Source: a virus. From it: a DNA stretch of 64,000 nt. The first letter of the stretch is position 1. Every line of letters begins with the position of its first letter. Position numbers and translations under genes: made by a program. The notes beneath the pieces are model-generated. The model worked only from the letters and a program-made list of their open reading frames with translations. It did no database searches and had not been told where the DNA came from. This document shows positions 1 to 64,000 of this stretch, piece by piece. Location of the stretch: positions 1-64,000 of the IMG/VR virus record IMGVR_UViG_3300028608_000008; one strand, 5' to 3'.

Positions 1-486
1 GCAAAAGCAGAAGCTGATAAAGCCGCTGCCGCCCCGGCCAAGAAAGAACGCAAACCGAAAGCCGCGAAAGCGCCAGCCGCCGCTCCAGCCGCCGAGGCTC
101 CAGCAAAAGGCAAAGGCGGTCGCAAGCCGAAGTCGTACAAATCCCCAATGGGACCAAACGACGGCCCGCAAATCAGCAAAAATCGTCTGACCCGTCGCCG
201 TAACGCGGCTGCGAAAGAAGAAGCTGAAAAAGCTGCCGCCAAGCCTGCGAAAACTCGTAAGCCGAAAGCGCCGAAAGCTCCGGCCGCTGCACCAGCCCCG
301 GCTGCAAAAGCGCCGAAAGCTCCAAAAGCGCCGAAAGCTCCGAAGGCCAGCACCAAGCCAGCCGCCGAAAGCAAACCGGCAAAAGCTCCAAAGGCTCCAA
401 AAGCAACCAAAGCTCCGAAGGCACCGAAGGCTCCCGCAGCCGCCGCGCCAAAAGAGAAAGCAAGCGGTGGCATTCGCCGTCGTTAA
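1..486 (+). CDS. Histone H1-like Lys/Ala/Pro-rich protein, 5' end cut by window
   Basis: The reading frame is open from base 1 to the TAA at 484-486, giving 161 residues with the true start upstream. An internal ATG at 148 is in frame, but the same low-complexity composition continues upstream of it, so it is unlikely to be the start. The protein is almost entirely Lys, Ala and Pro with repeated KAPKAPKA units, and ends in a short Gly-Ile-Arg-Arg-Arg tail. Such composition is typical of histone H1-like or AlgP-like DNA-compacting proteins. A role in binding phage or host DNA, or in neutralising packaged DNA, is inferred from composition alone. A strong terminator follows at once. Confidence 0.6.
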   Translation, partial: AKAEADKAAAAPAKKERKPKAAKAPAAAPAAEAPAKGKGGRKPKSYKSPMGPNDGPQISKNRLTRRRNAAAKEEAEKAAAKPAKTRKPKAPKAPAAAPAPAAKAPKAPKAPKAPKASTKPAAESKPAKAPKAPKATKAPKAPKAPAAAAPKEKASGGIRRR

Positions 487-510
487 TCAGCAATGATTAA
501 AAGCTAGAGA

Positions 511-549
511 AAAACCCGCTCACTGTTAACCCGGTGTAGCGGGTTTTTT
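511..549 (+). terminator. Rho-independent terminator
   Basis: An 8-bp stem (AACCCGCT at 513-520 pairing with AGCGGGTT at 538-545) is followed by a T run. It closes the operon ending with the Lys/Ala/Pro-rich protein. Confidence 0.85.
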
Positions 550-604
550 GTTGCTCAATTTCCGTAATTTTTCTGTATGCGGCGATTACAATAGGTATAT
601 CCCA

Positions 605-1606
605 TTGCAAATACAGACAAAAGCCATCGACAATAACCCCAACGTTATTGATCTGAAAAAGGCACGAAACGCGAACGAAGTAATCATCGTTCTTTCTCGT
701 ATCAACACTACCTGCAATCTGTTGACCAATAAATTCGGTAAAAGCAAATTGGCCACCGTGACGGTTGAGGCCGGTTTGCAAGCATTGACTTTCTGCGTTG
801 ACAGCCTCATTGAGTTGCGCCTTGCACGCTCTGTCGCACAAGAATTCAACGACCTGAAACGGGACCGTTGTTTTGCAATGATTGAGGCTGGCATCGAAAA
901 CATTCGCGTGTTGCAGCGTCGGTTGCTTTTGCTCATTGACCGCGCCTGTTCCATTCGAATGGATAAACGTCTGGATGAATTGGCCGAAACCGTTTCAAAC
1001 GTTTTGTCCAAGATCGGAAAGACCACGCAATTGCACGTCAAGATTCCCGGTTTCCAAATGATTGTGTTGCGTACCAATCAAGGTGCCGTGGATAAGTCCG
1101 GATATTCGTCTGGTCCCATTACCGTTAAGTTGTGCAAACGTGGCAATAGCTACACAATCAGTTTGCCCGATTCGCCGTATGTGGAAACCGATGAATCCCC
1201 AGTGACCGATTCGGTAGACATTCAAGAATACCTGCTTGCGTCGATTACTGATTTCCAATATGTCGGCCGTCCCACTGTCAAAGACGACACGCTGCTAGCG
1301 CAGAAGTTTGTCCGCGAAGTGAACGTGCTTGATGATAGTCTGGAAGTTGTTCTGGACCCGACCGTCAAACCGGAAGAAATCCAATCAATCCTTTTGCAGA
1401 TTCTGCCGCTTCTGCGTAAAGCGATTAATCTTTCCGGCACGGACGTTATTCACCGCGTTAGCCAGACTGGGCCAAACCGCACGATTCAATTCGCGCTGGC
1501 AACACGCAAACTGCATGACCCGCGCTCAATGGCGAAGATCGGGAAACTGCTCTCGCTTAGCCGGTCGGCACAAAGAAATCTCAACTCAATTCTGGAAACT
1601 GCATAA
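605..1606 (+). CDS. Unknown protein, possible virion component
   Basis: The product is not recognised. The frame is open back to 548, inside the terminator, but there is no usable ATG. A TTG at 605, nine bases after an AGG, gives 333 residues and is the best start available. The N-terminal half is helical and charged (a stretch rich in Leu/Arg around residues 80-130). The C-terminal half looks like a mixed alpha/beta domain. It opens a cluster of five unknown genes (605-5686) with tight junctions; the next gene starts inside its stop (TAATG). The start codon is the main uncertainty. Confidence 0.6.
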   Translation: MQIQTKAIDNNPNVIDLKKARNANEVIIVLSRINTTCNLLTNKFGKSKLATVTVEAGLQALTFCVDSLIELRLARSVAQEFNDLKRDRCFAMIEAGIENIRVLQRRLLLLIDRACSIRMDKRLDELAETVSNVLSKIGKTTQLHVKIPGFQMIVLRTNQGAVDKSGYSSGPITVKLCKRGNSYTISLPDSPYVETDESPVTDSVDIQEYLLASITDFQYVGRPTVKDDTLLAQKFVREVNVLDDSLEVVLDPTVKPEEIQSILLQILPLLRKAINLSGTDVIHRVSQTGPNRTIQFALATRKLHDPRSMAKIGKLLSLSRSAQRNLNSILETA

Positions 1607-2670
1607 TGAGTAAATACGCACACCTGTCGGATGAAGAACTGTTTGCCCAGTACCAGCAACGCAAATCGGGGTTCCGCAAAACGCTGGCGAAACTGACCTC
1701 GCTGCTCAAAAACTTCTTTGGCAAAACTTTCAGTGCGTTCGCCACCGACGTTCACATCGAAGACGTTTCCGGTCGCGATGTTGATAAAGACGTTTCGGAT
1801 AACTCCCTGACTGTCAGCGGGTTCAAAGCTCCGAGCGCCAGCAAACTGCGCGCACTGATCGACACGCAAGCCTACGCCGACGACCTCGACTTCCTCGAAG
1901 AAACCGTTGCGCGTATGCAGCGTTCGAAAGGTGAAATGAAACAGCATTACGCCGAAGCGAAAAAGCTGCGTGATGCGATGGTTGTCACCTTCAACAAATC
2001 GCTGGACACCCTGACCGAAGTGGCTGAAAAAACCATTCCGGACAACGTTGGCAATCTGTTCCAGAAAGCCGAAAAAGCTCTTTCGAAGACTGGCGAAATC
2101 GCTGGTGTTTACCTGTCGGTCGGCGCCGATCCCGATAAGGGTATTCACTTCGTGCAGATGCTCGACATTTCCAATTGGGAACGCGAAAGCAAAACTGCAA
2201 TTCTCGCCGTGGTCGTTACTGCCGTACTGAGCGAAACTTCGCCGGGCAATTACACCACCAACGTTTTCGTCAACGTGCATGACAAATCCGTTCTGCCGTT
2301 CCGCTACAACCTCGGTGTTGAAGTTGTCGGCAAAGATATCACCAACATCGGTGGCAAGCTGCATCAAGTTTTCGAACAGCAACTGGCCGCACACCACGTT
2401 GTCGCTGTAATCGCGCCTGCAACTCTGCCGGTAGACGACGTGACCGTGCAAACCATGCTGGGCGATATCAAAGGCGTGAAAGGCGTTTCCGTTTTCGAAG
2501 ACAGTATCGAAGTGGAAATTCCGGGCGACAACAAAGACACCATCGGCGACGTGGTGCGTGCGCTGAACGCCTATCCGCCAATTCGCAAAATGCAGGAAAA
2601 AGGCTACACCCCGCGTTTTGCCAACAACGGCGACGGCCTGTGGAAATACACGCTGTCTCGGAAACAGTAA
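1606..2670 (+). CDS. Unknown protein, possible virion component
   Basis: This 354-residue protein is not recognised. It starts at the ATG that overlaps the previous stop and ends directly against the next ATG. Residues about 1-160 are predicted by eye to be largely helical (many Glu/Lys/Leu heptad-like stretches, a coiled-coil candidate near 85-150). Residues about 165-350 look like a beta-rich globular domain. Codon use is strongly biased toward the preferred set (GAA, AAA, GTT, CTG), as in the capsid gene, which hints at high expression. No signal peptide or transmembrane segment is seen. Confidence 0.65.
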   Translation: MSKYAHLSDEELFAQYQQRKSGFRKTLAKLTSLLKNFFGKTFSAFATDVHIEDVSGRDVDKDVSDNSLTVSGFKAPSASKLRALIDTQAYADDLDFLEETVARMQRSKGEMKQHYAEAKKLRDAMVVTFNKSLDTLTEVAEKTIPDNVGNLFQKAEKALSKTGEIAGVYLSVGADPDKGIHFVQMLDISNWERESKTAILAVVVTAVLSETSPGNYTTNVFVNVHDKSVLPFRYNLGVEVVGKDITNIGGKLHQVFEQQLAAHHVVAVIAPATLPVDDVTVQTMLGDIKGVKGVSVFEDSIEVEIPGDNKDTIGDVVRALNAYPPIRKMQEKGYTPRFANNGDGLWKYTLSRKQ

Positions 2671-3570
2671 ATGTACACCTACCATCCCACGCTTTTGTCG
2701 TTTCGACTTTCGGCATGGCCGTATGGCGGGGATCACTATATCAAAACGTTTCGCTCCGGCAATTTCCGTTTTGATATCAAGGCCGTGCTGGAATACATTG
2801 AGTCGGAGTTAGAAAGGATTCCGCTGGCGTTCGTGTTTCAAACCACGTTCTCCATAACGAATCTTTATTCGACTTACCACAAAATCTCGATTGGGCTGTC
2901 GGTCGAACCGAATCAGCCAGTAATCAGAGGGCCGGTTGTTTTCACCTTTGCTCGCACGCGCAAGACTTTCGCTCACAACGTGGTCAAGAGTTTTTGGGCG
3001 ACGGGCAAAAGTGCGTTATGGGGAACTGAACCGAACCGACCAAACGATTTCATTTCGATCAGCTTGCCGCTTGAGCGTGCGTCGGAATGGCGAATGCCGT
3101 CGGTTCTGGAACGCGACCTGCACTACCTGTACGATATCGTCGGTGCCTATTCGAAAGCGGTTATCCGAAAGGTGAAGCCGCTAGAACTCGGTGATATCGA
3201 AACAATCAAATCGAAATACTTCCGTTGGAACATCCCGAAAGCCATGTGGTTCATGGCGATCAAGGATTGGTCGTACTGTCTCGACTTCTGGCGCCGCATG
3301 CCGGAATTGCTAAAAGTCGAATGGACGCCTGCATACTTGGAATACTACTGCCGATTCATCGCGCCGAACCTTCCGCAGTTGCAGGAATCTCCACTGTACG
3401 ATCAGTATTTCGAAGAAGCAAAAGACGAAATCACCGGTTTCATCCTGCGTTGGATGCAAGGCACTGTTCAACCGGGCGAGGAAAACCTTTTGCGGTTCAT
3501 GCCGATTATGGATGAATTCACCGACGTTGAAACACTGGCGGAAAATATCGCTAGAGGAAAAGTCGAATGA
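2671..3570 (+). CDS. Unknown protein
   Basis: This 299-residue protein is not recognised. Its ATG directly follows the previous TAA and its stop overlaps the next gene by ATGA, so it belongs to a translationally coupled run. It is rich in aromatic residues (Trp, Tyr, Phe), with an apparently beta-rich first half and a helical second half. Codon bias is weaker than in the flanking gene at 1606. The context among structural-looking genes suggests a minor virion or assembly protein, but nothing in the sequence proves it. Confidence 0.6.
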   Translation: MYTYHPTLLSFRLSAWPYGGDHYIKTFRSGNFRFDIKAVLEYIESELERIPLAFVFQTTFSITNLYSTYHKISIGLSVEPNQPVIRGPVVFTFARTRKTFAHNVVKSFWATGKSALWGTEPNRPNDFISISLPLERASEWRMPSVLERDLHYLYDIVGAYSKAVIRKVKPLELGDIETIKSKYFRWNIPKAMWFMAIKDWSYCLDFWRRMPELLKVEWTPAYLEYYCRFIAPNLPQLQESPLYDQYFEEAKDEITGFILRWMQGTVQPGEENLLRFMPIMDEFTDVETLAENIARGKVE

Positions 3571-4772
3571 CAACAGGAACCGAAGGGCAGACCGTGTGTC
3601 TGTACGAACAGTTTCTGGACGATAACGACGATCCGATTTACCCGTCTGCAACACGCGGCGCTCCCATTGTTCGGCTTTACGATACTGACAAAGCAATCAT
3701 CGCAGAAGTGCGAGCAACGCTAGACAGTTCGGAAATCGGCAATTGGCGAGCGGATATCCCGATTCCGGAAATGGGATTGGATGATTCTGTAAAACTCAAA
3801 GTGCGTTGGATTTTCTACGGCGACGACGGCGAGCGATACACCGCGAAAGACTGGATCGAAGTTGAACCGGCGACGACCACGACTGACGAAGACATTATCG
3901 TCATGATGGGTCGTGATATGAAAATGCAACTCAACATGCCATTCCGGTTCCGTCCACCAGTTCCAGAAGTGAAGGCTGACAAGCAAAACCAAATCAGTGC
4001 GAAACCTGCGAAAGCTGGGGATCGGCTGTCGTTTAGCCTTTACCAAAACAACGAACCAGTTTACGAAAACATGCTGTGGGATAACCCGGCAGTCAAGATC
4101 GAAGCCATGCGAAAGAAAACGCTCGCTTTGATTCCTGCCGTTGTGGGCCAGCCGTCAATGACGCCGCTGACTCTGGTTGTTTCGCATCAAACGCCGAAGC
4201 AAATGGCGCCCACAATGTACACATTCAAAGTGTGGACTGTGACGCCAACCATGATGAAAGCGTGCCAGCATCTAGATGATTTCGTAAACAAAGCGAAACT
4301 CGCAAACGTGATTCCAGAACTTGAGTATCGGCAATCCGATTATCTCGAAGCGCTGTTTCGCGGGCTGCACTACTTCAACGGTTTGCAGCCGCTGGTGACA
4401 AACTTCACCGGCACAAACATGCAAGGTCCAATCTTTACCGCATGGCTGACCTGTTCAACGCTTTACGTGTTGGGCGCGCAGATTCAAGCGGAGGGAATGT
4501 TGGCATTTGATTTCGGCGGACAGTCTACCAGTCTCAACATTGACCGGACTCCCGCGATTGAATCAGCTTTAGGGCGAATTGATTCCGAAATCGAAAGCCA
4601 AGTTAAACCGTTTAAGAAAAACCTCGTTCGTGCTGGCGTCCTCGGTGGCGACGGTTCTCAAGGCGGGCAATTCATTGACGGTAGCCGAGCATTGGGAACA
4701 CTCGGACTCACCAACGCACCGACAACCCGCATTCCGTGGGCTGGGCGTGGCGGCTGGTTCCGTGGCTTGTAA
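3567..4772 (+). CDS. Unknown beta-rich protein, possible tail or connector component
   Basis: This 401-residue protein starts at the ATGA overlap with its upstream neighbour. Residues about 1-105 look like a beta-sandwich domain (alternating hydrophobic strands, Asp/Gly turns, a Thr-rich linker near residue 105). A second beta domain seems to follow at about 125-225. The C-terminal third is helical and then Gly-rich, ending in a GRGGW-type tail. I do not recognise the family. Placement after three unknowns and before a highly biased gene suggests a virion structural role. Confidence 0.6.
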   Translation: MTTGTEGQTVCLYEQFLDDNDDPIYPSATRGAPIVRLYDTDKAIIAEVRATLDSSEIGNWRADIPIPEMGLDDSVKLKVRWIFYGDDGERYTAKDWIEVEPATTTTDEDIIVMMGRDMKMQLNMPFRFRPPVPEVKADKQNQISAKPAKAGDRLSFSLYQNNEPVYENMLWDNPAVKIEAMRKKTLALIPAVVGQPSMTPLTLVVSHQTPKQMAPTMYTFKVWTVTPTMMKACQHLDDFVNKAKLANVIPELEYRQSDYLEALFRGLHYFNGLQPLVTNFTGTNMQGPIFTAWLTCSTLYVLGAQIQAEGMLAFDFGGQSTSLNIDRTPAIESALGRIDSEIESQVKPFKKNLVRAGVLGGDGSQGGQFIDGSRALGTLGLTNAPTTRIPWAGRGGWFRGL

Positions 4773-4798
4773 AACGCGCATTCGCAAATGCGTACCGG

Positions 4799-4813
4799 TA
4801 ATTTAACGAAGTA
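4799..4813 (+). promoter_or_regulatory. Candidate phage promoter motif, copy 1
   Basis: The sequence TAATTTAACGAAGTA lies 27 bases before the ATG at 4841, just after a short hairpin (CGCATT/AATGCG, about 4777-4792). A copy with one mismatch is at 30965-30979 in front of the tail-sheath cassette. The recurrence of a 15-base AT-rich word in two intergenic gaps of a dense genome is the evidence. Promoter function is inferred. Confidence 0.4.
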
Positions 4814-4840
4814 ACACACAAAATCTTTTGGAGACACCGA

Positions 4841-5686
4841 ATGTCTTATATCGAACATAGCCGCGCCGCAATCGACCGCGTTTGCAGCGATATGACCGTG
4901 CGCGCCGCACACATTACCCTGCGTGACGCCACCGCAATCGGTGATCGTTTCGCTCGTATCGTCTGCCAAGCCAGCGCCAGCGCTTCGCCGGAAAGCGTTT
5001 TCAAAGGCATGCGCGAACAAATGAAAGGCGTAATGCCAATCAAAGGTTCGTTTGTCACTGTTGCGAAATCCGGCACCGACCACGTAATGGAAGGCATTGT
5101 CGGCCTGATTCCAGAACGCGTTGTTCTGACCGACGAAAACCGGGGCAGTTTCAGCGCCGTTGCTGGCAGCATGTACGAAGACGGCGATCAGAATCTGTGG
5201 ACTCTGAAAGCCAATGACGCTGGCGAAATCATGGTGAAGTCGATTTGCCAAGACGACGCCCTGTTCATGAACCAACTGCTTTCGCTGAGCGCCACCAACT
5301 ACAACGATTTCGATTCGCGTAAACCGCTGCAAGAATCGGCCGCGCTGCGTGCTTCGATTCAAGGCGGCGATCTGCTGTCTTACGTTTCGCCAACCACCAA
5401 CGTTGTCGAAATGGCAATTGCCTGCGCCGACATTTCCAACGCCGACGGTTCCAGCGCTCACCAAATCGCTGTCGTTCGCGCTGACGGTTCGAGCGAAGTT
5501 GTAAACCGCGAACTGGTTGTTGCCGGTGCGCATCACGAAATCGAAGAAGCGGACGACGTAGAAGTCGCAACCGCCGCTGTCGGTGATCTGGCTTCCATCG
5601 CGGCGTACTACGCCAAAATGTTTGCCCGCCGTCCTGCCTATTACGAAATGTTCATGCAGCGTTTCCGCGCTCACGCATTCATGTAA
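4841..5686 (+). CDS. Unknown, probably abundant virion protein
   Basis: This 281-residue protein has its own leader, a candidate promoter, a strong ribosome binding site (TTTTGGAGA nine bases before the ATG) and a terminator directly after it. It therefore looks like an independently controlled, highly expressed gene. Its codon bias matches that of the capsid and sheath genes. The sequence is alanine-rich with mixed helices and strands and no membrane segment. The family is not recognised. An abundant structural or DNA-binding protein is the most natural guess. Confidence 0.65.
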   Translation: MSYIEHSRAAIDRVCSDMTVRAAHITLRDATAIGDRFARIVCQASASASPESVFKGMREQMKGVMPIKGSFVTVAKSGTDHVMEGIVGLIPERVVLTDENRGSFSAVAGSMYEDGDQNLWTLKANDAGEIMVKSICQDDALFMNQLLSLSATNYNDFDSRKPLQESAALRASIQGGDLLSYVSPTTNVVEMAIACADISNADGSSAHQIAVVRADGSSEVVNRELVVAGAHHEIEEADDVEVATAAVGDLASIAAYYAKMFARRPAYYEMFMQRFRAHAFM

Positions 5687-5704
5687 TCGGCGGAATTCCG
5701 AATT

Positions 5705-5724
5705 GGGGGCCTAGCCCCCTTTTC
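5705..5724 (+). terminator. Rho-independent terminator
   Basis: A tight GC hairpin (GGGGGC, loop CTA, GCCCCC) is followed by TTTT. It lies between the gene ending at 5686 and the operon starting at 5741. Confidence 0.75.
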
Positions 5725-5740
5725 GTGTTTGGGGAACCTC

Positions 5741-6526
5741 ATGAAGAAAAAGCGCAAAAGTGATTCTGTCTTTGACGTTTCTGGACGCGATATCGAAATT
5801 GATGAACGTGGCCGGGTGAAGAAAGACAGAGACTCGGACGAGGCCGCTCGCCGAACTGGCGTCAAGAAAAAGAAGCGCCCCACTGACAAAACGAAACCCG
5901 TATTCGAGGAAGTCCCCGACAAGAAATTCAAATCGGGCATGACAGCCGCAGACGGGAAATCGCCAAAGAAGAAGAAAAAGCGCAAAGGCTTAATCATCGA
6001 AGGCGAAAGCAAACAGCTTGCAACAATCACGCCGAAGCAAGCGCAGGAAAAGACGGCGAAGAAAAAAGCAAAGGCATTGAAGGCGATTGAGGAATTTGCC
6101 CTTCTGCCTGATTCCGGCGACGAATTCGATTGTCAATATCGCAGCATGTTTGAAAACGCTGTCGATCTGGCTTCGCGTCTGGAACAGCAAATGTCGGAAA
6201 AGGTAAACGGGCGAGACGTGTACGCACTGAACACGCTCTACTCACAGATTCGTGAACTGATTGCGGATATGCGAGCGACCCGCGACATTGGCCAACAGAT
6301 TTCTGAAATTGAAAGAACGGCACTCAATCCGTACACCAAGCAGATTGGTCAGCTTGTTCTCGAAATGTTTTTCGCTATTCACTCCAACGTTACCGGCAGC
6401 GTAAAGCAACGCGACGTTCGCGAAGACCTGTTGAAACGATTGGGCGACATTGCAGCGGATACAGCACAGCGCATTCAAAACGAGCACGCTGTGATGGTGG
6501 AAAAGTTGCATAAGGTAATGGCATGA
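5741..6526 (+). CDS. Unknown lysine-rich protein
   Basis: This 261-residue protein starts at an ATG preceded by GGGGA with good spacing; an in-frame TTG at 5729 is less likely. The first 110 residues are extremely basic, with several runs of consecutive lysines (near residues 2-6, 45-50 and 78-85), and look disordered. Residues about 115-260 are helical. The basic tail suggests nucleic-acid binding. The family is not recognised. It overlaps the HNH nuclease gene by ATGA and is the first gene of the operon leading to the giant ATPase. Confidence 0.65.
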   Translation: MKKKRKSDSVFDVSGRDIEIDERGRVKKDRDSDEAARRTGVKKKKRPTDKTKPVFEEVPDKKFKSGMTAADGKSPKKKKKRKGLIIEGESKQLATITPKQAQEKTAKKKAKALKAIEEFALLPDSGDEFDCQYRSMFENAVDLASRLEQQMSEKVNGRDVYALNTLYSQIRELIADMRATRDIGQQISEIERTALNPYTKQIGQLVLEMFFAIHSNVTGSVKQRDVREDLLKRLGDIAADTAQRIQNEHAVMVEKLHKVMA

Positions 6527-6852
6527 CAAAACCGAAAAAGCCCTATCGCCCGCACAAGGTGAAACGTGTTTCTGCAAAGCCCAAAGTGGTAGCCAAGATT
6601 CGCCGCACCAAAGAGCAGGCGTATGGTTCTTTCGGCGACTGGATGACTTTGCGGAAAGCGATCATTCAGCGTGACGGTGGGAAATGTCGCAAATGCGGCA
6701 AAACAGAACATTTGCAAGTGGACCACATTCGCCCGGTTGCTCGCGGCGGATTGACCACACCCTCAAACCTGTGGACGTTGTGCGCGTTTTGTCACGCGAA
6801 ACGCCCCGGCCATAAACAGGCAAAACACCTAATCTTGAAGGGGACAAAATGA
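6523..6852 (+). CDS. HNH endonuclease
   Basis: This small 109-residue protein has a basic N-terminus and a classic HNH core. It has two zinc-binding pairs (C55-x2-C58 and C87-x2-C90), the DH pair at residues 67-68 and an Asn-Leu motif about 15 residues later. HNH nucleases cut DNA using a metal bound by the His residues. In phages they serve as homing nucleases, packaging cofactors or host-DNA cutters. Its stable place inside a coupled operon (ATGA overlaps on both sides) argues against a recent homing insertion. Confidence 0.88.
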   Translation: MTKPKKPYRPHKVKRVSAKPKVVAKIRRTKEQAYGSFGDWMTLRKAIIQRDGGKCRKCGKTEHLQVDHIRPVARGGLTTPSNLWTLCAFCHAKRPGHKQAKHLILKGTK

Positions 6853-7490
6853 GATTCCCTCCAGACCTTGATAAACACTTTGCGGGAACGTGGGAATCGT
6901 TTACCGAACTTACCGCAGTGCAAGACGTAATCGCGATCAATCCACTGATTGCCGAAGACGCATTTCGAATCCTGTTGACGCAAGCCGGTTACAGAACGAA
7001 AACGCAATTCACGGTCAAACGTTTCATAACTGTAAAAAACGTTGTGGAGCACATGAGGCGCAAGCTAGACCTGACTCACGTTCTGAATCACATGAATGTC
7101 GGAAAGACAAAACTCACTATTGAGTTGCAGGCTGTCAAAGCCATCAATGTGATTTATCGGCCTGTCATTACCGGGCGTATGCAATTGCGTCCGCGTGCAG
7201 GATTCGAATTGGACTTCCTGTTGAAACGCATGGAGCAACTCAAAGCTTTCAAAAACTTCCCCGAGCAATTGGTGAAGTCAAAGCGTTTACCAACGGAGTT
7301 CAACATTCACCCGCGTGACTGGTACACGTTCCATCGTGACCATCAGTGGAGTTTGCAAGTTTGTAGATTACGCAATGGCTCGCTTGTGCTGGAATACCAA
7401 GTTACGGTCGGCGCCGCGTTCCCAACTTATCCGGATGCCGAAAAGCAGTTGACTGCGATTTGGAAATCGGGAATCTCAGGAGTTTTTTAA
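6849..7490 (+). CDS. Unknown protein
   Basis: This 213-residue protein is not recognised. It starts at the ATGA overlap behind the HNH gene with a good AAGGGG ribosome binding site. The sequence is basic with long beta-like stretches, no cysteine cluster and no membrane segment. It is directly followed (TAA-ATG) by the small helical gene at 7491, so the pair is probably co-translated. Confidence 0.6.
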   Translation: MRFPPDLDKHFAGTWESFTELTAVQDVIAINPLIAEDAFRILLTQAGYRTKTQFTVKRFITVKNVVEHMRRKLDLTHVLNHMNVGKTKLTIELQAVKAINVIYRPVITGRMQLRPRAGFELDFLLKRMEQLKAFKNFPEQLVKSKRLPTEFNIHPRDWYTFHRDHQWSLQVCRLRNGSLVLEYQVTVGAAFPTYPDAEKQLTAIWKSGISGVF

Positions 7491-7895
7491 ATGTCTGCGA
7501 AACAGGTACTCGATGGCATCAACACCATTCGAGATATCGTCAACCACCCAAACATGAGTGCCGAGGAAAAGATTCAAACCCTCAAAAACACCGTGGAAGG
7601 CGTGCGTAACGATATCCAAGATTTGACCGATCAAATCTTTGCCAACTATGCGCAACAGGCGCCGGATGCTGCGACCGACAACGAAGTCGAAGCCGTGTAT
7701 CAGCAATTGGTGAAACAAGAAATCACCGACCTGCTGTTCTTCTACAAGCGCTCGGTTTTCGCTTCTCTCAAATCGGGTCAAGCCCGCGCCGCGTTGGCCG
7801 GGGTGCTGATTCGCATTGCGAAAGAAAAAGAAACTGCCCCTTCAACTCTCTGGCTCAACATTGCCGCGTCTGCGGGCGAAATGAACGAGGAATAA
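7491..7895 (+). CDS. Unknown small helical protein
   Basis: This 134-residue protein is mainly helical with amphipathic Leu/Ile/Val repeats, which suggests an oligomerising adaptor. It sits two bases upstream of the giant ATPase gene and is preceded by an AGGAG site. No motif of known function is seen. A partner or chaperone for the large ATPase is a context guess only. Confidence 0.6.
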   Translation: MSAKQVLDGINTIRDIVNHPNMSAEEKIQTLKNTVEGVRNDIQDLTDQIFANYAQQAPDAATDNEVEAVYQQLVKQEITDLLFFYKRSVFASLKSGQARAALAGVLIRIAKEKETAPSTLWLNIAASAGEMNEE

Positions 7896-7897
7896 GC

Positions 7898-10800
7898 ATG
7901 TTGATTAAACGTTCTTGGGACGACGAAGTTGCAGAAATGCAGGCGGTCGCCGCCGAGCATTCTGACGACTTCCAACCGGAAGGAAGTGAAGAATTCATTT
8001 CGCTTTCTGCCGCTAGCGATTCCACCAAACAGCTTTCCGCGCTGCGTCCGGTTTCGCTGGACCCGGCTCGCGAAAAAGAATACACCGGTTTCTTCTTCCC
8101 GACCGGTTCCGCCAAAAGTGGCGGCGGTAAAGGCATGCTCATTTCCGTATTTCAGGATATGGCTGACGTTAACAACCGCATCAACGCTTTCTTCGGGTTC
8201 ATGCGTAACCTGCTGATCGACGGGCGAAACATTTTCCGTTTGGAAGACGACCCGGAAGCGCTGAAAGCTCGCGTTGTCGCAATGTACAATCGCGCAATCA
8301 GCGACGATCTGCACGGCACCAACCCGGACAACGACACCCAAACGTTTTTGATGGCGTTCATGGCTGGTCGCATGCACACCGTTGTAGCGTCGGACGTTTT
8401 CAAAAACGGCATTGACGTTTCCATGAGTTGCGGCGCTACCGCTTCCGAAGCCCCGTCGTATATGTTTGGCGCCAACAACCGTTCGGGCCGGAAACTCACC
8501 AACACCAACGTCACCAACCCGTACTACTCGCACCTGCGTTCCGCGCAAGACGAACGCCTGCAAGCGTGGTCTTCGCCGACCTGCTTGAAAGTTTTGAAAG
8601 CGGCAAAAGAAATCGTCGAGTTCCTGTACGGCGATGCCAACATTTCGCACAAAATGCGAAACCGCACTCTGCCGGTAAACACCAAGTTTGAAGAAATCGA
8701 ACTGATCTTCGAACGCGTCGTCGGTATCGAACTGCCGAAAACCATCGTCCGCAACATGACGTTCACCCGTGCTTCGCTTGACCAGTTCATCGCCATCGAC
8801 ATTTTCCGTTTCCCTTCGAAAGAAGTTTTGGAAATCGCGAAAGGCGCTGCTGACACCAGCGTCAACGGTGACACTGCCGATTCTGACGGCCTGATTAACG
8901 CGCAAATCAACGACCCGAACCGCATCGTTCCGGAAGCTGAATTGCTCAACGGTCAAATCCGCATTACTCCTCGTTTCACCTTCGAGGAAGACATTGCGCG
9001 TTTCATCACGCAAGCTCCGGAAAACCGTGCGCCTTCGCTGTACGTTTTGAACAACTGGTTCTCGATTTGGTCGCGCCAATTCCTGCGTACCCGTAGCGGT
9101 CGCAAAAAGGCTGGCGATCACGGCCCATCGAACGCTTCGTTGAAAATGAACGAAATCCCGCGCTACATTCTGCCGGTTTCCTCGGTAACGAATGTGACCG
9201 CTGCCCGTAAATCGGAAGGTCTGGTAACGGAAAACAGCCGTGCAAACGAAGACGGTCTGTATCTCGATCCAAACGGCACCATCAAGTATCGCCCGGACGC
9301 AAAAGTTCGTGACGAACTGAAACTGGCGACCGATTACGAAAACATCTGCGAAGAACTGTTTGCTCTTTGCGGCCGCTACAAAGTAAACAGTTCGTTCTTT
9401 GCTCTCGATCCGGGTCGTGCCAACTTCCCGCAAGTTCCTGACGCAGATTACGAGCGTATGTCGGCGCTGCAAAAACAAGCGGCTGCTTTCACCGGCACAA
9501 TCATTTCGTATGACTGGGACTACGGTATCGCCATTCGCGCTACCAGCCTCGCTGGCGTTCTGGAAACCGAAGTGCAAGTTGGTCAGAAACGCCCTGACAG
9601 TCTGGCAATTGCCGACTATCTTGGTATGAACTTGGCGGACCCGAATTCGCCAAAGCCTGTGCAGAAAGATTTTGCATCGGCAATGTATCTGATGACCACC
9701 AACATCACCACCATCGACGACGTTGCAAAACACGCCGGTAAAAACTTCGGTTCGGAATACGACCCGCGTGCCTTCGCTTCTGCGCCGGGCTCGCCTCTGC
9801 ACGACGTACTGACTTTCTATTTCCAAAACGTGTTTGTGGAAAAGAAATTCATGTCGCTGCAAGAACTGGCCCAACAGGCCATGCGCAATCTTGGCTACGG
9901 TCAAGAACTGCCGGAAAACGGCAAAGACAATCTGCGCATGTACTCCAGTTGGTTCACCAATGACGGCGCGCCAAAACAAACTTACGTTGGCACTCACCTG
10001 CGTTCTATCGAAGCGGTGCTGGCTGCGTTTGGTAACGTACTGAGTGAAGCGGCTGGCGGCACCAGTTCGAATATGTACAACCAGATCATTCAGGAATCGG
10101 GCGGCGGTCGCATCACCCGTACTGAAATGAATCAGCGGATTCAGGAACACGAAGATTACTTCGCTCCGCACATCAGCCCGATGCACGATTTCGGCAAGCT
10201 GTACGGTTACTTCGGCGGTCAGATTCTCAAACTGATCTTCGACGAAATCAACAAACTCGATCCGAAAGATTTGATTGGTGGCAAGCCGGGCCGTCAGTCT
10301 TACGAGGTTCAAAACACTTTCGGTGGAACGCAAACCGTCACTGTCCGTCGCATCACCAACATGGACGTGATGGAAACAATCAAACCGATTGCCGTCATGC
10401 TGGGCAAATACGTTCCGAACAAGGAAACTCTGTTCGAACAAGCTCACGCGCAGATGGAATCCATCGGCAAAAACCCAAGTTTCTCTGCCGACGATTTGAT
10501 CGTTCCGGGTCTGCAAGAAAAACGCGCTGTGTTCCCGCACCAGTTGGATACGCAAGCGTACCTCCGCAAGAAAGAGCCGCCACCGTTTGCAATTCTGGCG
10601 ATTTCTCCGGGCGGCGGTAAAACCGGTATCGGCACCATGGACCTTGCTGCACTGGCCCATGAATTGCTGTCGCTGAATGTTCGCGTGAAACCTTTGGTAA
10701 TCGCGCCGGACAACCTGATTAAAACATGGTGTGACGATATCAAGTATTTCCTCGGGGATACTTGGAACGCGGTGCCAATTTCGACCGCGATCATGGCACG

Positions 10801-13800
10801 TTGGGGCGCTGAGCGTCTGCAAGAAATCATCGACAACGCGCCACCAAACACCATCTTCATCACCGGCATGGCGTTTATGTCCAACGCCCGCCAAAACGTT
10901 GTAATCGGTACTTCGGTTGTTCGTATTTCCGGCCACCAAGAGTTTATCAAACGCTTGGCCCCGAACTACATTCTGATCGACGAATCGCACAAACTGAAAA
11001 ACAACGCTTCGCAGCGCCACAAAATCGTGAAGTCTGTAACCACTGCAACTTTCGTTAAGTGGTTGCGTATTGCGTCCGGTACTCTGATGCCGAACACGCC
11101 TTCCGACTTGGAAGCGCAGGTCAACCTGTACTCGCCGCACATTTTCCGTGCGGGTGAACTGTCGGACCTGAAAACCGAAGACGCCGAAGCTGCGGAAAAG
11201 AAACTGAAACTCGGCGGCGAAACCATTCCGACTTGGCAGGCTGGTACTCCAAGCCGCGCGCGTGAAAAGCTGGGCCGTTACGGCGCTGTGATTTACAAAA
11301 AGCGTAAGGAATGGGCGTGGATGTTGCCATCGCCAATCGAAAGTTTCCACGGTATCCCGCTGGTTGACGACAATGCCGAAGGGCAGGAACGCGCCGACCA
11401 AGAACTGCACGAACAGCTTTACGCTACCGTGTTGGATATCACCGAAAAGGCGATCAAAGAACTTTTCGACGCCGCAAAATCTGTTCACTCGCAACGCGCA
11501 AGTGCTGGCGATGACGACGATGAAAAGATGGACGAAAACACCAGTACCGATTCCCGTGTGGATGACGTTGCTGATGGTCTGCCAGAAGGCGTGGACGCCG
11601 AAGCGTTCAAAGAGTACATGGCGCGTTTCGAGCGTTTGATTATCGCTCCGGAATACGACCCGCTCTACAAAAACATTTTCGGCGAAGGCAAACGTTACGT
11701 TAGCCGAAAAGCGAAATACATTGCCAAACTGATTGAACGCCACTTCAATCCGCCGACTTGGACCAGCGAAGGCGTAATGCCGACGTATGACGCGGAAGGC
11801 AAACCGACTACTCGCCATTACAACGAGTACGATTTGGTGCAGTTCAAAGGCGACTGGTGGCTGGCGCGGAAATTCGATTCTTCGACCGACAAGCTTCTGC
11901 CTCTGCCGGACGAAACCATCGGTATTCCGCCGGACAAAAACCCGGACGTGTGGAAAAAGGAACCACTCGGCAAAGTAATCGTCATCACCCGTTACACGCA
12001 TTCGGCGCAGGCTGTTTTCGATGCGCTGTCTCCGGAATACCAAAAGCAGGCCACTGTCTTCACCGGCAAAAACGGCAACAAGTGGAAAGGTTTCGAAGAA
12101 TTCAAAACCGATCCGCGCCGCACCATCCTGATCGCCAACGAACAGGGTATGTCGGAAGGTCACAACTTGCAAATGGCTTCCCGCATTATCCGTGCGGAAT
12201 CGCCATGGGGTCCGGGTGAACTGGATCAAACCAGTGCGCGTATTTTCCGTCCTGATCCGAAAGGCGCAGAAGAAGGCGAACTGTACCGGGATATCATTTA
12301 TCTCGACTGGGTACTGGCCGACAACACAATGGAAGTTGCCAAACAGGCACGCGTTATTTCCAAAGTGTTTGCGACGACCCGCGTTGAGGAAAGTGAAAAC
12401 GAACTTTACGCTCCAGTGTTCAAGCGTTTCGTGGTTCCAACTCACGAAGATATGCCGGAACTGGGCATGGGTGTCGAGGCGCTGCGTAACCGCTCGCGTC
12501 TGAGCGACGAACCGTACCGCACCATGCGTCGTGCTTATGGCGCGTTGAATGGCGTGGAACGGAAAGAGTTTAACGAAATGCGCGTCAACGGCGAAGCCGG
12601 TTTGATTCCGATTGCGGCCCAACCGTCGCTGCCGGATGCGAAAAAGATTCGCGTTCCGTTCGTTGCCAACCAAGACATTCCTGACCCGAATGGCTGGAAA
12701 CCGCAAACCATCGAGAAGCTGATTTCTTCTAGCGAAGAAGTTCGCAACGATCCAAACAAAGGACTCGTTGGTCTGCCGGTAATCACCGACTTCGGTACTG
12801 GTCGAATCGTTTCGTGCCGTCTGCGAAACAATCCGGACAGCCCGGTTTCCTCGGTGAAAGTGAAGTTCAAAAACCCGCCGCCCGGTGTCAGTGCGGTAAT
12901 GACTTTCGACGTGCTCGGTGCGGTATACACTCCGACCAAACAAGTATCGTCGTTGGACTGGGACGAAAACTTCGAAGTGTCGCTGAACTACCGCGATGCC
13001 GACCTCAAGAAAGAAGCGCAACTCGACAAGAAATTGCGTGAGCAGGAAGAAGCGGCCGAAAAAGAACGCAAGGCAAAAGCGAAGCGCGAAGAAAACGAAG
13101 CCAATACTCGCATTCGTGCGAAGGTGGCTGGCGACAAGCGCAAAGAAAACATCAAGGAAGGCAAGCCGCTCAACCAAGGCGTTACGTTTGATCCGAACGT
13201 TGACAAGAAAATCAAAACCGGCGTCATCCCGAACTTCAAAGGTGACACTTCGGTTTCGGTTCACCCGGCGTTCAACCACGGGTATCTCACGCTGGAAGGC
13301 GAGTTCGAAGGGCCAGAAGTAAACCTGAAAAAACTCGGCTTCAAATTCAGCGGCGAGTACGTCTTCATCACCGTGAAGCGTTACAACAATCTGGCGGCGA
13401 TCTTCGATTACCTCGAAGAACATTTCGAATTGTCGAAAGCAACCGAGCAGCGCCTGAATGACGTTCAAGACGCATTCGAAGCGGGCAAACGTGGCCTGTA
13501 CAATTTGGAACTGGTTTCGCCAGCGACCATGCCGATGTTCTTTGCCACTCGCAAGAAAATCGTTACCAACCGGAAAGAAGTTCGGGTTTACCCAATCTTC
13601 ATGGCTGACGAATTGATGCTCGCCGTCGATTTGGCTACCAGCCCGGCGATTCGCAAACACATCGGTAAAGCTGTTCCGGGTGCTGCGGCGAAATGGCAAT
13701 TGAGCGACGGTCACTGGTTCTTCTTCGCTGACGGTAAAACGCAAGTGAAGGAAAAGATTGCCGAAATCAAACGCAATGGTTACACCATCACGAACGAGAA

Positions 13801-13864
13801 AGAGGCCGCGAAGGAACTGGCCGAAATCAAGTTCCGCAAAGCTCGCGCACCGAAAGAGAAATGA
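7898..13864 (+). CDS. Giant SNF2/SF2-type helicase-like ATPase
   Basis: This 1988-residue protein is one of the largest in the window. A bipartite helicase core lies at about residues 880-1520. The Walker A lysine is K908 in a GGGKTG motif, the motif II box is D1028-ESH, and the motif VI region has Q1444-x3-R1448-x2-R1451 beside an aspartate-proline pair. This arrangement is typical of SNF2-like DNA translocases. An acidic insert sits near residue 1210. The 880-residue N-terminal part has no motif I recognise; residues about 1700-1760 form a very charged coiled coil, and a C-terminal domain follows. Phage proteins of this size and type include DarB-like antirestriction helicases, but no methyltransferase NPPF/Y motif is visible. 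DNA translocation, injection protection or genome remodelling are possible roles. Confidence 0.85.
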   Translation: MLIKRSWDDEVAEMQAVAAEHSDDFQPEGSEEFISLSAASDSTKQLSALRPVSLDPAREKEYTGFFFPTGSAKSGGGKGMLISVFQDMADVNNRINAFFGFMRNLLIDGRNIFRLEDDPEALKARVVAMYNRAISDDLHGTNPDNDTQTFLMAFMAGRMHTVVASDVFKNGIDVSMSCGATASEAPSYMFGANNRSGRKLTNTNVTNPYYSHLRSAQDERLQAWSSPTCLKVLKAAKEIVEFLYGDANISHKMRNRTLPVNTKFEEIELIFERVVGIELPKTIVRNMTFTRASLDQFIAIDIFRFPSKEVLEIAKGAADTSVNGDTADSDGLINAQINDPNRIVPEAELLNGQIRITPRFTFEEDIARFITQAPENRAPSLYVLNNWFSIWSRQFLRTRSGRKKAGDHGPSNASLKMNEIPRYILPVSSVTNVTAARKSEGLVTENSRANEDGLYLDPNGTIKYRPDAKVRDELKLATDYENICEELFALCGRYKVNSSFFALDPGRANFPQVPDADYERMSALQKQAAAFTGTIISYDWDYGIAIRATSLAGVLETEVQVGQKRPDSLAIADYLGMNLADPNSPKPVQKDFASAMYLMTTNITTIDDVAKHAGKNFGSEYDPRAFASAPGSPLHDVLTFYFQNVFVEKKFMSLQELAQQAMRNLGYGQELPENGKDNLRMYSSWFTNDGAPKQTYVGTHLRSIEAVLAAFGNVLSEAAGGTSSNMYNQIIQESGGGRITRTEMNQRIQEHEDYFAPHISPMHDFGKLYGYFGGQILKLIFDEINKLDPKDLIGGKPGRQSYEVQNTFGGTQTVTVRRITNMDVMETIKPIAVMLGKYVPNKETLFEQAHAQMESIGKNPSFSADDLIVPGLQEKRAVFPHQLDTQAYLRKKEPPPFAILAISPGGGKTGIGTMDLAALAHELLSLNVRVKPLVIAPDNLIKTWCDDIKYFLGDTWNAVPISTAIMARWGAERLQEIIDNAPPNTIFITGMAFMSNARQNVVIGTSVVRISGHQEFIKRLAPNYILIDESHKLKNNASQRHKIVKSVTTATFVKWLRIASGTLMPNTPSDLEAQVNLYSPHIFRAGELSDLKTEDAEAAEKKLKLGGETIPTWQAGTPSRAREKLGRYGAVIYKKRKEWAWMLPSPIESFHGIPLVDDNAEGQERADQELHEQLYATVLDITEKAIKELFDAAKSVHSQRASAGDDDDEKMDENTSTDSRVDDVADGLPEGVDAEAFKEYMARFERLIIAPEYDPLYKNIFGEGKRYVSRKAKYIAKLIERHFNPPTWTSEGVMPTYDAEGKPTTRHYNEYDLVQFKGDWWLARKFDSSTDKLLPLPDETIGIPPDKNPDVWKKEPLGKVIVITRYTHSAQAVFDALSPEYQKQATVFTGKNGNKWKGFEEFKTDPRRTILIANEQGMSEGHNLQMASRIIRAESPWGPGELDQTSARIFRPDPKGAEEGELYRDIIYLDWVLADNTMEVAKQARVISKVFATTRVEESENELYAPVFKRFVVPTHEDMPELGMGVEALRNRSRLSDEPYRTMRRAYGALNGVERKEFNEMRVNGEAGLIPIAAQPSLPDAKKIRVPFVANQDIPDPNGWKPQTIEKLISSSEEVRNDPNKGLVGLPVITDFGTGRIVSCRLRNNPDSPVSSVKVKFKNPPPGVSAVMTFDVLGAVYTPTKQVSSLDWDENFEVSLNYRDADLKKEAQLDKKLREQEEAAEKERKAKAKREENEANTRIRAKVAGDKRKENIKEGKPLNQGVTFDPNVDKKIKTGVIPNFKGDTSVSVHPAFNHGYLTLEGEFEGPEVNLKKLGFKFSGEYVFITVKRYNNLAAIFDYLEEHFELSKATEQRLNDVQDAFEAGKRGLYNLELVSPATMPMFFATRKKIVTNRKEVRVYPIFMADELMLAVDLATSPAIRKHIGKAVPGAAAKWQLSDGHWFFFADGKTQVKEKIAEIKRNGYTITNEKEAAKELAEIKFRKARAPKEK

Positions 13865-13868
13865 TGCA

Positions 13869-13886
13869 ATGGGCCAAGGACGGCCC
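13869..13886 (+). other. Intergenic hairpin
   Basis: The hairpin TGGGCC-aaggac-GGCCCA lies between the ATPase gene and the next start. There is no T run, so it is more likely an mRNA end-protection or translation-spacing hairpin than a terminator. Confidence 0.4.
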
Positions 13887-13906
13887 ACTTCATTCGGGAG
13901 AACAAT

Positions 13907-14314
13907 ATGCAATACAGCAAAATGGAACTGCAAGCGCAGCAAGTTGTGCTCGCATATCTCGGGTTTTACAAAGGGCCAATCGACGGCATCTGGTCGGGCG
14001 ACTCGATCAGTGCAAAACGTCGTTTCGAATGTGACGATTTGTTCATTCCTGCGGCGCCGTCGAACGGTCTTCCCTTCCAACACAAATGCAAACTGCCAAA
14101 AGGTTTGCTGTGGGACAAGGACGGTTTGCTGGGCCATCGCGGCCTGACTACCGAAAAGGCTACGGAAATCATGAACACGCAACAGAAGAAAACTGCTGCG
14201 CCATTGACCCAAAAGCCGCAAGGTAAAGAGCAGCCGCAAGGTAAAGAACAGCCGAAAGTGGAAACACAGAAAGCTGTTGCGGAAACCGAGGTGCGGGAAA
14301 ATGAGGCGGAGTGA
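13907..14314 (+). CDS. Peptidoglycan-binding-like domain protein
   Basis: This 135-residue protein begins with a segment (about residues 8-40) carrying the pattern of peptidoglycan-binding domain 1: a helix with Gln and Val, then LGFYKGPIDGIW, then an Ala-x-x-x-Phe helix. The C-terminal half is low complexity, with two copies of QGKEQP and Glu/Lys-rich residues. In phages such domains appear on endolysins and tail or DNA-associated proteins. Here there is no catalytic domain attached, so the ligand is unknown. It has a GGGAGA ribosome binding site. Confidence 0.55.
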   Translation: MQYSKMELQAQQVVLAYLGFYKGPIDGIWSGDSISAKRRFECDDLFIPAAPSNGLPFQHKCKLPKGLLWDKDGLLGHRGLTTEKATEIMNTQQKKTAAPLTQKPQGKEQPQGKEQPKVETQKAVAETEVRENEAE

Positions 14315-14798
14315 GGTTTCACTTCATTACGCCGAATTCAAGAATAAGCAAAACGGTTTGACCTACCGCTTGCTTGCCTCGAACCTGCCAAACTTGATTC
14401 CCGGCCATGTGAGTTCGGATGCCTTCGGGTTTTTCGGATTGGGATCAGGTGAGTTTGATACGGCCCGCATCGTGAAGTTGCCAATGGTCAAGGCAATCGA
14501 ACCCGACATTGATTTCATGAGTGCGCTTTTGTACTGGCGCCAGAAACCGGAATTCGTTGGGTTCATCGACGCAAGGCCAGAGCACAATCCATTGATCTTA
14601 TTGGACGGCGACGAAACAGCGTTTGCCGACCTGCCGATCAACTGGCAAGTGTACACACAACTTGGCGATTACGACAACGCGCTGGAAACTCTCGGTGCGT
14701 TTTCGCGAATTCACGCGGCGTACCCGAAGCATGAGCAGCATCGCATTCGCTGCGCTCGCTTTCGGGATTACGTCAAGCTGAACAAACCAAGGTACTGA
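14301..14798 (+). CDS. Unknown protein
   Basis: This 165-residue protein is not recognised. The ATG at 14301 (after GGGAAA) overlaps the previous gene by 14 bases; an upstream TTG at 14277 is less likely. The sequence is globular, mixed alpha/beta, with several Trp and Phe. A strong terminator follows, so it ends the operon that began at 5741. Confidence 0.55.
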   Translation: MRRSEVSLHYAEFKNKQNGLTYRLLASNLPNLIPGHVSSDAFGFFGLGSGEFDTARIVKLPMVKAIEPDIDFMSALLYWRQKPEFVGFIDARPEHNPLILLDGDETAFADLPINWQVYTQLGDYDNALETLGAFSRIHAAYPKHEQHRIRCARFRDYVKLNKPRY

Positions 14799-14805
14799 GT
14801 CGAAC

Positions 14806-14833
14806 AAGGGGAGCCATTACGGTTCCCCTTTTT
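14806..14833 (+). terminator. Rho-independent terminator
   Basis: A 10-bp stem (AAGGGGAGCC pairing with GGTTCCCCTT, one G-T pair) with loop ATTAC is followed by TTT. It separates the ATPase operon from the replication operon starting at 14899. Confidence 0.85.
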
Positions 14834-14898
14834 CGTTTCTGGCCCCTTTCGGAAAACTGTAAAACTCGATTGATATCTCAACCCCCGGTGGATATGTC

Positions 14899-17800
14899 AT
14901 GCAGTATCAACACGTTCCGTTTTCTGATTTTCGCTACAGCAAGGCAGTGCGCGCCCACGAGTTTACTGATTTCAGTTACGTGGAACTCGCGAAGCACCGC
15001 GTCAAGAAAGCTCCAAAGATTCTTTTCGTTCTCGACTACACCCCGCGTGAATCCCTGCGCAGCGCCCAACTTCTGAAAGGTCCAACCGGCGAACTGCTGG
15101 CAAACATCATGGAAGTGGCGACCGATGTTTACGGCGCGCCAGAAATCGAAGACCGCGATTGGTTGGCAATCTCTTACCACTCGCTGAAAACGCAAGGTAT
15201 GTCTGACTCCTTCAAAGAGGAAGCGCACCGTGATTTCAAAAAGCGTTTGCAGTATGTCATCACGCAATACAAACCGGAAGTCGTGGTCACGTTTGGCCCC
15301 GATCCGTACAAGGCGCTGAATGGTGAATTCCTTGATAAGTACAAAGGCAAGGACGGCGTTCAGTATCAGCATTTTTATGGCGTGCCGATTGAAACCACGG
15401 TCACGCACAAAGACGCAACGCACAAGTTTCAACACGTTCCAACGGTCAGCCTGCACACGCTGTTGACCGGCGACGATAAAGGTGGCTCGCTCGCAATCAT
15501 CGGCTATGCCGGTCGGAATATGACCACGGCTCTCAACCGTGGCAAACTCATGTACGAGATTCCGAAACTCGATTACAAAATCGAAATGGTTGACACGATC
15601 AAGAAATTCAACGCCATGTACAAAGACATTTGTGCGGCGAAGGTCGTGGCAATCGACTCGGAAACCAAAAACCTTTACAAGCGGATGAACCAAACGCTGA
15701 CGTGGCAGTTCAGCACAAACGCAAACCACGCGTACATCCTGCCGTTCTTGCATAAAGACTCACCGTTCCTTCCGGACGAAATCGAGTACATCAAGAAAAA
15801 GCTTCGCCTGTATTTCGAGCGAACCAACAAAAACAAAATCCAGATTTACGCCAACGCCGCGTTCGACTTGAACTGCGCCCGGCGTGACTTGGGTGTTCGG
15901 TATTTCAAATCCCCAGTGTGGGACGTTTTCGCAGGCGAGTTTGCCATTGACGAAAACATGAAATTCCTTCAATCGGTTACTGGTAAAAACTACTATAGCC
16001 TTTTGAACATCACCATGCAGTACGGCTGCCGCGCCTATTACGAATCCGATTTCGGAAAGGAAAAGCGCGCAACCATTGTGGACCAAGACCTCGAAGGGCC
16101 TGTGCTAACGTACATGGCCCTAGACGTGGTTCTACTGCACCACATCCGCAAACTGCAAATACGCAAAGCGAAAGATTTCGGGTACGAAAAATACCAATCC
16201 ATCGTTGGCGAGCAGCTTTCGGACCTTGTGCATTCGCTGGGCAACCTTGAATACAATGGCGCGTACATCGACATTGACTGGTTGTTCAAACTGAAATCGC
16301 AAGACAGCCCAATCGTTTCCGAACGGGCGAAGGTAATCAAAGCGCTCAACGCGACGAAGGGCGTACAGAAAACCAATCAGTTGTTGATTAAGGAATCGGG
16401 CGCGCCAGCCGTTGGGTTGTTTGGTCGCGTCAATCTGCAAATCTTCAACATCCGAAAAGAGGAACACAAGCAGAAGCTGTTCTTTGAAGTGCTCGGCCTC
16501 AAACCGATCTTCATGAAAAAGGATGGCACCGGGAAGATCGACAAAGACTTCCAAGAGAAATACAAAGACGTTGAGGAAGTGAAGCTCTATAACGAGCTGA
16601 CCAAACTCAACAAGCTGTACAACGCATATGTGAAATCGTTTATTCGCCAGTGGGGCGACGATGCCGATATGCGGTTCGATACTCGAATCCGGCCACGCTT
16701 CGGTTATCTGGATGTTGTGACCGGTCGAACCAGTGCGAAAAAGCCCAGCCTGCAACAGATTCCGTCGCGTGGCGAAATGGGCAAAAACATCAAACGTCTT
16801 TTCGTTTCGGAGAAAGGCCGACTCATTATTAAGGTGGACTACGCGGCTCACGAAGTCCGTGGTTGGTCCTTGATTTCGGGCGACCTTGGCGTTGCAGAAG
16901 CGTTCCGTGTTGGTCTGGACCTGCGTGAGAAATTCAAAATCAAACCGACGCCAGAACTCGGTGCTGAAATTGAATTGAAGGGCGACGTTCACAAGATCAA
17001 TGCCGCTTACTTCTTCCGGATGAAAATCGAAGACGTAGACAAGCCGAAACGTAACAGCGTTAAGCAGGTAATCTTCGGTTTGATTTACCAGCAATCGGCA
17101 AAAGGTACTGCGAAGTCGATCAAGGCAACGGTCGAGGAAGTTGAAGACCTGACCAAAAAGTTCTTCAAACGCTTCCCGGTTGGTGCGGGCTGGTTTGATC
17201 TTATCAAACAGAAAGCGCGTCAAAACCTGTTTGTGGAATCGCCGCTCGGTCGCCGCCGTAACCTGTGGGGCTTGCTGGTTCCGAAGTCGCACGAAAAGCA
17301 CGACCCGATCTTTGCGCGTAACGAACGTCAATCTGTAAACTCCCCTGTACAGGGCATGGGTTCGGACTTCATGATGATCGGTGCCCGAAACATCGAACGC
17401 TTGAAGTATGAGCATTACGAGGAACACGGCCACTATCCTGATTTCTATCAGGCGAACTCGGTTCACGACTCCCTTGAATTCAGTTGTGCCTACGCTGACT
17501 TCTGGATCGCGATTCGAATCATCGAGCAAGGTCTGACTCACGAAGTGGCGAAGGTCGTTAAAGAGCGTCACGATTTCGAATTCACCATTCCGTTGGAAAT
17601 CGACTTCGATATCGGGGCCAACCTGCGCGACTGCGACGGTTGGAACTACGCGCTTACCGGCAAGTACCCGCAGAAAGACAAAGAAAGTCTCGACACCCTT
17701 TTGGAAGTTGCTCTGAATTCTCAGATCGAAGATTTGGGTTACAAGATCAACAAGAAAGAAGTGCTCAAGCTGATCCACTCCGGGTTCGAAGAACACGCTC

Positions 17801-17940
17801 CCGAATGGGCACGCAAACAGAAGCGCTATCTGGAAAAGAAAGGGGCCACCAACGTCCTAAGCTTCAAGAAAGCGAAGGAAGAAAAAGAAGCCAAGAAGAC
17901 GAAGAAGAAAAAGTCTTCGAAACTGAAAAAGGCGGCGTAA
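14899..17940 (+). CDS. Family A DNA polymerase with UDG-like and 3'-5' exonuclease domains
   Basis: This 1013-residue replicative polymerase has three parts. Residues about 35-190 resemble the uracil-DNA glycosylase superfamily: a strand ending in LDYTP, then GPTGELLANIM, then SYHSLKT, then a helix and a strand ending VVVTFGPDPYKAL. Residues about 240-440 are a DEDD exonuclease with D253-x-E255. The C-terminal palm has motif A with catalytic D647, motif B R718-x3-K722-x3-FG-x2-Y730, and motif C with H856-D857. All catalytic polymerase residues are present. The UDG part lacks the usual acidic catalytic motif and may only bind DNA or uracil. The C-terminus ends in a Lys-rich tail. A fused UDG-like domain is, as I recall, also described for the SPO1 polymerase. 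Confidence 0.93.
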   Translation: MQYQHVPFSDFRYSKAVRAHEFTDFSYVELAKHRVKKAPKILFVLDYTPRESLRSAQLLKGPTGELLANIMEVATDVYGAPEIEDRDWLAISYHSLKTQGMSDSFKEEAHRDFKKRLQYVITQYKPEVVVTFGPDPYKALNGEFLDKYKGKDGVQYQHFYGVPIETTVTHKDATHKFQHVPTVSLHTLLTGDDKGGSLAIIGYAGRNMTTALNRGKLMYEIPKLDYKIEMVDTIKKFNAMYKDICAAKVVAIDSETKNLYKRMNQTLTWQFSTNANHAYILPFLHKDSPFLPDEIEYIKKKLRLYFERTNKNKIQIYANAAFDLNCARRDLGVRYFKSPVWDVFAGEFAIDENMKFLQSVTGKNYYSLLNITMQYGCRAYYESDFGKEKRATIVDQDLEGPVLTYMALDVVLLHHIRKLQIRKAKDFGYEKYQSIVGEQLSDLVHSLGNLEYNGAYIDIDWLFKLKSQDSPIVSERAKVIKALNATKGVQKTNQLLIKESGAPAVGLFGRVNLQIFNIRKEEHKQKLFFEVLGLKPIFMKKDGTGKIDKDFQEKYKDVEEVKLYNELTKLNKLYNAYVKSFIRQWGDDADMRFDTRIRPRFGYLDVVTGRTSAKKPSLQQIPSRGEMGKNIKRLFVSEKGRLIIKVDYAAHEVRGWSLISGDLGVAEAFRVGLDLREKFKIKPTPELGAEIELKGDVHKINAAYFFRMKIEDVDKPKRNSVKQVIFGLIYQQSAKGTAKSIKATVEEVEDLTKKFFKRFPVGAGWFDLIKQKARQNLFVESPLGRRRNLWGLLVPKSHEKHDPIFARNERQSVNSPVQGMGSDFMMIGARNIERLKYEHYEEHGHYPDFYQANSVHDSLEFSCAYADFWIAIRIIEQGLTHEVAKVVKERHDFEFTIPLEIDFDIGANLRDCDGWNYALTGKYPQKDKESLDTLLEVALNSQIEDLGYKINKKEVLKLIHSGFEEHAPEWARKQKRYLEKKGATNVLSFKKAKEEKEAKKTKKKKSSKLKKAA

Positions 17941-18393
17941 ATGTTTGGCACCTTTTGCGAGTTCTCAACCGGCCCGGCCGACGATTACTTTCGACCAATC
18001 ACACGGGATACGTGGCGCGAACCGTGCTTCGCTCCCGTGCGGTACAATCTCGAAAAGCTTTTCGGCTCGAAAGAGAATGTCGAGGAACTGTTTGAGTTTC
18101 TGTGGACCATCGACGAAACCCTGACGACTGTGTGCGACTGGAAACTCAATGACGCGCTCGGTCGGAAAACCTTCTACAACGAAATGCAAAGCTTGCTGGT
18201 TGAGCAGCGCATTATCAACGTAAAAGTTGGTGCTCTGCGTCCGGAATTCAAAATCGTCTGTGACGAAAGCATCAACTCACCAAAAGTAATTGACGAAAAC
18301 AAGCTGTTAGCTTTGTTGAGCATCCGACGTGAAGGCTCCGTGGCTTGCCCGGTGCAGTTGATGTTCCGTTTCGAATATGTAAACAAAGGTTGA
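17941..18393 (+). CDS. Unknown protein in replication operon
   Basis: This 150-residue protein is not recognised. Its ATG follows the polymerase stop directly, so the two are coupled. It is acidic, with a possible helical N-terminal half and beta-like C-terminal half, and no motif I can assign. A polymerase accessory role is a context guess. Confidence 0.55.
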   Translation: MFGTFCEFSTGPADDYFRPITRDTWREPCFAPVRYNLEKLFGSKENVEELFEFLWTIDETLTTVCDWKLNDALGRKTFYNEMQSLLVEQRIINVKVGALRPEFKIVCDESINSPKVIDENKLLALLSIRREGSVACPVQLMFRFEYVNKG

Positions 18394-18397
18394 CCAT

Positions 18398-18727
18398 ATG
18401 ATCCCGAACGATGAATTGCCGCATGCACTAAACCTGCGCCTTGGCTGGAGTACCGAACGTTATACTGGCGACGAAGACTTCCACAAGGCGGTTCAGTACG
18501 TCGTCAATTCCGTTCGGGCATCCCACCAGTTGAACGAATCCCAATTCGACAAAGAGGATGGGATGGAACACATCTGCGGTACGGTTGAACGCGCCGTGCA
18601 GAAGACTTTCGAACTACCGATTGTTTTATGGTGGAGTCGCGAAGTCGGAAAGACTGTGATCCACATTGACGTGTTTTTCGAATGTCCAAACGCGCCATTC
18701 TCCCACCTCGAAGGAGCAAGACATTGA
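18398..18727 (+). CDS. Unknown small protein in replication operon
   Basis: This 109-residue protein is not recognised. It starts at an ATG with only a weak ribosome binding site, four bases after the previous stop, and its TGA overlaps the TTG start of the clamp-like gene. The C-terminal strand pattern (VIHIDVFFE) suggests a small alpha/beta fold. Confidence 0.55.
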   Translation: MIPNDELPHALNLRLGWSTERYTGDEDFHKAVQYVVNSVRASHQLNESQFDKEDGMEHICGTVERAVQKTFELPIVLWWSREVGKTVIHIDVFFECPNAPFSHLEGARH

Positions 18728-19875
18728 AACTGATTGAAAGCGCCGAACTCGATTTCATGGCTACCGGCAAAGAAGTCGTAAACGCATTCGCTCGCGTTAA
18801 AGCCGTTGTGTCGTATGTGAAAGCGGACGACGCAAAGTTTGTGCTGGCCGCTGTCAAAGGTGAAGTTTGGGCAATCGGCACCAGCACCGACGCAATGGGT
18901 TGTATCAAAATCAAAGACGCCGAAGCAACCGTCGAAGGCACAATCGGAATCGACGCCGACCTGCTTTGCGGCGTTGTGAAAAACCGTGCGCAAATGCAGT
19001 TCACCCTGCAAGGCAAACTGAAAATCACCGAAACCAAAGGTCGGTACACTGCCAACGTCGAGCCGCTGACCTTTGACGATAAAGACATTGCCATGTTGCA
19101 GCAATACATGGCACCGACCAAAGCGGCATCGTTGTCTTCCGAACAAATCGCAATCATCAAAGCAGGCGTTAAGCAGGTCACTCTGCAAAACTTCTTCTCG
19201 GATGAAGAAATGGTGGCGCTGATCGACGTGCGCGAAAAGCGTGTGGTTGTGTCGTGCTTCGACAACTTCCACATTGCCGAATACAGCCACAAGCTGAAAT
19301 CGGAAACCAAAGCGCGCATGGCACTGCCAACCAAAGCGTTTGCCTTGATCGAGAAATTCGTTGCGGCAGGCAAGGCGAAGTTTGAAACCGCCAACGGCCG
19401 CTTGCGTGTTGCGGGTCCAGACTTCCTGCTGTCGATTCCGGAAACGCAGGTTGAAGACCAGCATTACGAAATCACCAGCATCTACAAAAAGCGTCTGACC
19501 GATCCGTTCTCAAGTTTCGTGTTTGATACCGACGCGGTTGGTTCGGTAGAAAACTCGTTTGCGCTGGTCGAGAAAGATACCAAAATGACCATGCAGGTCG
19601 GCAAGAAAAACGTGGCAATCGAAGTCAGTACGCCACGCGGTTCCGTTTCCGACTCGTTCAAAACCAAAGTCGAAGGCGGGCAGATCGACCTGCACATCGA
19701 CCCGCGCATTTTCATGGACCTGTTCCGGAAAGTGAAAGACAAAAAGACAATTCCGATGGCGCTGTATCACCATCGCGGGGCGTCTTCCTGTTTCGCGTTC
19801 CAAACGGAATCCGACAACGCAACGCTGACCCTTGTGGCCAGTTTCGAGTCCGAAGAATCTCATGAAAAAGACTAG
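18724..19875 (+). CDS. Probable DNA sliding clamp (processivity factor)
   Basis: This 383-residue protein has the length and alternating strand pattern of a three-domain beta-clamp. Each third contains short strands ending in conserved-looking Val/Phe and DNA-facing Lys residues. There is a motif resembling the clamp signature for reading out a value then rejecting it (VSCFDNFHIAEYSHKL near residue 180, comparable to the TDGHRLA-type segment of bacterial clamps). Position four genes from the polymerase supports this. Start: a TTG at 18724 with AAGGAG seven bases upstream, overlapping the previous stop; an ATG at 18682 has no such site. A structure prediction would settle it. Confidence 0.55.
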   Translation: MKLIESAELDFMATGKEVVNAFARVKAVVSYVKADDAKFVLAAVKGEVWAIGTSTDAMGCIKIKDAEATVEGTIGIDADLLCGVVKNRAQMQFTLQGKLKITETKGRYTANVEPLTFDDKDIAMLQQYMAPTKAASLSSEQIAIIKAGVKQVTLQNFFSDEEMVALIDVREKRVVVSCFDNFHIAEYSHKLKSETKARMALPTKAFALIEKFVAAGKAKFETANGRLRVAGPDFLLSIPETQVEDQHYEITSIYKKRLTDPFSSFVFDTDAVGSVENSFALVEKDTKMTMQVGKKNVAIEVSTPRGSVSDSFKTKVEGGQIDLHIDPRIFMDLFRKVKDKKTIPMALYHHRGASSCFAFQTESDNATLTLVASFESEESHEKD

Positions 19876-20296
19876 TCCGATTTTCTCGCTGGCCGATCCG
19901 ATTGTGGTTCGCGCTCGCGTTAATGAATTCGAACTATTCGGGGAAGCCCACGACGGACAGCACGTCGTGGTTTTCTTCCGGCCCGTGGTCGATTCGGAAT
20001 TGATGATCGACTACCGGAACCCGGTTATCTTGAATCGGTTCTGCAAGCTGTACAATTTCATTAACGCTCGCGGCTCGGTGTACGGCCACCTGTTTGTAAT
20101 CAACGATTCGGAAAAGCTTGACCTCACCCCGACCAAGCTAATCGTTCGTTGCAATGTCAAAGAGCATTACGATTTCCAACTGGTCCCAATCAATAGCAGC
20201 AAGCAACGTTTGCAGCTTTTCAAATCGAGCAGCGGCTGCCTGTTGGCGATGATGGACCACTCCCACTCCGAATATCTTGTTTTGGAGCCGTCATGA
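19862..20296 (+). CDS. Unknown protein in replication operon
   Basis: This 144-residue protein is not recognised. The ATG at 19862 follows a GAAGAA site and overlaps the clamp gene by 14 bases; an in-frame GTG at 19832 is less likely. The sequence looks beta-rich (several alternating hydrophobic stretches), and its stop overlaps the next start (ATGA). Confidence 0.55.
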   Translation: MKKTSPIFSLADPIVVRARVNEFELFGEAHDGQHVVVFFRPVVDSELMIDYRNPVILNRFCKLYNFINARGSVYGHLFVINDSEKLDLTPTKLIVRCNVKEHYDFQLVPINSSKQRLQLFKSSSGCLLAMMDHSHSEYLVLEPS

Positions 20297-20598
20297 GTTT
20301 TCCATACCGCCCAAAGAAAATCACTTTGCACTACCTACACTTCAAAGTCGATCCAGTTGAAGCGGCGCGGGTACTGCCAATCCTTGATCGAATCTCTGGT
20401 GAACTCAACGTAAATCTACCGTCGCACGCAACGGTCAACGTGCATGGTTACTTCAACATGGATTTGGTCAACGCCATTGGCATAAGCGCCGCAGCCAGAC
20501 CAGAAAAACTAACCTTCTGGCAGAAATACTTCAAACGGATGATTCCAGAAATGAAAGTTCACCTCACCGTGTGCGTTGCGCAGATGGAGTACCTGTGA
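20293..20598 (+). CDS. Unknown small protein in replication operon
   Basis: This 101-residue protein is not recognised. It is coupled to both neighbours (ATGA upstream, GTGA downstream). It has the feel of a small beta-alpha-beta protein with basic residues near the C-terminus. No function can be given. Confidence 0.5.
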   Translation: MSFPYRPKKITLHYLHFKVDPVEAARVLPILDRISGELNVNLPSHATVNVHGYFNMDLVNAIGISAAARPEKLTFWQKYFKRMIPEMKVHLTVCVAQMEYL

Positions 20599-21131
20599 TT
20601 ACACCGCTGAAATATAAATGGTTTTTCGAAGACGACGAAAAGGCGGTTGATACTGTCGAGCAAGTTAAAGCCGTCATGTACGGCATCGCCACCGGAGAAA
20701 TCAAAACTCCGCACTCGTTCCGGATCGGTAACGTATCGTTTAAAGACGTGACCACCATTACCGGAGTCGAACTCGACGTATCCAAACCCGCAACAGAATT
20801 CGAACACTTCGGCCACAAGATGCGCATGTTTGGCGCGACCGAAGTGACTATGGAATTCTCCATGGAGTGCAACGAAAAACTCTTTACCAAACATCAGGTA
20901 AAGAAGTATTTCCCGTATCGCCTTCTGGAATCCGTCCACCAACAACTCACGGATCGTCTGTACAAAGCACACATGCCCGAGCCGCTGGTGATACCGGAAG
21001 TGTTTGATTTCCAATTTCCAATTCGCGTTGTCAACGTAACCTACGAGTTGCCAAGCGAGTTTATGGCAAACGGTAATCCACCGCCGTACTCCAACGTTCT
21101 GGTCAAACTGGATTACATGGCTAGAATCTGA
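20595..21131 (+). CDS. Unknown protein in replication operon
   Basis: This 178-residue protein is not recognised. The GTG at 20595, overlapping the previous stop as GTGA and preceded by GGAG, is preferred over a GTG at 20571. The sequence is mixed alpha/beta with Phe and Glu rich stretches and ends without a charged tail. It closes a coupled run from the polymerase. Confidence 0.5.
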   Translation: MITPLKYKWFFEDDEKAVDTVEQVKAVMYGIATGEIKTPHSFRIGNVSFKDVTTITGVELDVSKPATEFEHFGHKMRMFGATEVTMEFSMECNEKLFTKHQVKKYFPYRLLESVHQQLTDRLYKAHMPEPLVIPEVFDFQFPIRVVNVTYELPSEFMANGNPPPYSNVLVKLDYMARI

Positions 21132-21167
21132 TTACGAGAATTTAGATAGATAGGCCGGGGGTCAGCA

Positions 21168-21701
21168 ATGTCTCAAAAGATCAAAATGATTCGGCGTCAG
21201 ATTCGCCAAGACGCCAAGTATCAGCGTTTCAAAGAGGCACAGAAAAACAACCCCAACAACGTCATTGACTTCAAGGGGCTGCACGCGGAAATGGCCCGCT
21301 TGCACAAAACGCGGGCATGGCGTCACCTGAAACGGAAGTCGAAAGGCTTTACCGACGAAGTGTGTGACGCAATCCTGCAAGACGGCCAAGCCCGTTCGCG
21401 CTGCGCTGAAATTCTCGGCATTTGCGTTGAGATTACCGGCAGCATGAATGACACACTGACCAATCTGCGTGATTACCTTGTGACGGAATACGCGGAATTC
21501 CTGAAAGCGGTTGGTACTGTCGCCGAACGGAAAGCAGTTGTCGAAACGGTGCTACGCCCGTTTTACGAATACCTCAACAACGTTGAGCAACTTCGCCAAC
21601 ACGCCAAAATCATCATGGAAGACATTGACAAGGCAGGCTTCGGTTACACCAACCTGATCGCCGCTTTGCAAATGCTTTCCCGACCGGAGCGCAGCCTGTG
21701 A
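21168..21701 (+). CDS. Unknown basic helical protein
   Basis: This 177-residue protein is not recognised. The first 70 residues are very basic (many Arg/Lys) and the rest is helical, which suggests nucleic-acid binding. A GGGGGT site precedes the ATG, and the stop overlaps the next gene as GTGA. Confidence 0.5.
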   Translation: MSQKIKMIRRQIRQDAKYQRFKEAQKNNPNNVIDFKGLHAEMARLHKTRAWRHLKRKSKGFTDEVCDAILQDGQARSRCAEILGICVEITGSMNDTLTNLRDYLVTEYAEFLKAVGTVAERKAVVETVLRPFYEYLNNVEQLRQHAKIIMEDIDKAGFGYTNLIAALQMLSRPERSL

Positions 21702-22012
21702 CCGAATTACGCACATCCGAAGCCTTAAACATTCTGCAAGCCGCATACGAATTGCAGTTTGCCAAAGAAGTCGAGTTGCGCAAACTTCGCATCGAAGTGA
21801 CAAAGGAAGATCGCGGCGAAACCTCTCTGCAAACTTTCGACCGCACTCGCGTTACCAAGATCGGGGTGTTTCAGCGGTTGAAAGAAGTGCGGCGTGTTGT
21901 CGATTGGTGCAACGAAGAAATCCGCCTGCTGAATCTACTCAAAGTAGACGCCAACATCAACGAAGAAATCCGCAGCCTTGCCGCCGCTATCGGAGTCTCC
22001 AATGTCGAATGA
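21698..22012 (+). CDS. Unknown coiled-coil protein, single-domain paralogue of next gene
   Basis: This 104-residue, GTG-start, helical and charged protein looks like a two-helix coiled coil. Its sequence pattern (a Leu/Glu helix, then a short TKIGVFQRLKEVRR-type segment, then a second helix ending in NEEIRSLAAAIG) is repeated in the second half of the next gene, where TKTGVYRKLVEIRE and SQEISSLIADLG occupy the same places. Function unknown. Confidence 0.55.
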   Translation: MTELRTSEALNILQAAYELQFAKEVELRKLRIEVTKEDRGETSLQTFDRTRVTKIGVFQRLKEVRRVVDWCNEEIRLLNLLKVDANINEEIRSLAAAIGVSNVE

Positions 22013-22646
22013 ATTTCCAATCGTCACCCTTGAAGAAGGTTTGAGCATTCTGTCGCAGTTGGAAGACATTTACGACGAAAAGCTTCGGCAGCTTGACCAA
22101 ATTCAAGGCAACGGTCCGCGTGGTCTGCGCGGTGCGCAATACTTCTCCACGCTGGCGGGCGCGTATCAGCGCATTCGCACCGTAGCCGAAGAAATCGAAC
22201 GGCTTGAAATTCAAATCGCTGAATCGAAACGTGAGCCGATCCCGGTTGAAGCCGTGACCTCGTTCCAGATTGCGGAAATCGCCAAGCGCTACAACATTCC
22301 GTGCTCGGCTGTCGATCCGCGGCGCACTGTCGAACATCCGAAACTCACACTCACCGAAGCGAACGCGCTTTTGGAAAAAGCTGATGCCTTGCTGTTCCAG
22401 AAACGTCTGCAACTGCATAAAGAAAAAATGAAGGCGTTACCGAAAGACGAACGCACCGGCTTCCACGGGCGTGACGGGTTCGAACCGCAATACACCAAAA
22501 CCGGCGTCTACCGCAAGCTGGTGGAAATCCGCGAACGTATCGCCAACCTCGAAGAACAAATTCGCGTGCAGGTGCTTATCAACAATGACGCCAGCGTGAG
22601 CCAAGAAATCTCCAGCCTCATTGCAGACTTGGGGATCGAAGCATGA
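22002..22646 (+). CDS. Unknown coiled-coil protein with two copies of the same domain
   Basis: This 214-residue protein starts at the ATG at 22002 (GGAG seven bases upstream), overlapping the previous gene by 11 bases. The first half (about 1-80) and second half (about 110-214) each carry the helix-turn-helix coiled-coil pattern found in the 104-residue neighbour, joined by a short linker. This suggests one duplication to make two genes and a second inside this one. Function unknown; its stop overlaps the next start. Confidence 0.55.
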   Translation: MSNEFPIVTLEEGLSILSQLEDIYDEKLRQLDQIQGNGPRGLRGAQYFSTLAGAYQRIRTVAEEIERLEIQIAESKREPIPVEAVTSFQIAEIAKRYNIPCSAVDPRRTVEHPKLTLTEANALLEKADALLFQKRLQLHKEKMKALPKDERTGFHGRDGFEPQYTKTGVYRKLVEIRERIANLEEQIRVQVLINNDASVSQEISSLIADLGIEA

Positions 22647-23110
22647 ACTTCGGGGCCGACGACCAATTCATGCGATCATACGGCGTGATTGCGAAATGCA
22701 AAGTCGATGACCACTATTACGGGAAGCCTTGTTTGCTTCCCAACATGCAACAGCTTCACGAATGGCAAGTTGAGGTTAACGACCTCGACCGCATGCTGAT
22801 TCACGAAGCACTGTGGCACGGTATGTGGGTTTGGTTCTGGCCGATTCGGGAAGAAACCAGCGCAGAGTGGACGCCCGCTTTCGACTACATGGTCAAGCAC
22901 GTTCGCGAATTCGTCGGCCCGCATATGGACGAAAAGACGGTCATTGCGTTTGCGGGCGACTGGATGAAATACATCGAAAACTGTAAAGCTATGACAGGCA
23001 CCCGCCTGTTGATTCGGCAGTCTTACGCTGCCCCAACGCCGACCGAATTGGAAAATATGTTGAGAGCAATCCCACAATCCAAACCGTTCGGCTCGCCTTA
23101 TTACGGATAA
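22643..23110 (+). CDS. Unknown protein
   Basis: This 155-residue protein is not recognised. It is rich in Trp, His and Met (a WHGMWVWFWP stretch near residue 55), which is unusual among its neighbours. No membrane segment or metal motif can be claimed. It is coupled upstream by ATGA and lies four bases before the helicase gene. Confidence 0.5.
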   Translation: MNFGADDQFMRSYGVIAKCKVDDHYYGKPCLLPNMQQLHEWQVEVNDLDRMLIHEALWHGMWVWFWPIREETSAEWTPAFDYMVKHVREFVGPHMDEKTVIAFAGDWMKYIENCKAMTGTRLLIRQSYAAPTPTELENMLRAIPQSKPFGSPYYG

Positions 23111-23113
23111 CCC

Positions 23114-24757
23114 ATGCACAGCGATACCACGATAATCGCCAGCGACAAGCTGTACATTCCGGCAGTTCACATTGACGAAGATCGTGTTCGCAAACATTAC
23201 GTCAAATCGTTTTTCGTTGAGAACGTATGCCGGAAATGTGACCACCGCGAAGACCGGCCCAACGATGCGTGCCAAGGCTGCGATGCGTTCAACGGAACGT
23301 TTAAGCTGGCCAACCGCCGTATCGTCAACAACACGGAATACTTCGGCATTCCGTTAGGCGACCGGAAAAACATCGAAGCGAAGTTGAAGATTGATTTCGA
23401 CGACTTCGACTTTGTGGACAAGCGTTGCAAAAACAAATTCGACTACAAGATCATCGTAGACGAAAAGAAGATGAAGGCCGACGGTAAAACGTGGCGCGAC
23501 ATTCAGGTGCAGACCTTCCTCAAGATGGTCAAAAAGAAACACGGCATCTTTGTGCTCCCGCCACGCTCCGGTAAGTCCCTCACCCTTCTGAAAATCGGTA
23601 TCGACCTCGGCTATAAAATGCTGATTACGGCCGACCAGTACGACTTCCTCAAACAGTTCATTGGTGACATTGAAAAATACACCAACCTGCCTGAGTTGCA
23701 AAAGAAACACCCGAAGAAAAAGCTGTACGGTTTTGTGAAGAAGCCGAAAGACCTGAAACACATTCAGATCGGTATCATCACTTACCAATCGCTTATCAAC
23801 GATTCGCTCGGCGCGAAAATGAAGAAGGCGTGCAACAAAACCTTCGGTTCGCTTTTCGTGGACGAAGTGCATTCCTCCTGTGCGCCAGAATTCACCCGCC
23901 TGATTAATAGCATGCGCTGTTACGTCAAGATTGGGTGTACGGGTACAATCATTCGAAAAGACGGAAAGCAGGTTCTTGCATTCCACTCGATTGGCCCGGT
24001 GCAGTCTGATATCAAAGCCGACCAGTTGACTGCCAAAATGATGGTGCAACTGACCGGCATTAAATCAAAGCGTAAGTTTGCGGGCAAAGCCGGATTCGTT
24101 TACCTCGGTAAGTTTTTGGCTAATCACGACAAACGCAACGCAATGATTCTGGAGTGGGTCGAGAAGGATTTGGAAAAAGGTCACAGCATTGTGATTCCGG
24201 TCCACTTCAAAGAACACGTTGACCAACTGGTGAAAATGATTAACCACGCGGTCGGTTACGAAGTCGCAGCCCCGTTCGTTGGTGGCGGCACAAAGAAAAA
24301 CAAAGACTATCGCGATTGGGTAAAAGAGCAAGCATCCTGTCGCAAAATCCGAGTCGTCGTCGGCATTCGCTCCCTGTTGCAGCGCGGTATCAACATCGTT
24401 CCGTGGTCGTGTCTTTACTACGTCATGCCAATGAACAATCCGCCAAACTGGAAACAGGAATCGTCGCGTGTTCTGACCATTGACGATACCGGAAAGAAAC
24501 GTGAACCCATTATTCGCTTTTTCGTTGACCAAGGTGTACCAGCTTCCCTGTCGTGTTTCGCAAATACATGGAAGCAAACGCTTGAGTACAAACACAAGCC
24601 CACCGAGGAAGCGTTGAAGCGCGCCGCGATTGCAATTGCAAACGTGAAGACAAAGGGTTCACCAGAAGAAGACCCCATTTTAGAAGGGCCAGTAGTTAGG
24701 ACCGTGCCGATGGCAACCGGCGGTCTGTTCGGCTCAATAAGGAAACGTAAGAAATGA
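23114..24757 (+). CDS. SF2 helicase, UvsW-like, with N-terminal zinc motif
   Basis: This 547-residue superfamily 2 DNA or RNA helicase has a short N-terminal segment with two CxxC pairs (about residues 37-58) that probably bind zinc. The RecA-like core has Walker A with K154 (PPRSGKS), a D250-EVH box, a CTGT-type motif III near residue 278 and a second domain with a GIRSLLQRGINI segment and a late Arg motif. T4 UvsW-type helicases unwind branched recombination and replication intermediates. Placement in the replication block fits. The C-terminal 90 residues are variable and basic. Confidence 0.85.
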   Translation: MHSDTTIIASDKLYIPAVHIDEDRVRKHYVKSFFVENVCRKCDHREDRPNDACQGCDAFNGTFKLANRRIVNNTEYFGIPLGDRKNIEAKLKIDFDDFDFVDKRCKNKFDYKIIVDEKKMKADGKTWRDIQVQTFLKMVKKKHGIFVLPPRSGKSLTLLKIGIDLGYKMLITADQYDFLKQFIGDIEKYTNLPELQKKHPKKKLYGFVKKPKDLKHIQIGIITYQSLINDSLGAKMKKACNKTFGSLFVDEVHSSCAPEFTRLINSMRCYVKIGCTGTIIRKDGKQVLAFHSIGPVQSDIKADQLTAKMMVQLTGIKSKRKFAGKAGFVYLGKFLANHDKRNAMILEWVEKDLEKGHSIVIPVHFKEHVDQLVKMINHAVGYEVAAPFVGGGTKKNKDYRDWVKEQASCRKIRVVVGIRSLLQRGINIVPWSCLYYVMPMNNPPNWKQESSRVLTIDDTGKKREPIIRFFVDQGVPASLSCFANTWKQTLEYKHKPTEEALKRAAIAIANVKTKGSPEEDPILEGPVVRTVPMATGGLFGSIRKRKK

Positions 24758-25419
24758 AAGCATCATGGGAAATCCCGAAACTCGACTACAAGATTCCATC
24801 CGAGCGCGTGAAGCTTTTGAAAGCGCGGGGAGTAGACGGACACCCATTCTCGCTTTTGAAAAAACCGTTTGATCTTGAGCACGCGTTGGAATCCATCACG
24901 CCGATGGTTCCGCAGTGGCTTCCGGAACACATCAAGTTGCCCGGCACCAGTGTCAAACGGCAGGCCGAAAACCTGACAAAGCTTTTACGAAATCCGCTAC
25001 ACGGTTCACCGATTATCGCAATCGGCTCGATGCCTTCCGACACACGGGCAAAGTTTTTGGCGCTGTCAGTAATGAACGCGGCAATCACACAAATGGCGGA
25101 AGGCTCGCACCGTGGCAAGACAATGCCGAAATGGCACGTCGTGCATGGCGGCTACTATGACCCATTGCGCGACGATAAAGGCGACCGCCCGAATTACGCA
25201 ATGTTGGTTATCACAAACGTGGCACCTGATTCAAGCCACATCAAAATTGAAAAGGTGCGCGACCTGTTGGAGATTTACCACAACATCCCCCGAATCGTTG
25301 TGGTCAATGGTTGCGACCCTGTTTCGTTTTTTGCAGACAAGTTGCGGATGCCAGTTCGATACGCGTTTATGTTGAACGACAAGAACGGACCCGCAAAGGT
25401 TGACGTTATGGATATTTAA
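24754..25419 (+). CDS. Possible degenerate AAA+ (DnaC/IstB-like) helicase-loader-like protein
   Basis: This 221-residue protein has the order of a DnaC-type ATPase core but with degenerate motifs. Where Walker A is expected (about residues 85-100) it has IAIGSMPSDTRAKF without the GKT. A LVITNV strand and a LLEIYHNIPRIVVVNG segment follow at the usual places for Walker B and sensor 1. This suggests a loader-like or structural protein that has lost nucleotide binding. It overlaps the helicase by ATGA. The assignment is inference from pattern only. Confidence 0.35.
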   Translation: MKASWEIPKLDYKIPSERVKLLKARGVDGHPFSLLKKPFDLEHALESITPMVPQWLPEHIKLPGTSVKRQAENLTKLLRNPLHGSPIIAIGSMPSDTRAKFLALSVMNAAITQMAEGSHRGKTMPKWHVVHGGYYDPLRDDKGDRPNYAMLVITNVAPDSSHIKIEKVRDLLEIYHNIPRIVVVNGCDPVSFFADKLRMPVRYAFMLNDKNGPAKVDVMDI

Positions 25420-25817
25420 TGTCGAGTTTTACAACACCACTTCGCGTCCAGCCTGTAGACGGCGAAGACAACCTTTGGGAATTGCTCGAAGAATTCATTT
25501 ATGAACTCGGGGCCAAAGGATCGGGCGTCCGTGTAGTTTGCCCGAAAGGCGAGCGCACTGACTTCGCAAGTATTCCGCGAATCTTCTGGTCGATTCTGCC
25601 GCCGTGGGGCAAGTACGGGAAAGCGGCAGTTGTTCACGACCACCTGTGCGTAAAGAAATGCTATCTCGACGTAAACGATAATCCCGTATACGTCACCCGC
25701 GCCCAAGGCGACGCAATCTTTCTTGAGGCTATGGAAGTTCTCAAAGTTCCGAAACTGACCCGCTACACAATGTATGCGTGCGTTCGGGGTTACGCAATCG
25801 TCAAAGGAATCAAATGA
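25419..25817 (+). CDS. DUF1353 family protein
   Basis: This 132-residue protein has the family pattern of DUF1353 (PF07087): a hydrophobic strand, then TDFASIPRIFWSILPPWGKYGKAAVVHDHL near residues 45-75 (given here by its parts TDFASIP, FWSILPPWG, AVVHDHL). The family is widespread in phages and prophages but has no assigned function. Its ATG overlaps the upstream stop as TAATG. Confidence 0.75.
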   Translation: MSSFTTPLRVQPVDGEDNLWELLEEFIYELGAKGSGVRVVCPKGERTDFASIPRIFWSILPPWGKYGKAAVVHDHLCVKKCYLDVNDNPVYVTRAQGDAIFLEAMEVLKVPKLTRYTMYACVRGYAIVKGIK

Positions 25818-26362
25818 TGAAACGAGAAAATCTGGTACTGGATACCATGTGTTTCCGCATTTTCATTGCGCGATTACACAAGTGGCATCTACTCGGCAGA
25901 ACCGAACCCCGCCCGATATTCGAGCGCGCCTTGCCTGTGCAGAGTTTGGCTGAGGCGCCAGCGCGGTTTGATTCCATCCGACAAATCCTCGAAGCGGCAG
26001 AAGTCGAAGTCGAAGATTTGAAAACCAAGTTCAACAACAATCTGGTGCCGGTCGATGCAGAGGAAAGTTTCTTTGCCAACGCCGAACTGTTGGAGATTTC
26101 CGATATGTATGGTTTCGACCATCCTTTGGAAGTCCTGTTGGATTTGGACTGCCCGCAATTGGTTCCAGAAGACAAGCTGGATCAGATCGTTCGCCGGTTT
26201 GACGTTACCAGAGTTTTCGCAAAACCCCAACCATTCGAACAAGTGTTTCCGAATTCCTCGGGCTGGCATTGCACGGTGAAGAAAATTGAATACTACACCG
26301 ACGTACACCTACCCGAAGAAGAACGATTCATTCCACCGGGCTTCGCAATTGTAGGACACTGA
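25814..26362 (+). CDS. Unknown acidic protein
   Basis: This 182-residue protein is not recognised. The ATG at 25814 (AGGAAT six bases upstream) is preferred to a far-upstream alternative because of its good ribosome binding site. The middle is helical and acidic (Glu-rich around residue 60). No motif of known function. Confidence 0.5.
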   Translation: MMKRENLVLDTMCFRIFIARLHKWHLLGRTEPRPIFERALPVQSLAEAPARFDSIRQILEAAEVEVEDLKTKFNNNLVPVDAEESFFANAELLEISDMYGFDHPLEVLLDLDCPQLVPEDKLDQIVRRFDVTRVFAKPQPFEQVFPNSSGWHCTVKKIEYYTDVHLPEEERFIPPGFAIVGH

Positions 26363-26366
26363 AATA

Positions 26367-27230
26367 ATGGCAGAAGAAAACGTAATCACCCGCGTCACAA
26401 AAGCACGCGCTGATTTGAGTCGTTTGCGCAACATCGTCGGGCAGGTCTATTCGATCCTCTGTGCTCGCGTCGGCTGGAATCCCCGTGAGGGAATGTCGGA
26501 CGGCGAAATGGAAGACGAAGCGAAAAACAATATCGACCCGACCAAACTTAGCAACTGTAAAGAACTGGTGTTGCTGAGTCCGGAAGATTTGGAAAATCGT
26601 CTCAACGCCAAACGCACGGTTGACGCTGCCGTTGTCGAAAGCTGCCGGGCCTACGCAAAGAAAATTGCACAGCTTACCCACCCGGATAAGCTGATGCGGT
26701 TTTCCGCGAAAGTCAAAGAACAGCTTTTGGAAGTTTTTCACGACTCTCACAAAGACCTGCACGATCACAACCGCGCCGGTCTGATCTACGGTTACATTCA
26801 CGTTCGCATTCTGCGCGGTGAATCGCACAAGGTTCCGGAAGAACTTTATTCCTACGTGGAAGACGAGTACAACTGGACCTCCAACCAGATGCAGTTTATT
26901 CTGCGTCAGAAATTCATTCCCGCCGTAAACGCGTACTGCGACGGGAACCAGTCTTTGGCTAAAGACCTATTCCTGCAATACATTGAACTGGTGCGAAAAG
27001 AGCGCGCCCGGAAAAAGGCTTTCGAAAAAGCAATGGCCGATTTGAAAGCGGCATACCCGGACGAAGAACCTCCGGAAGAAAAGGTTCAGCAACTTCTCAC
27101 CCAGTTCAAAGAGGAAATTGGAAATGAAAACAACCCTGTGGATTCTGCTGATGCTGTCGCGAGCAGTAGCATGGCCAGCGAAGCGGTTGAGGCAGCGCCA
27201 GAAAAGCAAAGCGTTCGCGAAGAAGTTTAA
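26367..27230 (+). CDS. J-domain (DnaJ-like) protein
   Basis: This 287-residue protein carries an HPD motif at residues 105-107 in the context AKKIAQLTHPDKL followed by a helix (KEQLLEVFHDSHKDL), which is the pattern of helices II and III of a J-domain. J-domains stimulate Hsp70/DnaK ATPases. A phage copy could recruit host DnaK for replication-complex remodelling or virion folding. The N-terminal part is acidic and helical, and the last 60 residues are charged and low complexity. Those residues are also encoded over a long overlap with the next gene. The J-domain is not at the N-terminus as in DnaJ. Confidence 0.6.
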   Translation: MAEENVITRVTKARADLSRLRNIVGQVYSILCARVGWNPREGMSDGEMEDEAKNNIDPTKLSNCKELVLLSPEDLENRLNAKRTVDAAVVESCRAYAKKIAQLTHPDKLMRFSAKVKEQLLEVFHDSHKDLHDHNRAGLIYGYIHVRILRGESHKVPEELYSYVEDEYNWTSNQMQFILRQKFIPAVNAYCDGNQSLAKDLFLQYIELVRKERARKKAFEKAMADLKAAYPDEEPPEEKVQQLLTQFKEEIGNENNPVDSADAVASSSMASEAVEAAPEKQSVREEV

Positions 27231-27756
27231 CTCGACGCCGGAAATGATGGCGGTAAAGCGGAAGATTTACGAACAAACCGAAATGGACTCGTATGACGTT
27301 TGCGAGTTTGAACACTTGAGCGATGAAGAATTTCTCAAGATGGTTTACGTCGAAACTCCGTGGCACCGCCAACTCCGTCGTCGGTTTGCGCTTTGGCTTG
27401 AACAGAAACGCAAAACCTTCCGCAACTATTTCATGGGTCCGACTGGTTACACCGGTCCTATGGGTAGGATGGGGAACGACGGAAAGCCGGGAGCGCCGGG
27501 TCGTAACGCGTGCGAAATCATGTGCCCACATTGCAATACGTGGAACAGTGAAGTAAACGACAACACACAAGAAAACAAAAGCGAATCGAAGTGGTACATT
27601 CCCTCGCTTCTGCCCGAACACGCTAATGAGCCTTTTGGCACTTGGCATTGCGGGCGTTGTGGCGAAAACTCGGAATGGTTTATCGGCGCGCCTGTGCTGA
27701 TCCCGGCTAACGAAGTTGTACGTCGTGTAGTCGAACAGAATCAAACCAACATTTAA
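27124..27756 (+). CDS. Unknown protein with collagen-like segment and zinc ribbon
   Basis: This 210-residue protein starts at an ATG nine bases after GAGGA, inside the J-domain gene (107-base overlap). Starts at 27244 or 27247 would remove the overlap. The first 18 residues are hydrophobic (signal-like). In the middle lies a short collagen-type Gly-x-y run (GPTGYTGPMGRMGNDGKPG). Two CxxC pairs (CPHC, CGRC) about 45 residues apart near residues 140 and 185 form a probable zinc ribbon. The mix is unusual; function unknown. It may fine-tune the nearby reductase or be a surface-exposed protein. Confidence 0.5.
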   Translation: MKTTLWILLMLSRAVAWPAKRLRQRQKSKAFAKKFNSTPEMMAVKRKIYEQTEMDSYDVCEFEHLSDEEFLKMVYVETPWHRQLRRRFALWLEQKRKTFRNYFMGPTGYTGPMGRMGNDGKPGAPGRNACEIMCPHCNTWNSEVNDNTQENKSESKWYIPSLLPEHANEPFGTWHCGRCGENSEWFIGAPVLIPANEVVRRVVEQNQTNI

Positions 27757-27768
27757 CCAACCAAAAAG

Positions 27769-27803
27769 CGGGTCGGTCCCGATGCGTCTAGGCGCCCGCT
27801 TAT
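27769..27803 (+). other. Intergenic hairpin before ribonucleotide reductase
   Basis: AAGCGGG (about 27769) can pair with CCCGCTT (about 27797-27803), with an internal structured loop. There is no T run, so a weak terminator or leader structure is equally possible. It sits just upstream of the reductase start. Confidence 0.4.
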
Positions 27804-27822
27804 CACCAAGGCAGTAAAACCA

Positions 27823-29835
27823 ATGACCGACAATTCCGTTCAAATTCTTTCCGCGTTGACCACGTACATGAAGTACGCCAAGTTCATTCCGGAAATCCAG
27901 CGTCGTGAGACGTGGGAAGAAATTTGCGAACGTAACATGGCGATGCACATTCGCAAGTATCCTGAACTCCGCAAAGAGATTCAGGATGTTTACAAAAACT
28001 TCGTCTTCAACAAGAAAGTTTTGCCTTCCATGCGCTCCATGCAGTTTGGTGGCCGTCCAATCGAACTGGCGCCGAACCGCATTTTCAACTGCGCATTCGC
28101 TCCGTGCGATCATCCGGCTGTTTTCTCCGAAACCATGTTCCTGTTGCTGGGCGGCACCGGCATGGGTTATTCGGTACAGCGTCATCACATTTCGCAACTG
28201 CCTGCGATTCAAGGTCCGCTGAATCATTCGCAACGTCACCTCGTTGGCGACAACATCGAAGGTTGGGCCGACGCGGTTAAAGTTTTGGTCGAAGCGTATT
28301 TCTATGGCAAGCACATGCCAAACTTCGACTTCTCCGACATTCGCCCGAAAGGTGCGCCGCTGGTTACTTCGGGCGGTAAAGCACCCGGCGCCGGTCCGCT
28401 GAAAAACTGCATTGCCAACCTGACGCGCATTTTCGACAAAGCAATCGAAGAACGCGGTCGCGGTACTCGCCTCGAACCGCTGGAAGTTCACGATATCATG
28501 TGCCATATCGCGGACGCCGTTCTGGCCGGTGGCATTCGCCGCGCTGCACTGATTTGCCTTTTCTCCATGGACGACAAATCCATGCTGAAAGCAAAAGGCA
28601 ACTTCACTTGCTCCATCGAAGAAGCAATTCCGATGGGCAACGATATGTTCAACTGCACCGTTCTCACCAAATGGAAAGGCATTCGCCGCCAAATGCAGTT
28701 GCACCAATCGTCGCTGGACGAACAACAAGCCACCGGCAAACTGCCGTGGTATATGTTTGAACCACAACGCGGCCGCGCAAACAACAGCGCCGTAATTCTG
28801 CGCCACGTTGTGCAGCGTCATCACTGGGACGATCTGTGGGAAAAGATTGTCAGTTCCGGTTCCGGCGAACCCGGCGTGTATTTCAGCAACGACAAAGATT
28901 GGGGCACCAACCCATGTTGCGAAATTGCACTGCGTCCAAATCAGTTCTGCAACCTGACCGAAATCAACGGCAACGACATTCATACGCAAGAAGAATTCAA
29001 TGCCCGTTCCCGCGCTGCCGCATTCATCGGTACTCTGCAAGCCGGTTACACCGATTTCCATTACCTGCGTCCGATCTGGCGTGAAAACACCGAAAAAGAT
29101 GCACTGATCGGCACCGGCCTGACCGGTATCGGTTCCGGCGCTGTTCTGCCGCTGGACAAAGCCGAAGCTGCAAACGAAGTTCTGAAAGAAAACCGCCGCG
29201 TTGCCAAACTGATTGGCGTCAACGAAGCGGCCCGTACCACCACCATCAAACCGGCTGGCACTTCCTCGCTGGTTCTCGGTTCCGGTTCCGGCATTCACGC
29301 GTGGCACAACGATTTCTACATTCGTCGTATCCGCGTTGGTAAAAACGAAACCATCTACCGTTACCTGTCCGAGAATCACCCGGAACTGGTTGCCGACGAA
29401 TTCTTCAACCCGGAAAATCAGGCGGTCATCGAAGTTCCACAACGCGCACCAGAAGGTTCGATTCTGCGTCACGAATCGCCAATGGACCTGCTGAACCGCG
29501 TTGCTGATTTCAACCTGAACTGGGTTCGCAAAGGGCACGTCAACGGCCAAAACACCCACAACGTTTCTTGCACCATTTCGGTCAAGGAACACGAATGGGA
29601 AATGGTCGGCAACTGGATGTGGGACAACCGCAATAACTTCAACGGCATTTCGGTTCTGCCTTACAACGGCGGCACCTACATTCAAGCGCCGTTCGAAGAC
29701 ATTTCGGAAGTCGAATTCCACCAGCGTGCGGCAACCCTGCACGAAATCGACCTGTCGCGTGTTATCGAAGTTGACGACAATACCAAACTGGCCGATCAAG
29801 CAGCTTGTGCGGGCGGCGCCTGCGAAGTTGCGTAA
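27823..29835 (+). CDS. nrdJ: Adenosylcobalamin-dependent (class II) ribonucleoside-triphosphate reductase
   Basis: This 670-residue monomeric reductase converts ribonucleotides to deoxyribonucleotides for phage DNA synthesis, using B12 to make the active-site radical. Its cysteines line up with the Lactobacillus leichmannii RTPR: C90 and C376 as the reducible pair, C365 in NPCCE (N363, E367) as the thiyl site, and C662-x4-C667 at the C-terminus as the shuttle pair. A GTGMG segment (near residue 111) and a PAGTSS segment mark the barrel. Length is slightly under RTPR (739). No separate small subunit gene is needed. Activity would depend on host or environmental B12. Confidence 0.93.
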   Translation: MTDNSVQILSALTTYMKYAKFIPEIQRRETWEEICERNMAMHIRKYPELRKEIQDVYKNFVFNKKVLPSMRSMQFGGRPIELAPNRIFNCAFAPCDHPAVFSETMFLLLGGTGMGYSVQRHHISQLPAIQGPLNHSQRHLVGDNIEGWADAVKVLVEAYFYGKHMPNFDFSDIRPKGAPLVTSGGKAPGAGPLKNCIANLTRIFDKAIEERGRGTRLEPLEVHDIMCHIADAVLAGGIRRAALICLFSMDDKSMLKAKGNFTCSIEEAIPMGNDMFNCTVLTKWKGIRRQMQLHQSSLDEQQATGKLPWYMFEPQRGRANNSAVILRHVVQRHHWDDLWEKIVSSGSGEPGVYFSNDKDWGTNPCCEIALRPNQFCNLTEINGNDIHTQEEFNARSRAAAFIGTLQAGYTDFHYLRPIWRENTEKDALIGTGLTGIGSGAVLPLDKAEAANEVLKENRRVAKLIGVNEAARTTTIKPAGTSSLVLGSGSGIHAWHNDFYIRRIRVGKNETIYRYLSENHPELVADEFFNPENQAVIEVPQRAPEGSILRHESPMDLLNRVADFNLNWVRKGHVNGQNTHNVSCTISVKEHEWEMVGNWMWDNRNNFNGISVLPYNGGTYIQAPFEDISEVEFHQRAATLHEIDLSRVIEVDDNTKLADQAACAGGACEVA

Positions 29836-29839
29836 CGAA

Positions 29840-29858
29840 TTTCGGTAAATCGCCGAAA
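29840..29858 (+). other. Intergenic hairpin after ribonucleotide reductase
   Basis: TTTCGG and CCGAAA form a 6-bp stem just after the stop. It may protect the mRNA end; it has no T run. Confidence 0.4.
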
Positions 29859-29862
29859 CCTT

Positions 29863-29895
29863 GGGAATGGGGCCAAGCGCCCCGTTTCCTTTTCC
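29863..29895 (+). terminator. Probable Rho-independent terminator
   Basis: GGAATGGGGC can pair with GCCCCGTTTCC (one bulge or G-T pair) across the loop CAAGC, followed by TTTTCC. A weak TATAAA at about 29900 could be a promoter element for the next gene, but this is unproven. Confidence 0.65.
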
Positions 29896-29929
29896 TATCC
29901 TATAAACGCCAAGCGCGTAAGGAAATCAA

Positions 29930-30892
29930 ATGTACCTCAATACTCAAGTAATTGCTTGTGAAGAATCGTTCAACACTCTCGCAAAATCCGTGTTGCTCGG
30001 ATTCAGCCGTGCCGAAACTGCAAAGCGGTTCGACGCGATTCCAATGACGACTGTTGCCGTTTTCGGGACTACCCAAGCGAGCGCAATGGCGTTTGTAAGA
30101 AATGCTGTAACGGGAAAACTCCCGGTGTCTATCGCCTGTCTCGGAGCCGATACCGATTTCGACTCCCTCATGATTTCCAGCTTTTCGGGAACCGCACTCA
30201 TGCTTCCCGAATTGGCGTATGTGTCCAACCAATACATGGACACGATTGCTACACACCTGAATAAACTTTATGACCGCACGCTTTCCGATGGCGGTATGCG
30301 TCTAACCAACCTCGGCAAGTGGAAAGAACTGCACGTCATCTTTGCGAAACAGGAAACGGAACATGCGGTTCTCGGCGCAACGTTTGAGAAATACAAAAAC
30401 GCTTTCGAACGCCGCCGCGATTGCAGTTTCGAAATCACTGGGGAACAGACTCAGTACGCTCGACAATACCGAATCGCAGGTTGCGCTTCCGGTGGAATTG
30501 AAGAACCAAAAATCATTGAACTGAATATCAACGAAGTAATGAGCCGTCTGGTTTACAACACGGACAAGAAACGTCATTACATGGTTGCGCAATGTTTGCA
30601 GCCGGTTTACTTCAACGAGGATTTTGCAAAACTCGATCCTGATATGATTGAGTGGTTGTTTAGTCAATTCAATCATAGCGCCACCGCAATGGTCCAGCCG
30701 CAAATCGAAGAACGACGCCGCATCATTGTAAACGATGCTGTTGTGGCAACACTTTTCAAACATCAAATCGACCGTTTCCGTTATTTCCGTCCACAGCACG
30801 GAATCGCCTTCGGGTTGGAAGAAGGTGACAAAATTTCGGAAAGCAAACTGTCGTACATTCCGGCAGATATGCTCGGCACAATAAAACAGTAA
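29930..30892 (+). CDS. Unknown protein
   Basis: This 320-residue protein is not recognised. It has its own leader and a following terminator, so it seems separately transcribed. The ATG follows AAGGAAATCAA. The sequence is mixed alpha/beta with many Phe and Val residues and no membrane segment. Location between the reductase and a sheath gene gives no clear clue to role. Confidence 0.6.
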   Translation: MYLNTQVIACEESFNTLAKSVLLGFSRAETAKRFDAIPMTTVAVFGTTQASAMAFVRNAVTGKLPVSIACLGADTDFDSLMISSFSGTALMLPELAYVSNQYMDTIATHLNKLYDRTLSDGGMRLTNLGKWKELHVIFAKQETEHAVLGATFEKYKNAFERRRDCSFEITGEQTQYARQYRIAGCASGGIEEPKIIELNINEVMSRLVYNTDKKRHYMVAQCLQPVYFNEDFAKLDPDMIEWLFSQFNHSATAMVQPQIEERRRIIVNDAVVATLFKHQIDRFRYFRPQHGIAFGLEEGDKISESKLSYIPADMLGTIKQ

Positions 30893-30898
30893 CATAGG

Positions 30899-30925
30899 AA
30901 AGGGCCTTAATTGGCCCTTTTTCTT
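30899..30925 (+). terminator. Rho-independent terminator
   Basis: AAAGGGCC (30899-30906) and GGCCCTTT (30913-30920) form a stem around TTAATT, followed by more T. This is a strong terminator between the gene at 29930 and the sheath cassette. Confidence 0.85.
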
Positions 30926-30964
30926 TTTGGGTTTCGGAAAGCAATCTTTTTGGTGCGAATGGTT

Positions 30965-30979
30965 TAATTTAATGAAGTA
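30965..30979 (+). promoter_or_regulatory. Candidate phage promoter motif, copy 2
   Basis: TAATTTAATGAAGTA lies in the gap after the terminator and about 58 bases before the sheath ATG at 31037. It differs by one base from the motif at 4799-4813. Both precede genes with capsid-like codon bias, which supports a late or structural promoter. Confidence 0.45.
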
Positions 30980-31036
30980 GAGGGTGAAAGCCTTCTCTTT
31001 GTTCCCGCCATTCCAACCATATAAAGGGTGTATCCA

Positions 31037-32677
31037 ATGGCTTTCCCAAATACCAGTGCGGGTAGCTACAGCTTCGAACAGGATTTGTCGATCCGGGCGG
31101 CTGCTGCATCTACCTCCATCGGCGTTATCGTCGGTGAAGCTCCAATGGGGCCAGTCGGTGTTCCAACTTTGGTAACTGACCGTGCTGACCTCCGTGAACA
31201 ATTCGGTATCAAACACGCGAAGAAATTCGGTTTCGGTTTGTACAGTGCCGAAATTTTCCTCGCGCAATCCAAACGTCTTTACTACACTCGCGTTGTCGAT
31301 CAGGCCACCGCCCGCACTGCTGGCGCGTACCTTTCCGCTGACGACGTGAGCGCGGAATACCCAGTAATCAAACTGGTGAATTTCGACGACGGCACCAATC
31401 AGCCGCTCGGCGTTTTGGGTGATCCACTCAAAACTCTCGGTTTCGTAAAAGGCACCAAAGGCATCGAAAACGTTTTGCTGTACGTTTGCGCGGCCAACCC
31501 CGGAAAATGGAACAACCAACTTTCCGTTCAAGTTCGCCCGTCGAACACTGACGGCACCGAAGTTGGTGAGCATTCCGATCCGTACCAGTTCTACGTTGAT
31601 GTTTTCCTGAATTACTCCGGTCCCGGTAACGTTCCGGTCGAGTCGTTCCTGTGCTCGCGCAAAAATGAAATCGACGGCAACAACCAACAATTGTTTGTCG
31701 AAGACGTAATCAACCTGCGCTCGCAGTACATTCGCGTAAAAAACAATCCGCATTGCGGCCCGGTGCGCGTTGGCAAAGCCGCGTTCGAACAACTCGACGG
31801 CGGTGCCGATGGCAATCGTCCTGCGCAAGTTGATCTTATCAACGCGTGGAACCTGTACGACGACAAAGAGCAGATTCTCGTAAACCTGCTTATCAACGCC
31901 GGTTACACCACGCCTGCTTTCCAGAAGAAAATGGAAAACATCGCAAAACTGCGCGGTGACTGCGTTGCGTTGCTCGACCTGCCAGACGATATGGCGCAAG
32001 TTTCGCGTGCGGTGAATTACCGTCGCAACACGCTGAATCTGAACTCCAGCTACGCGGCAATGTACGCGCCGTTTGTGGAAGTGCTGGATACCGATTCCAA
32101 CAAAAACATTTTCATTCCGCCTTCCGCGTTCGTCGCCGCAGCCTGTGCATTCACTGACAGCAACCGCGCCGTTTGGTTCGCGCCAGCCGGTTTGAATCGT
32201 GGTCAAGTAAACGTGCGTAACCTGCGCATGCGTTACAACCAAGGCGCTCGCGATTCGTTGGATCAAGCGCAAATCAACATCATCCGCAACATTCCGGGCC
32301 GTGGTTTCGTTATCATGGGCCAAGATACGTTGCAAACTTTTGCTTCCGGTTTCAGCAACTTGAACGTTCGCCGTTTGGTGAACTTCATCAAAACCAGTAT
32401 CGAAGCGGCGACGATTCCGTCGGTGTTCAACCCGAACGACGAATTCGAACGTCTCAAGTTGAAAAACATTTGCGACGATTTCATGCGCCCAATCAAATCG
32501 GGCCGTGGTGTTTACGAGTGGGTGACGATCTGCGATGATCGGAACAACAAACCTGCAACCATCGCAAACAACGATATCAAGCTCGACTTGATTATCGACC
32601 CTGAAATCCCGGCCAAGCGCGCCCACCTCGGGGCCAACGTGCAACCGACCGGCGCCGTGACCTTCACTGAGGCATAA
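31037..32677 (+). CDS. Tail sheath protein paralogue (auxiliary sheath)
   Basis: This 546-residue contractile-sheath family protein starts at an ATG at 31037, preferred over a GTG at 31028 because of the AAGGG site. It is clearly paralogous to the main sheath at 54867. Shared landmarks include a INAGYT segment, NYRRN versus NFRRN, WFAPAG in both, QTLQ-type residues, NVRRLVN versus PVRRLIN, and PIKSGRG versus PIKAGRG near the C-terminus. The last landmarks lie in the C-terminal core that interlocks sheath subunits in contractile tails. It stands far from the tube and main sheath and at the head of an Ig-protein cassette, so it may form a distinct layer or a mixed sheath. The C-terminal tail is longer than in the other copy. 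Confidence 0.88.
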   Translation: MAFPNTSAGSYSFEQDLSIRAAAASTSIGVIVGEAPMGPVGVPTLVTDRADLREQFGIKHAKKFGFGLYSAEIFLAQSKRLYYTRVVDQATARTAGAYLSADDVSAEYPVIKLVNFDDGTNQPLGVLGDPLKTLGFVKGTKGIENVLLYVCAANPGKWNNQLSVQVRPSNTDGTEVGEHSDPYQFYVDVFLNYSGPGNVPVESFLCSRKNEIDGNNQQLFVEDVINLRSQYIRVKNNPHCGPVRVGKAAFEQLDGGADGNRPAQVDLINAWNLYDDKEQILVNLLINAGYTTPAFQKKMENIAKLRGDCVALLDLPDDMAQVSRAVNYRRNTLNLNSSYAAMYAPFVEVLDTDSNKNIFIPPSAFVAAACAFTDSNRAVWFAPAGLNRGQVNVRNLRMRYNQGARDSLDQAQINIIRNIPGRGFVIMGQDTLQTFASGFSNLNVRRLVNFIKTSIEAATIPSVFNPNDEFERLKLKNICDDFMRPIKSGRGVYEWVTICDDRNNKPATIANNDIKLDLIIDPEIPAKRAHLGANVQPTGAVTFTEA

Positions 32678-32684
32678 GTCAAAA

Positions 32685-33329
32685 ATGTCTGATCTGAAAC
32701 TGCAAAAACTGATCGAAAGTCTGGAAATCGCTTCCGACGTTCGCAACATGGACGAAACGAACCCAATCGTTCACCGTCTTTCCAACCCGACCATTCGCAA
32801 AGTTACCGCCATCGTTTGCGGCGTGCGTGAGCCAATGAATCTGATTCTGCCGCTCAACGTAACGTGGTTCGTTTTCGACCCACTGTCGCCGTACTACAAA
32901 ATGGCGCTGCGCCGGAAATCGAAAACCACCGTCGCGAATTCCGGTTTCATTCACCAATGGGAACTGGTTGACACCATCGACCAAGTTTTCGTTGACCAAT
33001 TCTACGACGCGGAAGATACCGCGCTGCTGAATGAAAACGAACCAGTTCCAGCCGCTACCACTTTGGTTTCCGGTATCGCTCGCCTGTCGTATCCGGCGAA
33101 AGATGCTACCGATCCAATCGTGGTTGGTGAAGGCGATCCGCGTTTGACCGATGCGCGTACTCCAAAAGCGCACAGTCACCCGGAAAAACCGGCGACCAAA
33201 CTGAAAACCAAAACCAACGTTGTCACCATCGACCAATCGAAAGCCCCGGTTGTTGGTGCAACGCTGGTAGCGACAAGCCCGACTAGCGCTGAATGGCGCG
33301 TGCTGACTTCCTCCGATATCCAACGGTGA
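32685..33329 (+). CDS. Tail fibre/decoration protein with no Ig domains (N-terminal module only)
   Basis: This 214-residue protein consists of the module found at the N-terminus of the next two proteins: an amphipathic helix, a VxPFN/LPLNV strand pair, then a DPRLTDAR-x4-H-x-H segment followed by a beta tail. The DPRLTDAR-type motif is widespread in phage tail-fibre and receptor-binding proteins. This may be a short form that caps or anchors the longer ones. Coupled downstream of the sheath paralogue and likely on the same mRNA. Confidence 0.7.
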   Translation: MSDLKLQKLIESLEIASDVRNMDETNPIVHRLSNPTIRKVTAIVCGVREPMNLILPLNVTWFVFDPLSPYYKMALRRKSKTTVANSGFIHQWELVDTIDQVFVDQFYDAEDTALLNENEPVPAATTLVSGIARLSYPAKDATDPIVVGEGDPRLTDARTPKAHSHPEKPATKLKTKTNVVTIDQSKAPVVGATLVATSPTSAEWRVLTSSDIQR

Positions 33330-33333
33330 GCCA

Positions 33334-35661
33334 ATGCAAACTCTGACCGATTTCATCGAAGAAAAGATTGCGATTGCTGACGACTTTCGCGGTCTGGATT
33401 CGATTAACCCGGTCGAGATCGTGATCGAGGACGCGTACAAAAATAAGTACGTTGTCCTCGTTTCGCGTTTCGAACCGGACGCGGTAACTGTTCCATTCAA
33501 CGTGTGCTGGATCAACAATGATCCAAATCACAAAGACTACAAAACGCTGCAACGTCGCGTTGACGCGGAAGGCTATGACGACGGCAATTACCGTTACGTC
33601 TGGTCGGTGATTTCTACCGTCGAAGAAATCTTTACCGAATTGCAGTATTACAAAAAGGCTGCTGACCCGATTCTCGGCGAAGTCGATGATTTCGGTTTGC
33701 TGCCTGCAACCGTTTCCACTTTCGGTGCGTTCCGTGTTTCGGTCGATCCCGAAGTAGAAGACGACACCGTTTCGGTTGCCGATACCGATCCGCGCATGAG
33801 CGATGATCGTGAACCGGTTGACCATGACCACGGCGACCAAATCACCACCATGATCGCTGGCGGTTTTTCGGAAGTTGACGACGGTGAAGGTGGCACCACG
33901 CAGGAACAAAACATCGTTTACGTTTCTGCAAACCCGCCAAACAAAGGCGACATTTTTGTCGTTACCGCAGTTTCTCCAGACGGCCTGAGCTACACCGGCG
34001 AATGGAAAGCTCCGGATACTTCCATCGGTTACACCGGCCCGCTGCCAGCTTCGCTTTTGGTTGTCGGTCCCGGCGTTATCGTGGACAGCCTGACCAACCA
34101 TGTTTTGCGTGCAAACGTAACCATGGACGACGGCACCGTTTACAAATCGGTGCAGGCTGTTTGGGAAGTTATCGACAATGGCGAATGGGGTAAAGTTGGC
34201 AAAAACACTGGCGTGTTCCAAGCGCTGGAAGTTTTCGCACAACAAACCGTGCGCGTCAAAGCAACGTGGACCCATCCGGATTCCGGCGTTTCGATTTCCA
34301 ACTTCATCGACATTACCATTCGCGATGCGAGTGGCGTTGTGCGCCTGACCGGTTTGCAAATTCAAGGTCCGGGCCAGTTGGACAAAGGCGGCGCTCCGCA
34401 GCTTTATCAAGTGGTTGCAGAATACAGCAACGGCGATACCAATCTGGTAAACCCGAATTCCTTCACTTCGTCCAACGCGCAAGCGGGTACGTTTGTGAAC
34501 GGTACGCTGACTCCGCAATCGACTTTGGCCGGAAACAAAGTTACAACCCTGACCGCAAGTTTCACCAGCGGCGGCGTAACCAAAACTTCCACGCTGACTG
34601 TCACCGTGCGCGATGCTGACGTTTATCCAGACGGCATTACCATTCAGGGCGCGGGTTCGGTTAATCAGGGCACCACTTCTGATTACACCATTTCCGTTCA
34701 CTACACTGACGGTTCCACGCAAACCAAAAACGCAACTGCATGGTCGCTTTCGAGCACCACCGATGCAACCATTGCTGTTTCTGGTCGCCTGACTGCAAAA
34801 GCGATTACCGTGCCGGGCAACAAGTCGGTAACGATCAACGCTTCGCTGACCGAAAAAGGTGTGACCCTGACCGGCAGCCTCCCAGTCACCATCGTGGACA
34901 ACATCAACTATCCGGTAAGTGCGAAAATCACCGGTTCGCTTTCGGTAGCGGCTGGCGCAACTTCGCAATACACGTTGATGGTGAAATACAAAGACAACAC
35001 CGAAGTTGCGAAAACTCCTTCGGCGTGGACTTCTTCCAACACCACCAATGCGACCATCGACAACACCGGTTTGCTCACCGCGAAAAACATTTCGTCGGCT
35101 GCGACCGTTACCGTCGGTGCGACCTACTCGGAAAAGGGCGTGAATTTGTCTCCGACTTTGAACGTTCAAGTCACCGTTGCGGCACCGCAAGCGATTCGCT
35201 TCGGTATTGCGAAGTTTGCAAACAAAAACTTCACCGGTGGCATCATCGAACCGCTGACCCAACAGCAAATCGAGTACGGCGTTACCAACGACCATACTCC
35301 GGGCGGTCTGCAATACGATCATTGGGCAAACGTTCAGGCGTTCTTCAATGCCGTTATGACGCAAACCATTCCGGCAACTGGCGGCACTATTGATACTTCG
35401 GTCGGCCTCGACGAATATCTCTATGTTGCGTACCCGGCCACTATTTCCAGTCTGTCGTATCAGGATTTGGTTTCCAACTTCCCTGCGACCCTGACTGGCG
35501 TGAACTGGCCGGATGACGTAGTTGGCGAACCTTCGCCTGCGCCATCCGATGTTGCTTTGGTAAACGTCACCGTTGGCGGCGTAACTGGTCAGTGGAAAGT
35601 TCAGCGTATCGACTACGCCGGTCCGATGCAGACCAAGTTTGCTGTGACCGTAAACAACTAA
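33334..35661 (+). CDS. Tail-associated protein with four Ig-like domains
   Basis: This 775-residue protein has the shared N-terminal module (about residues 1-220, with a DPRMSDDREP-x-DHDH segment), then four bacterial Ig-like (BIG2-type) repeats of about 90-95 residues. Each repeat starts with a hydrophobic V/I strand and Gly, carries a WxxSS or similar mid-strand, a GxLTAK-type turn and an alternating V/T strand end. A unique C-terminal domain of about 170 residues follows, perhaps the host- or virion-binding tip. Ig-like domains in phage tails and capsids are commonly displayed on the surface to attach to carbohydrates. The start follows the upstream stop by four bases. Confidence 0.75.
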   Translation: MQTLTDFIEEKIAIADDFRGLDSINPVEIVIEDAYKNKYVVLVSRFEPDAVTVPFNVCWINNDPNHKDYKTLQRRVDAEGYDDGNYRYVWSVISTVEEIFTELQYYKKAADPILGEVDDFGLLPATVSTFGAFRVSVDPEVEDDTVSVADTDPRMSDDREPVDHDHGDQITTMIAGGFSEVDDGEGGTTQEQNIVYVSANPPNKGDIFVVTAVSPDGLSYTGEWKAPDTSIGYTGPLPASLLVVGPGVIVDSLTNHVLRANVTMDDGTVYKSVQAVWEVIDNGEWGKVGKNTGVFQALEVFAQQTVRVKATWTHPDSGVSISNFIDITIRDASGVVRLTGLQIQGPGQLDKGGAPQLYQVVAEYSNGDTNLVNPNSFTSSNAQAGTFVNGTLTPQSTLAGNKVTTLTASFTSGGVTKTSTLTVTVRDADVYPDGITIQGAGSVNQGTTSDYTISVHYTDGSTQTKNATAWSLSSTTDATIAVSGRLTAKAITVPGNKSVTINASLTEKGVTLTGSLPVTIVDNINYPVSAKITGSLSVAAGATSQYTLMVKYKDNTEVAKTPSAWTSSNTTNATIDNTGLLTAKNISSAATVTVGATYSEKGVNLSPTLNVQVTVAAPQAIRFGIAKFANKNFTGGIIEPLTQQQIEYGVTNDHTPGGLQYDHWANVQAFFNAVMTQTIPATGGTIDTSVGLDEYLYVAYPATISSLSYQDLVSNFPATLTGVNWPDDVVGEPSPAPSDVALVNVTVGGVTGQWKVQRIDYAGPMQTKFAVTVNN

Positions 35662-35671
35662 GGGCAAAAAC

Positions 35672-37963
35672 GTGAACTTGAGTCAATGGGCGGAACAGCA
35701 AATCTCCATTGCTCAACTGTACCGCAACTTGTCTCAAGTGAACCCCGTAACTCTGTCCATCCAAAGCGGTGGACAGAGTTTTTCCGTTCTTGTGTCCCAC
35801 ACAGAGCCGGGGTTCAACGTTCCATTCAATGTGATTTGGGTTTACGCAGGCGAAGATTTTTACGGTGCAGTTCTCCGACGTGTTTCGGAAAACCCTTTGC
35901 CACCGTTCGCCAATGAATGGATCGAACTTGAAACCTCAGCCGAGCTTTTTTCGGAAGTGCAATACTGGCATCCGGACTTGCCCGAGCTTGGGGAAATCGA
36001 GCGATTTGCAGTTGGGCCAGCGACAACGGACAAACCCGGAATTTTTCGCACGACCACAAAGTATCGGGCCGTGGAAACCAATGCAAGGGAAATGAGCGAC
36101 GCACGCGAGGCACTGGAACACGAACACGATCAAGAACCGAATCAGTTTATTCAGGTTGGGGAATTGATAATCGACGTAAGCCAGAGCAAACCCCCAAAGG
36201 CGGGCGACGTTTTAGTAATCACAAAAATTGACGACGACGGCGTTTCAGGGGAGTGGATGCAATTGGCAGACAATGACATTCTTTATGACGGGCCGTGGCC
36301 GGTCAGTCTGCGCATCAACGGTCCGTCCGGGCCGGTAAACGAATTGACACAAGTGCAATTCACCGCAGACCTGATTTTCGAAGACGATACCGTAAAACGT
36401 ATCAAGCCGGTTTGGGAATTGAGTGACACGCTGGTAGGCACTCTTTCCGAAGACGGTATTTTTCAAGCCTACAACATCCAGCAAGATGTTACGGTAAAAA
36501 TCAAAGCGCGATTCTATCACGAAGAAACTGAAACCACGCTTTCCGCGTCGGTTGATCTTCTGGTTCGCGACGTTGACTCGAATCTGATACTCGCTAGTTT
36601 GGAAGTTTCGGGGCCGACCAACGTAAACAAAGGCGCAATCGCCACTTACACTGCGACCGCTGTTTTCACAAATGGCAGTCGTTCGCCAGTTGTTCCAGAT
36701 TACTGGCGCGTTGGTAATGCAGACGCGGGTTCGATCACTGGCGGCGGTATTTTCACTGCCAAGAAAGTTATCGGTTCGCAAGAAACACGCATCACCGCAA
36801 TGTACACGTACAAAGGTGTGACCAAGCAAGCGTTTATCGACGTTGAAGTTTTGGACACCACGGTTTATCCGCAGTCGGCGCGCATCATTGGCCCCGATAC
36901 GCTGGACGAAAACACCAATGGCACCTACAAACTTGAAGTGACGTTTATCAACGGACGTAAACAGGTTGTAGCGGTAAATGATTGGGCGCACACAAACCCA
37001 GCGGCTGGCCGCATCGGTCAATTGACTGGCACGTTTGTAGTTCCTGATCTGACCGAAAATCGCCAAACGAAAATCACCGCGTCGTATTCGCTGGAAGGTA
37101 CAACCATTGCAGCGGAGAAAGACATTTCGGTAATCGACACCACGGTCTACCCGGCCCGCATTGATATCATCGGTCCCGATTTCGTTATTGAAGGTCGCGC
37201 AGCGCAATTCAGCGCGCTGGTTTACTTCACCGATGGCACTAGCGGAACCCGTGCATTGACGTGGAAGCAAAACAGCACTGCATTCGGTTCCATTGATCCG
37301 GCCTCCGGAATCTTTACCGCAGTGGGCGATGTTGATTCTGACAAGTCGGTAAAAATCTCCACCTCGTTTACGGCAAACGGCCGCACCGTGAATGCTGAAA
37401 AAGACATTCTGGTAAAAACCACGCTCAACTTGCCAGTTAGTGCGTTGGTCACGGCACCGAGTGCTATGCGAGTTGGCGAATCGACTACGCTTTTGTTTAC
37501 GGTCACGTATGCGGACGGCACCACGGCTCGGGTTAAACCACAGTGGGCGCTTTCCAATTCAAACATTGCCTCCATTTCTGCCGACGGCCTTTTGACCGCG
37601 AAGCAAGTTTTGGAAGCGAGTGTAATAACGGTTGAAGGGACGTACAGCGCATCTGGCGTAACGATTAAAGCGCAAGCAGTCGTGACGATTAACGATTTGA
37701 TTTCGCGTCCGCTGTCCGCCAGCATTGTCGGCCCCGCTTCGGTATCCACAACCAACACAGCGCAATTCCAACTTTCGGTGAAATTCTCCGATGGTGGCGA
37801 GCGTCTGGTTGCAGGCGTTTGGCAATCGTCTGATCGCAATGTCGCGACAATTGATTCCTCCGGTATTTTGCGGCCATACGCAACGGGCGTAACCACGTTG
37901 ACGGCTGTTTATTCCGCGCAGGGGCAGACGGTTTCTTCGACAAAAGAGATTACGGTAATATGA
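35672..37963 (+). CDS. Tail-associated protein with six Ig-like domains
   Basis: This 763-residue protein starts at GTG 35672 after AAGGG. The N-terminal module matches its two upstream neighbours (VPFNV strand, then MSDAREALEHEHD). About six Ig-like repeats of about 90 residues then run to the very end, with VYP-type linkers between several of them. There is no unique tip domain as in the four-repeat protein. The three genes form a series with zero, four and six Ig domains. Codon use is less biased than in the previous two. Confidence 0.75.
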   Translation: MNLSQWAEQQISIAQLYRNLSQVNPVTLSIQSGGQSFSVLVSHTEPGFNVPFNVIWVYAGEDFYGAVLRRVSENPLPPFANEWIELETSAELFSEVQYWHPDLPELGEIERFAVGPATTDKPGIFRTTTKYRAVETNAREMSDAREALEHEHDQEPNQFIQVGELIIDVSQSKPPKAGDVLVITKIDDDGVSGEWMQLADNDILYDGPWPVSLRINGPSGPVNELTQVQFTADLIFEDDTVKRIKPVWELSDTLVGTLSEDGIFQAYNIQQDVTVKIKARFYHEETETTLSASVDLLVRDVDSNLILASLEVSGPTNVNKGAIATYTATAVFTNGSRSPVVPDYWRVGNADAGSITGGGIFTAKKVIGSQETRITAMYTYKGVTKQAFIDVEVLDTTVYPQSARIIGPDTLDENTNGTYKLEVTFINGRKQVVAVNDWAHTNPAAGRIGQLTGTFVVPDLTENRQTKITASYSLEGTTIAAEKDISVIDTTVYPARIDIIGPDFVIEGRAAQFSALVYFTDGTSGTRALTWKQNSTAFGSIDPASGIFTAVGDVDSDKSVKISTSFTANGRTVNAEKDILVKTTLNLPVSALVTAPSAMRVGESTTLLFTVTYADGTTARVKPQWALSNSNIASISADGLLTAKQVLEASVITVEGTYSASGVTIKAQAVVTINDLISRPLSASIVGPASVSTTNTAQFQLSVKFSDGGERLVAGVWQSSDRNVATIDSSGILRPYATGVTTLTAVYSAQGQTVSSTKEITVI

Positions 37964-39192
37964 ACATCGCCATCGCGGCAGCGCCCGCAGAATTCTCGGA
38001 ATTCACATGGTACAAAAACGCTGGGCCTGAATTCGTCTTCAAGCCCGGTAACAGCCAACACGCATTGAACGTGCAGAAAGGCGATCTGATCGGTTTGAAG
38101 AAAACCGCACGCGGCCCAACCGCAGGTCAGTATCAGGTCGTACTGGAAAAATACCCGCACATCATTTTCCGTTCGGTGAGAAAGGAAGCGGTTGAAGAAC
38201 ACCTTTCGAAATTCAAACCGTATGACGGCATTCCGGCCAAGCCTGAAAAGACTGGTCAACGCCATGCTCGGGTGAAAGTCAAAGGTGCAGACGCGCACGA
38301 CAAGCAAACCGCGCTGAAATACAAACCGGAAAAACTGCCAAAAGAAGAAGGCCAGTACGACAAAGCCAACTACCAATGGCGGGAAGTGGTTCACGGTCCA
38401 ATTCCGATTGCGACAATGCACCACAAGAAAACCCGGACGGCGCTCAAGAAAGGCGATATCATCGGTGTGCGTTTCTGGACTCCGGCGCGTGGTGGATTTA
38501 TCATCATGCCAAGCGGGGAACGCGTAAACATCAGCGAAACAACTTACGAATCTGTCACCAGCGGCGCAACCATTCTTCCGAGTGCGCGCCAGCAAGTGGG
38601 GATCGTGGTGCTGACCGACATTGCGCATCAACTGCCGAAGCGTTCGCGAATCACCAAAGTCAAACCTGAGAAGCCGTTGGAATTTGAGGATGACGACGAA
38701 TTCGAAGACGACGAGGAACACGAAACCGCGAAGCAAGTGAAGCGCGGCAAAAACTTCCTCCAGCAACACAAAGATATCGTTTCTGACTTCGAGTACGAAG
38801 ACGATGACGATGAAGACGACTTCGAAGATGACGATGATGATTTCGACGAATTCGAAGAAGACGATGATTCGGAAGAAGAAACCGAAGAATCGGAAGACGA
38901 CGATTCGGAAGATTCTGTAAATACCGAAGATGACGATACGCAATTCGTCGAAGAAGGCATGATTATTCAGTTGGCCAACGGCAAGAAACTCACCGTTGCG
39001 GCGATTGAAGAATTAGAAGTCTCCGATCTTCTGTATCTGTATGACACCGATACTGGCAACTTCCGTAAACAACCGATCCCTTCCGGGCTGGACGTGCGTA
39101 AACTTCCGGGCGGCGCCAAACTGGTTGGCCGTGCGAAAGAAGACGAACTGCAAAACATCCGGCGTCGTGTTGCTCGACTACTCCACAGGTAA
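37960..39192 (+). CDS. Unknown protein with long acidic run
   Basis: This 410-residue protein is not recognised. It overlaps the Ig-protein stop as ATGA. The N-terminal 235 residues look globular and beta-rich. Residues about 243-326 are almost entirely Asp and Glu with a few Phe and Ser. A short beta/alpha C-terminal domain follows. Long acidic runs are seen in DNA-mimic, scaffold and chaperone proteins. A role in binding basic partners (for example the Lys-rich proteins in this window) is possible. Confidence 0.6.
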   Translation: MNIAIAAAPAEFSEFTWYKNAGPEFVFKPGNSQHALNVQKGDLIGLKKTARGPTAGQYQVVLEKYPHIIFRSVRKEAVEEHLSKFKPYDGIPAKPEKTGQRHARVKVKGADAHDKQTALKYKPEKLPKEEGQYDKANYQWREVVHGPIPIATMHHKKTRTALKKGDIIGVRFWTPARGGFIIMPSGERVNISETTYESVTSGATILPSARQQVGIVVLTDIAHQLPKRSRITKVKPEKPLEFEDDDEFEDDEEHETAKQVKRGKNFLQQHKDIVSDFEYEDDDDEDDFEDDDDDFDEFEEDDDSEEETEESEDDDSEDSVNTEDDDTQFVEEGMIIQLANGKKLTVAAIEELEVSDLLYLYDTDTGNFRKQPIPSGLDVRKLPGGAKLVGRAKEDELQNIRRRVARLLHR

Positions 39193-39195
39193 CTC

Positions 39196-41160
39196 ATGAA
39201 CATTGATAAGCAGATTTTGCGGACCATTGAGCGCGATCCACTTGCCTACGCAAAGGGCTTGAAAAAGACCGCGCTCAAAAACTTCCTCAATGCGTTGGAC
39301 GATGCTTATCATGACGACGGTGAATCGCCGGTTTCCGATGAAGCCTACGATATCATGGCCGAAAACTACACCGCTCGATTCGGTATGACTGGATCGGGCG
39401 CTGAACCAAAAATTGGTGCGCCGGTAAAAGGTGGCGGGAAAGTTGTGTTGCCTGTTCCGATGGGCAGTCTCAACAAACTGAAACCCGGCGTAACCCAATT
39501 GCCGATTTTCCTTTCGGCGGGTGGGCCTTACGTTGTCAGTGATAAAGAAGACGGTATCAGCCTCGAAATCGTTTATGATTCCGGCATTCCGCAGCGTGCG
39601 TTTACTCGCGGTGATGGCAAGATTGGTAAAGACGTTTCCGGCGTGCTGCCTGCATTGCGTATTCCGCAGCGCATTTCGGAAAAAGGCGAATTCATCATTC
39701 GTGGTGAATTCACTGCTGACAAGGCGGTGTTCCAAAAACACTACGCCGAAGAATTTGCTACCAGCCGAAACCACGGCGGTGGCCTGCTGAATCGCAACCA
39801 GCCGAGCGAACACGTCACGCGTTACAAGTTTGTTGTGTACGAAGTGATGAAAGGCAAAAACGCTGGCGTGAAGAAAAGCGCGCAGCTTACTTTCCTGAAA
39901 ACACTGGGCTTCACGGTCGTGCCGTGGAAATCGTATCCGACGCTCTCCGAAGAAAAACTGGTGCAGTTGCACAACCTACGCAAAGGCGGAAAAGCAAAAC
40001 GCGATATCGACGGCATTGTTGTCGAGCGTGATATTCCGTACAAGGTCGTACAGTCCGGAAACCCGACGCACGCTTACGCTTTCAAAATCAACAGCCTCGA
40101 ATCGTCGCTGTTGGTGAAAGTGAAAGATGTTGTTTGGGAAGAAAGCCGCCTCGGCCGTTTGATTCCGCGTGTGCAGATTGAACCAACCTTGATCGGCGGC
40201 GTGATGGTCGAGTGGTTTACCGGCCACAACAACTTCTTTATCGAACACGGTTACAAAAACGAATTCAAAGGCAAGAAAAAGCCGCCGTATGAACCGCGCC
40301 CGATCAACAAAGGCGCGATGATTCGGGTGATTCGTTCGGGCGACGTGATTCCCTATATCATGGCCGTGGAGAAAGCTGCAAAAACTCCGTCGAAGCCAAG
40401 CGTTCCGTACCGTGTAGATGGTGTGCATTTAATGCACGTTACTGTCGGCATCAAAACGAATCTGCGCGTTGTAAAAGAACTCACTCACTTCTTTACCGTT
40501 ATCGAAGTGGATGGTTTGAAACAAGGCACGGTACAGAAACTGGTAGACGCCGGAATCGACACCGTGAAGAAAATCCTGAATGTCAAAGTTGCACGTCTGC
40601 TAGAACTCGAAGGGTTCCAGCGCACCAGCGCCACCGCACTTGTGGCGAATCTGGCAAAAGCGAAAGCAAACATGACGTTTGGCAATGTCGCAAAAGGCTC
40701 CGGCGCATTCGGTGACAAGATTGGCGCTACGCGTCTGGCGGCAGTTGAAGAATCCATTCCAGATATTCTCGACCGGGTTAATTTACCGGAAAGGGAATTG
40801 GAAATAATGATTCGCGGCATCAGGGGCTTCAAAGAACTGGCCGCACAGATTGCGCAGAACCTACCGAATTTCGTCAAGTTCCTCAAGCGCAACGGAATCG
40901 AACTGGTTGAAACTAAGAAGGAAGCGGTAGTCGGCGCGGCCATGAAAGGCCAAGCGGTATTGTTTACTTCTGTTCGTGATGCAGCGTTGCAAAAGTGGAT
41001 TGTTCAGCAAGGGGGCAAGATCGCTTCCACTGTGAATCAGGCAACGATGCTTATCATTAAAGAAGAAGGCGTCAGCAATAACAAAACCGTAATTGCTGAT
41101 ACTAAAAAGATCCCAATCTTAACGCTTGAGAAGTTCAAGCGAAAATACAAGGTGCAGTAA
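39196..41160 (+). CDS. ligA: NAD+-dependent DNA ligase (LigA type), no zinc finger
   Basis: This 654-residue ligase has the LigA order: domain Ia (SDEAYDIMAENY near residue 50), nucleotidyl core with K117 in K-E-DG, TRGDG about residue 137, RGEF, then OB region, helix-hairpin-helix repeats (about 470-560) and a C-terminal BRCT domain (about 575-654). It seals nicks in phage DNA. The protein contains no cysteine at all, and the usual four-Cys zinc finger between OB and HhH is replaced by a short Cys-free segment. Most LigA proteins need that finger for folding, so this is a genuine divergence. Confidence 0.9.
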   Translation: MNIDKQILRTIERDPLAYAKGLKKTALKNFLNALDDAYHDDGESPVSDEAYDIMAENYTARFGMTGSGAEPKIGAPVKGGGKVVLPVPMGSLNKLKPGVTQLPIFLSAGGPYVVSDKEDGISLEIVYDSGIPQRAFTRGDGKIGKDVSGVLPALRIPQRISEKGEFIIRGEFTADKAVFQKHYAEEFATSRNHGGGLLNRNQPSEHVTRYKFVVYEVMKGKNAGVKKSAQLTFLKTLGFTVVPWKSYPTLSEEKLVQLHNLRKGGKAKRDIDGIVVERDIPYKVVQSGNPTHAYAFKINSLESSLLVKVKDVVWEESRLGRLIPRVQIEPTLIGGVMVEWFTGHNNFFIEHGYKNEFKGKKKPPYEPRPINKGAMIRVIRSGDVIPYIMAVEKAAKTPSKPSVPYRVDGVHLMHVTVGIKTNLRVVKELTHFFTVIEVDGLKQGTVQKLVDAGIDTVKKILNVKVARLLELEGFQRTSATALVANLAKAKANMTFGNVAKGSGAFGDKIGATRLAAVEESIPDILDRVNLPERELEIMIRGIRGFKELAAQIAQNLPNFVKFLKRNGIELVETKKEAVVGAAMKGQAVLFTSVRDAALQKWIVQQGGKIASTVNQATMLIIKEEGVSNNKTVIADTKKIPILTLEKFKRKYKVQ

Positions 41161-41538
41161 ATGTCCGATCAACAAATCGTCCAAGAAACTCCTGCTGTAG
41201 ATGCCGACACCAACACCGGCAGCGATCAGCAAGTTCTTTCTTTCGAAGACCGCCTGAATGCGGCTCCTGTTTTCGCCGCTGGCAAACTGCGCCTCTCGCT
41301 CACCGAGGGCAACGCACGAATTGGCGTGACGATTTTCGGCAAGCGCGGTTCCGTCGGGATCAGCTTGAAGGAAGTTGAAAAAGCAAAACGCTACGCCGTG
41401 CAAGTCAGTCCGCACCACGCATACGGAAACAGCTTCCCGTCGTTCCCGTATTTCGTCAATCGCTCCGAACTGGACGCGATGAACCTTATCACCCGCGTGG
41501 CGATTGCGATTTACGAGGCCGATCAATGTCCGAAGTAA
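41161..41538 (+). CDS. Unknown small protein
   Basis: This 125-residue protein is not recognised. It starts directly after the ligase stop. The first 30 residues are polar and low complexity, and the rest looks like a compact beta-rich domain. It overlaps the next gene by 13 bases. Confidence 0.5.
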   Translation: MSDQQIVQETPAVDADTNTGSDQQVLSFEDRLNAAPVFAAGKLRLSLTEGNARIGVTIFGKRGSVGISLKEVEKAKRYAVQVSPHHAYGNSFPSFPYFVNRSELDAMNLITRVAIAIYEADQCPK

Positions 41539-41846
41539 ATCGACTTCTGCAAAGTATTGAACGGGTGCGCTCTGGCGCGCTCAACATCACCGTAGCAGAA
41601 CACGAAGCAAAAGACGGACGCGCAGAACGTTTGTCCGTTGTGCTGTTTGACCATTACGTTGTCGTCGTGACGATCAGCGCCGTTGGCAAACACTGGCAAA
41701 TCACCGAAGTAAAAGCAGACACACACTTCGACCGGATCGAGTGGCCTACTGATATGCAGGTCGCGAAAACTCCCGAAGGTGCTTTTACCATCATCGAAGC
41801 CGTTATTGATTGCGCGGCAAAGGCACATCCGCCTGTAGCTGCGTAA
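41526..41846 (+). CDS. Unknown small protein
   Basis: This 106-residue protein is not recognised. It overlaps its upstream neighbour and ends 12 bases before the glycosyltransferase start. Strand-rich with Val/Ile pairs and a few His and Asp; nothing else to assign. Confidence 0.5.
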   Translation: MSEVNRLLQSIERVRSGALNITVAEHEAKDGRAERLSVVLFDHYVVVVTISAVGKHWQITEVKADTHFDRIEWPTDMQVAKTPEGAFTIIEAVIDCAAKAHPPVAA

Positions 41847-41858
41847 CTGGAGAACGAA

Positions 41859-43085
41859 ATGAAAGTAGCTGTTTACGCCATTGCAAAGAACGAAGAACAC
41901 AACGTCAAACGCTGGCTCGCCAGTGTGAAAGATGCTGACGGAATCTTTGTCCTCGACACTGGCAGTTCTGACAGAACGGTTGAACTTCTGCGCGAAGGTG
42001 GGGCACACGTTTCCATCTGGCCGGTACACAAAGAATTCCGTTTTGACTCTGCCCGTAACGCGGCCATGGATTTGATCCCCGAGGATTACGATCTTTGCGT
42101 TTCGCTTGATTTCGATGAAGTCATTCTGGCCGGTTGGCGTGAACAGCTAAATTCATTTACTGGTGATGGCGCAAACTACACGCTGATTTACTCATTCGAT
42201 AACAGCGGTATCGTCACCTGTTCCTACCCTCGTTTTGCAATTCACAAACGCCGCCCGTTCTATTGGACGTACCCGGCGCACGAAGTATTGGTGCCTGCGC
42301 GTGAAGGTTTTGACATTGACCACAATCTGCAAATCGCGGTTGTGCATCTGCCGTCGCAGCCGAAACCGCCCGGCCACTATCTGAATCTGTTGCGTATCGG
42401 GTACAACGAAAACCCGAACGATCCGCGTACTCTGCAATACTTTGCACGCGAACTCATGTACTGTGGGCAGAACGCTTTTGCTCAAGACATTTTCCTCAAG
42501 CACGTTGAAGTCGAGCAACATCCGCAGTTCCGTTCCGAAAGTTTCCGTTTCATCGCTGGCATCGCTAGCAAAACGAACGAACTTGAAAAATGCGAACGCA
42601 TGTTGTTCCGCGCCATTTACGAATTCCCCGACGCACGCGAACCCTATTGCGAACTGGCCTTCCTGTATTTCGAAACGGGCGAGTACGAACAGTGCATCGG
42701 GATGCTTCGCGGCGCATTGCGCATTACCTCAAAACCAGAAGTGCCGATGATTTTCAAAAACGAGTATTACGGTTACTGGCCGTACCACTTGCTCGCGGTC
42801 GCCTACATGCGCATGGGCCTAAACAAGACCGGCGAAGAAAATCTGCAACTTGCTGTACAGCAATGCAACGGCGAATTGCCGGACGCACTTCTCCAAGACG
42901 TATTAAAGGTGGGCTTGCATGTTCGTCGCACTAGCGCTGGCTCCGGCCAAGAACAAGAAGTTGAGCAAAAAGGAATTTCTGGCTCTGTCGAAGAAGGGGC
43001 AACACTCCTATCTGGAACAGTTCCCGAAATCGAGTCACCGGTTCCTGCTGGAGAAAGCGGGGAGCAACCTGAAAAAGAAGGATGA
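41859..43085 (+). CDS. Family 2 glycosyltransferase with TPR-like C-terminus
   Basis: This 408-residue protein begins with the GT-A fold signature of family 2: VAVYAIAKNEEHNVKRW at the start, DTGSSDRT near residue 30, and a D84-x-D86 metal site followed by Glu. The middle and C-terminal half have TPR-like helical repeats (residues about 200-350). Such enzymes glycosylate proteins or lipids. Phages use them to modify virion proteins, DNA bases or the host surface. The last 55 residues are low complexity and overlap the next gene by 167 bases in another frame. Confidence 0.8.
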   Translation: MKVAVYAIAKNEEHNVKRWLASVKDADGIFVLDTGSSDRTVELLREGGAHVSIWPVHKEFRFDSARNAAMDLIPEDYDLCVSLDFDEVILAGWREQLNSFTGDGANYTLIYSFDNSGIVTCSYPRFAIHKRRPFYWTYPAHEVLVPAREGFDIDHNLQIAVVHLPSQPKPPGHYLNLLRIGYNENPNDPRTLQYFARELMYCGQNAFAQDIFLKHVEVEQHPQFRSESFRFIAGIASKTNELEKCERMLFRAIYEFPDAREPYCELAFLYFETGEYEQCIGMLRGALRITSKPEVPMIFKNEYYGYWPYHLLAVAYMRMGLNKTGEENLQLAVQQCNGELPDALLQDVLKVGLHVRRTSAGSGQEQEVEQKGISGSVEEGATLLSGTVPEIESPVPAGESGEQPEKEG

Positions 43086-44535
43086 CAAACCTTCTGCCAA
43101 AAAGTCGGAAAGCAAACCAAAGGAAGAACCGAAAGGTGCAGACAAACACCTGACGGTTGAACCGCGCAAGAAGTATTCCGACAAACCGGATTCCGAAAAG
43201 GAAGCCAAGGCCGATCAACTTCCTGCGGTGATTCAACGGAAAGAAGATCGGGAACAAAAGAAAAAGGGTGAGAATTATCCCACCCTGATCCGTCACAACA
43301 TCGGCGGCAAATCGGTTTCCGTTTTCAATCCAAACACGCCTTCGGAAAAGGAAGTGCGTGCCATTCGTGTGCAGGAACACGAACAGGTCAAAAACGAAAT
43401 CGCGGAGCTAAACAAAGATGGGTCTGCGGTAATCAATCCGCACTCCATCAAAGCTTTGCAGAAAATCAAACCGCACCAATTGGCAGTAGCCAGCCGCGAT
43501 ATCGACAACAACCGTGAGCAAATCATCAACGGTATTGCCGAACGTGTGCAGGAACATCCAAAGCTTTTCAATCGTGGTTTGACTGCGATGGACAAAGTTT
43601 TCCAAGGTGCGCGAAAGCTGAAACCGAAAGACGCTCAAGCCGGGAAACGTGTTCTCACGCAGATTGCGATGACAGCACTTCTCGGCACTTCTGTTTTGGC
43701 ACTGACCATGGGCGCTGCACCGCTTGCTGTTGTTAGTGCGCGTATTCTTTGGGACGTGTGGATGCACGACAAAGAGAAACGCAAAAAAGAAGACGCGCAG
43801 AAAGAGCGTGAAGAAAAAGACGTGACGCCCGGCGCCAATCCAAAGGTTGGTAAAAAGGCGTTGATCGGAAACGACCAGCTTGGCAACAAGCAGCACCAAG
43901 AATCAATGCGCAAGCAAGGGTTTGAATGGAACGACGAACAAGGTTGGATTCAGCCTGACGCCGAACCAAAACAAATCAGCGCAGAAGAATTCGCGGAGGA
44001 AGGTCGCAAGAAAGCGAAAGGCAGCGGCACTGGTGGCAAAGAAGCCAAACCGCGTAAACCGAAGAAACAAAAGCACTGGACCGAGGAAGAATCGGAAGAC
44101 GCCGAATTCACCACGGCTTCCAGCAATGAACCTTTCGAACTTTCCGATCAGCACCACGCTACAATCAACACGGTGATCGACCAACTGACCGACGTTTTGA
44201 AATATCAAGACGTTGACGAAGTTAAAGACCTCGGCAAGCAGTTGTTTGCTGGCGCCAATTCGCAATCGGACAGCCTGTACGAAGACGTTTACAACGCGGT
44301 CGTCAAACTTGCAGATACCCGTTTGCAAGGCGTGCCGGGTCGAATGTTGAAAGGCGTGTTCCGCGTCAACATTGACGAACTCGCAGAAATCACCGAACGT
44401 CTGTGCAACGTCGAGCCAGAAGTGGAAATCGACGAAGGGCAAAAGGTATTCCACTTCGAAACACCGCGTGGCCTTGTCACGTTGGGCGTGGTGGAAGATT
44501 CCGACAATATCCAATTCGTTATTACAGAGGTGTGA
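42919..44535 (+). CDS. Unknown protein, possibly head-associated, with a hydrophobic segment
   Basis: This 538-residue protein begins inside the glycosyltransferase gene. Its N-terminus has a conserved-looking motif (LSKKEFLALSKKGQHSYLEQFPKSSH, shown here by its parts LSKKEF, LALSKKGQ, YLEQFP). Similar segments occur in other phage proteins, so the overlapped start is probably real. Then follow Lys/Glu-rich linkers, a hydrophobic segment (residues about 247-283), an acidic/basic linker and a folded C-terminal domain (about 400-538). Placed just before prohead genes, it may be a virion-associated or injected protein. Confidence 0.6.
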   Translation: MFVALALAPAKNKKLSKKEFLALSKKGQHSYLEQFPKSSHRFLLEKAGSNLKKKDDKPSAKKSESKPKEEPKGADKHLTVEPRKKYSDKPDSEKEAKADQLPAVIQRKEDREQKKKGENYPTLIRHNIGGKSVSVFNPNTPSEKEVRAIRVQEHEQVKNEIAELNKDGSAVINPHSIKALQKIKPHQLAVASRDIDNNREQIINGIAERVQEHPKLFNRGLTAMDKVFQGARKLKPKDAQAGKRVLTQIAMTALLGTSVLALTMGAAPLAVVSARILWDVWMHDKEKRKKEDAQKEREEKDVTPGANPKVGKKALIGNDQLGNKQHQESMRKQGFEWNDEQGWIQPDAEPKQISAEEFAEEGRKKAKGSGTGGKEAKPRKPKKQKHWTEEESEDAEFTTASSNEPFELSDQHHATINTVIDQLTDVLKYQDVDEVKDLGKQLFAGANSQSDSLYEDVYNAVVKLADTRLQGVPGRMLKGVFRVNIDELAEITERLCNVEPEVEIDEGQKVFHFETPRGLVTLGVVEDSDNIQFVITEV

Positions 44536-44538
44536 GAA

Positions 44539-44892
44539 ATGGCTTTGACGTTCCGCTGTGATCCGGATGAACGCCATCTGCCAATGGCTCAGCGTTCCGT
44601 ACTGTGGGTTCTCGACGGTGACAAAAAGATTGGAATGATTGCTGCTGAAAGCGGATCGAAAATGGATTCGGAAGTAAGCAGTGATCGCAATCAAGGGTTG
44701 GCAATCTGGAAAGCGCGTTTGCTGCATTCCCATTTCAGCCCATTCGATCATCACGACGAACCGCACGAATCGGAACCGCACGTCGAAATGGACGAATCCG
44801 GTTTCTCCATGTTGGTGAACCCGAAAAAGATGGATATGTCTACTGCGCGGCAGTGGGTTCGCAAAAACTATGACGCAGGTTTTCCGAAATGA
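44539..44892 (+). CDS. Unknown small protein in head-gene block
   Basis: This 117-residue protein is not recognised. It is rich in His, Met and acidic residues (a HHDEPHESEPH run near residue 75) that might bind metal. It overlaps the prohead protease by ATGA. Confidence 0.5.
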   Translation: MALTFRCDPDERHLPMAQRSVLWVLDGDKKIGMIAAESGSKMDSEVSSDRNQGLAIWKARLLHSHFSPFDHHDEPHESEPHVEMDESGFSMLVNPKKMDMSTARQWVRKNYDAGFPK

Positions 44893-45737
44893 AAAGAGAG
44901 CTATCCCTTTCGTTCTCGCTGGGCACGCCGGTTGGCGCCCAGTTGGCGGACGGTGCATTGATCGGTGAGCAAGTTACCGAAATGCACAAAGTCGAAGTAA
45001 ACAAAAACGGCACCGTTCACGTTACCGCGCAACAGGTTGGTGATTCGGGCGGTGCTGGTCGCATTCTCGACGCCAATATCTGGCTGGGCCAAGCGGCAAA
45101 AGAATACGGTTTGAGTTCCGACATTCGCGACTACATTCTGGTGCCAGTGCCGTCGATGATTTCCGGCATTCCAAACACCAACGGCGATTCTGTAAACCTG
45201 AAAGACTTGACCAAGTTCAACACCGAGCAAGGTCAACTCGCGTACAAGACGTGGGTGGGAAAACCCATGTACGTCGAACACCGTCACAAACCGGAATGGA
45301 TTCGCGGTATCATTCTTGATACTTTCCTGCGCCCAATTCCCGGTTTGCCCAACCACGTCAAACTGGTGAAACTCGCGGCACTCGACCGCACTCGCGATGC
45401 ACCGTTGATTCAACGCGTGATCGACAAAGAACTGAACACTTATTCGATGGGTATGTATTTCAGTTCCTACACCTGTTCTGTTTGCGGAAACAAAGCGGGT
45501 CGCGGCATTGGCAAACCGTGTTCGCATACTCGCCCACAACAGCCGACGTACCAACTGCAAAATGGCCGTTTGGTTTATCGCATTTGCCACGATATCACCG
45601 GGTTCGAATTGAGCCTGCTGACCAACAAAGGCAAACGCAGCGGCGCCGATGGTTACACCGAAGGTTATGGCGATCCGTCATATGTTTCTGCAATCGGCGA
45701 TCATCTGATGGACCCGCGCAGCCTCCTTTTGAAATAA
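44889..45737 (+). CDS. Prohead protease with a zinc-ribbon insert
   Basis: This 282-residue protein matches the phage prohead protease pattern (T4 gp21 type): a beta-rich core with H131 in MYVEHRH and S186 in TYSMGM, a spacing of 55 residues like that of the His/Ser pair in that family. The strand pattern after S186 is interrupted by C-x2-C and C-x-H residues (CSVCGNKAGRGIGKPCSH) that form a zinc-ribbon-like insert not found in T4 gp21. It would cleave the scaffold and capsid proteins during head maturation. The T4 family cuts after Glu. The catalytic assignment is inferred from spacing. Confidence 0.72.
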   Translation: MKRELSLSFSLGTPVGAQLADGALIGEQVTEMHKVEVNKNGTVHVTAQQVGDSGGAGRILDANIWLGQAAKEYGLSSDIRDYILVPVPSMISGIPNTNGDSVNLKDLTKFNTEQGQLAYKTWVGKPMYVEHRHKPEWIRGIILDTFLRPIPGLPNHVKLVKLAALDRTRDAPLIQRVIDKELNTYSMGMYFSSYTCSVCGNKAGRGIGKPCSHTRPQQPTYQLQNGRLVYRICHDITGFELSLLTNKGKRSGADGYTEGYGDPSYVSAIGDHLMDPRSLLLK

Positions 45738-45747
45738 GGAAACCGAA

Positions 45748-46218
45748 ATGCCGAAACTCACGCTTGAAGAAGTCCTCAAACTGCCCGATCCGTTGCTGAA
45801 CGACAACTTCGATCTGCATGCCGTCGGCGGTTCCAAAAAGTTTCCGCTGCCAAGCGCGTTTATCGAGTGTACCAACACTTTCGAACTCGTGCGTACTGCG
45901 TTGGTTCGTGTCGATCAAGTGCAAATGCCGAAAGGTAAAAAGGGCCGGGTCACACTGGGCTTTTTCGACCAGACCGGCTCGCAGGAATTCCTTGATGCGT
46001 TTGCTGCGCTCAATGACAATTTCGGCACGCTGACCATTCAGCATTACGACTTCGACGGCGAGCCTACCCGCCACGTTATTTTCTCCGAAGTCGAATTCCA
46101 GAAAACCGTGATTGCGTATGACGCTGGTGGCGGTACAGTCGTTGAACGTTTCGCAACGTTTGAATTCGATTCCATGCAGGAACTCCATATTCCCAAGCAG
46201 AAGAAACCTACCAAATGA
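45748..46218 (+). CDS. Tail-tube-fold protein, paralogue of the tube at 56478
   Basis: This 156-residue protein shares an N-terminal signature with the main tube protein: LTLEEVLKLPDPLLNDNFDL here and VTLTEVLGINDPMLNDNFEL there. The rest has the same length and beta pattern, including an interior FDQTG. Tube proteins stack as hexameric rings inside the sheath. This copy lies next to the prohead protease, away from the tail genes, so it may be a head-to-tail adaptor, a second tube or a tube initiator. Function is inferred from the shared motif and predicted fold. Confidence 0.7.
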   Translation: MPKLTLEEVLKLPDPLLNDNFDLHAVGGSKKFPLPSAFIECTNTFELVRTALVRVDQVQMPKGKKGRVTLGFFDQTGSQEFLDAFAALNDNFGTLTIQHYDFDGEPTRHVIFSEVEFQKTVIAYDAGGGTVVERFATFEFDSMQELHIPKQKKPTK

Positions 46219-46709
46219 AAGTCGAAGTAGCGCTGGCCTCAAACAAACTCGAATTCCTCAACCGCCGTTACCGGGAACTCAACAAAGAGAAAGAAAAGGT
46301 AATGGCCGAGTACGACGAAAAGATTCACAAGCTGTTTGAAGAAATCACCGCCGAAGAAGCGCTCATGCAAACTCAATCCGAGGACGGTTACAAGTTCTGG
46401 CTTGAGGTAAACGGCAAGAAACTCACTTCCGTTAAAACGTTGAGTGACGCGCGTGGGTTCTATCCGAATCCCGATGCGACTCCGGAAGGTGCCAAAATCT
46501 ATGCGCAGTTCCAACTGCACAAACCGGTTTTGGTAATGGAACGTTCGACGAAAAGCGAATTCGATCATCACCGTCCGGGCAAACTGATCTGGCGCTGGGC
46601 TTCGAAAGAAGTGCTGATGCGTTGGGGCAGCGAAAGCAACATTCACCTGCGCCTCGGTGCTGACGCAGCGAAAAACAAATTCTACGGGAAGGATAATCAA
46701 AATGGCTGA
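46215..46709 (+). CDS. Unknown protein
   Basis: This 164-residue protein is not recognised. The N-terminal 45 residues form a charged coiled coil (Glu/Lys/Asn repeats), then a compact domain rich in Trp and Lys. It is coupled to the tube paralogue (ATGA) and overlaps the tiny gene at 46702 by 8 bases. Confidence 0.55.
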   Translation: MKVEVALASNKLEFLNRRYRELNKEKEKVMAEYDEKIHKLFEEITAEEALMQTQSEDGYKFWLEVNGKKLTSVKTLSDARGFYPNPDATPEGAKIYAQFQLHKPVLVMERSTKSEFDHHRPGKLIWRWASKEVLMRWGSESNIHLRLGADAAKNKFYGKDNQNG

Positions 46710-46809
46710 CGCAATCAAACGCAATCAAATGGCAATTCGGCTATGGGCACAGCGCAACATCGGTGTTCTGGAAGTAGGTTTCGGCGAAAGCATCGGCTGC
46801 GAAGAATAA
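46702..46809 (+). CDS. Very small protein of 35 residues
   Basis: The ATG at 46702 (AAGGA nine bases upstream) opens a 35-codon frame that ends at 46809, twelve bases before the next start. Sequence: MADAIKRNQMAIRLWAQRNI then a short GVLEVGFGE-type tail. Its coupled position between two genes makes it plausible as a real gene. Function unknown. Confidence 0.4.
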   Translation: MADAIKRNQMAIRLWAQRNIGVLEVGFGESIGCEE

Positions 46810-46821
46810 CGGGAGCACTGC

Positions 46822-47829
46822 ATGAGCATTTCGGGAAACAAGCCGGGAAGTGAAAATATTTCCGGCTGGGCAGCAACGAAAGCGTTGCAGGATGCGGTTA
46901 AAAAACTGGCGCAATTTAGTGGCCCTTCGGTTTCTACAGTGCTCGGCCAAAAGCTGGTCGATCATAGAATGCGCCACCTTTTTCCGGAGGTTGACGGAAA
47001 CGAATGTTTGAATCCGCCGCCGAAAATGGAATTCCCTGATCCAGATAAATCGTGGGAAGACCTTGGAAAACTCATGGCGAGACAAGTTTACGAAACCGCA
47101 TACGACCCGCTTCCGCACAATAACGTTCGTGGTCTTTTTCTACTTGCGGATGCGCGGGGCGACTTTAACCAGCGAGCGGCTGCCGACAAGCTGTTTAAAG
47201 AAAACTGCAAAGTATACGCGGAACTCGTCGGGCAAGACAGATTGATCGAGCGCCTGAAAGATTCCGCGTTAATCAGTGAGTGCGCAACCGAATTAAACAT
47301 TCCGATTGAATCGGTTACTCTTTCGCAAGCTGTCTCCCACCGGGATCACAAACAAATGAAAGTAATGCTCAGCCTTGCGGGCGAACAAACAACAATGCCC
47401 AACGTAATCTGTGGTTTCCCCGGTGTCGGCAAATCGACGCTTTTCCGGAATCGCGGCGACCTCAAGATTCTGGATTCGGATAGCAGTACGTTCGATAAAG
47501 CCGAATTCCCGCAAAACTACATTGCGCACATCAAAGAGAAGATTGCAGAAGGTTACATTATTCTCGCATCGACTCACGACGTGGTACGCAATGCACTGGT
47601 GGAAAACAACATTCCATTCGGTATCGTTTACCCTGCATTGAATTGCAAAGAAGAATACCTGCAACGTTACCGTGATCGTGGAAGCCCGCAAGCTTTCATT
47701 GATCTAATGGACGCGAAATGGGTTGATTTCGTAAACGGTTGTGCATCCCAAAAAGGCTGCATTTCGTACTGCATGCCGAAAGGCCAATACATGCCAAGTA
47801 TCGAAGAACTCCCGAAAAAGCTCAGCTAA
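46822..47829 (+). CDS. P-loop kinase-like protein
   Basis: This 335-residue protein has a clean Walker A motif with K204 (GFPGVGKST) followed by an ILDSDSS strand and an Asp-rich loop, the arrangement of nucleotide or polynucleotide kinases. The first 190 residues are helical and unfamiliar. The C-terminus looks like a lid and Cys-containing tail (CASQKGC). Similar proteins occur in other large phages and may phosphorylate nucleotides or act as an ATP-dependent assembly factor. A terminator follows it. The substrate cannot be told from sequence. Confidence 0.6.
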   Translation: MSISGNKPGSENISGWAATKALQDAVKKLAQFSGPSVSTVLGQKLVDHRMRHLFPEVDGNECLNPPPKMEFPDPDKSWEDLGKLMARQVYETAYDPLPHNNVRGLFLLADARGDFNQRAAADKLFKENCKVYAELVGQDRLIERLKDSALISECATELNIPIESVTLSQAVSHRDHKQMKVMLSLAGEQTTMPNVICGFPGVGKSTLFRNRGDLKILDSDSSTFDKAEFPQNYIAHIKEKIAEGYIILASTHDVVRNALVENNIPFGIVYPALNCKEEYLQRYRDRGSPQAFIDLMDAKWVDFVNGCASQKGCISYCMPKGQYMPSIEELPKKLS

Positions 47830-47847
47830 AAACTCCCGAAAAAGCTC
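47807..47847 (+). repeat. 17-base direct repeat spanning the end of the kinase-like gene
   Basis: AACTCCCGAAAAAGCTC occurs at 47807-47823 (inside the end of the gene) and again at 47831-47847 (just after its stop), with a 24-base period. It may be a recent small duplication of the gene end, or a paired site for a bound factor. Confidence 0.5.
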
Positions 47848-47854
47848 CAAAAAG

Positions 47855-47891
47855 AACCCGCCTTTGCCTAGTGCATTGTGCGGGTTTTTTG
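47855..47891 (+). terminator. Rho-independent terminator
   Basis: AACCCGC (47855-47861) pairs with GCGGGTT (47880-47886), followed by TTTT. The stem sequence closely resembles that of the terminator near 511-549. Confidence 0.85.
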
Positions 47892-47910
47892 TTGCTTAAA
47901 AATTGTTTGA

Positions 47911-47922
47911 GCTAATTTTTAA
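47911..47922 (+). promoter_or_regulatory. Candidate regulatory motif GCTAATTTTTAA, copy 1
   Basis: GCTAATTTTTAA lies between the terminator and the start at 47943 and is repeated exactly at 48325-48336 in front of the next gene. Two identical 12-base words before adjacent genes suggest a shared promoter element or protein-binding site. Confidence 0.35.
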
Positions 47923-47942
47923 TCATGGAACTGGAGGACACA

Positions 47943-48320
47943 ATGAAAGTTACCATTCCATTAAAAGCGGTTGCACGGGCCGCACCATTGCATGACTTCC
48001 ACGCTTCCGGAACGACGGACGAAAAACACCTCGACTATCATCTGGAACGAATCCCCGCCGTAAAGCAAGGTTTAGTCGGCTTGAAAGTCGATTATGACTC
48101 GCTTGGGGATAACGGAAGCGAAACTTGCCGTATCGAATTAACCGCTGACCATTGCGATGCAGTAATGGAATTGTCGATGGCTGATGACGGTTGGGCTTAC
48201 AAAGCGCAACTGAATTCGAATGGCTCGACCAGAACGTTTGAGGGAACCGGTTCGCATGACAGCAAACAGGCCCTTGTACGGAAAGTGAATGGCATGATTC
48301 GAATCATGCTAGAAAATTGA
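47943..48320 (+). CDS. Unknown protein in head-gene block
   Basis: This 125-residue protein is not recognised. The ATG at 47943 (CTGGAGG site) is preferred to an ATG at 47925. Mixed alpha/beta, acidic, with one Cys-rich region and no motif I can assign. It stands alone between a terminator and the leader of the next gene, so it may be separately expressed. Confidence 0.55.
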   Translation: MKVTIPLKAVARAAPLHDFHASGTTDEKHLDYHLERIPAVKQGLVGLKVDYDSLGDNGSETCRIELTADHCDAVMELSMADDGWAYKAQLNSNGSTRTFEGTGSHDSKQALVRKVNGMIRIMLEN

Positions 48321-48324
48321 AGTC

Positions 48325-48386
48325 GCTAATTTTTAAAACAGGAATCGCATTCCTAACCTCTAAACCAATCCAGTTTAGGAGCCACC
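48325..48386 (+). promoter_or_regulatory. Structured 5' leader of the scaffold-like gene, with motif copy 2
   Basis: The exact word GCTAATTTTTAA (48325-48336) is followed by two small hairpins: GGAAT-cgc-ATTCC (48341-48353) and CTAAAC-caatcca-GTTTAG (48360-48378). The second hairpin's right arm touches the AGGAG ribosome binding site before the ATG at 48387, so folding could limit translation initiation. Function inferred. Confidence 0.4.
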
Positions 48387-50240
48387 ATGACCAAAGATAA
48401 AGCGCAGCGTCGCGGTATCGTTGTAGTGGGTGACACTCTGGAGCAGGCAACAGGCTTTTTCACCGCTGTGGCAAAAGGTGAGAATGTTTCGGTATTCCAA
48501 AACGCTGACGGTGACGTGCAAATCGCTACCGCAAGTGCAGAGGTTTCCGGCATTCAAATCCTCGATCCGCTTTCCGGTGAGGAACTCGTTTCCGTTGACG
48601 ATCAACAGGTCGTTATCGAAAGTCTGGCGTCGGCTGTGGGACAAAGTGTCGAAGCCCAATTCGTTCAATGCACTGCGGGTTGCAACTCGTATGTAATGTC
48701 GGACGATACCGAACTTTTGCACAAATGTCCGGCATGTGCCTCTGACCTGCCCGACTTGGGAAATTCCAACGTGAACGAAAACCAAAACGCTGCACCGGGC
48801 GAAAAGCGTGAATCGCTGCTTGCCTATGCTGGCTCTTTCGAAGAAGCCAGCCAACAATTCGTTGCGATGGTAAACGGCGAAGTACAACCGCACACTTTCC
48901 AGTGTGACGACGTTGTTGTCGCTTGCGCCAGCGAAATGAAATTCAACATCTACCAAGGTGTTGAAGCCATTGGCTCTCAGGAAGCGCCGGTCAGCATGAC
49001 CGCTTTTGCATCCAGTGCCGAAGGCGAACAGAAAAACGTTCCGGCGCACCATTTCATGTGCGTTTCGAAATCGTGCGGTACTCACGTTGTAGCCAGCGAC
49101 GAATCGCCGCTGTTCTGCCCCGGTTGCAGTGCCGGTCTGATCGACCCCGCCGATATCGCCACCGCTTCCGACGACGAAGACGATGACGAAGATTACGACG
49201 AAGACGATCTGAACGACGACGAGTCGGAAGACGACGAAGAAGACGAAGACGAATCCGACGAAGAAGACGAAGACGAATCCGACGAGGATGAAGACTTCGA
49301 AGACGACGAAGAAGACGAAGACGAAGCAATCACGCTTTCCGTTTCCTCTGCCAAACCGTCCGGCGTCCGCAAAAAAGAAAAACCTTCTGCCGCTGCGCAA
49401 ACCGAACAGCCTGCCGCTGCTGAATCTCTGGTTTCCGTTGCCGCAAGTTTCGTTGCTCTGTCGAGCGGCGATATGAAACCTGAAAACGTTGACGTGGCTT
49501 ATGCCGCAAACGTTGCCGGTGACAGCCGCTGGTACGCTTTCCACGACGGCGTTCCATTCGCGCAAGCAGTGGCCTCGCAATCGAAAATCGAAAGTTTCGC
49601 TACCGATACGTTCGGTCGCACTTTCAAAGCAATCGCCGCCGAACACGGTGTAGCGACTGCCATGGCTGAACTCGGTTTCACCGAAATCAAGCCAGAAATC
49701 AACGTCGAGAAATTCGTCGAAAGCGAAGTCACTTCGCAAGTCGAATCTCGCGTTGCGCAAATCGCAGAAGCTTCCAGCCGCGATGCTGCCGAATTCAATT
49801 CGCGCTTCCTCGCCGCAATCGCTACTGCAAGCCAAGGTATCAACTCCGGTTTCTACAAAGGCGAAACGCCGAACCCGATCATCACCGCTCTGGCTGGTGC
49901 TCTGGAAGAAGCTGGCATTACCGGCGGCGCAGCACTGGCCGCGCAATGTTTCGCTCGCCATGGCGATGCGTATCACAAAGCGCTCGTTGCGAAAGCAAGC
50001 CAAATCATGCAGTACGATCTGCAAGTTCAAAACCAAATGGCGCAAGCCGTTGCGGATCACCAGAATCCGCAAACTGGTAGCGAAACTGCCGTTGCATCGT
50101 CGCTGCCTGTCGGTCGCCCTGTCGGCGGTCTGACCCACGTTGGTCTGCAACAAGAAACTCGCGAAACTGCAACCGCCGCTTCGCAACATGGTGACGATTT
50201 CGCTCAACGCCTCGCCGGTCTGAAACTCGGCCGCCGTTAA
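48387..50240 (+). CDS. Probable prohead core/scaffold protein with Zn ribbons and acidic run
   Basis: This 617-residue protein has a repeated module seen three times: a helix with an EQATGFF/EEASQQF/SVAASF pattern followed by strands. The first two copies end in zinc-ribbon pairs (C-x3-C with CPAC; C-x4-C with CPGC). An Asp/Glu-rich run covers residues about 258-315. The C-terminal third is alanine-rich and helical. It sits between the prohead protease and the capsid genes, where tailed phages usually keep the scaffold. Scaffolds are cleaved or lost during maturation. Codon bias is strong. Alternative: an internal head protein. Confidence 0.6.
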   Translation: MTKDKAQRRGIVVVGDTLEQATGFFTAVAKGENVSVFQNADGDVQIATASAEVSGIQILDPLSGEELVSVDDQQVVIESLASAVGQSVEAQFVQCTAGCNSYVMSDDTELLHKCPACASDLPDLGNSNVNENQNAAPGEKRESLLAYAGSFEEASQQFVAMVNGEVQPHTFQCDDVVVACASEMKFNIYQGVEAIGSQEAPVSMTAFASSAEGEQKNVPAHHFMCVSKSCGTHVVASDESPLFCPGCSAGLIDPADIATASDDEDDDEDYDEDDLNDDESEDDEEDEDESDEEDEDESDEDEDFEDDEEDEDEAITLSVSSAKPSGVRKKEKPSAAAQTEQPAAAESLVSVAASFVALSSGDMKPENVDVAYAANVAGDSRWYAFHDGVPFAQAVASQSKIESFATDTFGRTFKAIAAEHGVATAMAELGFTEIKPEINVEKFVESEVTSQVESRVAQIAEASSRDAAEFNSRFLAAIATASQGINSGFYKGETPNPIITALAGALEEAGITGGAALAAQCFARHGDAYHKALVAKASQIMQYDLQVQNQMAQAVADHQNPQTGSETAVASSLPVGRPVGGLTHVGLQQETRETATAASQHGDDFAQRLAGLKLGRR

Positions 50241-50264
50241 GCCTTACATTCTCTGGAGAGAAAA

Positions 50265-50963
50265 ATGAACGTTCAAAAACTGACTCGTCTGTTCCGCACC
50301 GAACACCTGCCGGTTCAAACCGGCGTCATCATCGAAGAAGAAGGCACCGCGCTGGTTTTCGTTTCTGAAAACGGCCAAACCGTTGTTCGTCCTTCGACCG
50401 GCGCCGCCAACGAAATCTTCGCCGGTTTCAGCCTGCACGGTCGCAACAGCCCACCTTCCTACGTTCCGCACGCTTTCGAATCCACCGTTCCGGAATCGCT
50501 GGTTGTCGAACTGCCTCGCGTTCCGCTGACCGGCCAAGTTCTGGTCAAAGTCGCTGGCGCGAAACTGGAAGTTGTCGCTGGCGCTCCTGCCGACGCAACC
50601 GAAGTTCAACTGTCGGGCAAAGAACTGATTTTCTTCGCCGGTGAAGGCAAGAAATCGCTGTACGTGCAATTCATCTACGAACCTTCGCTGGCCGAAGCGC
50701 GCACCATTCTCGGCGATATGCCGATTGGCGGTCTGCCTGCTCACTACCAAGGTATCATCGGTGTTGCACTGCACGGCCAAATCGGCACCACCATGTACGA
50801 CGCTTCGGTCGATTGGACCGGCGTAATCAACCCGAATCTCGGCGTTGATGGTCGCCTGACTGTTGGCGGTTCCGGTAAGAAACTGGAAAACGTCACCGTT
50901 CTGGCTGCCCCTTCCACTGACGCCGGTTCCTACGGTGCTCTGCAAGTTCGCATTTCCGCCTAA
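50265..50963 (+). CDS. Probable head decoration or minor capsid protein
   Basis: This 232-residue protein is beta-rich with strongly biased codons. It starts after a strong CTGGAGAG site and precedes the capsid gene by 30 bases, so the pair is probably made in bulk. I do not recognise the family from sequence; the role as capsid-stabilising or decoration protein is inferred from position and expression signs. Confidence 0.5.
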   Translation: MNVQKLTRLFRTEHLPVQTGVIIEEEGTALVFVSENGQTVVRPSTGAANEIFAGFSLHGRNSPPSYVPHAFESTVPESLVVELPRVPLTGQVLVKVAGAKLEVVAGAPADATEVQLSGKELIFFAGEGKKSLYVQFIYEPSLAEARTILGDMPIGGLPAHYQGIIGVALHGQIGTTMYDASVDWTGVINPNLGVDGRLTVGGSGKKLENVTVLAAPSTDAGSYGALQVRISA

Positions 50964-50993
50964 GTCTACTTGGCATTTTCTGGAGAAACAAAT

Positions 50994-52088
50994 ATGCACG
51001 GTCAACTGCGTGGTGCCAAGCTGATGCTGGCGAATGGCAACCCAATCGAAGAACTGCGTTTCGGCAAAAGCCGCGAACTGGCTCTGAGTTCCGGAACTGG
51101 CGAATTCAACGCCTACGACAAAAAAGACCTGCTGAATTCCCTGTCGGGTCTGATGCAGGCAGTGGCTACCGGCCAAATCGTTCACACACAACCGCAAAGC
51201 GATCTGGTTGCTACCGCTTCCGACCGCCGCGAAATGCTGGCCGAAGCTCGCCAATCCCCTGAAAAGTGGAACGCACTGGGCGCCTCCATCGCTCAACAAA
51301 TTTACGATCAAACTGATCGTGAAGGTTTCGTGCGGAAACTGGCTGTCGGCAACACTCTGCGTCAAGGCGAAGTGCAGCGCGTTCCAATGCCTGCTCACGA
51401 CACCAGCGCCGTTGTTGCAACTTCGGCTACCGGTGTTGGCTACCAACAAATTCGCCAGCGCGTATTCACTCCGGAAGAATTCGAGATTATCGCGAACGTT
51501 CGCGTAAACACTCTCGATCTGGAACAAGTGAACGGCGACCTGCTGGAACACGCCTACAATGACGGTCTGCAAAGCATCATGGTTGCAGAAGACCGCATCT
51601 GGAAAACTGCCGCCGACCTGACCGTTGGCGTCATGAACCCGATGGAATACATCGCGGGCGAACTGACCACCAAAAACCTCGGCCGTCTGCGTCAAGCAGT
51701 TGCAAAATGGAACCTGCCAGTTGCACACTGCCTGATCGCGAACGACTTCTGGACCGACATTATCGGTTCGAACGATTTCGCAACCTTCCTCGACCCGATC
51801 ACCAAATACGATCTGGCCCTGAATGGTCAACTCGGTACTCTGGTCGGCATGACCCTGATTACCGACGCCTTCCGTCAACCGAACCAGAAAGTTCTGGAAG
51901 CTGGCGAAATCTACGTCGTGGCTTCGAAAGAAAACCACGCTGCCTACTCGACTCGTGGCGGTGTTCGTTCCGAACCGGCTTCCAATAGCTGGGAAGGTTC
52001 GACCTCTCGCGGCTGGCTGATGAGCGAGCCTTTCTCGTTCGTTCTGGCCAACAGCCGTTCGGTCGCCAAAGGTAAGCGTGTAGCTTAA
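50994..52088 (+). CDS. Major capsid protein (HK97 fold)
   Basis: This 364-residue protein starts at the ATG at 50994 (CTGGAGA site), not the in-frame TTG at 50970. A variable N-terminal arm is followed by a long helical segment and the typical HK97-type core: a strand/helix unit LIANDFWTDIIGSND, a loop, then LGTLVGMTLITDAF and a C-terminal strand region. Codon bias is the strongest in the window and both flanks have strong translation signals. It builds the icosahedral shell. A hairpin without T run follows it. Confidence 0.85.
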   Translation: MHGQLRGAKLMLANGNPIEELRFGKSRELALSSGTGEFNAYDKKDLLNSLSGLMQAVATGQIVHTQPQSDLVATASDRREMLAEARQSPEKWNALGASIAQQIYDQTDREGFVRKLAVGNTLRQGEVQRVPMPAHDTSAVVATSATGVGYQQIRQRVFTPEEFEIIANVRVNTLDLEQVNGDLLEHAYNDGLQSIMVAEDRIWKTAADLTVGVMNPMEYIAGELTTKNLGRLRQAVAKWNLPVAHCLIANDFWTDIIGSNDFATFLDPITKYDLALNGQLGTLVGMTLITDAFRQPNQKVLEAGEIYVVASKENHAAYSTRGGVRSEPASNSWEGSTSRGWLMSEPFSFVLANSRSVAKGKRVA

Positions 52089-52105
52089 TTCGGCTCTGAA
52101 AAGAT

Positions 52106-52133
52106 TGCGTAGCGGGAGCGCCCCCGCTGCGCA
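52106..52133 (+). other. Hairpin after the capsid gene
   Basis: TGCG-t-AGCGGG and CCCGCT-g-CGCA form a long stem around AGCGCC, without a T run. It probably shields the capsid mRNA or tunes how much of the downstream gene is made. Confidence 0.5.
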
Positions 52134-52151
52134 GTTAAAAGGAGTGCGAAC

Positions 52152-52586
52152 ATGAGCGACATTCAAACCATGTTGGCAATTGCGGCATTTCATCATCGTA
52201 ACGGACAATTGGAACTCGCCAATAACGTGATTGCGCAAGCGACCACGCTGGAAGGTTTCGAAAGTTACGTTTCCGAACTTGTGCGCCGCCCAATGGGCAG
52301 CCAACTTGTCGGCGGTGCTCCGAAAGGTGAAAACACAATCGCCCCTTCGCTTCACGGCGCTGGGCCGAATGTCTCTTTGGAAAAAGCTGTTGCCATCGCT
52401 GCGAGCGTTTACGCGCACAATACGCGAATGGATGACGGTGATTTCCTTGAGTTCAATCCGTCTGCCGAGGCATTGGCCTATGCCGACGATTCGGGATCAC
52501 ATGACGATGATGAATTGGTTTCCGTCGCTAGCAATAGCGCCCCGGAAGCTACGGCCAAATCTGGTCGCGTCACAATCCAACTGTAA
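52152..52586 (+). CDS. Unknown protein after capsid gene
   Basis: This 144-residue protein is not recognised. It starts after an AAGGAG site in the hairpin-linked gap. The N-terminal part is helical; the C-terminal third is acidic and Ser-rich. Placement suggests a minor capsid or head-completion protein. Confidence 0.55.
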   Translation: MSDIQTMLAIAAFHHRNGQLELANNVIAQATTLEGFESYVSELVRRPMGSQLVGGAPKGENTIAPSLHGAGPNVSLEKAVAIAASVYAHNTRMDDGDFLEFNPSAEALAYADDSGSHDDDELVSVASNSAPEATAKSGRVTIQL

Positions 52587-52590
52587 CACG

Positions 52591-52633
52591 AAAAAAGGCC
52601 GTCGCGGGGTTTACTCGTTGCGGCCTTTTGTCG
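52591..52633 (+). terminator. Rho-independent terminator
   Basis: AAAAGGCCG (52593-52601) pairs with CGGCCTTTT (52621-52629). The stem's own T run serves as the tail. It ends the capsid operon. Confidence 0.85.
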
Positions 52634-52652
52634 TTTCTGGACGGATCACAAC

Positions 52653-53399
52653 ATGCCAAATTTTGATAAGTTTGATCTGCTCGGGAAAAAGATCGACAAG
52701 AACACGCCGTTCTTTACCGGGCTGCTCGGAGCACACGCGGCTATCAAACGGTTTTTCGGTTTCCAAAAGATTCCGCTTCCAATCATTCAATCCAACAACG
52801 TGAAAGCTGTTTTGCGCCAGCAAGTTTCTGTTGACGACAATAGTGGCGATCATTACCCCTACGCATACATTTCGATAAACAACTTCGAAATGATTGTGGA
52901 CGAACAAGCTCCACGTACTGCACGCCGACACGGCCAAGGTTATGCGGACAACGGGACCAATTCTACCGTCGTGAAGTTCTACGGATTCCCGATGGTTGTT
53001 TCGCTGGAATTGCACTTCGTCACCAACGACATTTTCGACGCCGTGAAATTCGGTTTGAAAAGTCTGACGCTGCTCAATACCGGCACACTCAACTTCGATG
53101 TTGAGGATGATAACTTTGCGTGGAAGGTTGTCGTGAAAGGCGACTCGCCGTCGATTGCATTCCCGCGCACTGACAAAGACAACGAAGCTGATCCAGAAGC
53201 ATTCGATATGGTTTGTTCCATTTCCGTGCGGCTGTGGTCGGGCGTGATGAAAGAAGTTCCAAAGATCAACAACGAAGGCCGCGTGGATCGACGTGTCGGA
53301 CTTGCAACGGGTCCAAACGCAATGCAAGAAATCAACAGCGGCAAAATCCAAATCGGCGGCAACGTCATTTTCGATGACGAAGGATTAGAAGATGCGTAG
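52653..53399 (+). CDS. Probable neck or sheath-terminator protein
   Basis: This 248-residue protein is beta-rich and lies after the capsid terminator and just before a multi-domain protein and the main sheath. In T4-like phages this place holds neck and tail-terminator genes. No specific motif confirms it, so the call is positional. It overlaps the next gene by 8 bases. Confidence 0.45.
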   Translation: MPNFDKFDLLGKKIDKNTPFFTGLLGAHAAIKRFFGFQKIPLPIIQSNNVKAVLRQQVSVDDNSGDHYPYAYISINNFEMIVDEQAPRTARRHGQGYADNGTNSTVVKFYGFPMVVSLELHFVTNDIFDAVKFGLKSLTLLNTGTLNFDVEDDNFAWKVVVKGDSPSIAFPRTDKDNEADPEAFDMVCSISVRLWSGVMKEVPKINNEGRVDRRVGLATGPNAMQEINSGKIQIGGNVIFDDEGLEDA

Positions 53400-54810
53400 A
53401 AGCGATCAATACAAGCCGACCGCAAAAACGATTGTCACGCAAGTTCGCCAAACCACGGTGGACGCCGTTCGCCGCCGCAGCACTGGCATGCAGGATGTTG
53501 CAACCGAAGTTTTGGATGCAGCTTTGACACAAACCGATATCGTAATCGGACCTGACAAACCGTACACGCTGCGCGACGTTCGCCAATACCTTTCCATTTT
53601 CACGCCGTCTCCTATCGGCCTTGAACTGGTGGCGTTTGGTGAAATTCCACCAGTGCCCGAACGTGTAGAACCGAGCCAGTTCACCACTGCAAAAATGGAA
53701 ATCGAACCGGTACTCGCGGGCCAGTTTATCAACGTCGCGGTTTTCGATCCCGATCTTTTCGGCGCGTCCGTGCAAGTGGAATGCTTCAACGTCAATAGCG
53801 GCGAGACAGAATACATCACGCTGCATTGCGTTCGCAAAAACGAATATCGCGGTTTCATCCAGTCCCTGAATAGCGCGACTGCCGGTGTAAACTTCGACGG
53901 CACCATGTACTGCAAACACAACGACATTCTGCGTTTCACGTTTACCGATCCGCACAATGAATCCGGCCTGTCGCAAGACCTGACCCAAGACGTGGCAGTT
54001 GTCAGCCCGGTGAAAGCCACCGAAATGATGATTCAGCGTTACGTCATTTCTGGTGAGCGTTTGCGCGTTGCCATTTACGACGGCAGCGATGCACCGTTTC
54101 AAAGTTTCACCGTTTTAAACAACGCGTCCGGAACCGCAATGGACGGCGCGCTTGAGCCAGACGTAAATGATCCAACCATTCTTGTCGGTAGTATCTTGCT
54201 GGGCACGATGGACACTGGCGATGAATTGGGAGTTTCGAGCAACGATTCCCTGACAATCACTTATGCAAACGGCCATGACGCAACCGGCCTTTTCCAAACA
54301 GTGACCAGCACAGCAACGGTGAAAGACCCCGGAACTGTGTTGGGCGAAATCAAAGTGGCGGCGACTACCAAAATCTACGGCAATCTGGAAATCGAAGTTT
54401 CTGACTTTGACCTTTTCACGACCGAAGTTGAAGTGTATGTCACCAACACTCGTACAAACATTTCCAAACCAGTTCTGCTTGCGGAAGTCTGGCCGGGAAT
54501 GAGCGTCTTCCGGAGTGCTGTAGAACTGGGGCCTGAATTCGGGTTGCCCGGTGACACTCTGGAAATAACGTATTCGGATTATGACGAAAGCGGGACCGAA
54601 GTGCTGACTGCACAAACCGTTATCGCCAGCCACGTCGAACACGTTGACCCTGTTCCAGAAGAAACTCCCGAACCTGTTGATACCGGAATTTCGAAACCGG
54701 TGCAATTGGTGGTTAACGGGCTGTTTATCCTGAATGGTTCGTTTGCTGGTTCGTTGAAGCTTTATTCACTCGACGAAAATGACGTGCGCTGCACTCTCAT
54801 TAAGGCGTAA
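53392..54810 (+). CDS. Virion protein with three internal beta repeats, possible neck component
   Basis: This 472-residue protein has a basic N-terminal helical segment (about 1-100), then three repeats of about 95-100 residues. Each repeat begins with an INVAVFD/LRVAIYD/LEIEVSD strand and ends with a D-x-L-x-(I/F)-T-(Y/F) strand followed by Asp and Gly. A short C-terminal domain closes it. The repeats look like beta-sandwich domains. Placement directly before the sheath suggests a neck or collar component. Confidence 0.55.
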   Translation: MRRSDQYKPTAKTIVTQVRQTTVDAVRRRSTGMQDVATEVLDAALTQTDIVIGPDKPYTLRDVRQYLSIFTPSPIGLELVAFGEIPPVPERVEPSQFTTAKMEIEPVLAGQFINVAVFDPDLFGASVQVECFNVNSGETEYITLHCVRKNEYRGFIQSLNSATAGVNFDGTMYCKHNDILRFTFTDPHNESGLSQDLTQDVAVVSPVKATEMMIQRYVISGERLRVAIYDGSDAPFQSFTVLNNASGTAMDGALEPDVNDPTILVGSILLGTMDTGDELGVSSNDSLTITYANGHDATGLFQTVTSTATVKDPGTVLGEIKVAATTKIYGNLEIEVSDFDLFTTEVEVYVTNTRTNISKPVLLAEVWPGMSVFRSAVELGPEFGLPGDTLEITYSDYDESGTEVLTAQTVIASHVEHVDPVPEETPEPVDTGISKPVQLVVNGLFILNGSFAGSLKLYSLDENDVRCTLIKA

Positions 54811-54814
54811 CGGA

Positions 54815-54827
54815 TAATTTAAAAGTA
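54815..54827 (+). promoter_or_regulatory. Weak relative of the candidate promoter motif
   Basis: TAATTTAAAAGTA resembles the motifs at 4799 and 30965 with a two-base deletion. It precedes the main sheath, but it also lies directly in front of a small hairpin (54827-54853), so promoter use is doubtful. Confidence 0.2.
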
Positions 54828-54853
54828 ATCCCAATCGTCTTTCGGGATTTTTA
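54827..54853 (+). terminator. Short Rho-independent terminator
   Basis: AATCCC (54827-54832) pairs with GGGATT (54844-54849), followed by TTTATT. A short stem, so possibly leaky. Confidence 0.6.
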
Positions 54854-54866
54854 TTGGAGAAACAAC

Positions 54867-56465
54867 ATGCCATTGTACAACGGTAGCAGCACAAGCGCCG
54901 GTGTTTACGGGGGTGAACAAGACAATTCGCAAACCGCACGGCAAACAGCGCCCAGCATTGGCGCGATTGTTGGTCCGTCCAAACGCGGTGTAGTCGGCGT
55001 TCCAACGCTGACCGTTGACGTAAACGATTTTCGTGCGAAATTCGGTCGTCGCGATGCGTCTCTCACGTTCGCTCACTTCTGCGCTGAGCAATTCCTGAAA
55101 TACTCGAACCAGCTTTACTTCACTCGCGTTGCGGTGAATGCTGAATACGGTTCGATCAGTGTTCGTCTGGTTGATGGCTATGCGCAAATCAAAGCCGCCG
55201 ATCAGGGTTATGCTGACCCGACTCAACGCACTCAAGTTCCCGAGGAAGTTCTTTTCCTCTACGCCGCCGACCCCGGCGAGTGGAACAACAAAATCCGTGT
55301 CGTCATGTATCCAGACGTGAACGATATGGAAAACGAAATGTTTGTTCTGGAAGTTTACGAAAACTCGCTGACTGTTGCCGATGAAGTTTATCGTGCCACA
55401 CTGCGCGACAAGGTGGATGGTTACGGTCGCCAATTGAACATTGTTGACCAACTCGTTGCCAAGAAATCGCGCCTGCGTGCAATCGTAAACGAAGACGCTC
55501 CGAAGTTTGTAGAAACCGAAGGCGCCTTCCAAGCGATCAACGCCGTAATCAGCGGCGATCTGGCATTCGGTAACGACGGCGATCCGGTAACGGTTTCCGA
55601 CATTATCGAAGGTTGGGACACTTTCGAAGAAGTTGAAGAAGTCGAAGTGACTTTGCTGATTAACGCGGGTTACACCGATATCAGCATTCAGCAACGCATG
55701 CTGGAAATCGCAATCGCTCGCCGGGATTGTTTTGCAATTCTCGACGTGCCTTCCGATCAGCAAACGTCGCAAGCCGCTTCCAACTTCCGTCGCAACGTGC
55801 TGAATGCAAATACTTCGTTTGGTGGTTTGTACACGCCGGACGTTGTAGTCATGACCGATGACGGCCAGTCCGTCAACTGCCCGCCTTCTGGCGTGGTGGC
55901 TGGTGTGTTTGCTTACAGCGATTCGCAAACTGCCGAATGGTTTGCGCCAGCGGGCGTTACTCGCGGTGCGTTGGATTCCGAAGTGAGCGAAGTTACCCAG
56001 CGTTACAAACTGGGCGACCGAAACATGATGGACCAAAACCAAGTCAACTTCGTTCACGTATTGGCCGGTTACGGTTTCTGCGTGTGGGGCGCACAAACGC
56101 TTCAAGCTTTCAGTTCCGCACTTTCCGACGTTCCGGTTCGCCGTCTTATCAACTTGGTTGAGAAACGCGCGAAATACGAAACGATGGTCGGGCTGTTTGA
56201 GCCAAACGATCCGTTCCTCTGGCAAACCCTCAAGCAAATCGTGGAAGACATTCTCGGTCCGATCAAAGCGGGTCGCGGTCTGTATGCCTACAAAGTGAAA
56301 TGCGACGAGGAAACCAACCCGCCAGAACAAATTGCTAACGGTGACGTGGCGCTGGTGTACTACATCCAGCCAACTCGTTACGGTAAACGAATTCTGTTTA
56401 CCACTTCCGTTGCGAAGACCGGGCAAATTTCCACCGCCGTTGAAGTTGTAGCGGCCACTGCTTAA
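54867..56465 (+). CDS. Main tail sheath protein
   Basis: This 532-residue protein carries the contractile sheath pattern: an N-terminal strand/linker, an Ig-like mid domain, and a C-terminal core with INAGYT, NFRRN, WFAPAG, PVRRLIN and PIKAGRG. It directly precedes the tail tube gene, which is the usual order, so this is the sheath proper. It starts after a TTGGAGA site. Sheath subunits polymerise around the tube and contract to drive DNA through the envelope. A paralogue lies at 31037. Confidence 0.9.
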   Translation: MPLYNGSSTSAGVYGGEQDNSQTARQTAPSIGAIVGPSKRGVVGVPTLTVDVNDFRAKFGRRDASLTFAHFCAEQFLKYSNQLYFTRVAVNAEYGSISVRLVDGYAQIKAADQGYADPTQRTQVPEEVLFLYAADPGEWNNKIRVVMYPDVNDMENEMFVLEVYENSLTVADEVYRATLRDKVDGYGRQLNIVDQLVAKKSRLRAIVNEDAPKFVETEGAFQAINAVISGDLAFGNDGDPVTVSDIIEGWDTFEEVEEVEVTLLINAGYTDISIQQRMLEIAIARRDCFAILDVPSDQQTSQAASNFRRNVLNANTSFGGLYTPDVVVMTDDGQSVNCPPSGVVAGVFAYSDSQTAEWFAPAGVTRGALDSEVSEVTQRYKLGDRNMMDQNQVNFVHVLAGYGFCVWGAQTLQAFSSALSDVPVRRLINLVEKRAKYETMVGLFEPNDPFLWQTLKQIVEDILGPIKAGRGLYAYKVKCDEETNPPEQIANGDVALVYYIQPTRYGKRILFTTSVAKTGQISTAVEVVAATA

Positions 56466-56477
56466 AAGGTAGACATT

Positions 56478-56987
56478 ATGTCGAAGGTAACGCTGACAGA
56501 AGTTCTCGGCATCAACGATCCGATGTTGAACGACAACTTCGAACTCACTTTCACCAAAGTTCCGGGCGGCGGCGCTGACGGTCGCCAGATGCGCCTGCAA
56601 TGCCGTTCGGGTGTGAAGCCGGGCATGTCGATTCAAGAAGTTGAAATCGAACTGTTTGGTCACAAAGTAAAACACGCTGCTCGCAAAGTTTTCTCGGGCA
56701 GTATGTCGGTTGGTTTCGTGGAATCTTACGAAGGCCGAATCACTCAAGGTCTGGAAGCTTGGGCCGAAATGATTCGCGGCACCGACACCCAGTCGGGTTC
56801 CTTCAAACGGGATTACGCGACTACCGCCGTTCTCAACATTTTCGACCAGACCGGTGCGGTTTCGTTGACCTACAACATCTACAACGTGTGGCCGACGCAA
56901 GTTCCGGATTACTCGTTCGATGGTGCAGGCGGCAGCGTGATTCAGGTGGACGTAGAATTCGCTTACGACTACTACGAGCGCGCCTAA
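56478..56987 (+). CDS. Main tail tube protein
   Basis: This 169-residue protein follows the sheath and has the length and beta pattern of contractile-tail tube proteins (T4 gp19 type). A stretch near residue 45 (RSGVKPGMSIQEVEIE) and a C-terminal strand with Val-Asp-Val-Glu-Phe (residue about 160) fit the tube barrel. It stacks as rings to form the DNA-conducting channel. It shares its N-terminal signature with the protein at 45748. Confidence 0.8.
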   Translation: MSKVTLTEVLGINDPMLNDNFELTFTKVPGGGADGRQMRLQCRSGVKPGMSIQEVEIELFGHKVKHAARKVFSGSMSVGFVESYEGRITQGLEAWAEMIRGTDTQSGSFKRDYATTAVLNIFDQTGAVSLTYNIYNVWPTQVPDYSFDGAGGSVIQVDVEFAYDYYERA

Positions 56988-56994
56988 ATCGGCG

Positions 56995-57029
56995 AAAAGC
57001 CCATTGCCTACGGGCCGTGGGCTTTTTTA
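56995..57029 (+). terminator. Rho-independent terminator
   Basis: AAAAGCCCA pairs with TGGGCTTTT, followed by TT. It lies between the main tube and the second tube gene and probably limits read-through to the less-needed downstream genes. Confidence 0.85.
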
Positions 57030-57045
57030 GTTTCCGAGGTTTGAA

Positions 57046-57552
57046 ATGGCAATCTTGACTCTCAAGGATTTTGCAGAACGCACGTCGTCTGAAAGCGGCA
57101 GTCCGCTGCTCGCATTCAAATGGCATTGCGTGTCCTTGCCGTTCGACCACGATACAACTTACGTCGAAACTGTTTCGTTGCCGTTCCCTTCGCTAAACGT
57201 GAAACCCGTTTTCGAAGGTGGCCGCTATACCAACTATCCGGGCTTCCTCGAAGTCTCCGCGTTTGACATTACGTTTTACGAGGATTCGAAAGCCAGTTCC
57301 AAACGTTGGCTGAAACAGTGGCAAGAAAAGATTCGGCATCCGGTCGAAGGTTTTTACTATCTGCCGGGCAACTACAAGCGGGATTTGATTTTTGAGTTGT
57401 TGAATACTCAAGGTCAGCCTGTGATGCGTGTCAAAATGAAGAATTGCTGGCCTACCACGTCGGGCAACTGGGAACTTGGTTCCGCAAACGAACGACTCAC
57501 TATTCAGCAAAACTTCTCAACTGATGGAATGGAGTATCTCGATGATCTTTGA
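57046..57552 (+). CDS. Second tube-fold protein (tube completion or initiator candidate)
   Basis: This 168-residue protein has the tube-like pattern: a loop then YVETVSLPFPSL, EGGRYTNYPGF, a helix with RWLKQWQEKI, then YYLPGNYKRDLI and a final NCWPTTSG strand. It resembles T4 gp19 and gp54-type proteins. It may terminate or start the tube. It overlaps the next gene by 11 bases. Confidence 0.6.
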   Translation: MAILTLKDFAERTSSESGSPLLAFKWHCVSLPFDHDTTYVETVSLPFPSLNVKPVFEGGRYTNYPGFLEVSAFDITFYEDSKASSKRWLKQWQEKIRHPVEGFYYLPGNYKRDLIFELLNTQGQPVMRVKMKNCWPTTSGNWELGSANERLTIQQNFSTDGMEYLDDL

Positions 57553-58321
57553 TAGCAATACACTTCCTTCGCGCACCGTGCCATATCAGGTGAAACAGGT
57601 TCATGTGAATCCGTTCCGCCCAAAACAATTGGCACTTCTCAGCAAGGCAATCTTTCTGGAAAGCATGGCGCCTGCGATTGACGCAATGCAGGAAGTGTGT
57701 GACTTCGACGTAAACCTGATGACACCGGGCGACTATTATTTCCTGCTGGGCTGGCAGCGTTTCAATTCGTTGAAACGCCCAGTGGTCGCACCGTGGGAAT
57801 GTGAGGGAACGAAATTCATTCGCCAAGGAACCGGCGAGATTTACAAAGCGCAACGCATTGTCTACATGACCGAAATGTGGAACGCTGCGGAAGGTACACC
57901 AGCACAAGAACAATTGGAAAACCCGGCTGACCTGTTGCTCGACCTGCAATATTGCGGCGCCAACAACATTGAACAGTTGCAGTTTTCCGATTTCACAACC
58001 GTTTTCCTGCCAGAAGTTACGCTCGACCCGCGCCTCGATTTTCCACGCGTGCGCAACATGGTCGAGTATGACGAACTGGTAAACGATCCGCTCTATCACC
58101 GCATTGTCGGCCCGGCCCGTTGGGTTGCGGAAGGCAAAACGCTGAAAGACAAAATCGAAATCCTGTTTGCACAAGAAGATATGTCGCTGATGGAAGCGGC
58201 AGCGGAAGCGAACGCGTCGATTGCCCATGGTATCGGTCGTCAAGTTTCGCGTGACTGCGCCGTTTGCGGAAGCAAACATTACTTCACCACTTCCATTGAA
58301 CCTGCGTCCTTCTTCGTATGA
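57542..58321 (+). CDS. Baseplate hub or assembly protein, paralogue of next gene
   Basis: This 259-residue protein starts at the ATG at 57542 (GGAG eight bases upstream). It shares with the next protein the sequence LTxGDY-x-L-x-W-x-R and the later LDFPRV, ARW-x3-GKT-x-K patterns and a CxxC near the C-terminus (CAVCGSKH here). The family resembles T4 gp26/gp51-like baseplate hub and assembly proteins by position and pattern; the match is inference. Small CxxC pairs suggest a zinc or structural site. Confidence 0.5.
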   Translation: MIFDSNTLPSRTVPYQVKQVHVNPFRPKQLALLSKAIFLESMAPAIDAMQEVCDFDVNLMTPGDYYFLLGWQRFNSLKRPVVAPWECEGTKFIRQGTGEIYKAQRIVYMTEMWNAAEGTPAQEQLENPADLLLDLQYCGANNIEQLQFSDFTTVFLPEVTLDPRLDFPRVRNMVEYDELVNDPLYHRIVGPARWVAEGKTLKDKIEILFAQEDMSLMEAAAEANASIAHGIGRQVSRDCAVCGSKHYFTTSIEPASFFV

Positions 58322-59259
58322 ACGACCAATATTATCTGGATAGTCGGTTTCAGGACATAGGGGGCCTTCCAACGGAATACGCCCCTTATGATTTCGACCA
58401 CATGATGGTGCGGCATTTCACGGTTGCTGAATTGCAATTGCTGCACCATGCTATGCACAGCAACGACCGTCCGTATTTCCACATTATCCGCGCCGTGCAA
58501 TTGGCGACCAGTGTGGACGTTTCCGTTTTGACCGACGGAGATTTTGAATATCTGATGGCGTGGCTGCGCAAGCACTCATTCCCGAAAGTGCCATTGCAAG
58601 TTTCGTGGCGCTGTCAGCAAAACGTTTGGGCGCACAAAGAAGACAACCATCTTGGCGATCCGAAGATGACCGCGAAAGAAGCGGAACTCAAAGGATACAA
58701 ACGTGAATTGTGCAACCACAGCAACGTAGAAATCATTACCAACGTGCTGCCTTTGGTTCACACGTTGGAAGCCGCGCAGCAATCCATTCCGCATGACGAT
58801 CTTGATTTCCCGCGAGTGGCAACGCTTTCGGATTTCAACGATTACGTTGAGGAAAACAAATGGATGCTCCACATGGCCGAATGTGCCCGGTGGATCAAAG
58901 CAGGCAAAACCTTCAAGGCGAAGCTCACGACCTTGTTGAACCAGCCGGACAACGAACTGTACGAACGCATTTTCGAAATCCGCAACAAGTATCACCACGG
59001 CATTTCGGAACGCATGCGCCTCAACTGCAAAATGTGTGACCACACGTTCATGCACGAAAGCAGTCCGCGCCTGTTGCAGTTCTTTGCCGATAACAGCGAG
59101 ACTGACATTTTCAATATCAGTTACAACCTGCTCTCGACTTTCGGGATGCAGCCGGATATGAACATGCCAGCCAAAATTTTCCTCTATCACCACTCGACCA
59201 TGGCGAAAGCGATGAAAGAAAAAGAGTTGCGTGAAAAAGGGGTCAAGGCACTGGGGTAA
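58318..59259 (+). CDS. Baseplate hub or assembly protein, paralogue of previous gene
   Basis: This 313-residue protein repeats the pattern of the previous gene (LTDGDF-x-YL-x-W-x-R, LDFPRV, ARW-x3-GKT-x-K, CKMCDH near residue 240) with an extra C-terminal helical region of about 70 residues. It overlaps its neighbour by ATGA. The pair may form a heteromer in the central hub or act as tail-assembly chaperones for the large protein downstream. Confidence 0.5.
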   Translation: MNDQYYLDSRFQDIGGLPTEYAPYDFDHMMVRHFTVAELQLLHHAMHSNDRPYFHIIRAVQLATSVDVSVLTDGDFEYLMAWLRKHSFPKVPLQVSWRCQQNVWAHKEDNHLGDPKMTAKEAELKGYKRELCNHSNVEIITNVLPLVHTLEAAQQSIPHDDLDFPRVATLSDFNDYVEENKWMLHMAECARWIKAGKTFKAKLTTLLNQPDNELYERIFEIRNKYHHGISERMRLNCKMCDHTFMHESSPRLLQFFADNSETDIFNISYNLLSTFGMQPDMNMPAKIFLYHHSTMAKAMKEKELREKGVKALG

Positions 59260-59262
59260 GCA

Positions 59263-62200
59263 ATGGCCGAACTCATTGAAATGGAAAAGGTGGCGGGCCG
59301 CTACCAGTCGAAGCATGACCTCATGCAAGACATTCCACAAAGCCGCAATGAAAAGATTGACGTTAAGGATCACTTCGGCGACGGCAAAAAAGGTCGCGGT
59401 GGTCCGAAAACGTCTTCGAGTTCCAACGCCAAGGCCAAGGCGTCCAGCACCACGGTAAACAACAAAACCGAAAACGTCTACAATCAGGCGCAGTCGGACG
59501 ATGTTGAAATCCAAACCAAAGCAATCACGCAGCAATCCCAAACGCTGAATGAACAAACTGGTTTGATGAAGGCGCAGTCCGGCAAGCTGGACGACCTCAA
59601 CATCACAATGGACAAGCTGTACGCTTTGCTTTATCGCGAGCATACGAAACTCAGTCCGAAATACCAAAACACTCCACAGCCTATGTTGCAGCCTGATTTC
59701 TCCGGTATGCAACCTGACCAAAACGGACAGACAAATAGCTTTGCTGATCTGGCCGGAAGCATCATGGATATGATGGGCGGTGGTGACGGAAAAGGCAAAG
59801 GGAAGAAAAAACCAAAGATTCAGAAAACCGGTGGCGGCATCAAAGGGAAGTTTGGCCGCGCTTGGGGAGCAATGAAAAACGCGGGCGGTTCTTTGCTTGG
59901 CCTCGGTGCCGAAGCTGCGGAAGGCGGTTTGGGTTCGCGGGTTATGCAAGGCGCAAAAGGCATTTTCAGCGGCGGCGGTGGCGGCGGTGGCTGGCGCGGT
60001 AAACTTGCAAAAGGTGCAATGGCTGCGGGTGCGGCTGCTGTTGGTTACAAAGGTTTAGAATCGCTCGGCGGCCTCGGTGCGGTAAGTGCGCACTTTGAAT
60101 CGGGCAAAGGTGGCGTCGGCACAATCAGTACCGGTAAAGGCGACCACGGCGGCGTTTCGTATGGTGCTCACCAGTTGAGTTCCAAATCCGGAACCATGAA
60201 TGCGTTTTTGCGTTCTGAATCCGGTTCTGCATACGCTCAGGAATTCGCAGGTCTGCAACCGGGTAGCGCAGCGTTCAACCAGAAGTACAAAGAGATTGTT
60301 GCACGCGACGGTGAAGGTTTCGATAAAGCGCAATCCAACTTTATCAAAGCCACGCACTATGATCCGGCAGCACGCAAGCTGGCAAAAGACACCGGCCTTG
60401 ATGTTTCCGGTCGCAGCCGTGCGGTTCAGGAAATGGTTTATTCCACTTCCACGCAATACGGCGGCGGTTCCTCGGTAATGGCGAAAGCACTTGCTGGCCG
60501 TGATGCCAATAGCATGAGCGACGAAGACATTATTGACGCAGTGCAAAACTACAAACGCGACAACGTTGGGACGCACTTCAAGTCGTCGAGTGCAAAACAA
60601 CAAGCGGGTGTGGCTGCGCGGGCGGAAAGAGAAAAAGCCATGCTGCGCCAGATTCTTGATGATGAACGCAAGAATCCGCAAGGTGTAATGAAAGGCGAAG
60701 ACAAAAAAGGCGTAGACGGAAACACTGCGGCCGAAGTTGTCCAAGGCAAAACTGATCCGAAATCGCTTCCAGCGGATTCTGTTGCCAAAGCGCAGCAACA
60801 AAGTGTCGGCATTATGCCAATGCAACCGCAAGACGTAAAAGCGGATGAAGCGTTGGGCACCAGTGAAGACGGCGAACAATTTGTAACCGTGCAACAATCC
60901 ACTGGCGGCGTTACTGCGGTCGATGGGGCTGGTATGGCATTGGCCGGGGCTGGTATTGCAAAAGCTGGGGCCGATGGCACCAAAGCCGCAACCGCAACCA
61001 AAGCCATGATTTCTTCCGGTGAAAAAGCTACGCTGAAAGGCGCAGCAAAAGTCGGTGGCAAGATGCTCGGTCCCGGCGTTAGTGTTGCAATGGACGGCTA
61101 CCGCGCTGCGGAAGTTATCAACGATGACAAAATGTCGAGTGCGAAAAAGGAAACTGAACTCGCAGGCATTGGTGGTTCCATGGCTGGCGCTGTTGCTGGC
61201 GGTGCAATCGGTGCAACAATGGGTTCCGTTGTTCCTGTTGCGGGTACTGCGGTCGGCGGCGTCATTGGTTCCATTGGTGGCGCAATAGTTGGCGAAGAAG
61301 GTGTGAAGGCTGGCGTCAATTACGTTATGGGAACTCCCGAAGAACGTGAAGCAAAAGCCGCATCGAAAATGTATGTCAATTCTCCGTTGCTGCAAGGCGA
61401 ACATTCGACTTTGCCAACGGCGCCGGTTGCATTGCCTTCGGTAAAAGATTTGATGACGGTGCCACCAAAAGCGCCAACTGAAATCCAAACCGCTGCATTG
61501 GCCGCACCTGCAAAACCTGCGGACGCTACGCCGGTAATTCCGCCAGCGCAAAAAATGGATGGTAAATCTGTTGCGGAAACGCTCGCCCCTTCGGTTGCCG
61601 CATCTTCGACTCCGGGCTGGAATCCAACCCCGGATGAAATGGCAACTTGGAAAGCGATGACAGTTCCAGTCGCTCCAAACGCGCCGTCGTTCCACAAAGC
61701 TGCACGCGATCTTGCTGCAAAAGATAAACCGGCAGAAGTGTTGACGCCAAGCAATCCGGAAACGCAAATTGGTAAAGCTGCAACGTATCAAGCGGCTGCA
61801 CCGAAAAGCGAAACTCCGGCACCAGTACAGGCGCCTGCGCAAGCACCGACCAAAACTTTTGATATGCCGAAACAGGAAGCTGCGCCGCCATCGGTTACGG
61901 CTCCAACCTATTCGGAAATCAAACCTTTCCAGCAACCGGCAGTCGTTCCAAACACTCCGTCCATTGCAACAAACGTTTCTGCAACTCCGGTAAGCGCTGG
62001 CTCCGATGGGCTTTCCTCAAACGTTGACCGGTTAGCAACCGCTGCACAATCGCTTGCTGATTCCGCTGCAAAAATGGCCGGGGCTGGTGGCGTCAAAGAC
62101 GGAAAAGGTGATCCCACAAAACCGGGAATGCCGGGCGCTGCACCTGCTGGAATGCAATCGGTTGAAGCAAAACCAGTTGGCGCTTCTCTGTTTGAAAAAC

Positions 62201-62547
62201 TGAATCCGTTCTCGCCTGCGAGTCCGCAATTCTACAAATCGGAACCTGCAATTTCGCAACGTCCGCAAATGGCCGCACCAGTGGTCAGCGCTGCGCCTAC
62301 TCCGGTTGCAGCAATGCCAGCACGCGAATCGGCAGCACCTCAACCAATAGACAACATTTCGAATATTCGCATGGCGACACAAGCGCCAGCACCGGCTCCG
62401 GCTGCACCTGCACCATCGGCAGGCGGTGGAGGCGGCGCAGCAAAAGGTGGCGGAGGTGGTTCGGGTTCGGATAAACCGACGCTCGATGAAATCCCCGCGC
62501 TGATTAGCGATTTCGGATTGGTGTTTGTAAACTCGGGACTTCTGTAA
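59263..62547 (+). CDS. Tape-measure-like protein with a muralytic (lysozyme-like) domain
   Basis: This 1094-residue protein comes after the hub candidates, where the tape measure is expected. The N-terminal part is polar with a coiled coil (about 80-130). Residues about 265-430 resemble a peptidoglycan hydrolase fold: E279 in FESGKGG, then GVGTISTGKGDHGGVSYG-type residues, QLSSKSG and a helical pack. Many phage tail-lysin modules have this SYGAHQL-type loop. A glycine-rich hydrophobic stretch lies at about 634-680. The C-terminal 400 residues are Ala/Pro-rich. It likely sets tail length and locally digests the cell wall during injection. Confidence 0.65.
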   Translation: MAELIEMEKVAGRYQSKHDLMQDIPQSRNEKIDVKDHFGDGKKGRGGPKTSSSSNAKAKASSTTVNNKTENVYNQAQSDDVEIQTKAITQQSQTLNEQTGLMKAQSGKLDDLNITMDKLYALLYREHTKLSPKYQNTPQPMLQPDFSGMQPDQNGQTNSFADLAGSIMDMMGGGDGKGKGKKKPKIQKTGGGIKGKFGRAWGAMKNAGGSLLGLGAEAAEGGLGSRVMQGAKGIFSGGGGGGGWRGKLAKGAMAAGAAAVGYKGLESLGGLGAVSAHFESGKGGVGTISTGKGDHGGVSYGAHQLSSKSGTMNAFLRSESGSAYAQEFAGLQPGSAAFNQKYKEIVARDGEGFDKAQSNFIKATHYDPAARKLAKDTGLDVSGRSRAVQEMVYSTSTQYGGGSSVMAKALAGRDANSMSDEDIIDAVQNYKRDNVGTHFKSSSAKQQAGVAARAEREKAMLRQILDDERKNPQGVMKGEDKKGVDGNTAAEVVQGKTDPKSLPADSVAKAQQQSVGIMPMQPQDVKADEALGTSEDGEQFVTVQQSTGGVTAVDGAGMALAGAGIAKAGADGTKAATATKAMISSGEKATLKGAAKVGGKMLGPGVSVAMDGYRAAEVINDDKMSSAKKETELAGIGGSMAGAVAGGAIGATMGSVVPVAGTAVGGVIGSIGGAIVGEEGVKAGVNYVMGTPEEREAKAASKMYVNSPLLQGEHSTLPTAPVALPSVKDLMTVPPKAPTEIQTAALAAPAKPADATPVIPPAQKMDGKSVAETLAPSVAASSTPGWNPTPDEMATWKAMTVPVAPNAPSFHKAARDLAAKDKPAEVLTPSNPETQIGKAATYQAAAPKSETPAPVQAPAQAPTKTFDMPKQEAAPPSVTAPTYSEIKPFQQPAVVPNTPSIATNVSATPVSAGSDGLSSNVDRLATAAQSLADSAAKMAGAGGVKDGKGDPTKPGMPGAAPAGMQSVEAKPVGASLFEKLNPFSPASPQFYKSEPAISQRPQMAAPVVSAAPTPVAAMPARESAAPQPIDNISNIRMATQAPAPAPAAPAPSAGGGGGAAKGGGGGSGSDKPTLDEIPALISDFGLVFVNSGLL

Positions 62548-63326
62548 TGGCTACTGCAACTCCAAACGCAGCAACCCCAGCGGCCAAACCGTACACGTCC
62601 GATATTTACATGGCAACGCTAAACGTAAAACGGGACAACGCGGATTATCTGAATATCAGTACCCCGTTGCCTGAAAGTTTTTCGTTTGGTTTGACCAGCC
62701 ACTTTGACCGTCCGCTCGATCAGCCGCTTTCCAACCTGAACCAAGGTGGCGGCATCGCAGCAAACAGTTTGGTGAAAGCTGGTGCAACTGCAATCACCGG
62801 CCAAACAACCAAGATGAAGTTTTTGTCTGGTGCCGTTTGGTCGGGCGGTTCGTATTTGCAAATTTCGTTGCCCTTCCTTTTGCATGCGTACACCGATGCA
62901 AAAATGGACGTGATGGATAAGCTGATTCAATTAATGTCACTCGCGGCTCCAAGCGAAGACGGTTTGGGCGGGACGCTTCGTGCGCCCGGTCCGACCGTGG
63001 CAAACCTTGATGCGATTATGGAAGGCAACTTTTCGCAACAAGGCAACCCTTTGCAAATGGGCGGCGATCTGATTACTGTAAACCTCGGAAGATTCATGAC
63101 GTTGAGTCCGTGCATCATCACCGACGTAACTCCGACGTTTGACACAGTGCTGGATCAAAACGGAACGCCAATGGGTGTTTCGGTAAACGTGAGTATTGAA
63201 ACGTTCTTCACCACGACGCAGGAAGATTTGATTAAAGCTTTCCAAAGCAGTATCACTGCGGGCACCGGTGCGAAGTCTGGCACAGGCTGGGGCGTTCTCA
63301 ATCTCGCAAAACTGATTGGTGGATAA
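62547..63326 (+). CDS. Baseplate/tail-tube-junction protein candidate
   Basis: This 259-residue protein starts at the ATG overlapping the previous stop (TAATG). It is Ala-rich at the N-terminus, then a mostly beta domain ending in an ITDVTPTFDTVLD-type strand. Size and place, directly before the gp53-type wedge protein, fit T4 gp48/gp54-like junction proteins. Sequence evidence is modest. Confidence 0.4.
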   Translation: MATATPNAATPAAKPYTSDIYMATLNVKRDNADYLNISTPLPESFSFGLTSHFDRPLDQPLSNLNQGGGIAANSLVKAGATAITGQTTKMKFLSGAVWSGGSYLQISLPFLLHAYTDAKMDVMDKLIQLMSLAAPSEDGLGGTLRAPGPTVANLDAIMEGNFSQQGNPLQMGGDLITVNLGRFMTLSPCIITDVTPTFDTVLDQNGTPMGVSVNVSIETFFTTTQEDLIKAFQSSITAGTGAKSGTGWGVLNLAKLIGG

Positions 63327-63327
63327 C

Positions 63328-63660
63328 ATGGCTGACCTCGGCGACCATTCCACGTTTTTGGTGATTGACGAACTGGGCATTGATCCTTTGCGGGACAAAG
63401 CCATTGACGCAATCATGGAAACGAGAGGTTTTGAATTCTACACCGTGAAGTCGAGTGAACAGCACAACACGCCGTTGCTCGCCTACAACGTGTACCGGAA
63501 CGAAAAATTCTGGTGGCATATCCAAGTCTACAACGGACTCGACGATATGTTTGAAGTCAAAACCGGTATGCAAATCAAAATCCCTGATATGAACGAAATG
63601 GTCACGCGTCTAACTGCCGCAATGAAGCCGACCAATTCCAACAAAACAGTGAGTATCTAA
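63328..63660 (+). CDS. Baseplate wedge protein, gp53/LysM-like
   Basis: This 110-residue protein begins at the ATG at 63328, right after the previous stop. It has the compact pattern of T4 gp53-type wedge proteins: a YNVYRNEKFWWHIQVYNG core, then DMFEVKTGMQIKIP, which is the LysM-like part. In T4 gp53 clamps neighbouring wedges together around the hub. The neighbouring junction and hub candidates support the assignment. Confidence 0.7.
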   Translation: MADLGDHSTFLVIDELGIDPLRDKAIDAIMETRGFEFYTVKSSEQHNTPLLAYNVYRNEKFWWHIQVYNGLDDMFEVKTGMQIKIPDMNEMVTRLTAAMKPTNSNKTVSI

Positions 63661-64000
63661 ATGCAAGCGACTCTGAATATTGAGGGCTTGGCGTATTGCT
63701 CAATCGACATTGAAGGTTCTTCGGTTCCTCCGTCGATGAACATGCTGAGTAGCATTTTGATTATGGAAGGTTTCGGAATGGGTCTGCCCGTTCTGCAACT
63801 GATCCTCAACGACGAAAAAGAGTCGCTGTCCAAAGAACTCGCGATTGCCGACGGCTCGCGCATTGTGATTCGCATGGGCCGCGACACCAAGAATATCAAG
63901 GAATGTCCGTTTCGTGTTTTCGGGTGGCGCCGTTCGCGTTCCACTTCCGGACCGCGTTTGGAAATTGTTGGTTTGCTTGACGTTCCGGAATTCGGCGCGG
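63661..64000 (+). CDS. Baseplate hub protein candidate, cut by window end
   Basis: An ATG directly after the wedge gene opens a frame that runs through the end of the window (113 residues visible). The visible part is beta-rich with a strand LPVLQLILND, then LAIADGSRIVIRMGRD and a Arg/Ser-rich turn. Position and pattern fit the start of a gp27-like hub or a related tail protein, but the main body is outside. Confidence 0.45.
   Translation, partial: MQATLNIEGLAYCSIDIEGSSVPPSMNMLSSILIMEGFGMGLPVLQLILNDEKESLSKELAIADGSRIVIRMGRDTKNIKECPFRVFGWRRSRSTSGPRLEIVGLLDVPEFGA

What the first reader, a model, noticed from the sequence alone, without database searches (positions are those of the whole stretch)
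31037..56465. Two paralogous tail sheath proteins in one phage
The proteins at 31037-32677 (546 residues) and 54867-56465 (532 residues) share many landmarks across their C-terminal halves: INAGYT, N-x-RRN, WFAPAG, a V-RRL-x-N pair and PIK(S/A)GRG. Only the second precedes the tube gene. Most myoviruses have one sheath. A second sheath at the head of its own Ig-protein cassette could form a mixed sheath, a collar or a second contractile layer.
Basis: partly seen in the sequence, partly recalled or inferred. Interest (0 to 1): 0.75.

Follow-up and report, generated by a model that had tools for sequence, protein, structure and literature searches.

The report
Known two-protein tail sheath, jumbo phage
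This uncultivated virus carries two related genes for its contractile tail sheath, which is real but already described for its relatives (phage PaBG and kin); the less explored part is that one copy always sits beside genes for Ig-type fibres that may form the 'hairs' seen on these tails.

Summary
Both genes encode full-length sheath proteins (36% identity over the whole length, E=6e-99; both PHROG 23 and PF04984), not only similar C-terminal halves. The window is part of a 124,245-bp virus record. It belongs to the PaBG/Lu11 ("Lupandier") group of jumbo phages, whose two-component sheath is already published; in PaBG both sheath proteins were identified in purified virions. So the phenomenon is known and this is a new member. 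My tree shows one ancient duplication, with both copies kept. Copy B (54867) keeps the ancestral place before the tube genes. Copy A (31037) heads a cassette of a 214-aa protein and long Ig-domain proteins that share its N-terminal domain. That protein was found in 65 of 50,697 phage records, almost all from this group, and in neither single-sheath relative tested. A and B diverge most in the middle domain, which each clade keeps conserved. Best reading: one single-layer sheath built of both proteins, with A probably the subunit to which Ig fibres, perhaps the reported tail "hairs", are fixed. The hair step is inferred. A second contractile layer is unlikely.

The parts
31037..32677 (+). Sheath A (546 aa), the relocated paralogue; orthologue of PaBG gp213 and Lu11 gp81
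   Evidence: PHROG 23 E=6e-86; PF04984; A clade of the tree; model pLDDT 82.9, pTM 0.79, best PDB matches T4-type gp18 sheaths
32685..33329 (+). 214-aa putative anchor/adaptor protein; orthologue of PaBG gp214, a virion protein
   Evidence: PHROG 13325 E=2e-58; 58% identity to PaBG gp214; in 65 of 50,697 phage records; no PDB or Pfam match
33334..35661 (+). 775-aa protein: N-terminal domain shared with the 214-aa protein plus tandem Ig-like domains; putative sheath-attached fibre
   Evidence: PHROGs 13325 and 14098; 30% identity to the next protein; N-terminal 27% identity to the 214-aa protein
35672..37963 (+). 763-aa paralogue of the previous protein; relative of PaBG gp215, a virion protein
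   Evidence: PF02368 Big_2; 36% identity to PaBG gp215, E=7e-132
54867..56465 (+). Sheath B (532 aa), the paralogue in the ancestral position; orthologue of PaBG gp76 and Lu11 gp61
   Evidence: PHROG 23 E=2e-74; PF04984 and PF17482; B clade of the tree; directly before tube genes in all relatives with both genes in view
56478..56987 (+). Tail tube protein 1
   Evidence: PHROG 45 E=1e-29
57046..57552 (+). Tail tube paralogue 2 (possibly a tube initiator)
   Evidence: PHROG 45 E=5e-22; a second tube-type gene also occurs in single-sheath relatives

Best explanation
The window lies in an uncultivated jumbo phage of the PaBG/Lu11 ('Lupandier') group, and the two genes are the two subunits of that group's known two-component contractile sheath. 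An ancestral sheath gene was duplicated once, before the group radiated. Copy B stayed between the head genes and the tube genes. Copy A moved next to a cassette coding for a 214-aa protein and long Ig-domain proteins that share its N-terminal domain. Mechanism: both proteins polymerise around the one tube into one single-layer sheath through the usual N- and C-terminal arm interlock, and contract together. A has a specialised middle domain that most likely makes it the subunit to which the 214-aa protein and Ig fibres are fixed; these fibres may be the 'hairs' seen on some of these tails. Shown here: paralogy, fold of A, single old duplication, conserved gene neighbourhoods, paralogue-specific middle domain. 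Shown by others for PaBG: both sheath proteins, the 214-aa protein and the Ig protein are in virions. Inferred: that A and B mix in one sheath in this phage, the arrangement of A and B, and the hair function.
For: Full-length homology and family hits. A-model is a T4-gp18-type sheath (TM 0.70 to 9f4a/9ev2, 0.68-0.70 to 9mkb). Tree: A and B clades, each with the window protein sister to the Lu11/HRDY3 lineage, so one duplication and co-inheritance. Both copies in all eight named two-sheath group members tested and in most long A-bearing IMG/VR contigs; the two without B (G009, G012) are incomplete fragments. B directly before the tube wherever both are in view. In those named phages A is followed by the 214-aa/Ig cassette, directly or after one gene; Motura and phiXF1, with one sheath, lack it; 65 of 50,697 phage records carry the 214-aa protein, almost all in this group. 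Middle region aa 95-262: A-to-B identity 24% against 45% and 41% within clades; C-terminal region 37% against 48% and 49%. PaBG virion bands include gp213, gp76, gp214, gp215 (PMC7412058). Lu11, Y3 and the Dickeya JA/AD1 phages have 'hairy' tails (PMC6143709).
Against: No virion data exist for this phage. The key mixed-sheath paper (Kurochkina et al. 2018) could not be read here. PaBG bands are not quantified, so a minor, position-restricted role for one paralogue is not excluded. PaBG itself was described without hairs (PMC7412058) although it has the cassette. One basal contig (L062, 281 kb) has both sheaths but no 214-aa gene after A. The 214-aa protein is not found in the unrelated hairy phage CBB (no Pectobacterium phage in the organism list). 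The N-terminal arm of A (residues 1-24) is not confidently placed in the monomer model. No complex was modelled.
Confidence: 0.75

Rival explanations
1. Segmental sheath: B (or A) makes nearly all rings and the other paralogue only special layers at the baseplate or neck, as Afp3/Afp4 and Pvc3/Pvc4 are thought to do in extracellular contractile injection systems.
For: Sheath paralogues Afp2/3/4, Pvc2/3/4 and PlPVC1 2A/3A/4A are matched by both window proteins and are deposited as baseplate or sheath parts.
Against: In PaBG both proteins were identified as stained bands, which suggests that both are abundant, though this is not quantified (PMC7412058). A and B are similarly conserved and similar in length.
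Confidence: 0.18
2. Second contractile layer or separate collar made of A around a B sheath.
For: A has its own cassette away from the tube genes.
Against: A keeps the arms, fold and conserved C-terminal region that in known sheaths pack on the tube and neighbouring subunits; PaBG tails are reported as 20 nm wide and of ordinary type (PMC7412058); no double-layer sheath is known to me.
Confidence: 0.03
3. Alternative sheaths: A and B are used in different particles or conditions, not together.
For: Separate loci about 22 kb apart in the window and far apart in PaBG.
Against: Both proteins are in the same virion preparation of PaBG (PMC7412058), and both are retained across the whole group.
Confidence: 0.04

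Closest known systems
Two-component tail sheath of Pseudomonas phage PaBG (gp213 + gp76) and the 'Lupandier group' (Lu11, NCTB, Yoloswag, Y3, Alexandra, AD1, JA phages)
   Same: Two full-length PHROG 23 sheath paralogues; B before two tube genes; A before the 214-aa and Ig proteins; 54-56% identity of each copy to its PaBG orthologue
   Different: The window has two separate anchor-Ig proteins (775 and 763 aa) where PaBG has one of 1524 aa; phage uncultivated, host unknown
Single-sheath relatives: Achromobacter phage Motura, Burkholderia phages BcepSaruman and BcepSauron
   Same: Sheath gene near the capsid and tube genes in Motura, as for copy B
   Different: One sheath of about 652 aa with an extra domain; no PHROG 13325 cassette in Motura
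Multi-sheath contractile injection systems (AFP Afp2/3/4; PVC Pvc2/3/4)
   Same: Several sheath paralogues in one machine
   Different: Sheath genes there are in one operon (from knowledge), much more distant in sequence, and not followed by Ig fibres
Hairy Rak2-like phage CBB
   Same: Hairs along a contractile tail (PMC5259590)
   Different: The 214-aa family was not found in it; its hair genes are unknown

Membership tests
Phage tail sheath protein (PHROG 23 / PF04984) | Profile match over the curated cut-off and full-length homology | tested here: met
   Both proteins
Phage tail sheath protein (PHROG 23 / PF04984) | Contractile-sheath fold with N- and C-terminal arms | tested here: met
   Model of A (pLDDT 82.9), best PDB matches T4-type sheaths; C-terminal strands present, N-arm present in sequence but low confidence. 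B by 36% full-length identity; not modelled
Phage tail sheath protein (PHROG 23 / PF04984) | Presence in the virion tail | not testable with these tools
   Only for orthologues in PaBG (PMC7412058)
Lupandier-group (PaBG/Lu11) jumbo phage | Two sheath paralogues in the A and B clades | tested here: met
   Tree
Lupandier-group (PaBG/Lu11) jumbo phage | Shared gene order around both sheaths (helicase, polymerase, clamp, A, 214-aa, Ig, ligase; capsid, B, two tubes) | tested here: met
Lupandier-group (PaBG/Lu11) jumbo phage | Genome over 200 kb | tested here: inconclusive
   Record is 124,245 bp, completeness not given; relatives are 249-314 kb
Two-component (mixed) sheath | Both proteins in one sheath polymer | not testable with these tools
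   Needs cryo-EM or co-expression; published title for PaBG, text not available
Hairy myovirus | Hair-like appendages along the tail | not testable with these tools
   Uncultivated phage; relatives Lu11, Y3, JA and AD1 reported hairy (PMC6143709)

The most novel reading that the evidence does not exclude
Sheath A is a dedicated hair-bearing sheath subunit: its specialised middle domain binds the 214-aa protein and the N-terminal domain of the Ig proteins, so that the duplicated sheath gene exists to decorate the tail with long Ig fibres. This would name the genes of the tail hairs in this lineage.
Probability: 0.35. Interest if true: 0.55.

Novelty: new member of a known kind. Interest (0 to 1): 0.3.

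Why it matters
The two-sheath arrangement itself is known, so the window adds one deep lineage to it. What could matter is the link found here between the second sheath, a nearly group-specific 214-aa protein and Ig fibres: it gives a concrete candidate for the unidentified hair proteins of hairy myoviruses and a reason why a second sheath gene has been kept since before the group radiated.

Tried and rejected
Second tube as the partner of the second sheath (two complete tail shafts): rejected, because both tube-type genes lie together after B, and single-sheath relatives also have two tube-type genes (Motura; L116 and L077 fragments). Recent duplication or assembly artefact: rejected by 36% identity and the tree. 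Horizontal gain of one copy from an unrelated phage: not supported, A and B are each other's nearest clades and show matching sub-trees (Motura, phiXF1, L077 and L116 are long branches, so the exact root is less sure). Fold of the 214-aa protein: model poor (pTM 0.49) and no PDB match, so no fold claimed. RSL1 was not in the collection under the two accessions tried. Short C-terminal sheath-motif hits in other small proteins: seen, not explained. PHROG labels 'HNH endonuclease' (phrog_24148) on the 214-aa/Ig proteins and 'tail sheath' (phrog_12249) on other cassette genes look like label errors; such genes were not counted as sheaths.

Full report
Observation. BLASTP gives 196 identities in 551 columns, 298 bits, E=6e-99, from the N-terminal SAG.Y motif to the C-terminal TG motif. 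Both match PHROG 23 tail sheath and PF04984; a search of the whole 124,245-bp virus record with PF04984 finds these two places and no other.

What it is. tblastn against 50,697 phage records puts copy A closest to one sheath and copy B closest to the other sheath of the same phages: PaBG, Lu11, HRDY3 and NCTB (41-59% identity). All but one of the 40 best records list two places. Evseev et al. 2020 (PMC7412058) state that PaBG has two tail sheath proteins with 38% identity, that this marks the 'Lupandier group', and that they arose by duplication; their Table 1 lists both (gp213, gp76) among 14 bands of purified virions. Day et al. 2018 (PMC6143709) say all phages compared except phiRSL1 have two annotated sheaths. 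A review repeats it (PMC8472413). [quoted passage not shown] another paper mentions PaBG polysheaths from it (PMC6357053). The finding is therefore a new member of a known kind.

History. In a tree of 42 sheath proteins all A proteins, including the Erwinia/Dickeya/Yersinia ones, form one side (SH-aLRT 99) and all B proteins another (100, not counting the deep row L071). The window's A and B sit in matching positions, sister to the Lu11/HRDY3 lineage. Long branches (Motura, phiXF1, L077, L116) make the exact root less sure. B lies directly before a tube gene in every record where both are in view, and Motura's single sheath also lies near the capsid and tube genes, so B keeps the ancestral place and A is the moved copy.

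The A cassette. In every named two-sheath phage tested (PaBG, Lu11, HRDY3, NCTB, Yoloswag, Y3, JA11, fHe-Yen9-02) A is followed by genes of PHROG 13325; in Yoloswag, Y3 and fHe-Yen9-02 one other gene lies between. In the window these are a 214-aa protein and two Ig-domain proteins whose N-terminal parts resemble it. PaBG gp214 and gp215, the relatives, are also among the virion bands. Motura and phiXF1 have none. tblastn of the 214-aa protein finds 65 records, by first word of the name Erwinia 48, Dickeya 8, Pseudomonas 5, NCTB, Yersinia, one Salmonella and one Alcaligenes phage (the last weak, E=3e-7). A basal contig, L062, has both sheaths but not this gene after A, so sheath duplication may have come before the cassette.

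Where A and B differ. With 19 A and 17 B sequences, identity between clades is 31% in residues 1-94, 24% in 95-262 and 37% in 263-546, while within clades the three regions are alike (41-49%). A has small extra segments at 104-114, 137-142, 173-179 and 190-192, and B one near its residues 221-227. The paralogues are thus held to different, stable sequences in the middle domain, which in gp18-type sheaths lies to the outside (from knowledge), while the contraction core and arms stay similar. The model of A (pLDDT 82.9, pTM 0.79) matches Klebsiella KP1-type and T4 sheaths best.

Mechanism. The simplest account is one single-layer sheath containing both proteins, with A carrying the 214-aa and Ig proteins. 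Lu11, Y3 and the Dickeya phages of this group are reported to have hairs along the tail (PMC6143709); for the unrelated hairy phage CBB the authors could not assign hair genes and suggested an Ig-like surface-binding role (PMC5259590). PaBG was described without hairs, which speaks against a simple link or may reflect staining. Ratio and arrangement of A and B remain open; injection systems have several sheath paralogues in one machine, some of which are confined to particular layers (from knowledge).

Verdict. Observation confirmed; 'unusual for myoviruses' is fair, but already published for this group. The hair-anchor idea is the part worth testing.

Noticed in passing
56478-56987 and 57046-57552: Two tube-type paralogues lie side by side after sheath B (PHROG 45 both, 21% identity in part). 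Single-sheath relatives also have two, so the second may be a tube initiator.
   Followed up: partly
L062 (281-kb contig IMGVR_UViG_3300049182_000044): Basal member with both sheaths, but A is not followed by the 214-aa gene; it may show the state before the cassette joined A.
   Followed up: partly
PaBG 241740-241832 (L127), and similar spots in Lu11, HRDY3, JA11, Y3, Motura: Small open frames carry a match to about 30 residues of the sheath C-terminal motif; possibly sheath-initiator or neck proteins.
   Followed up: partly
7898-13864: 1988-aa helicase-like protein, in the place of PaBG gp202, which is reported as the largest virion band of PaBG.
   Followed up: no
32685-37963: PHROG 24148 calls the shared N-terminal domain of these tail proteins 'HNH endonuclease', which looks like a label error.
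   Followed up: no
59263-62547: 1094-aa protein joins tape-measure-like matches with a VgrG3-like C-terminal domain (PF21277, E=6e-66), annotated VgrG-like or endolysin in relatives.
   Followed up: no
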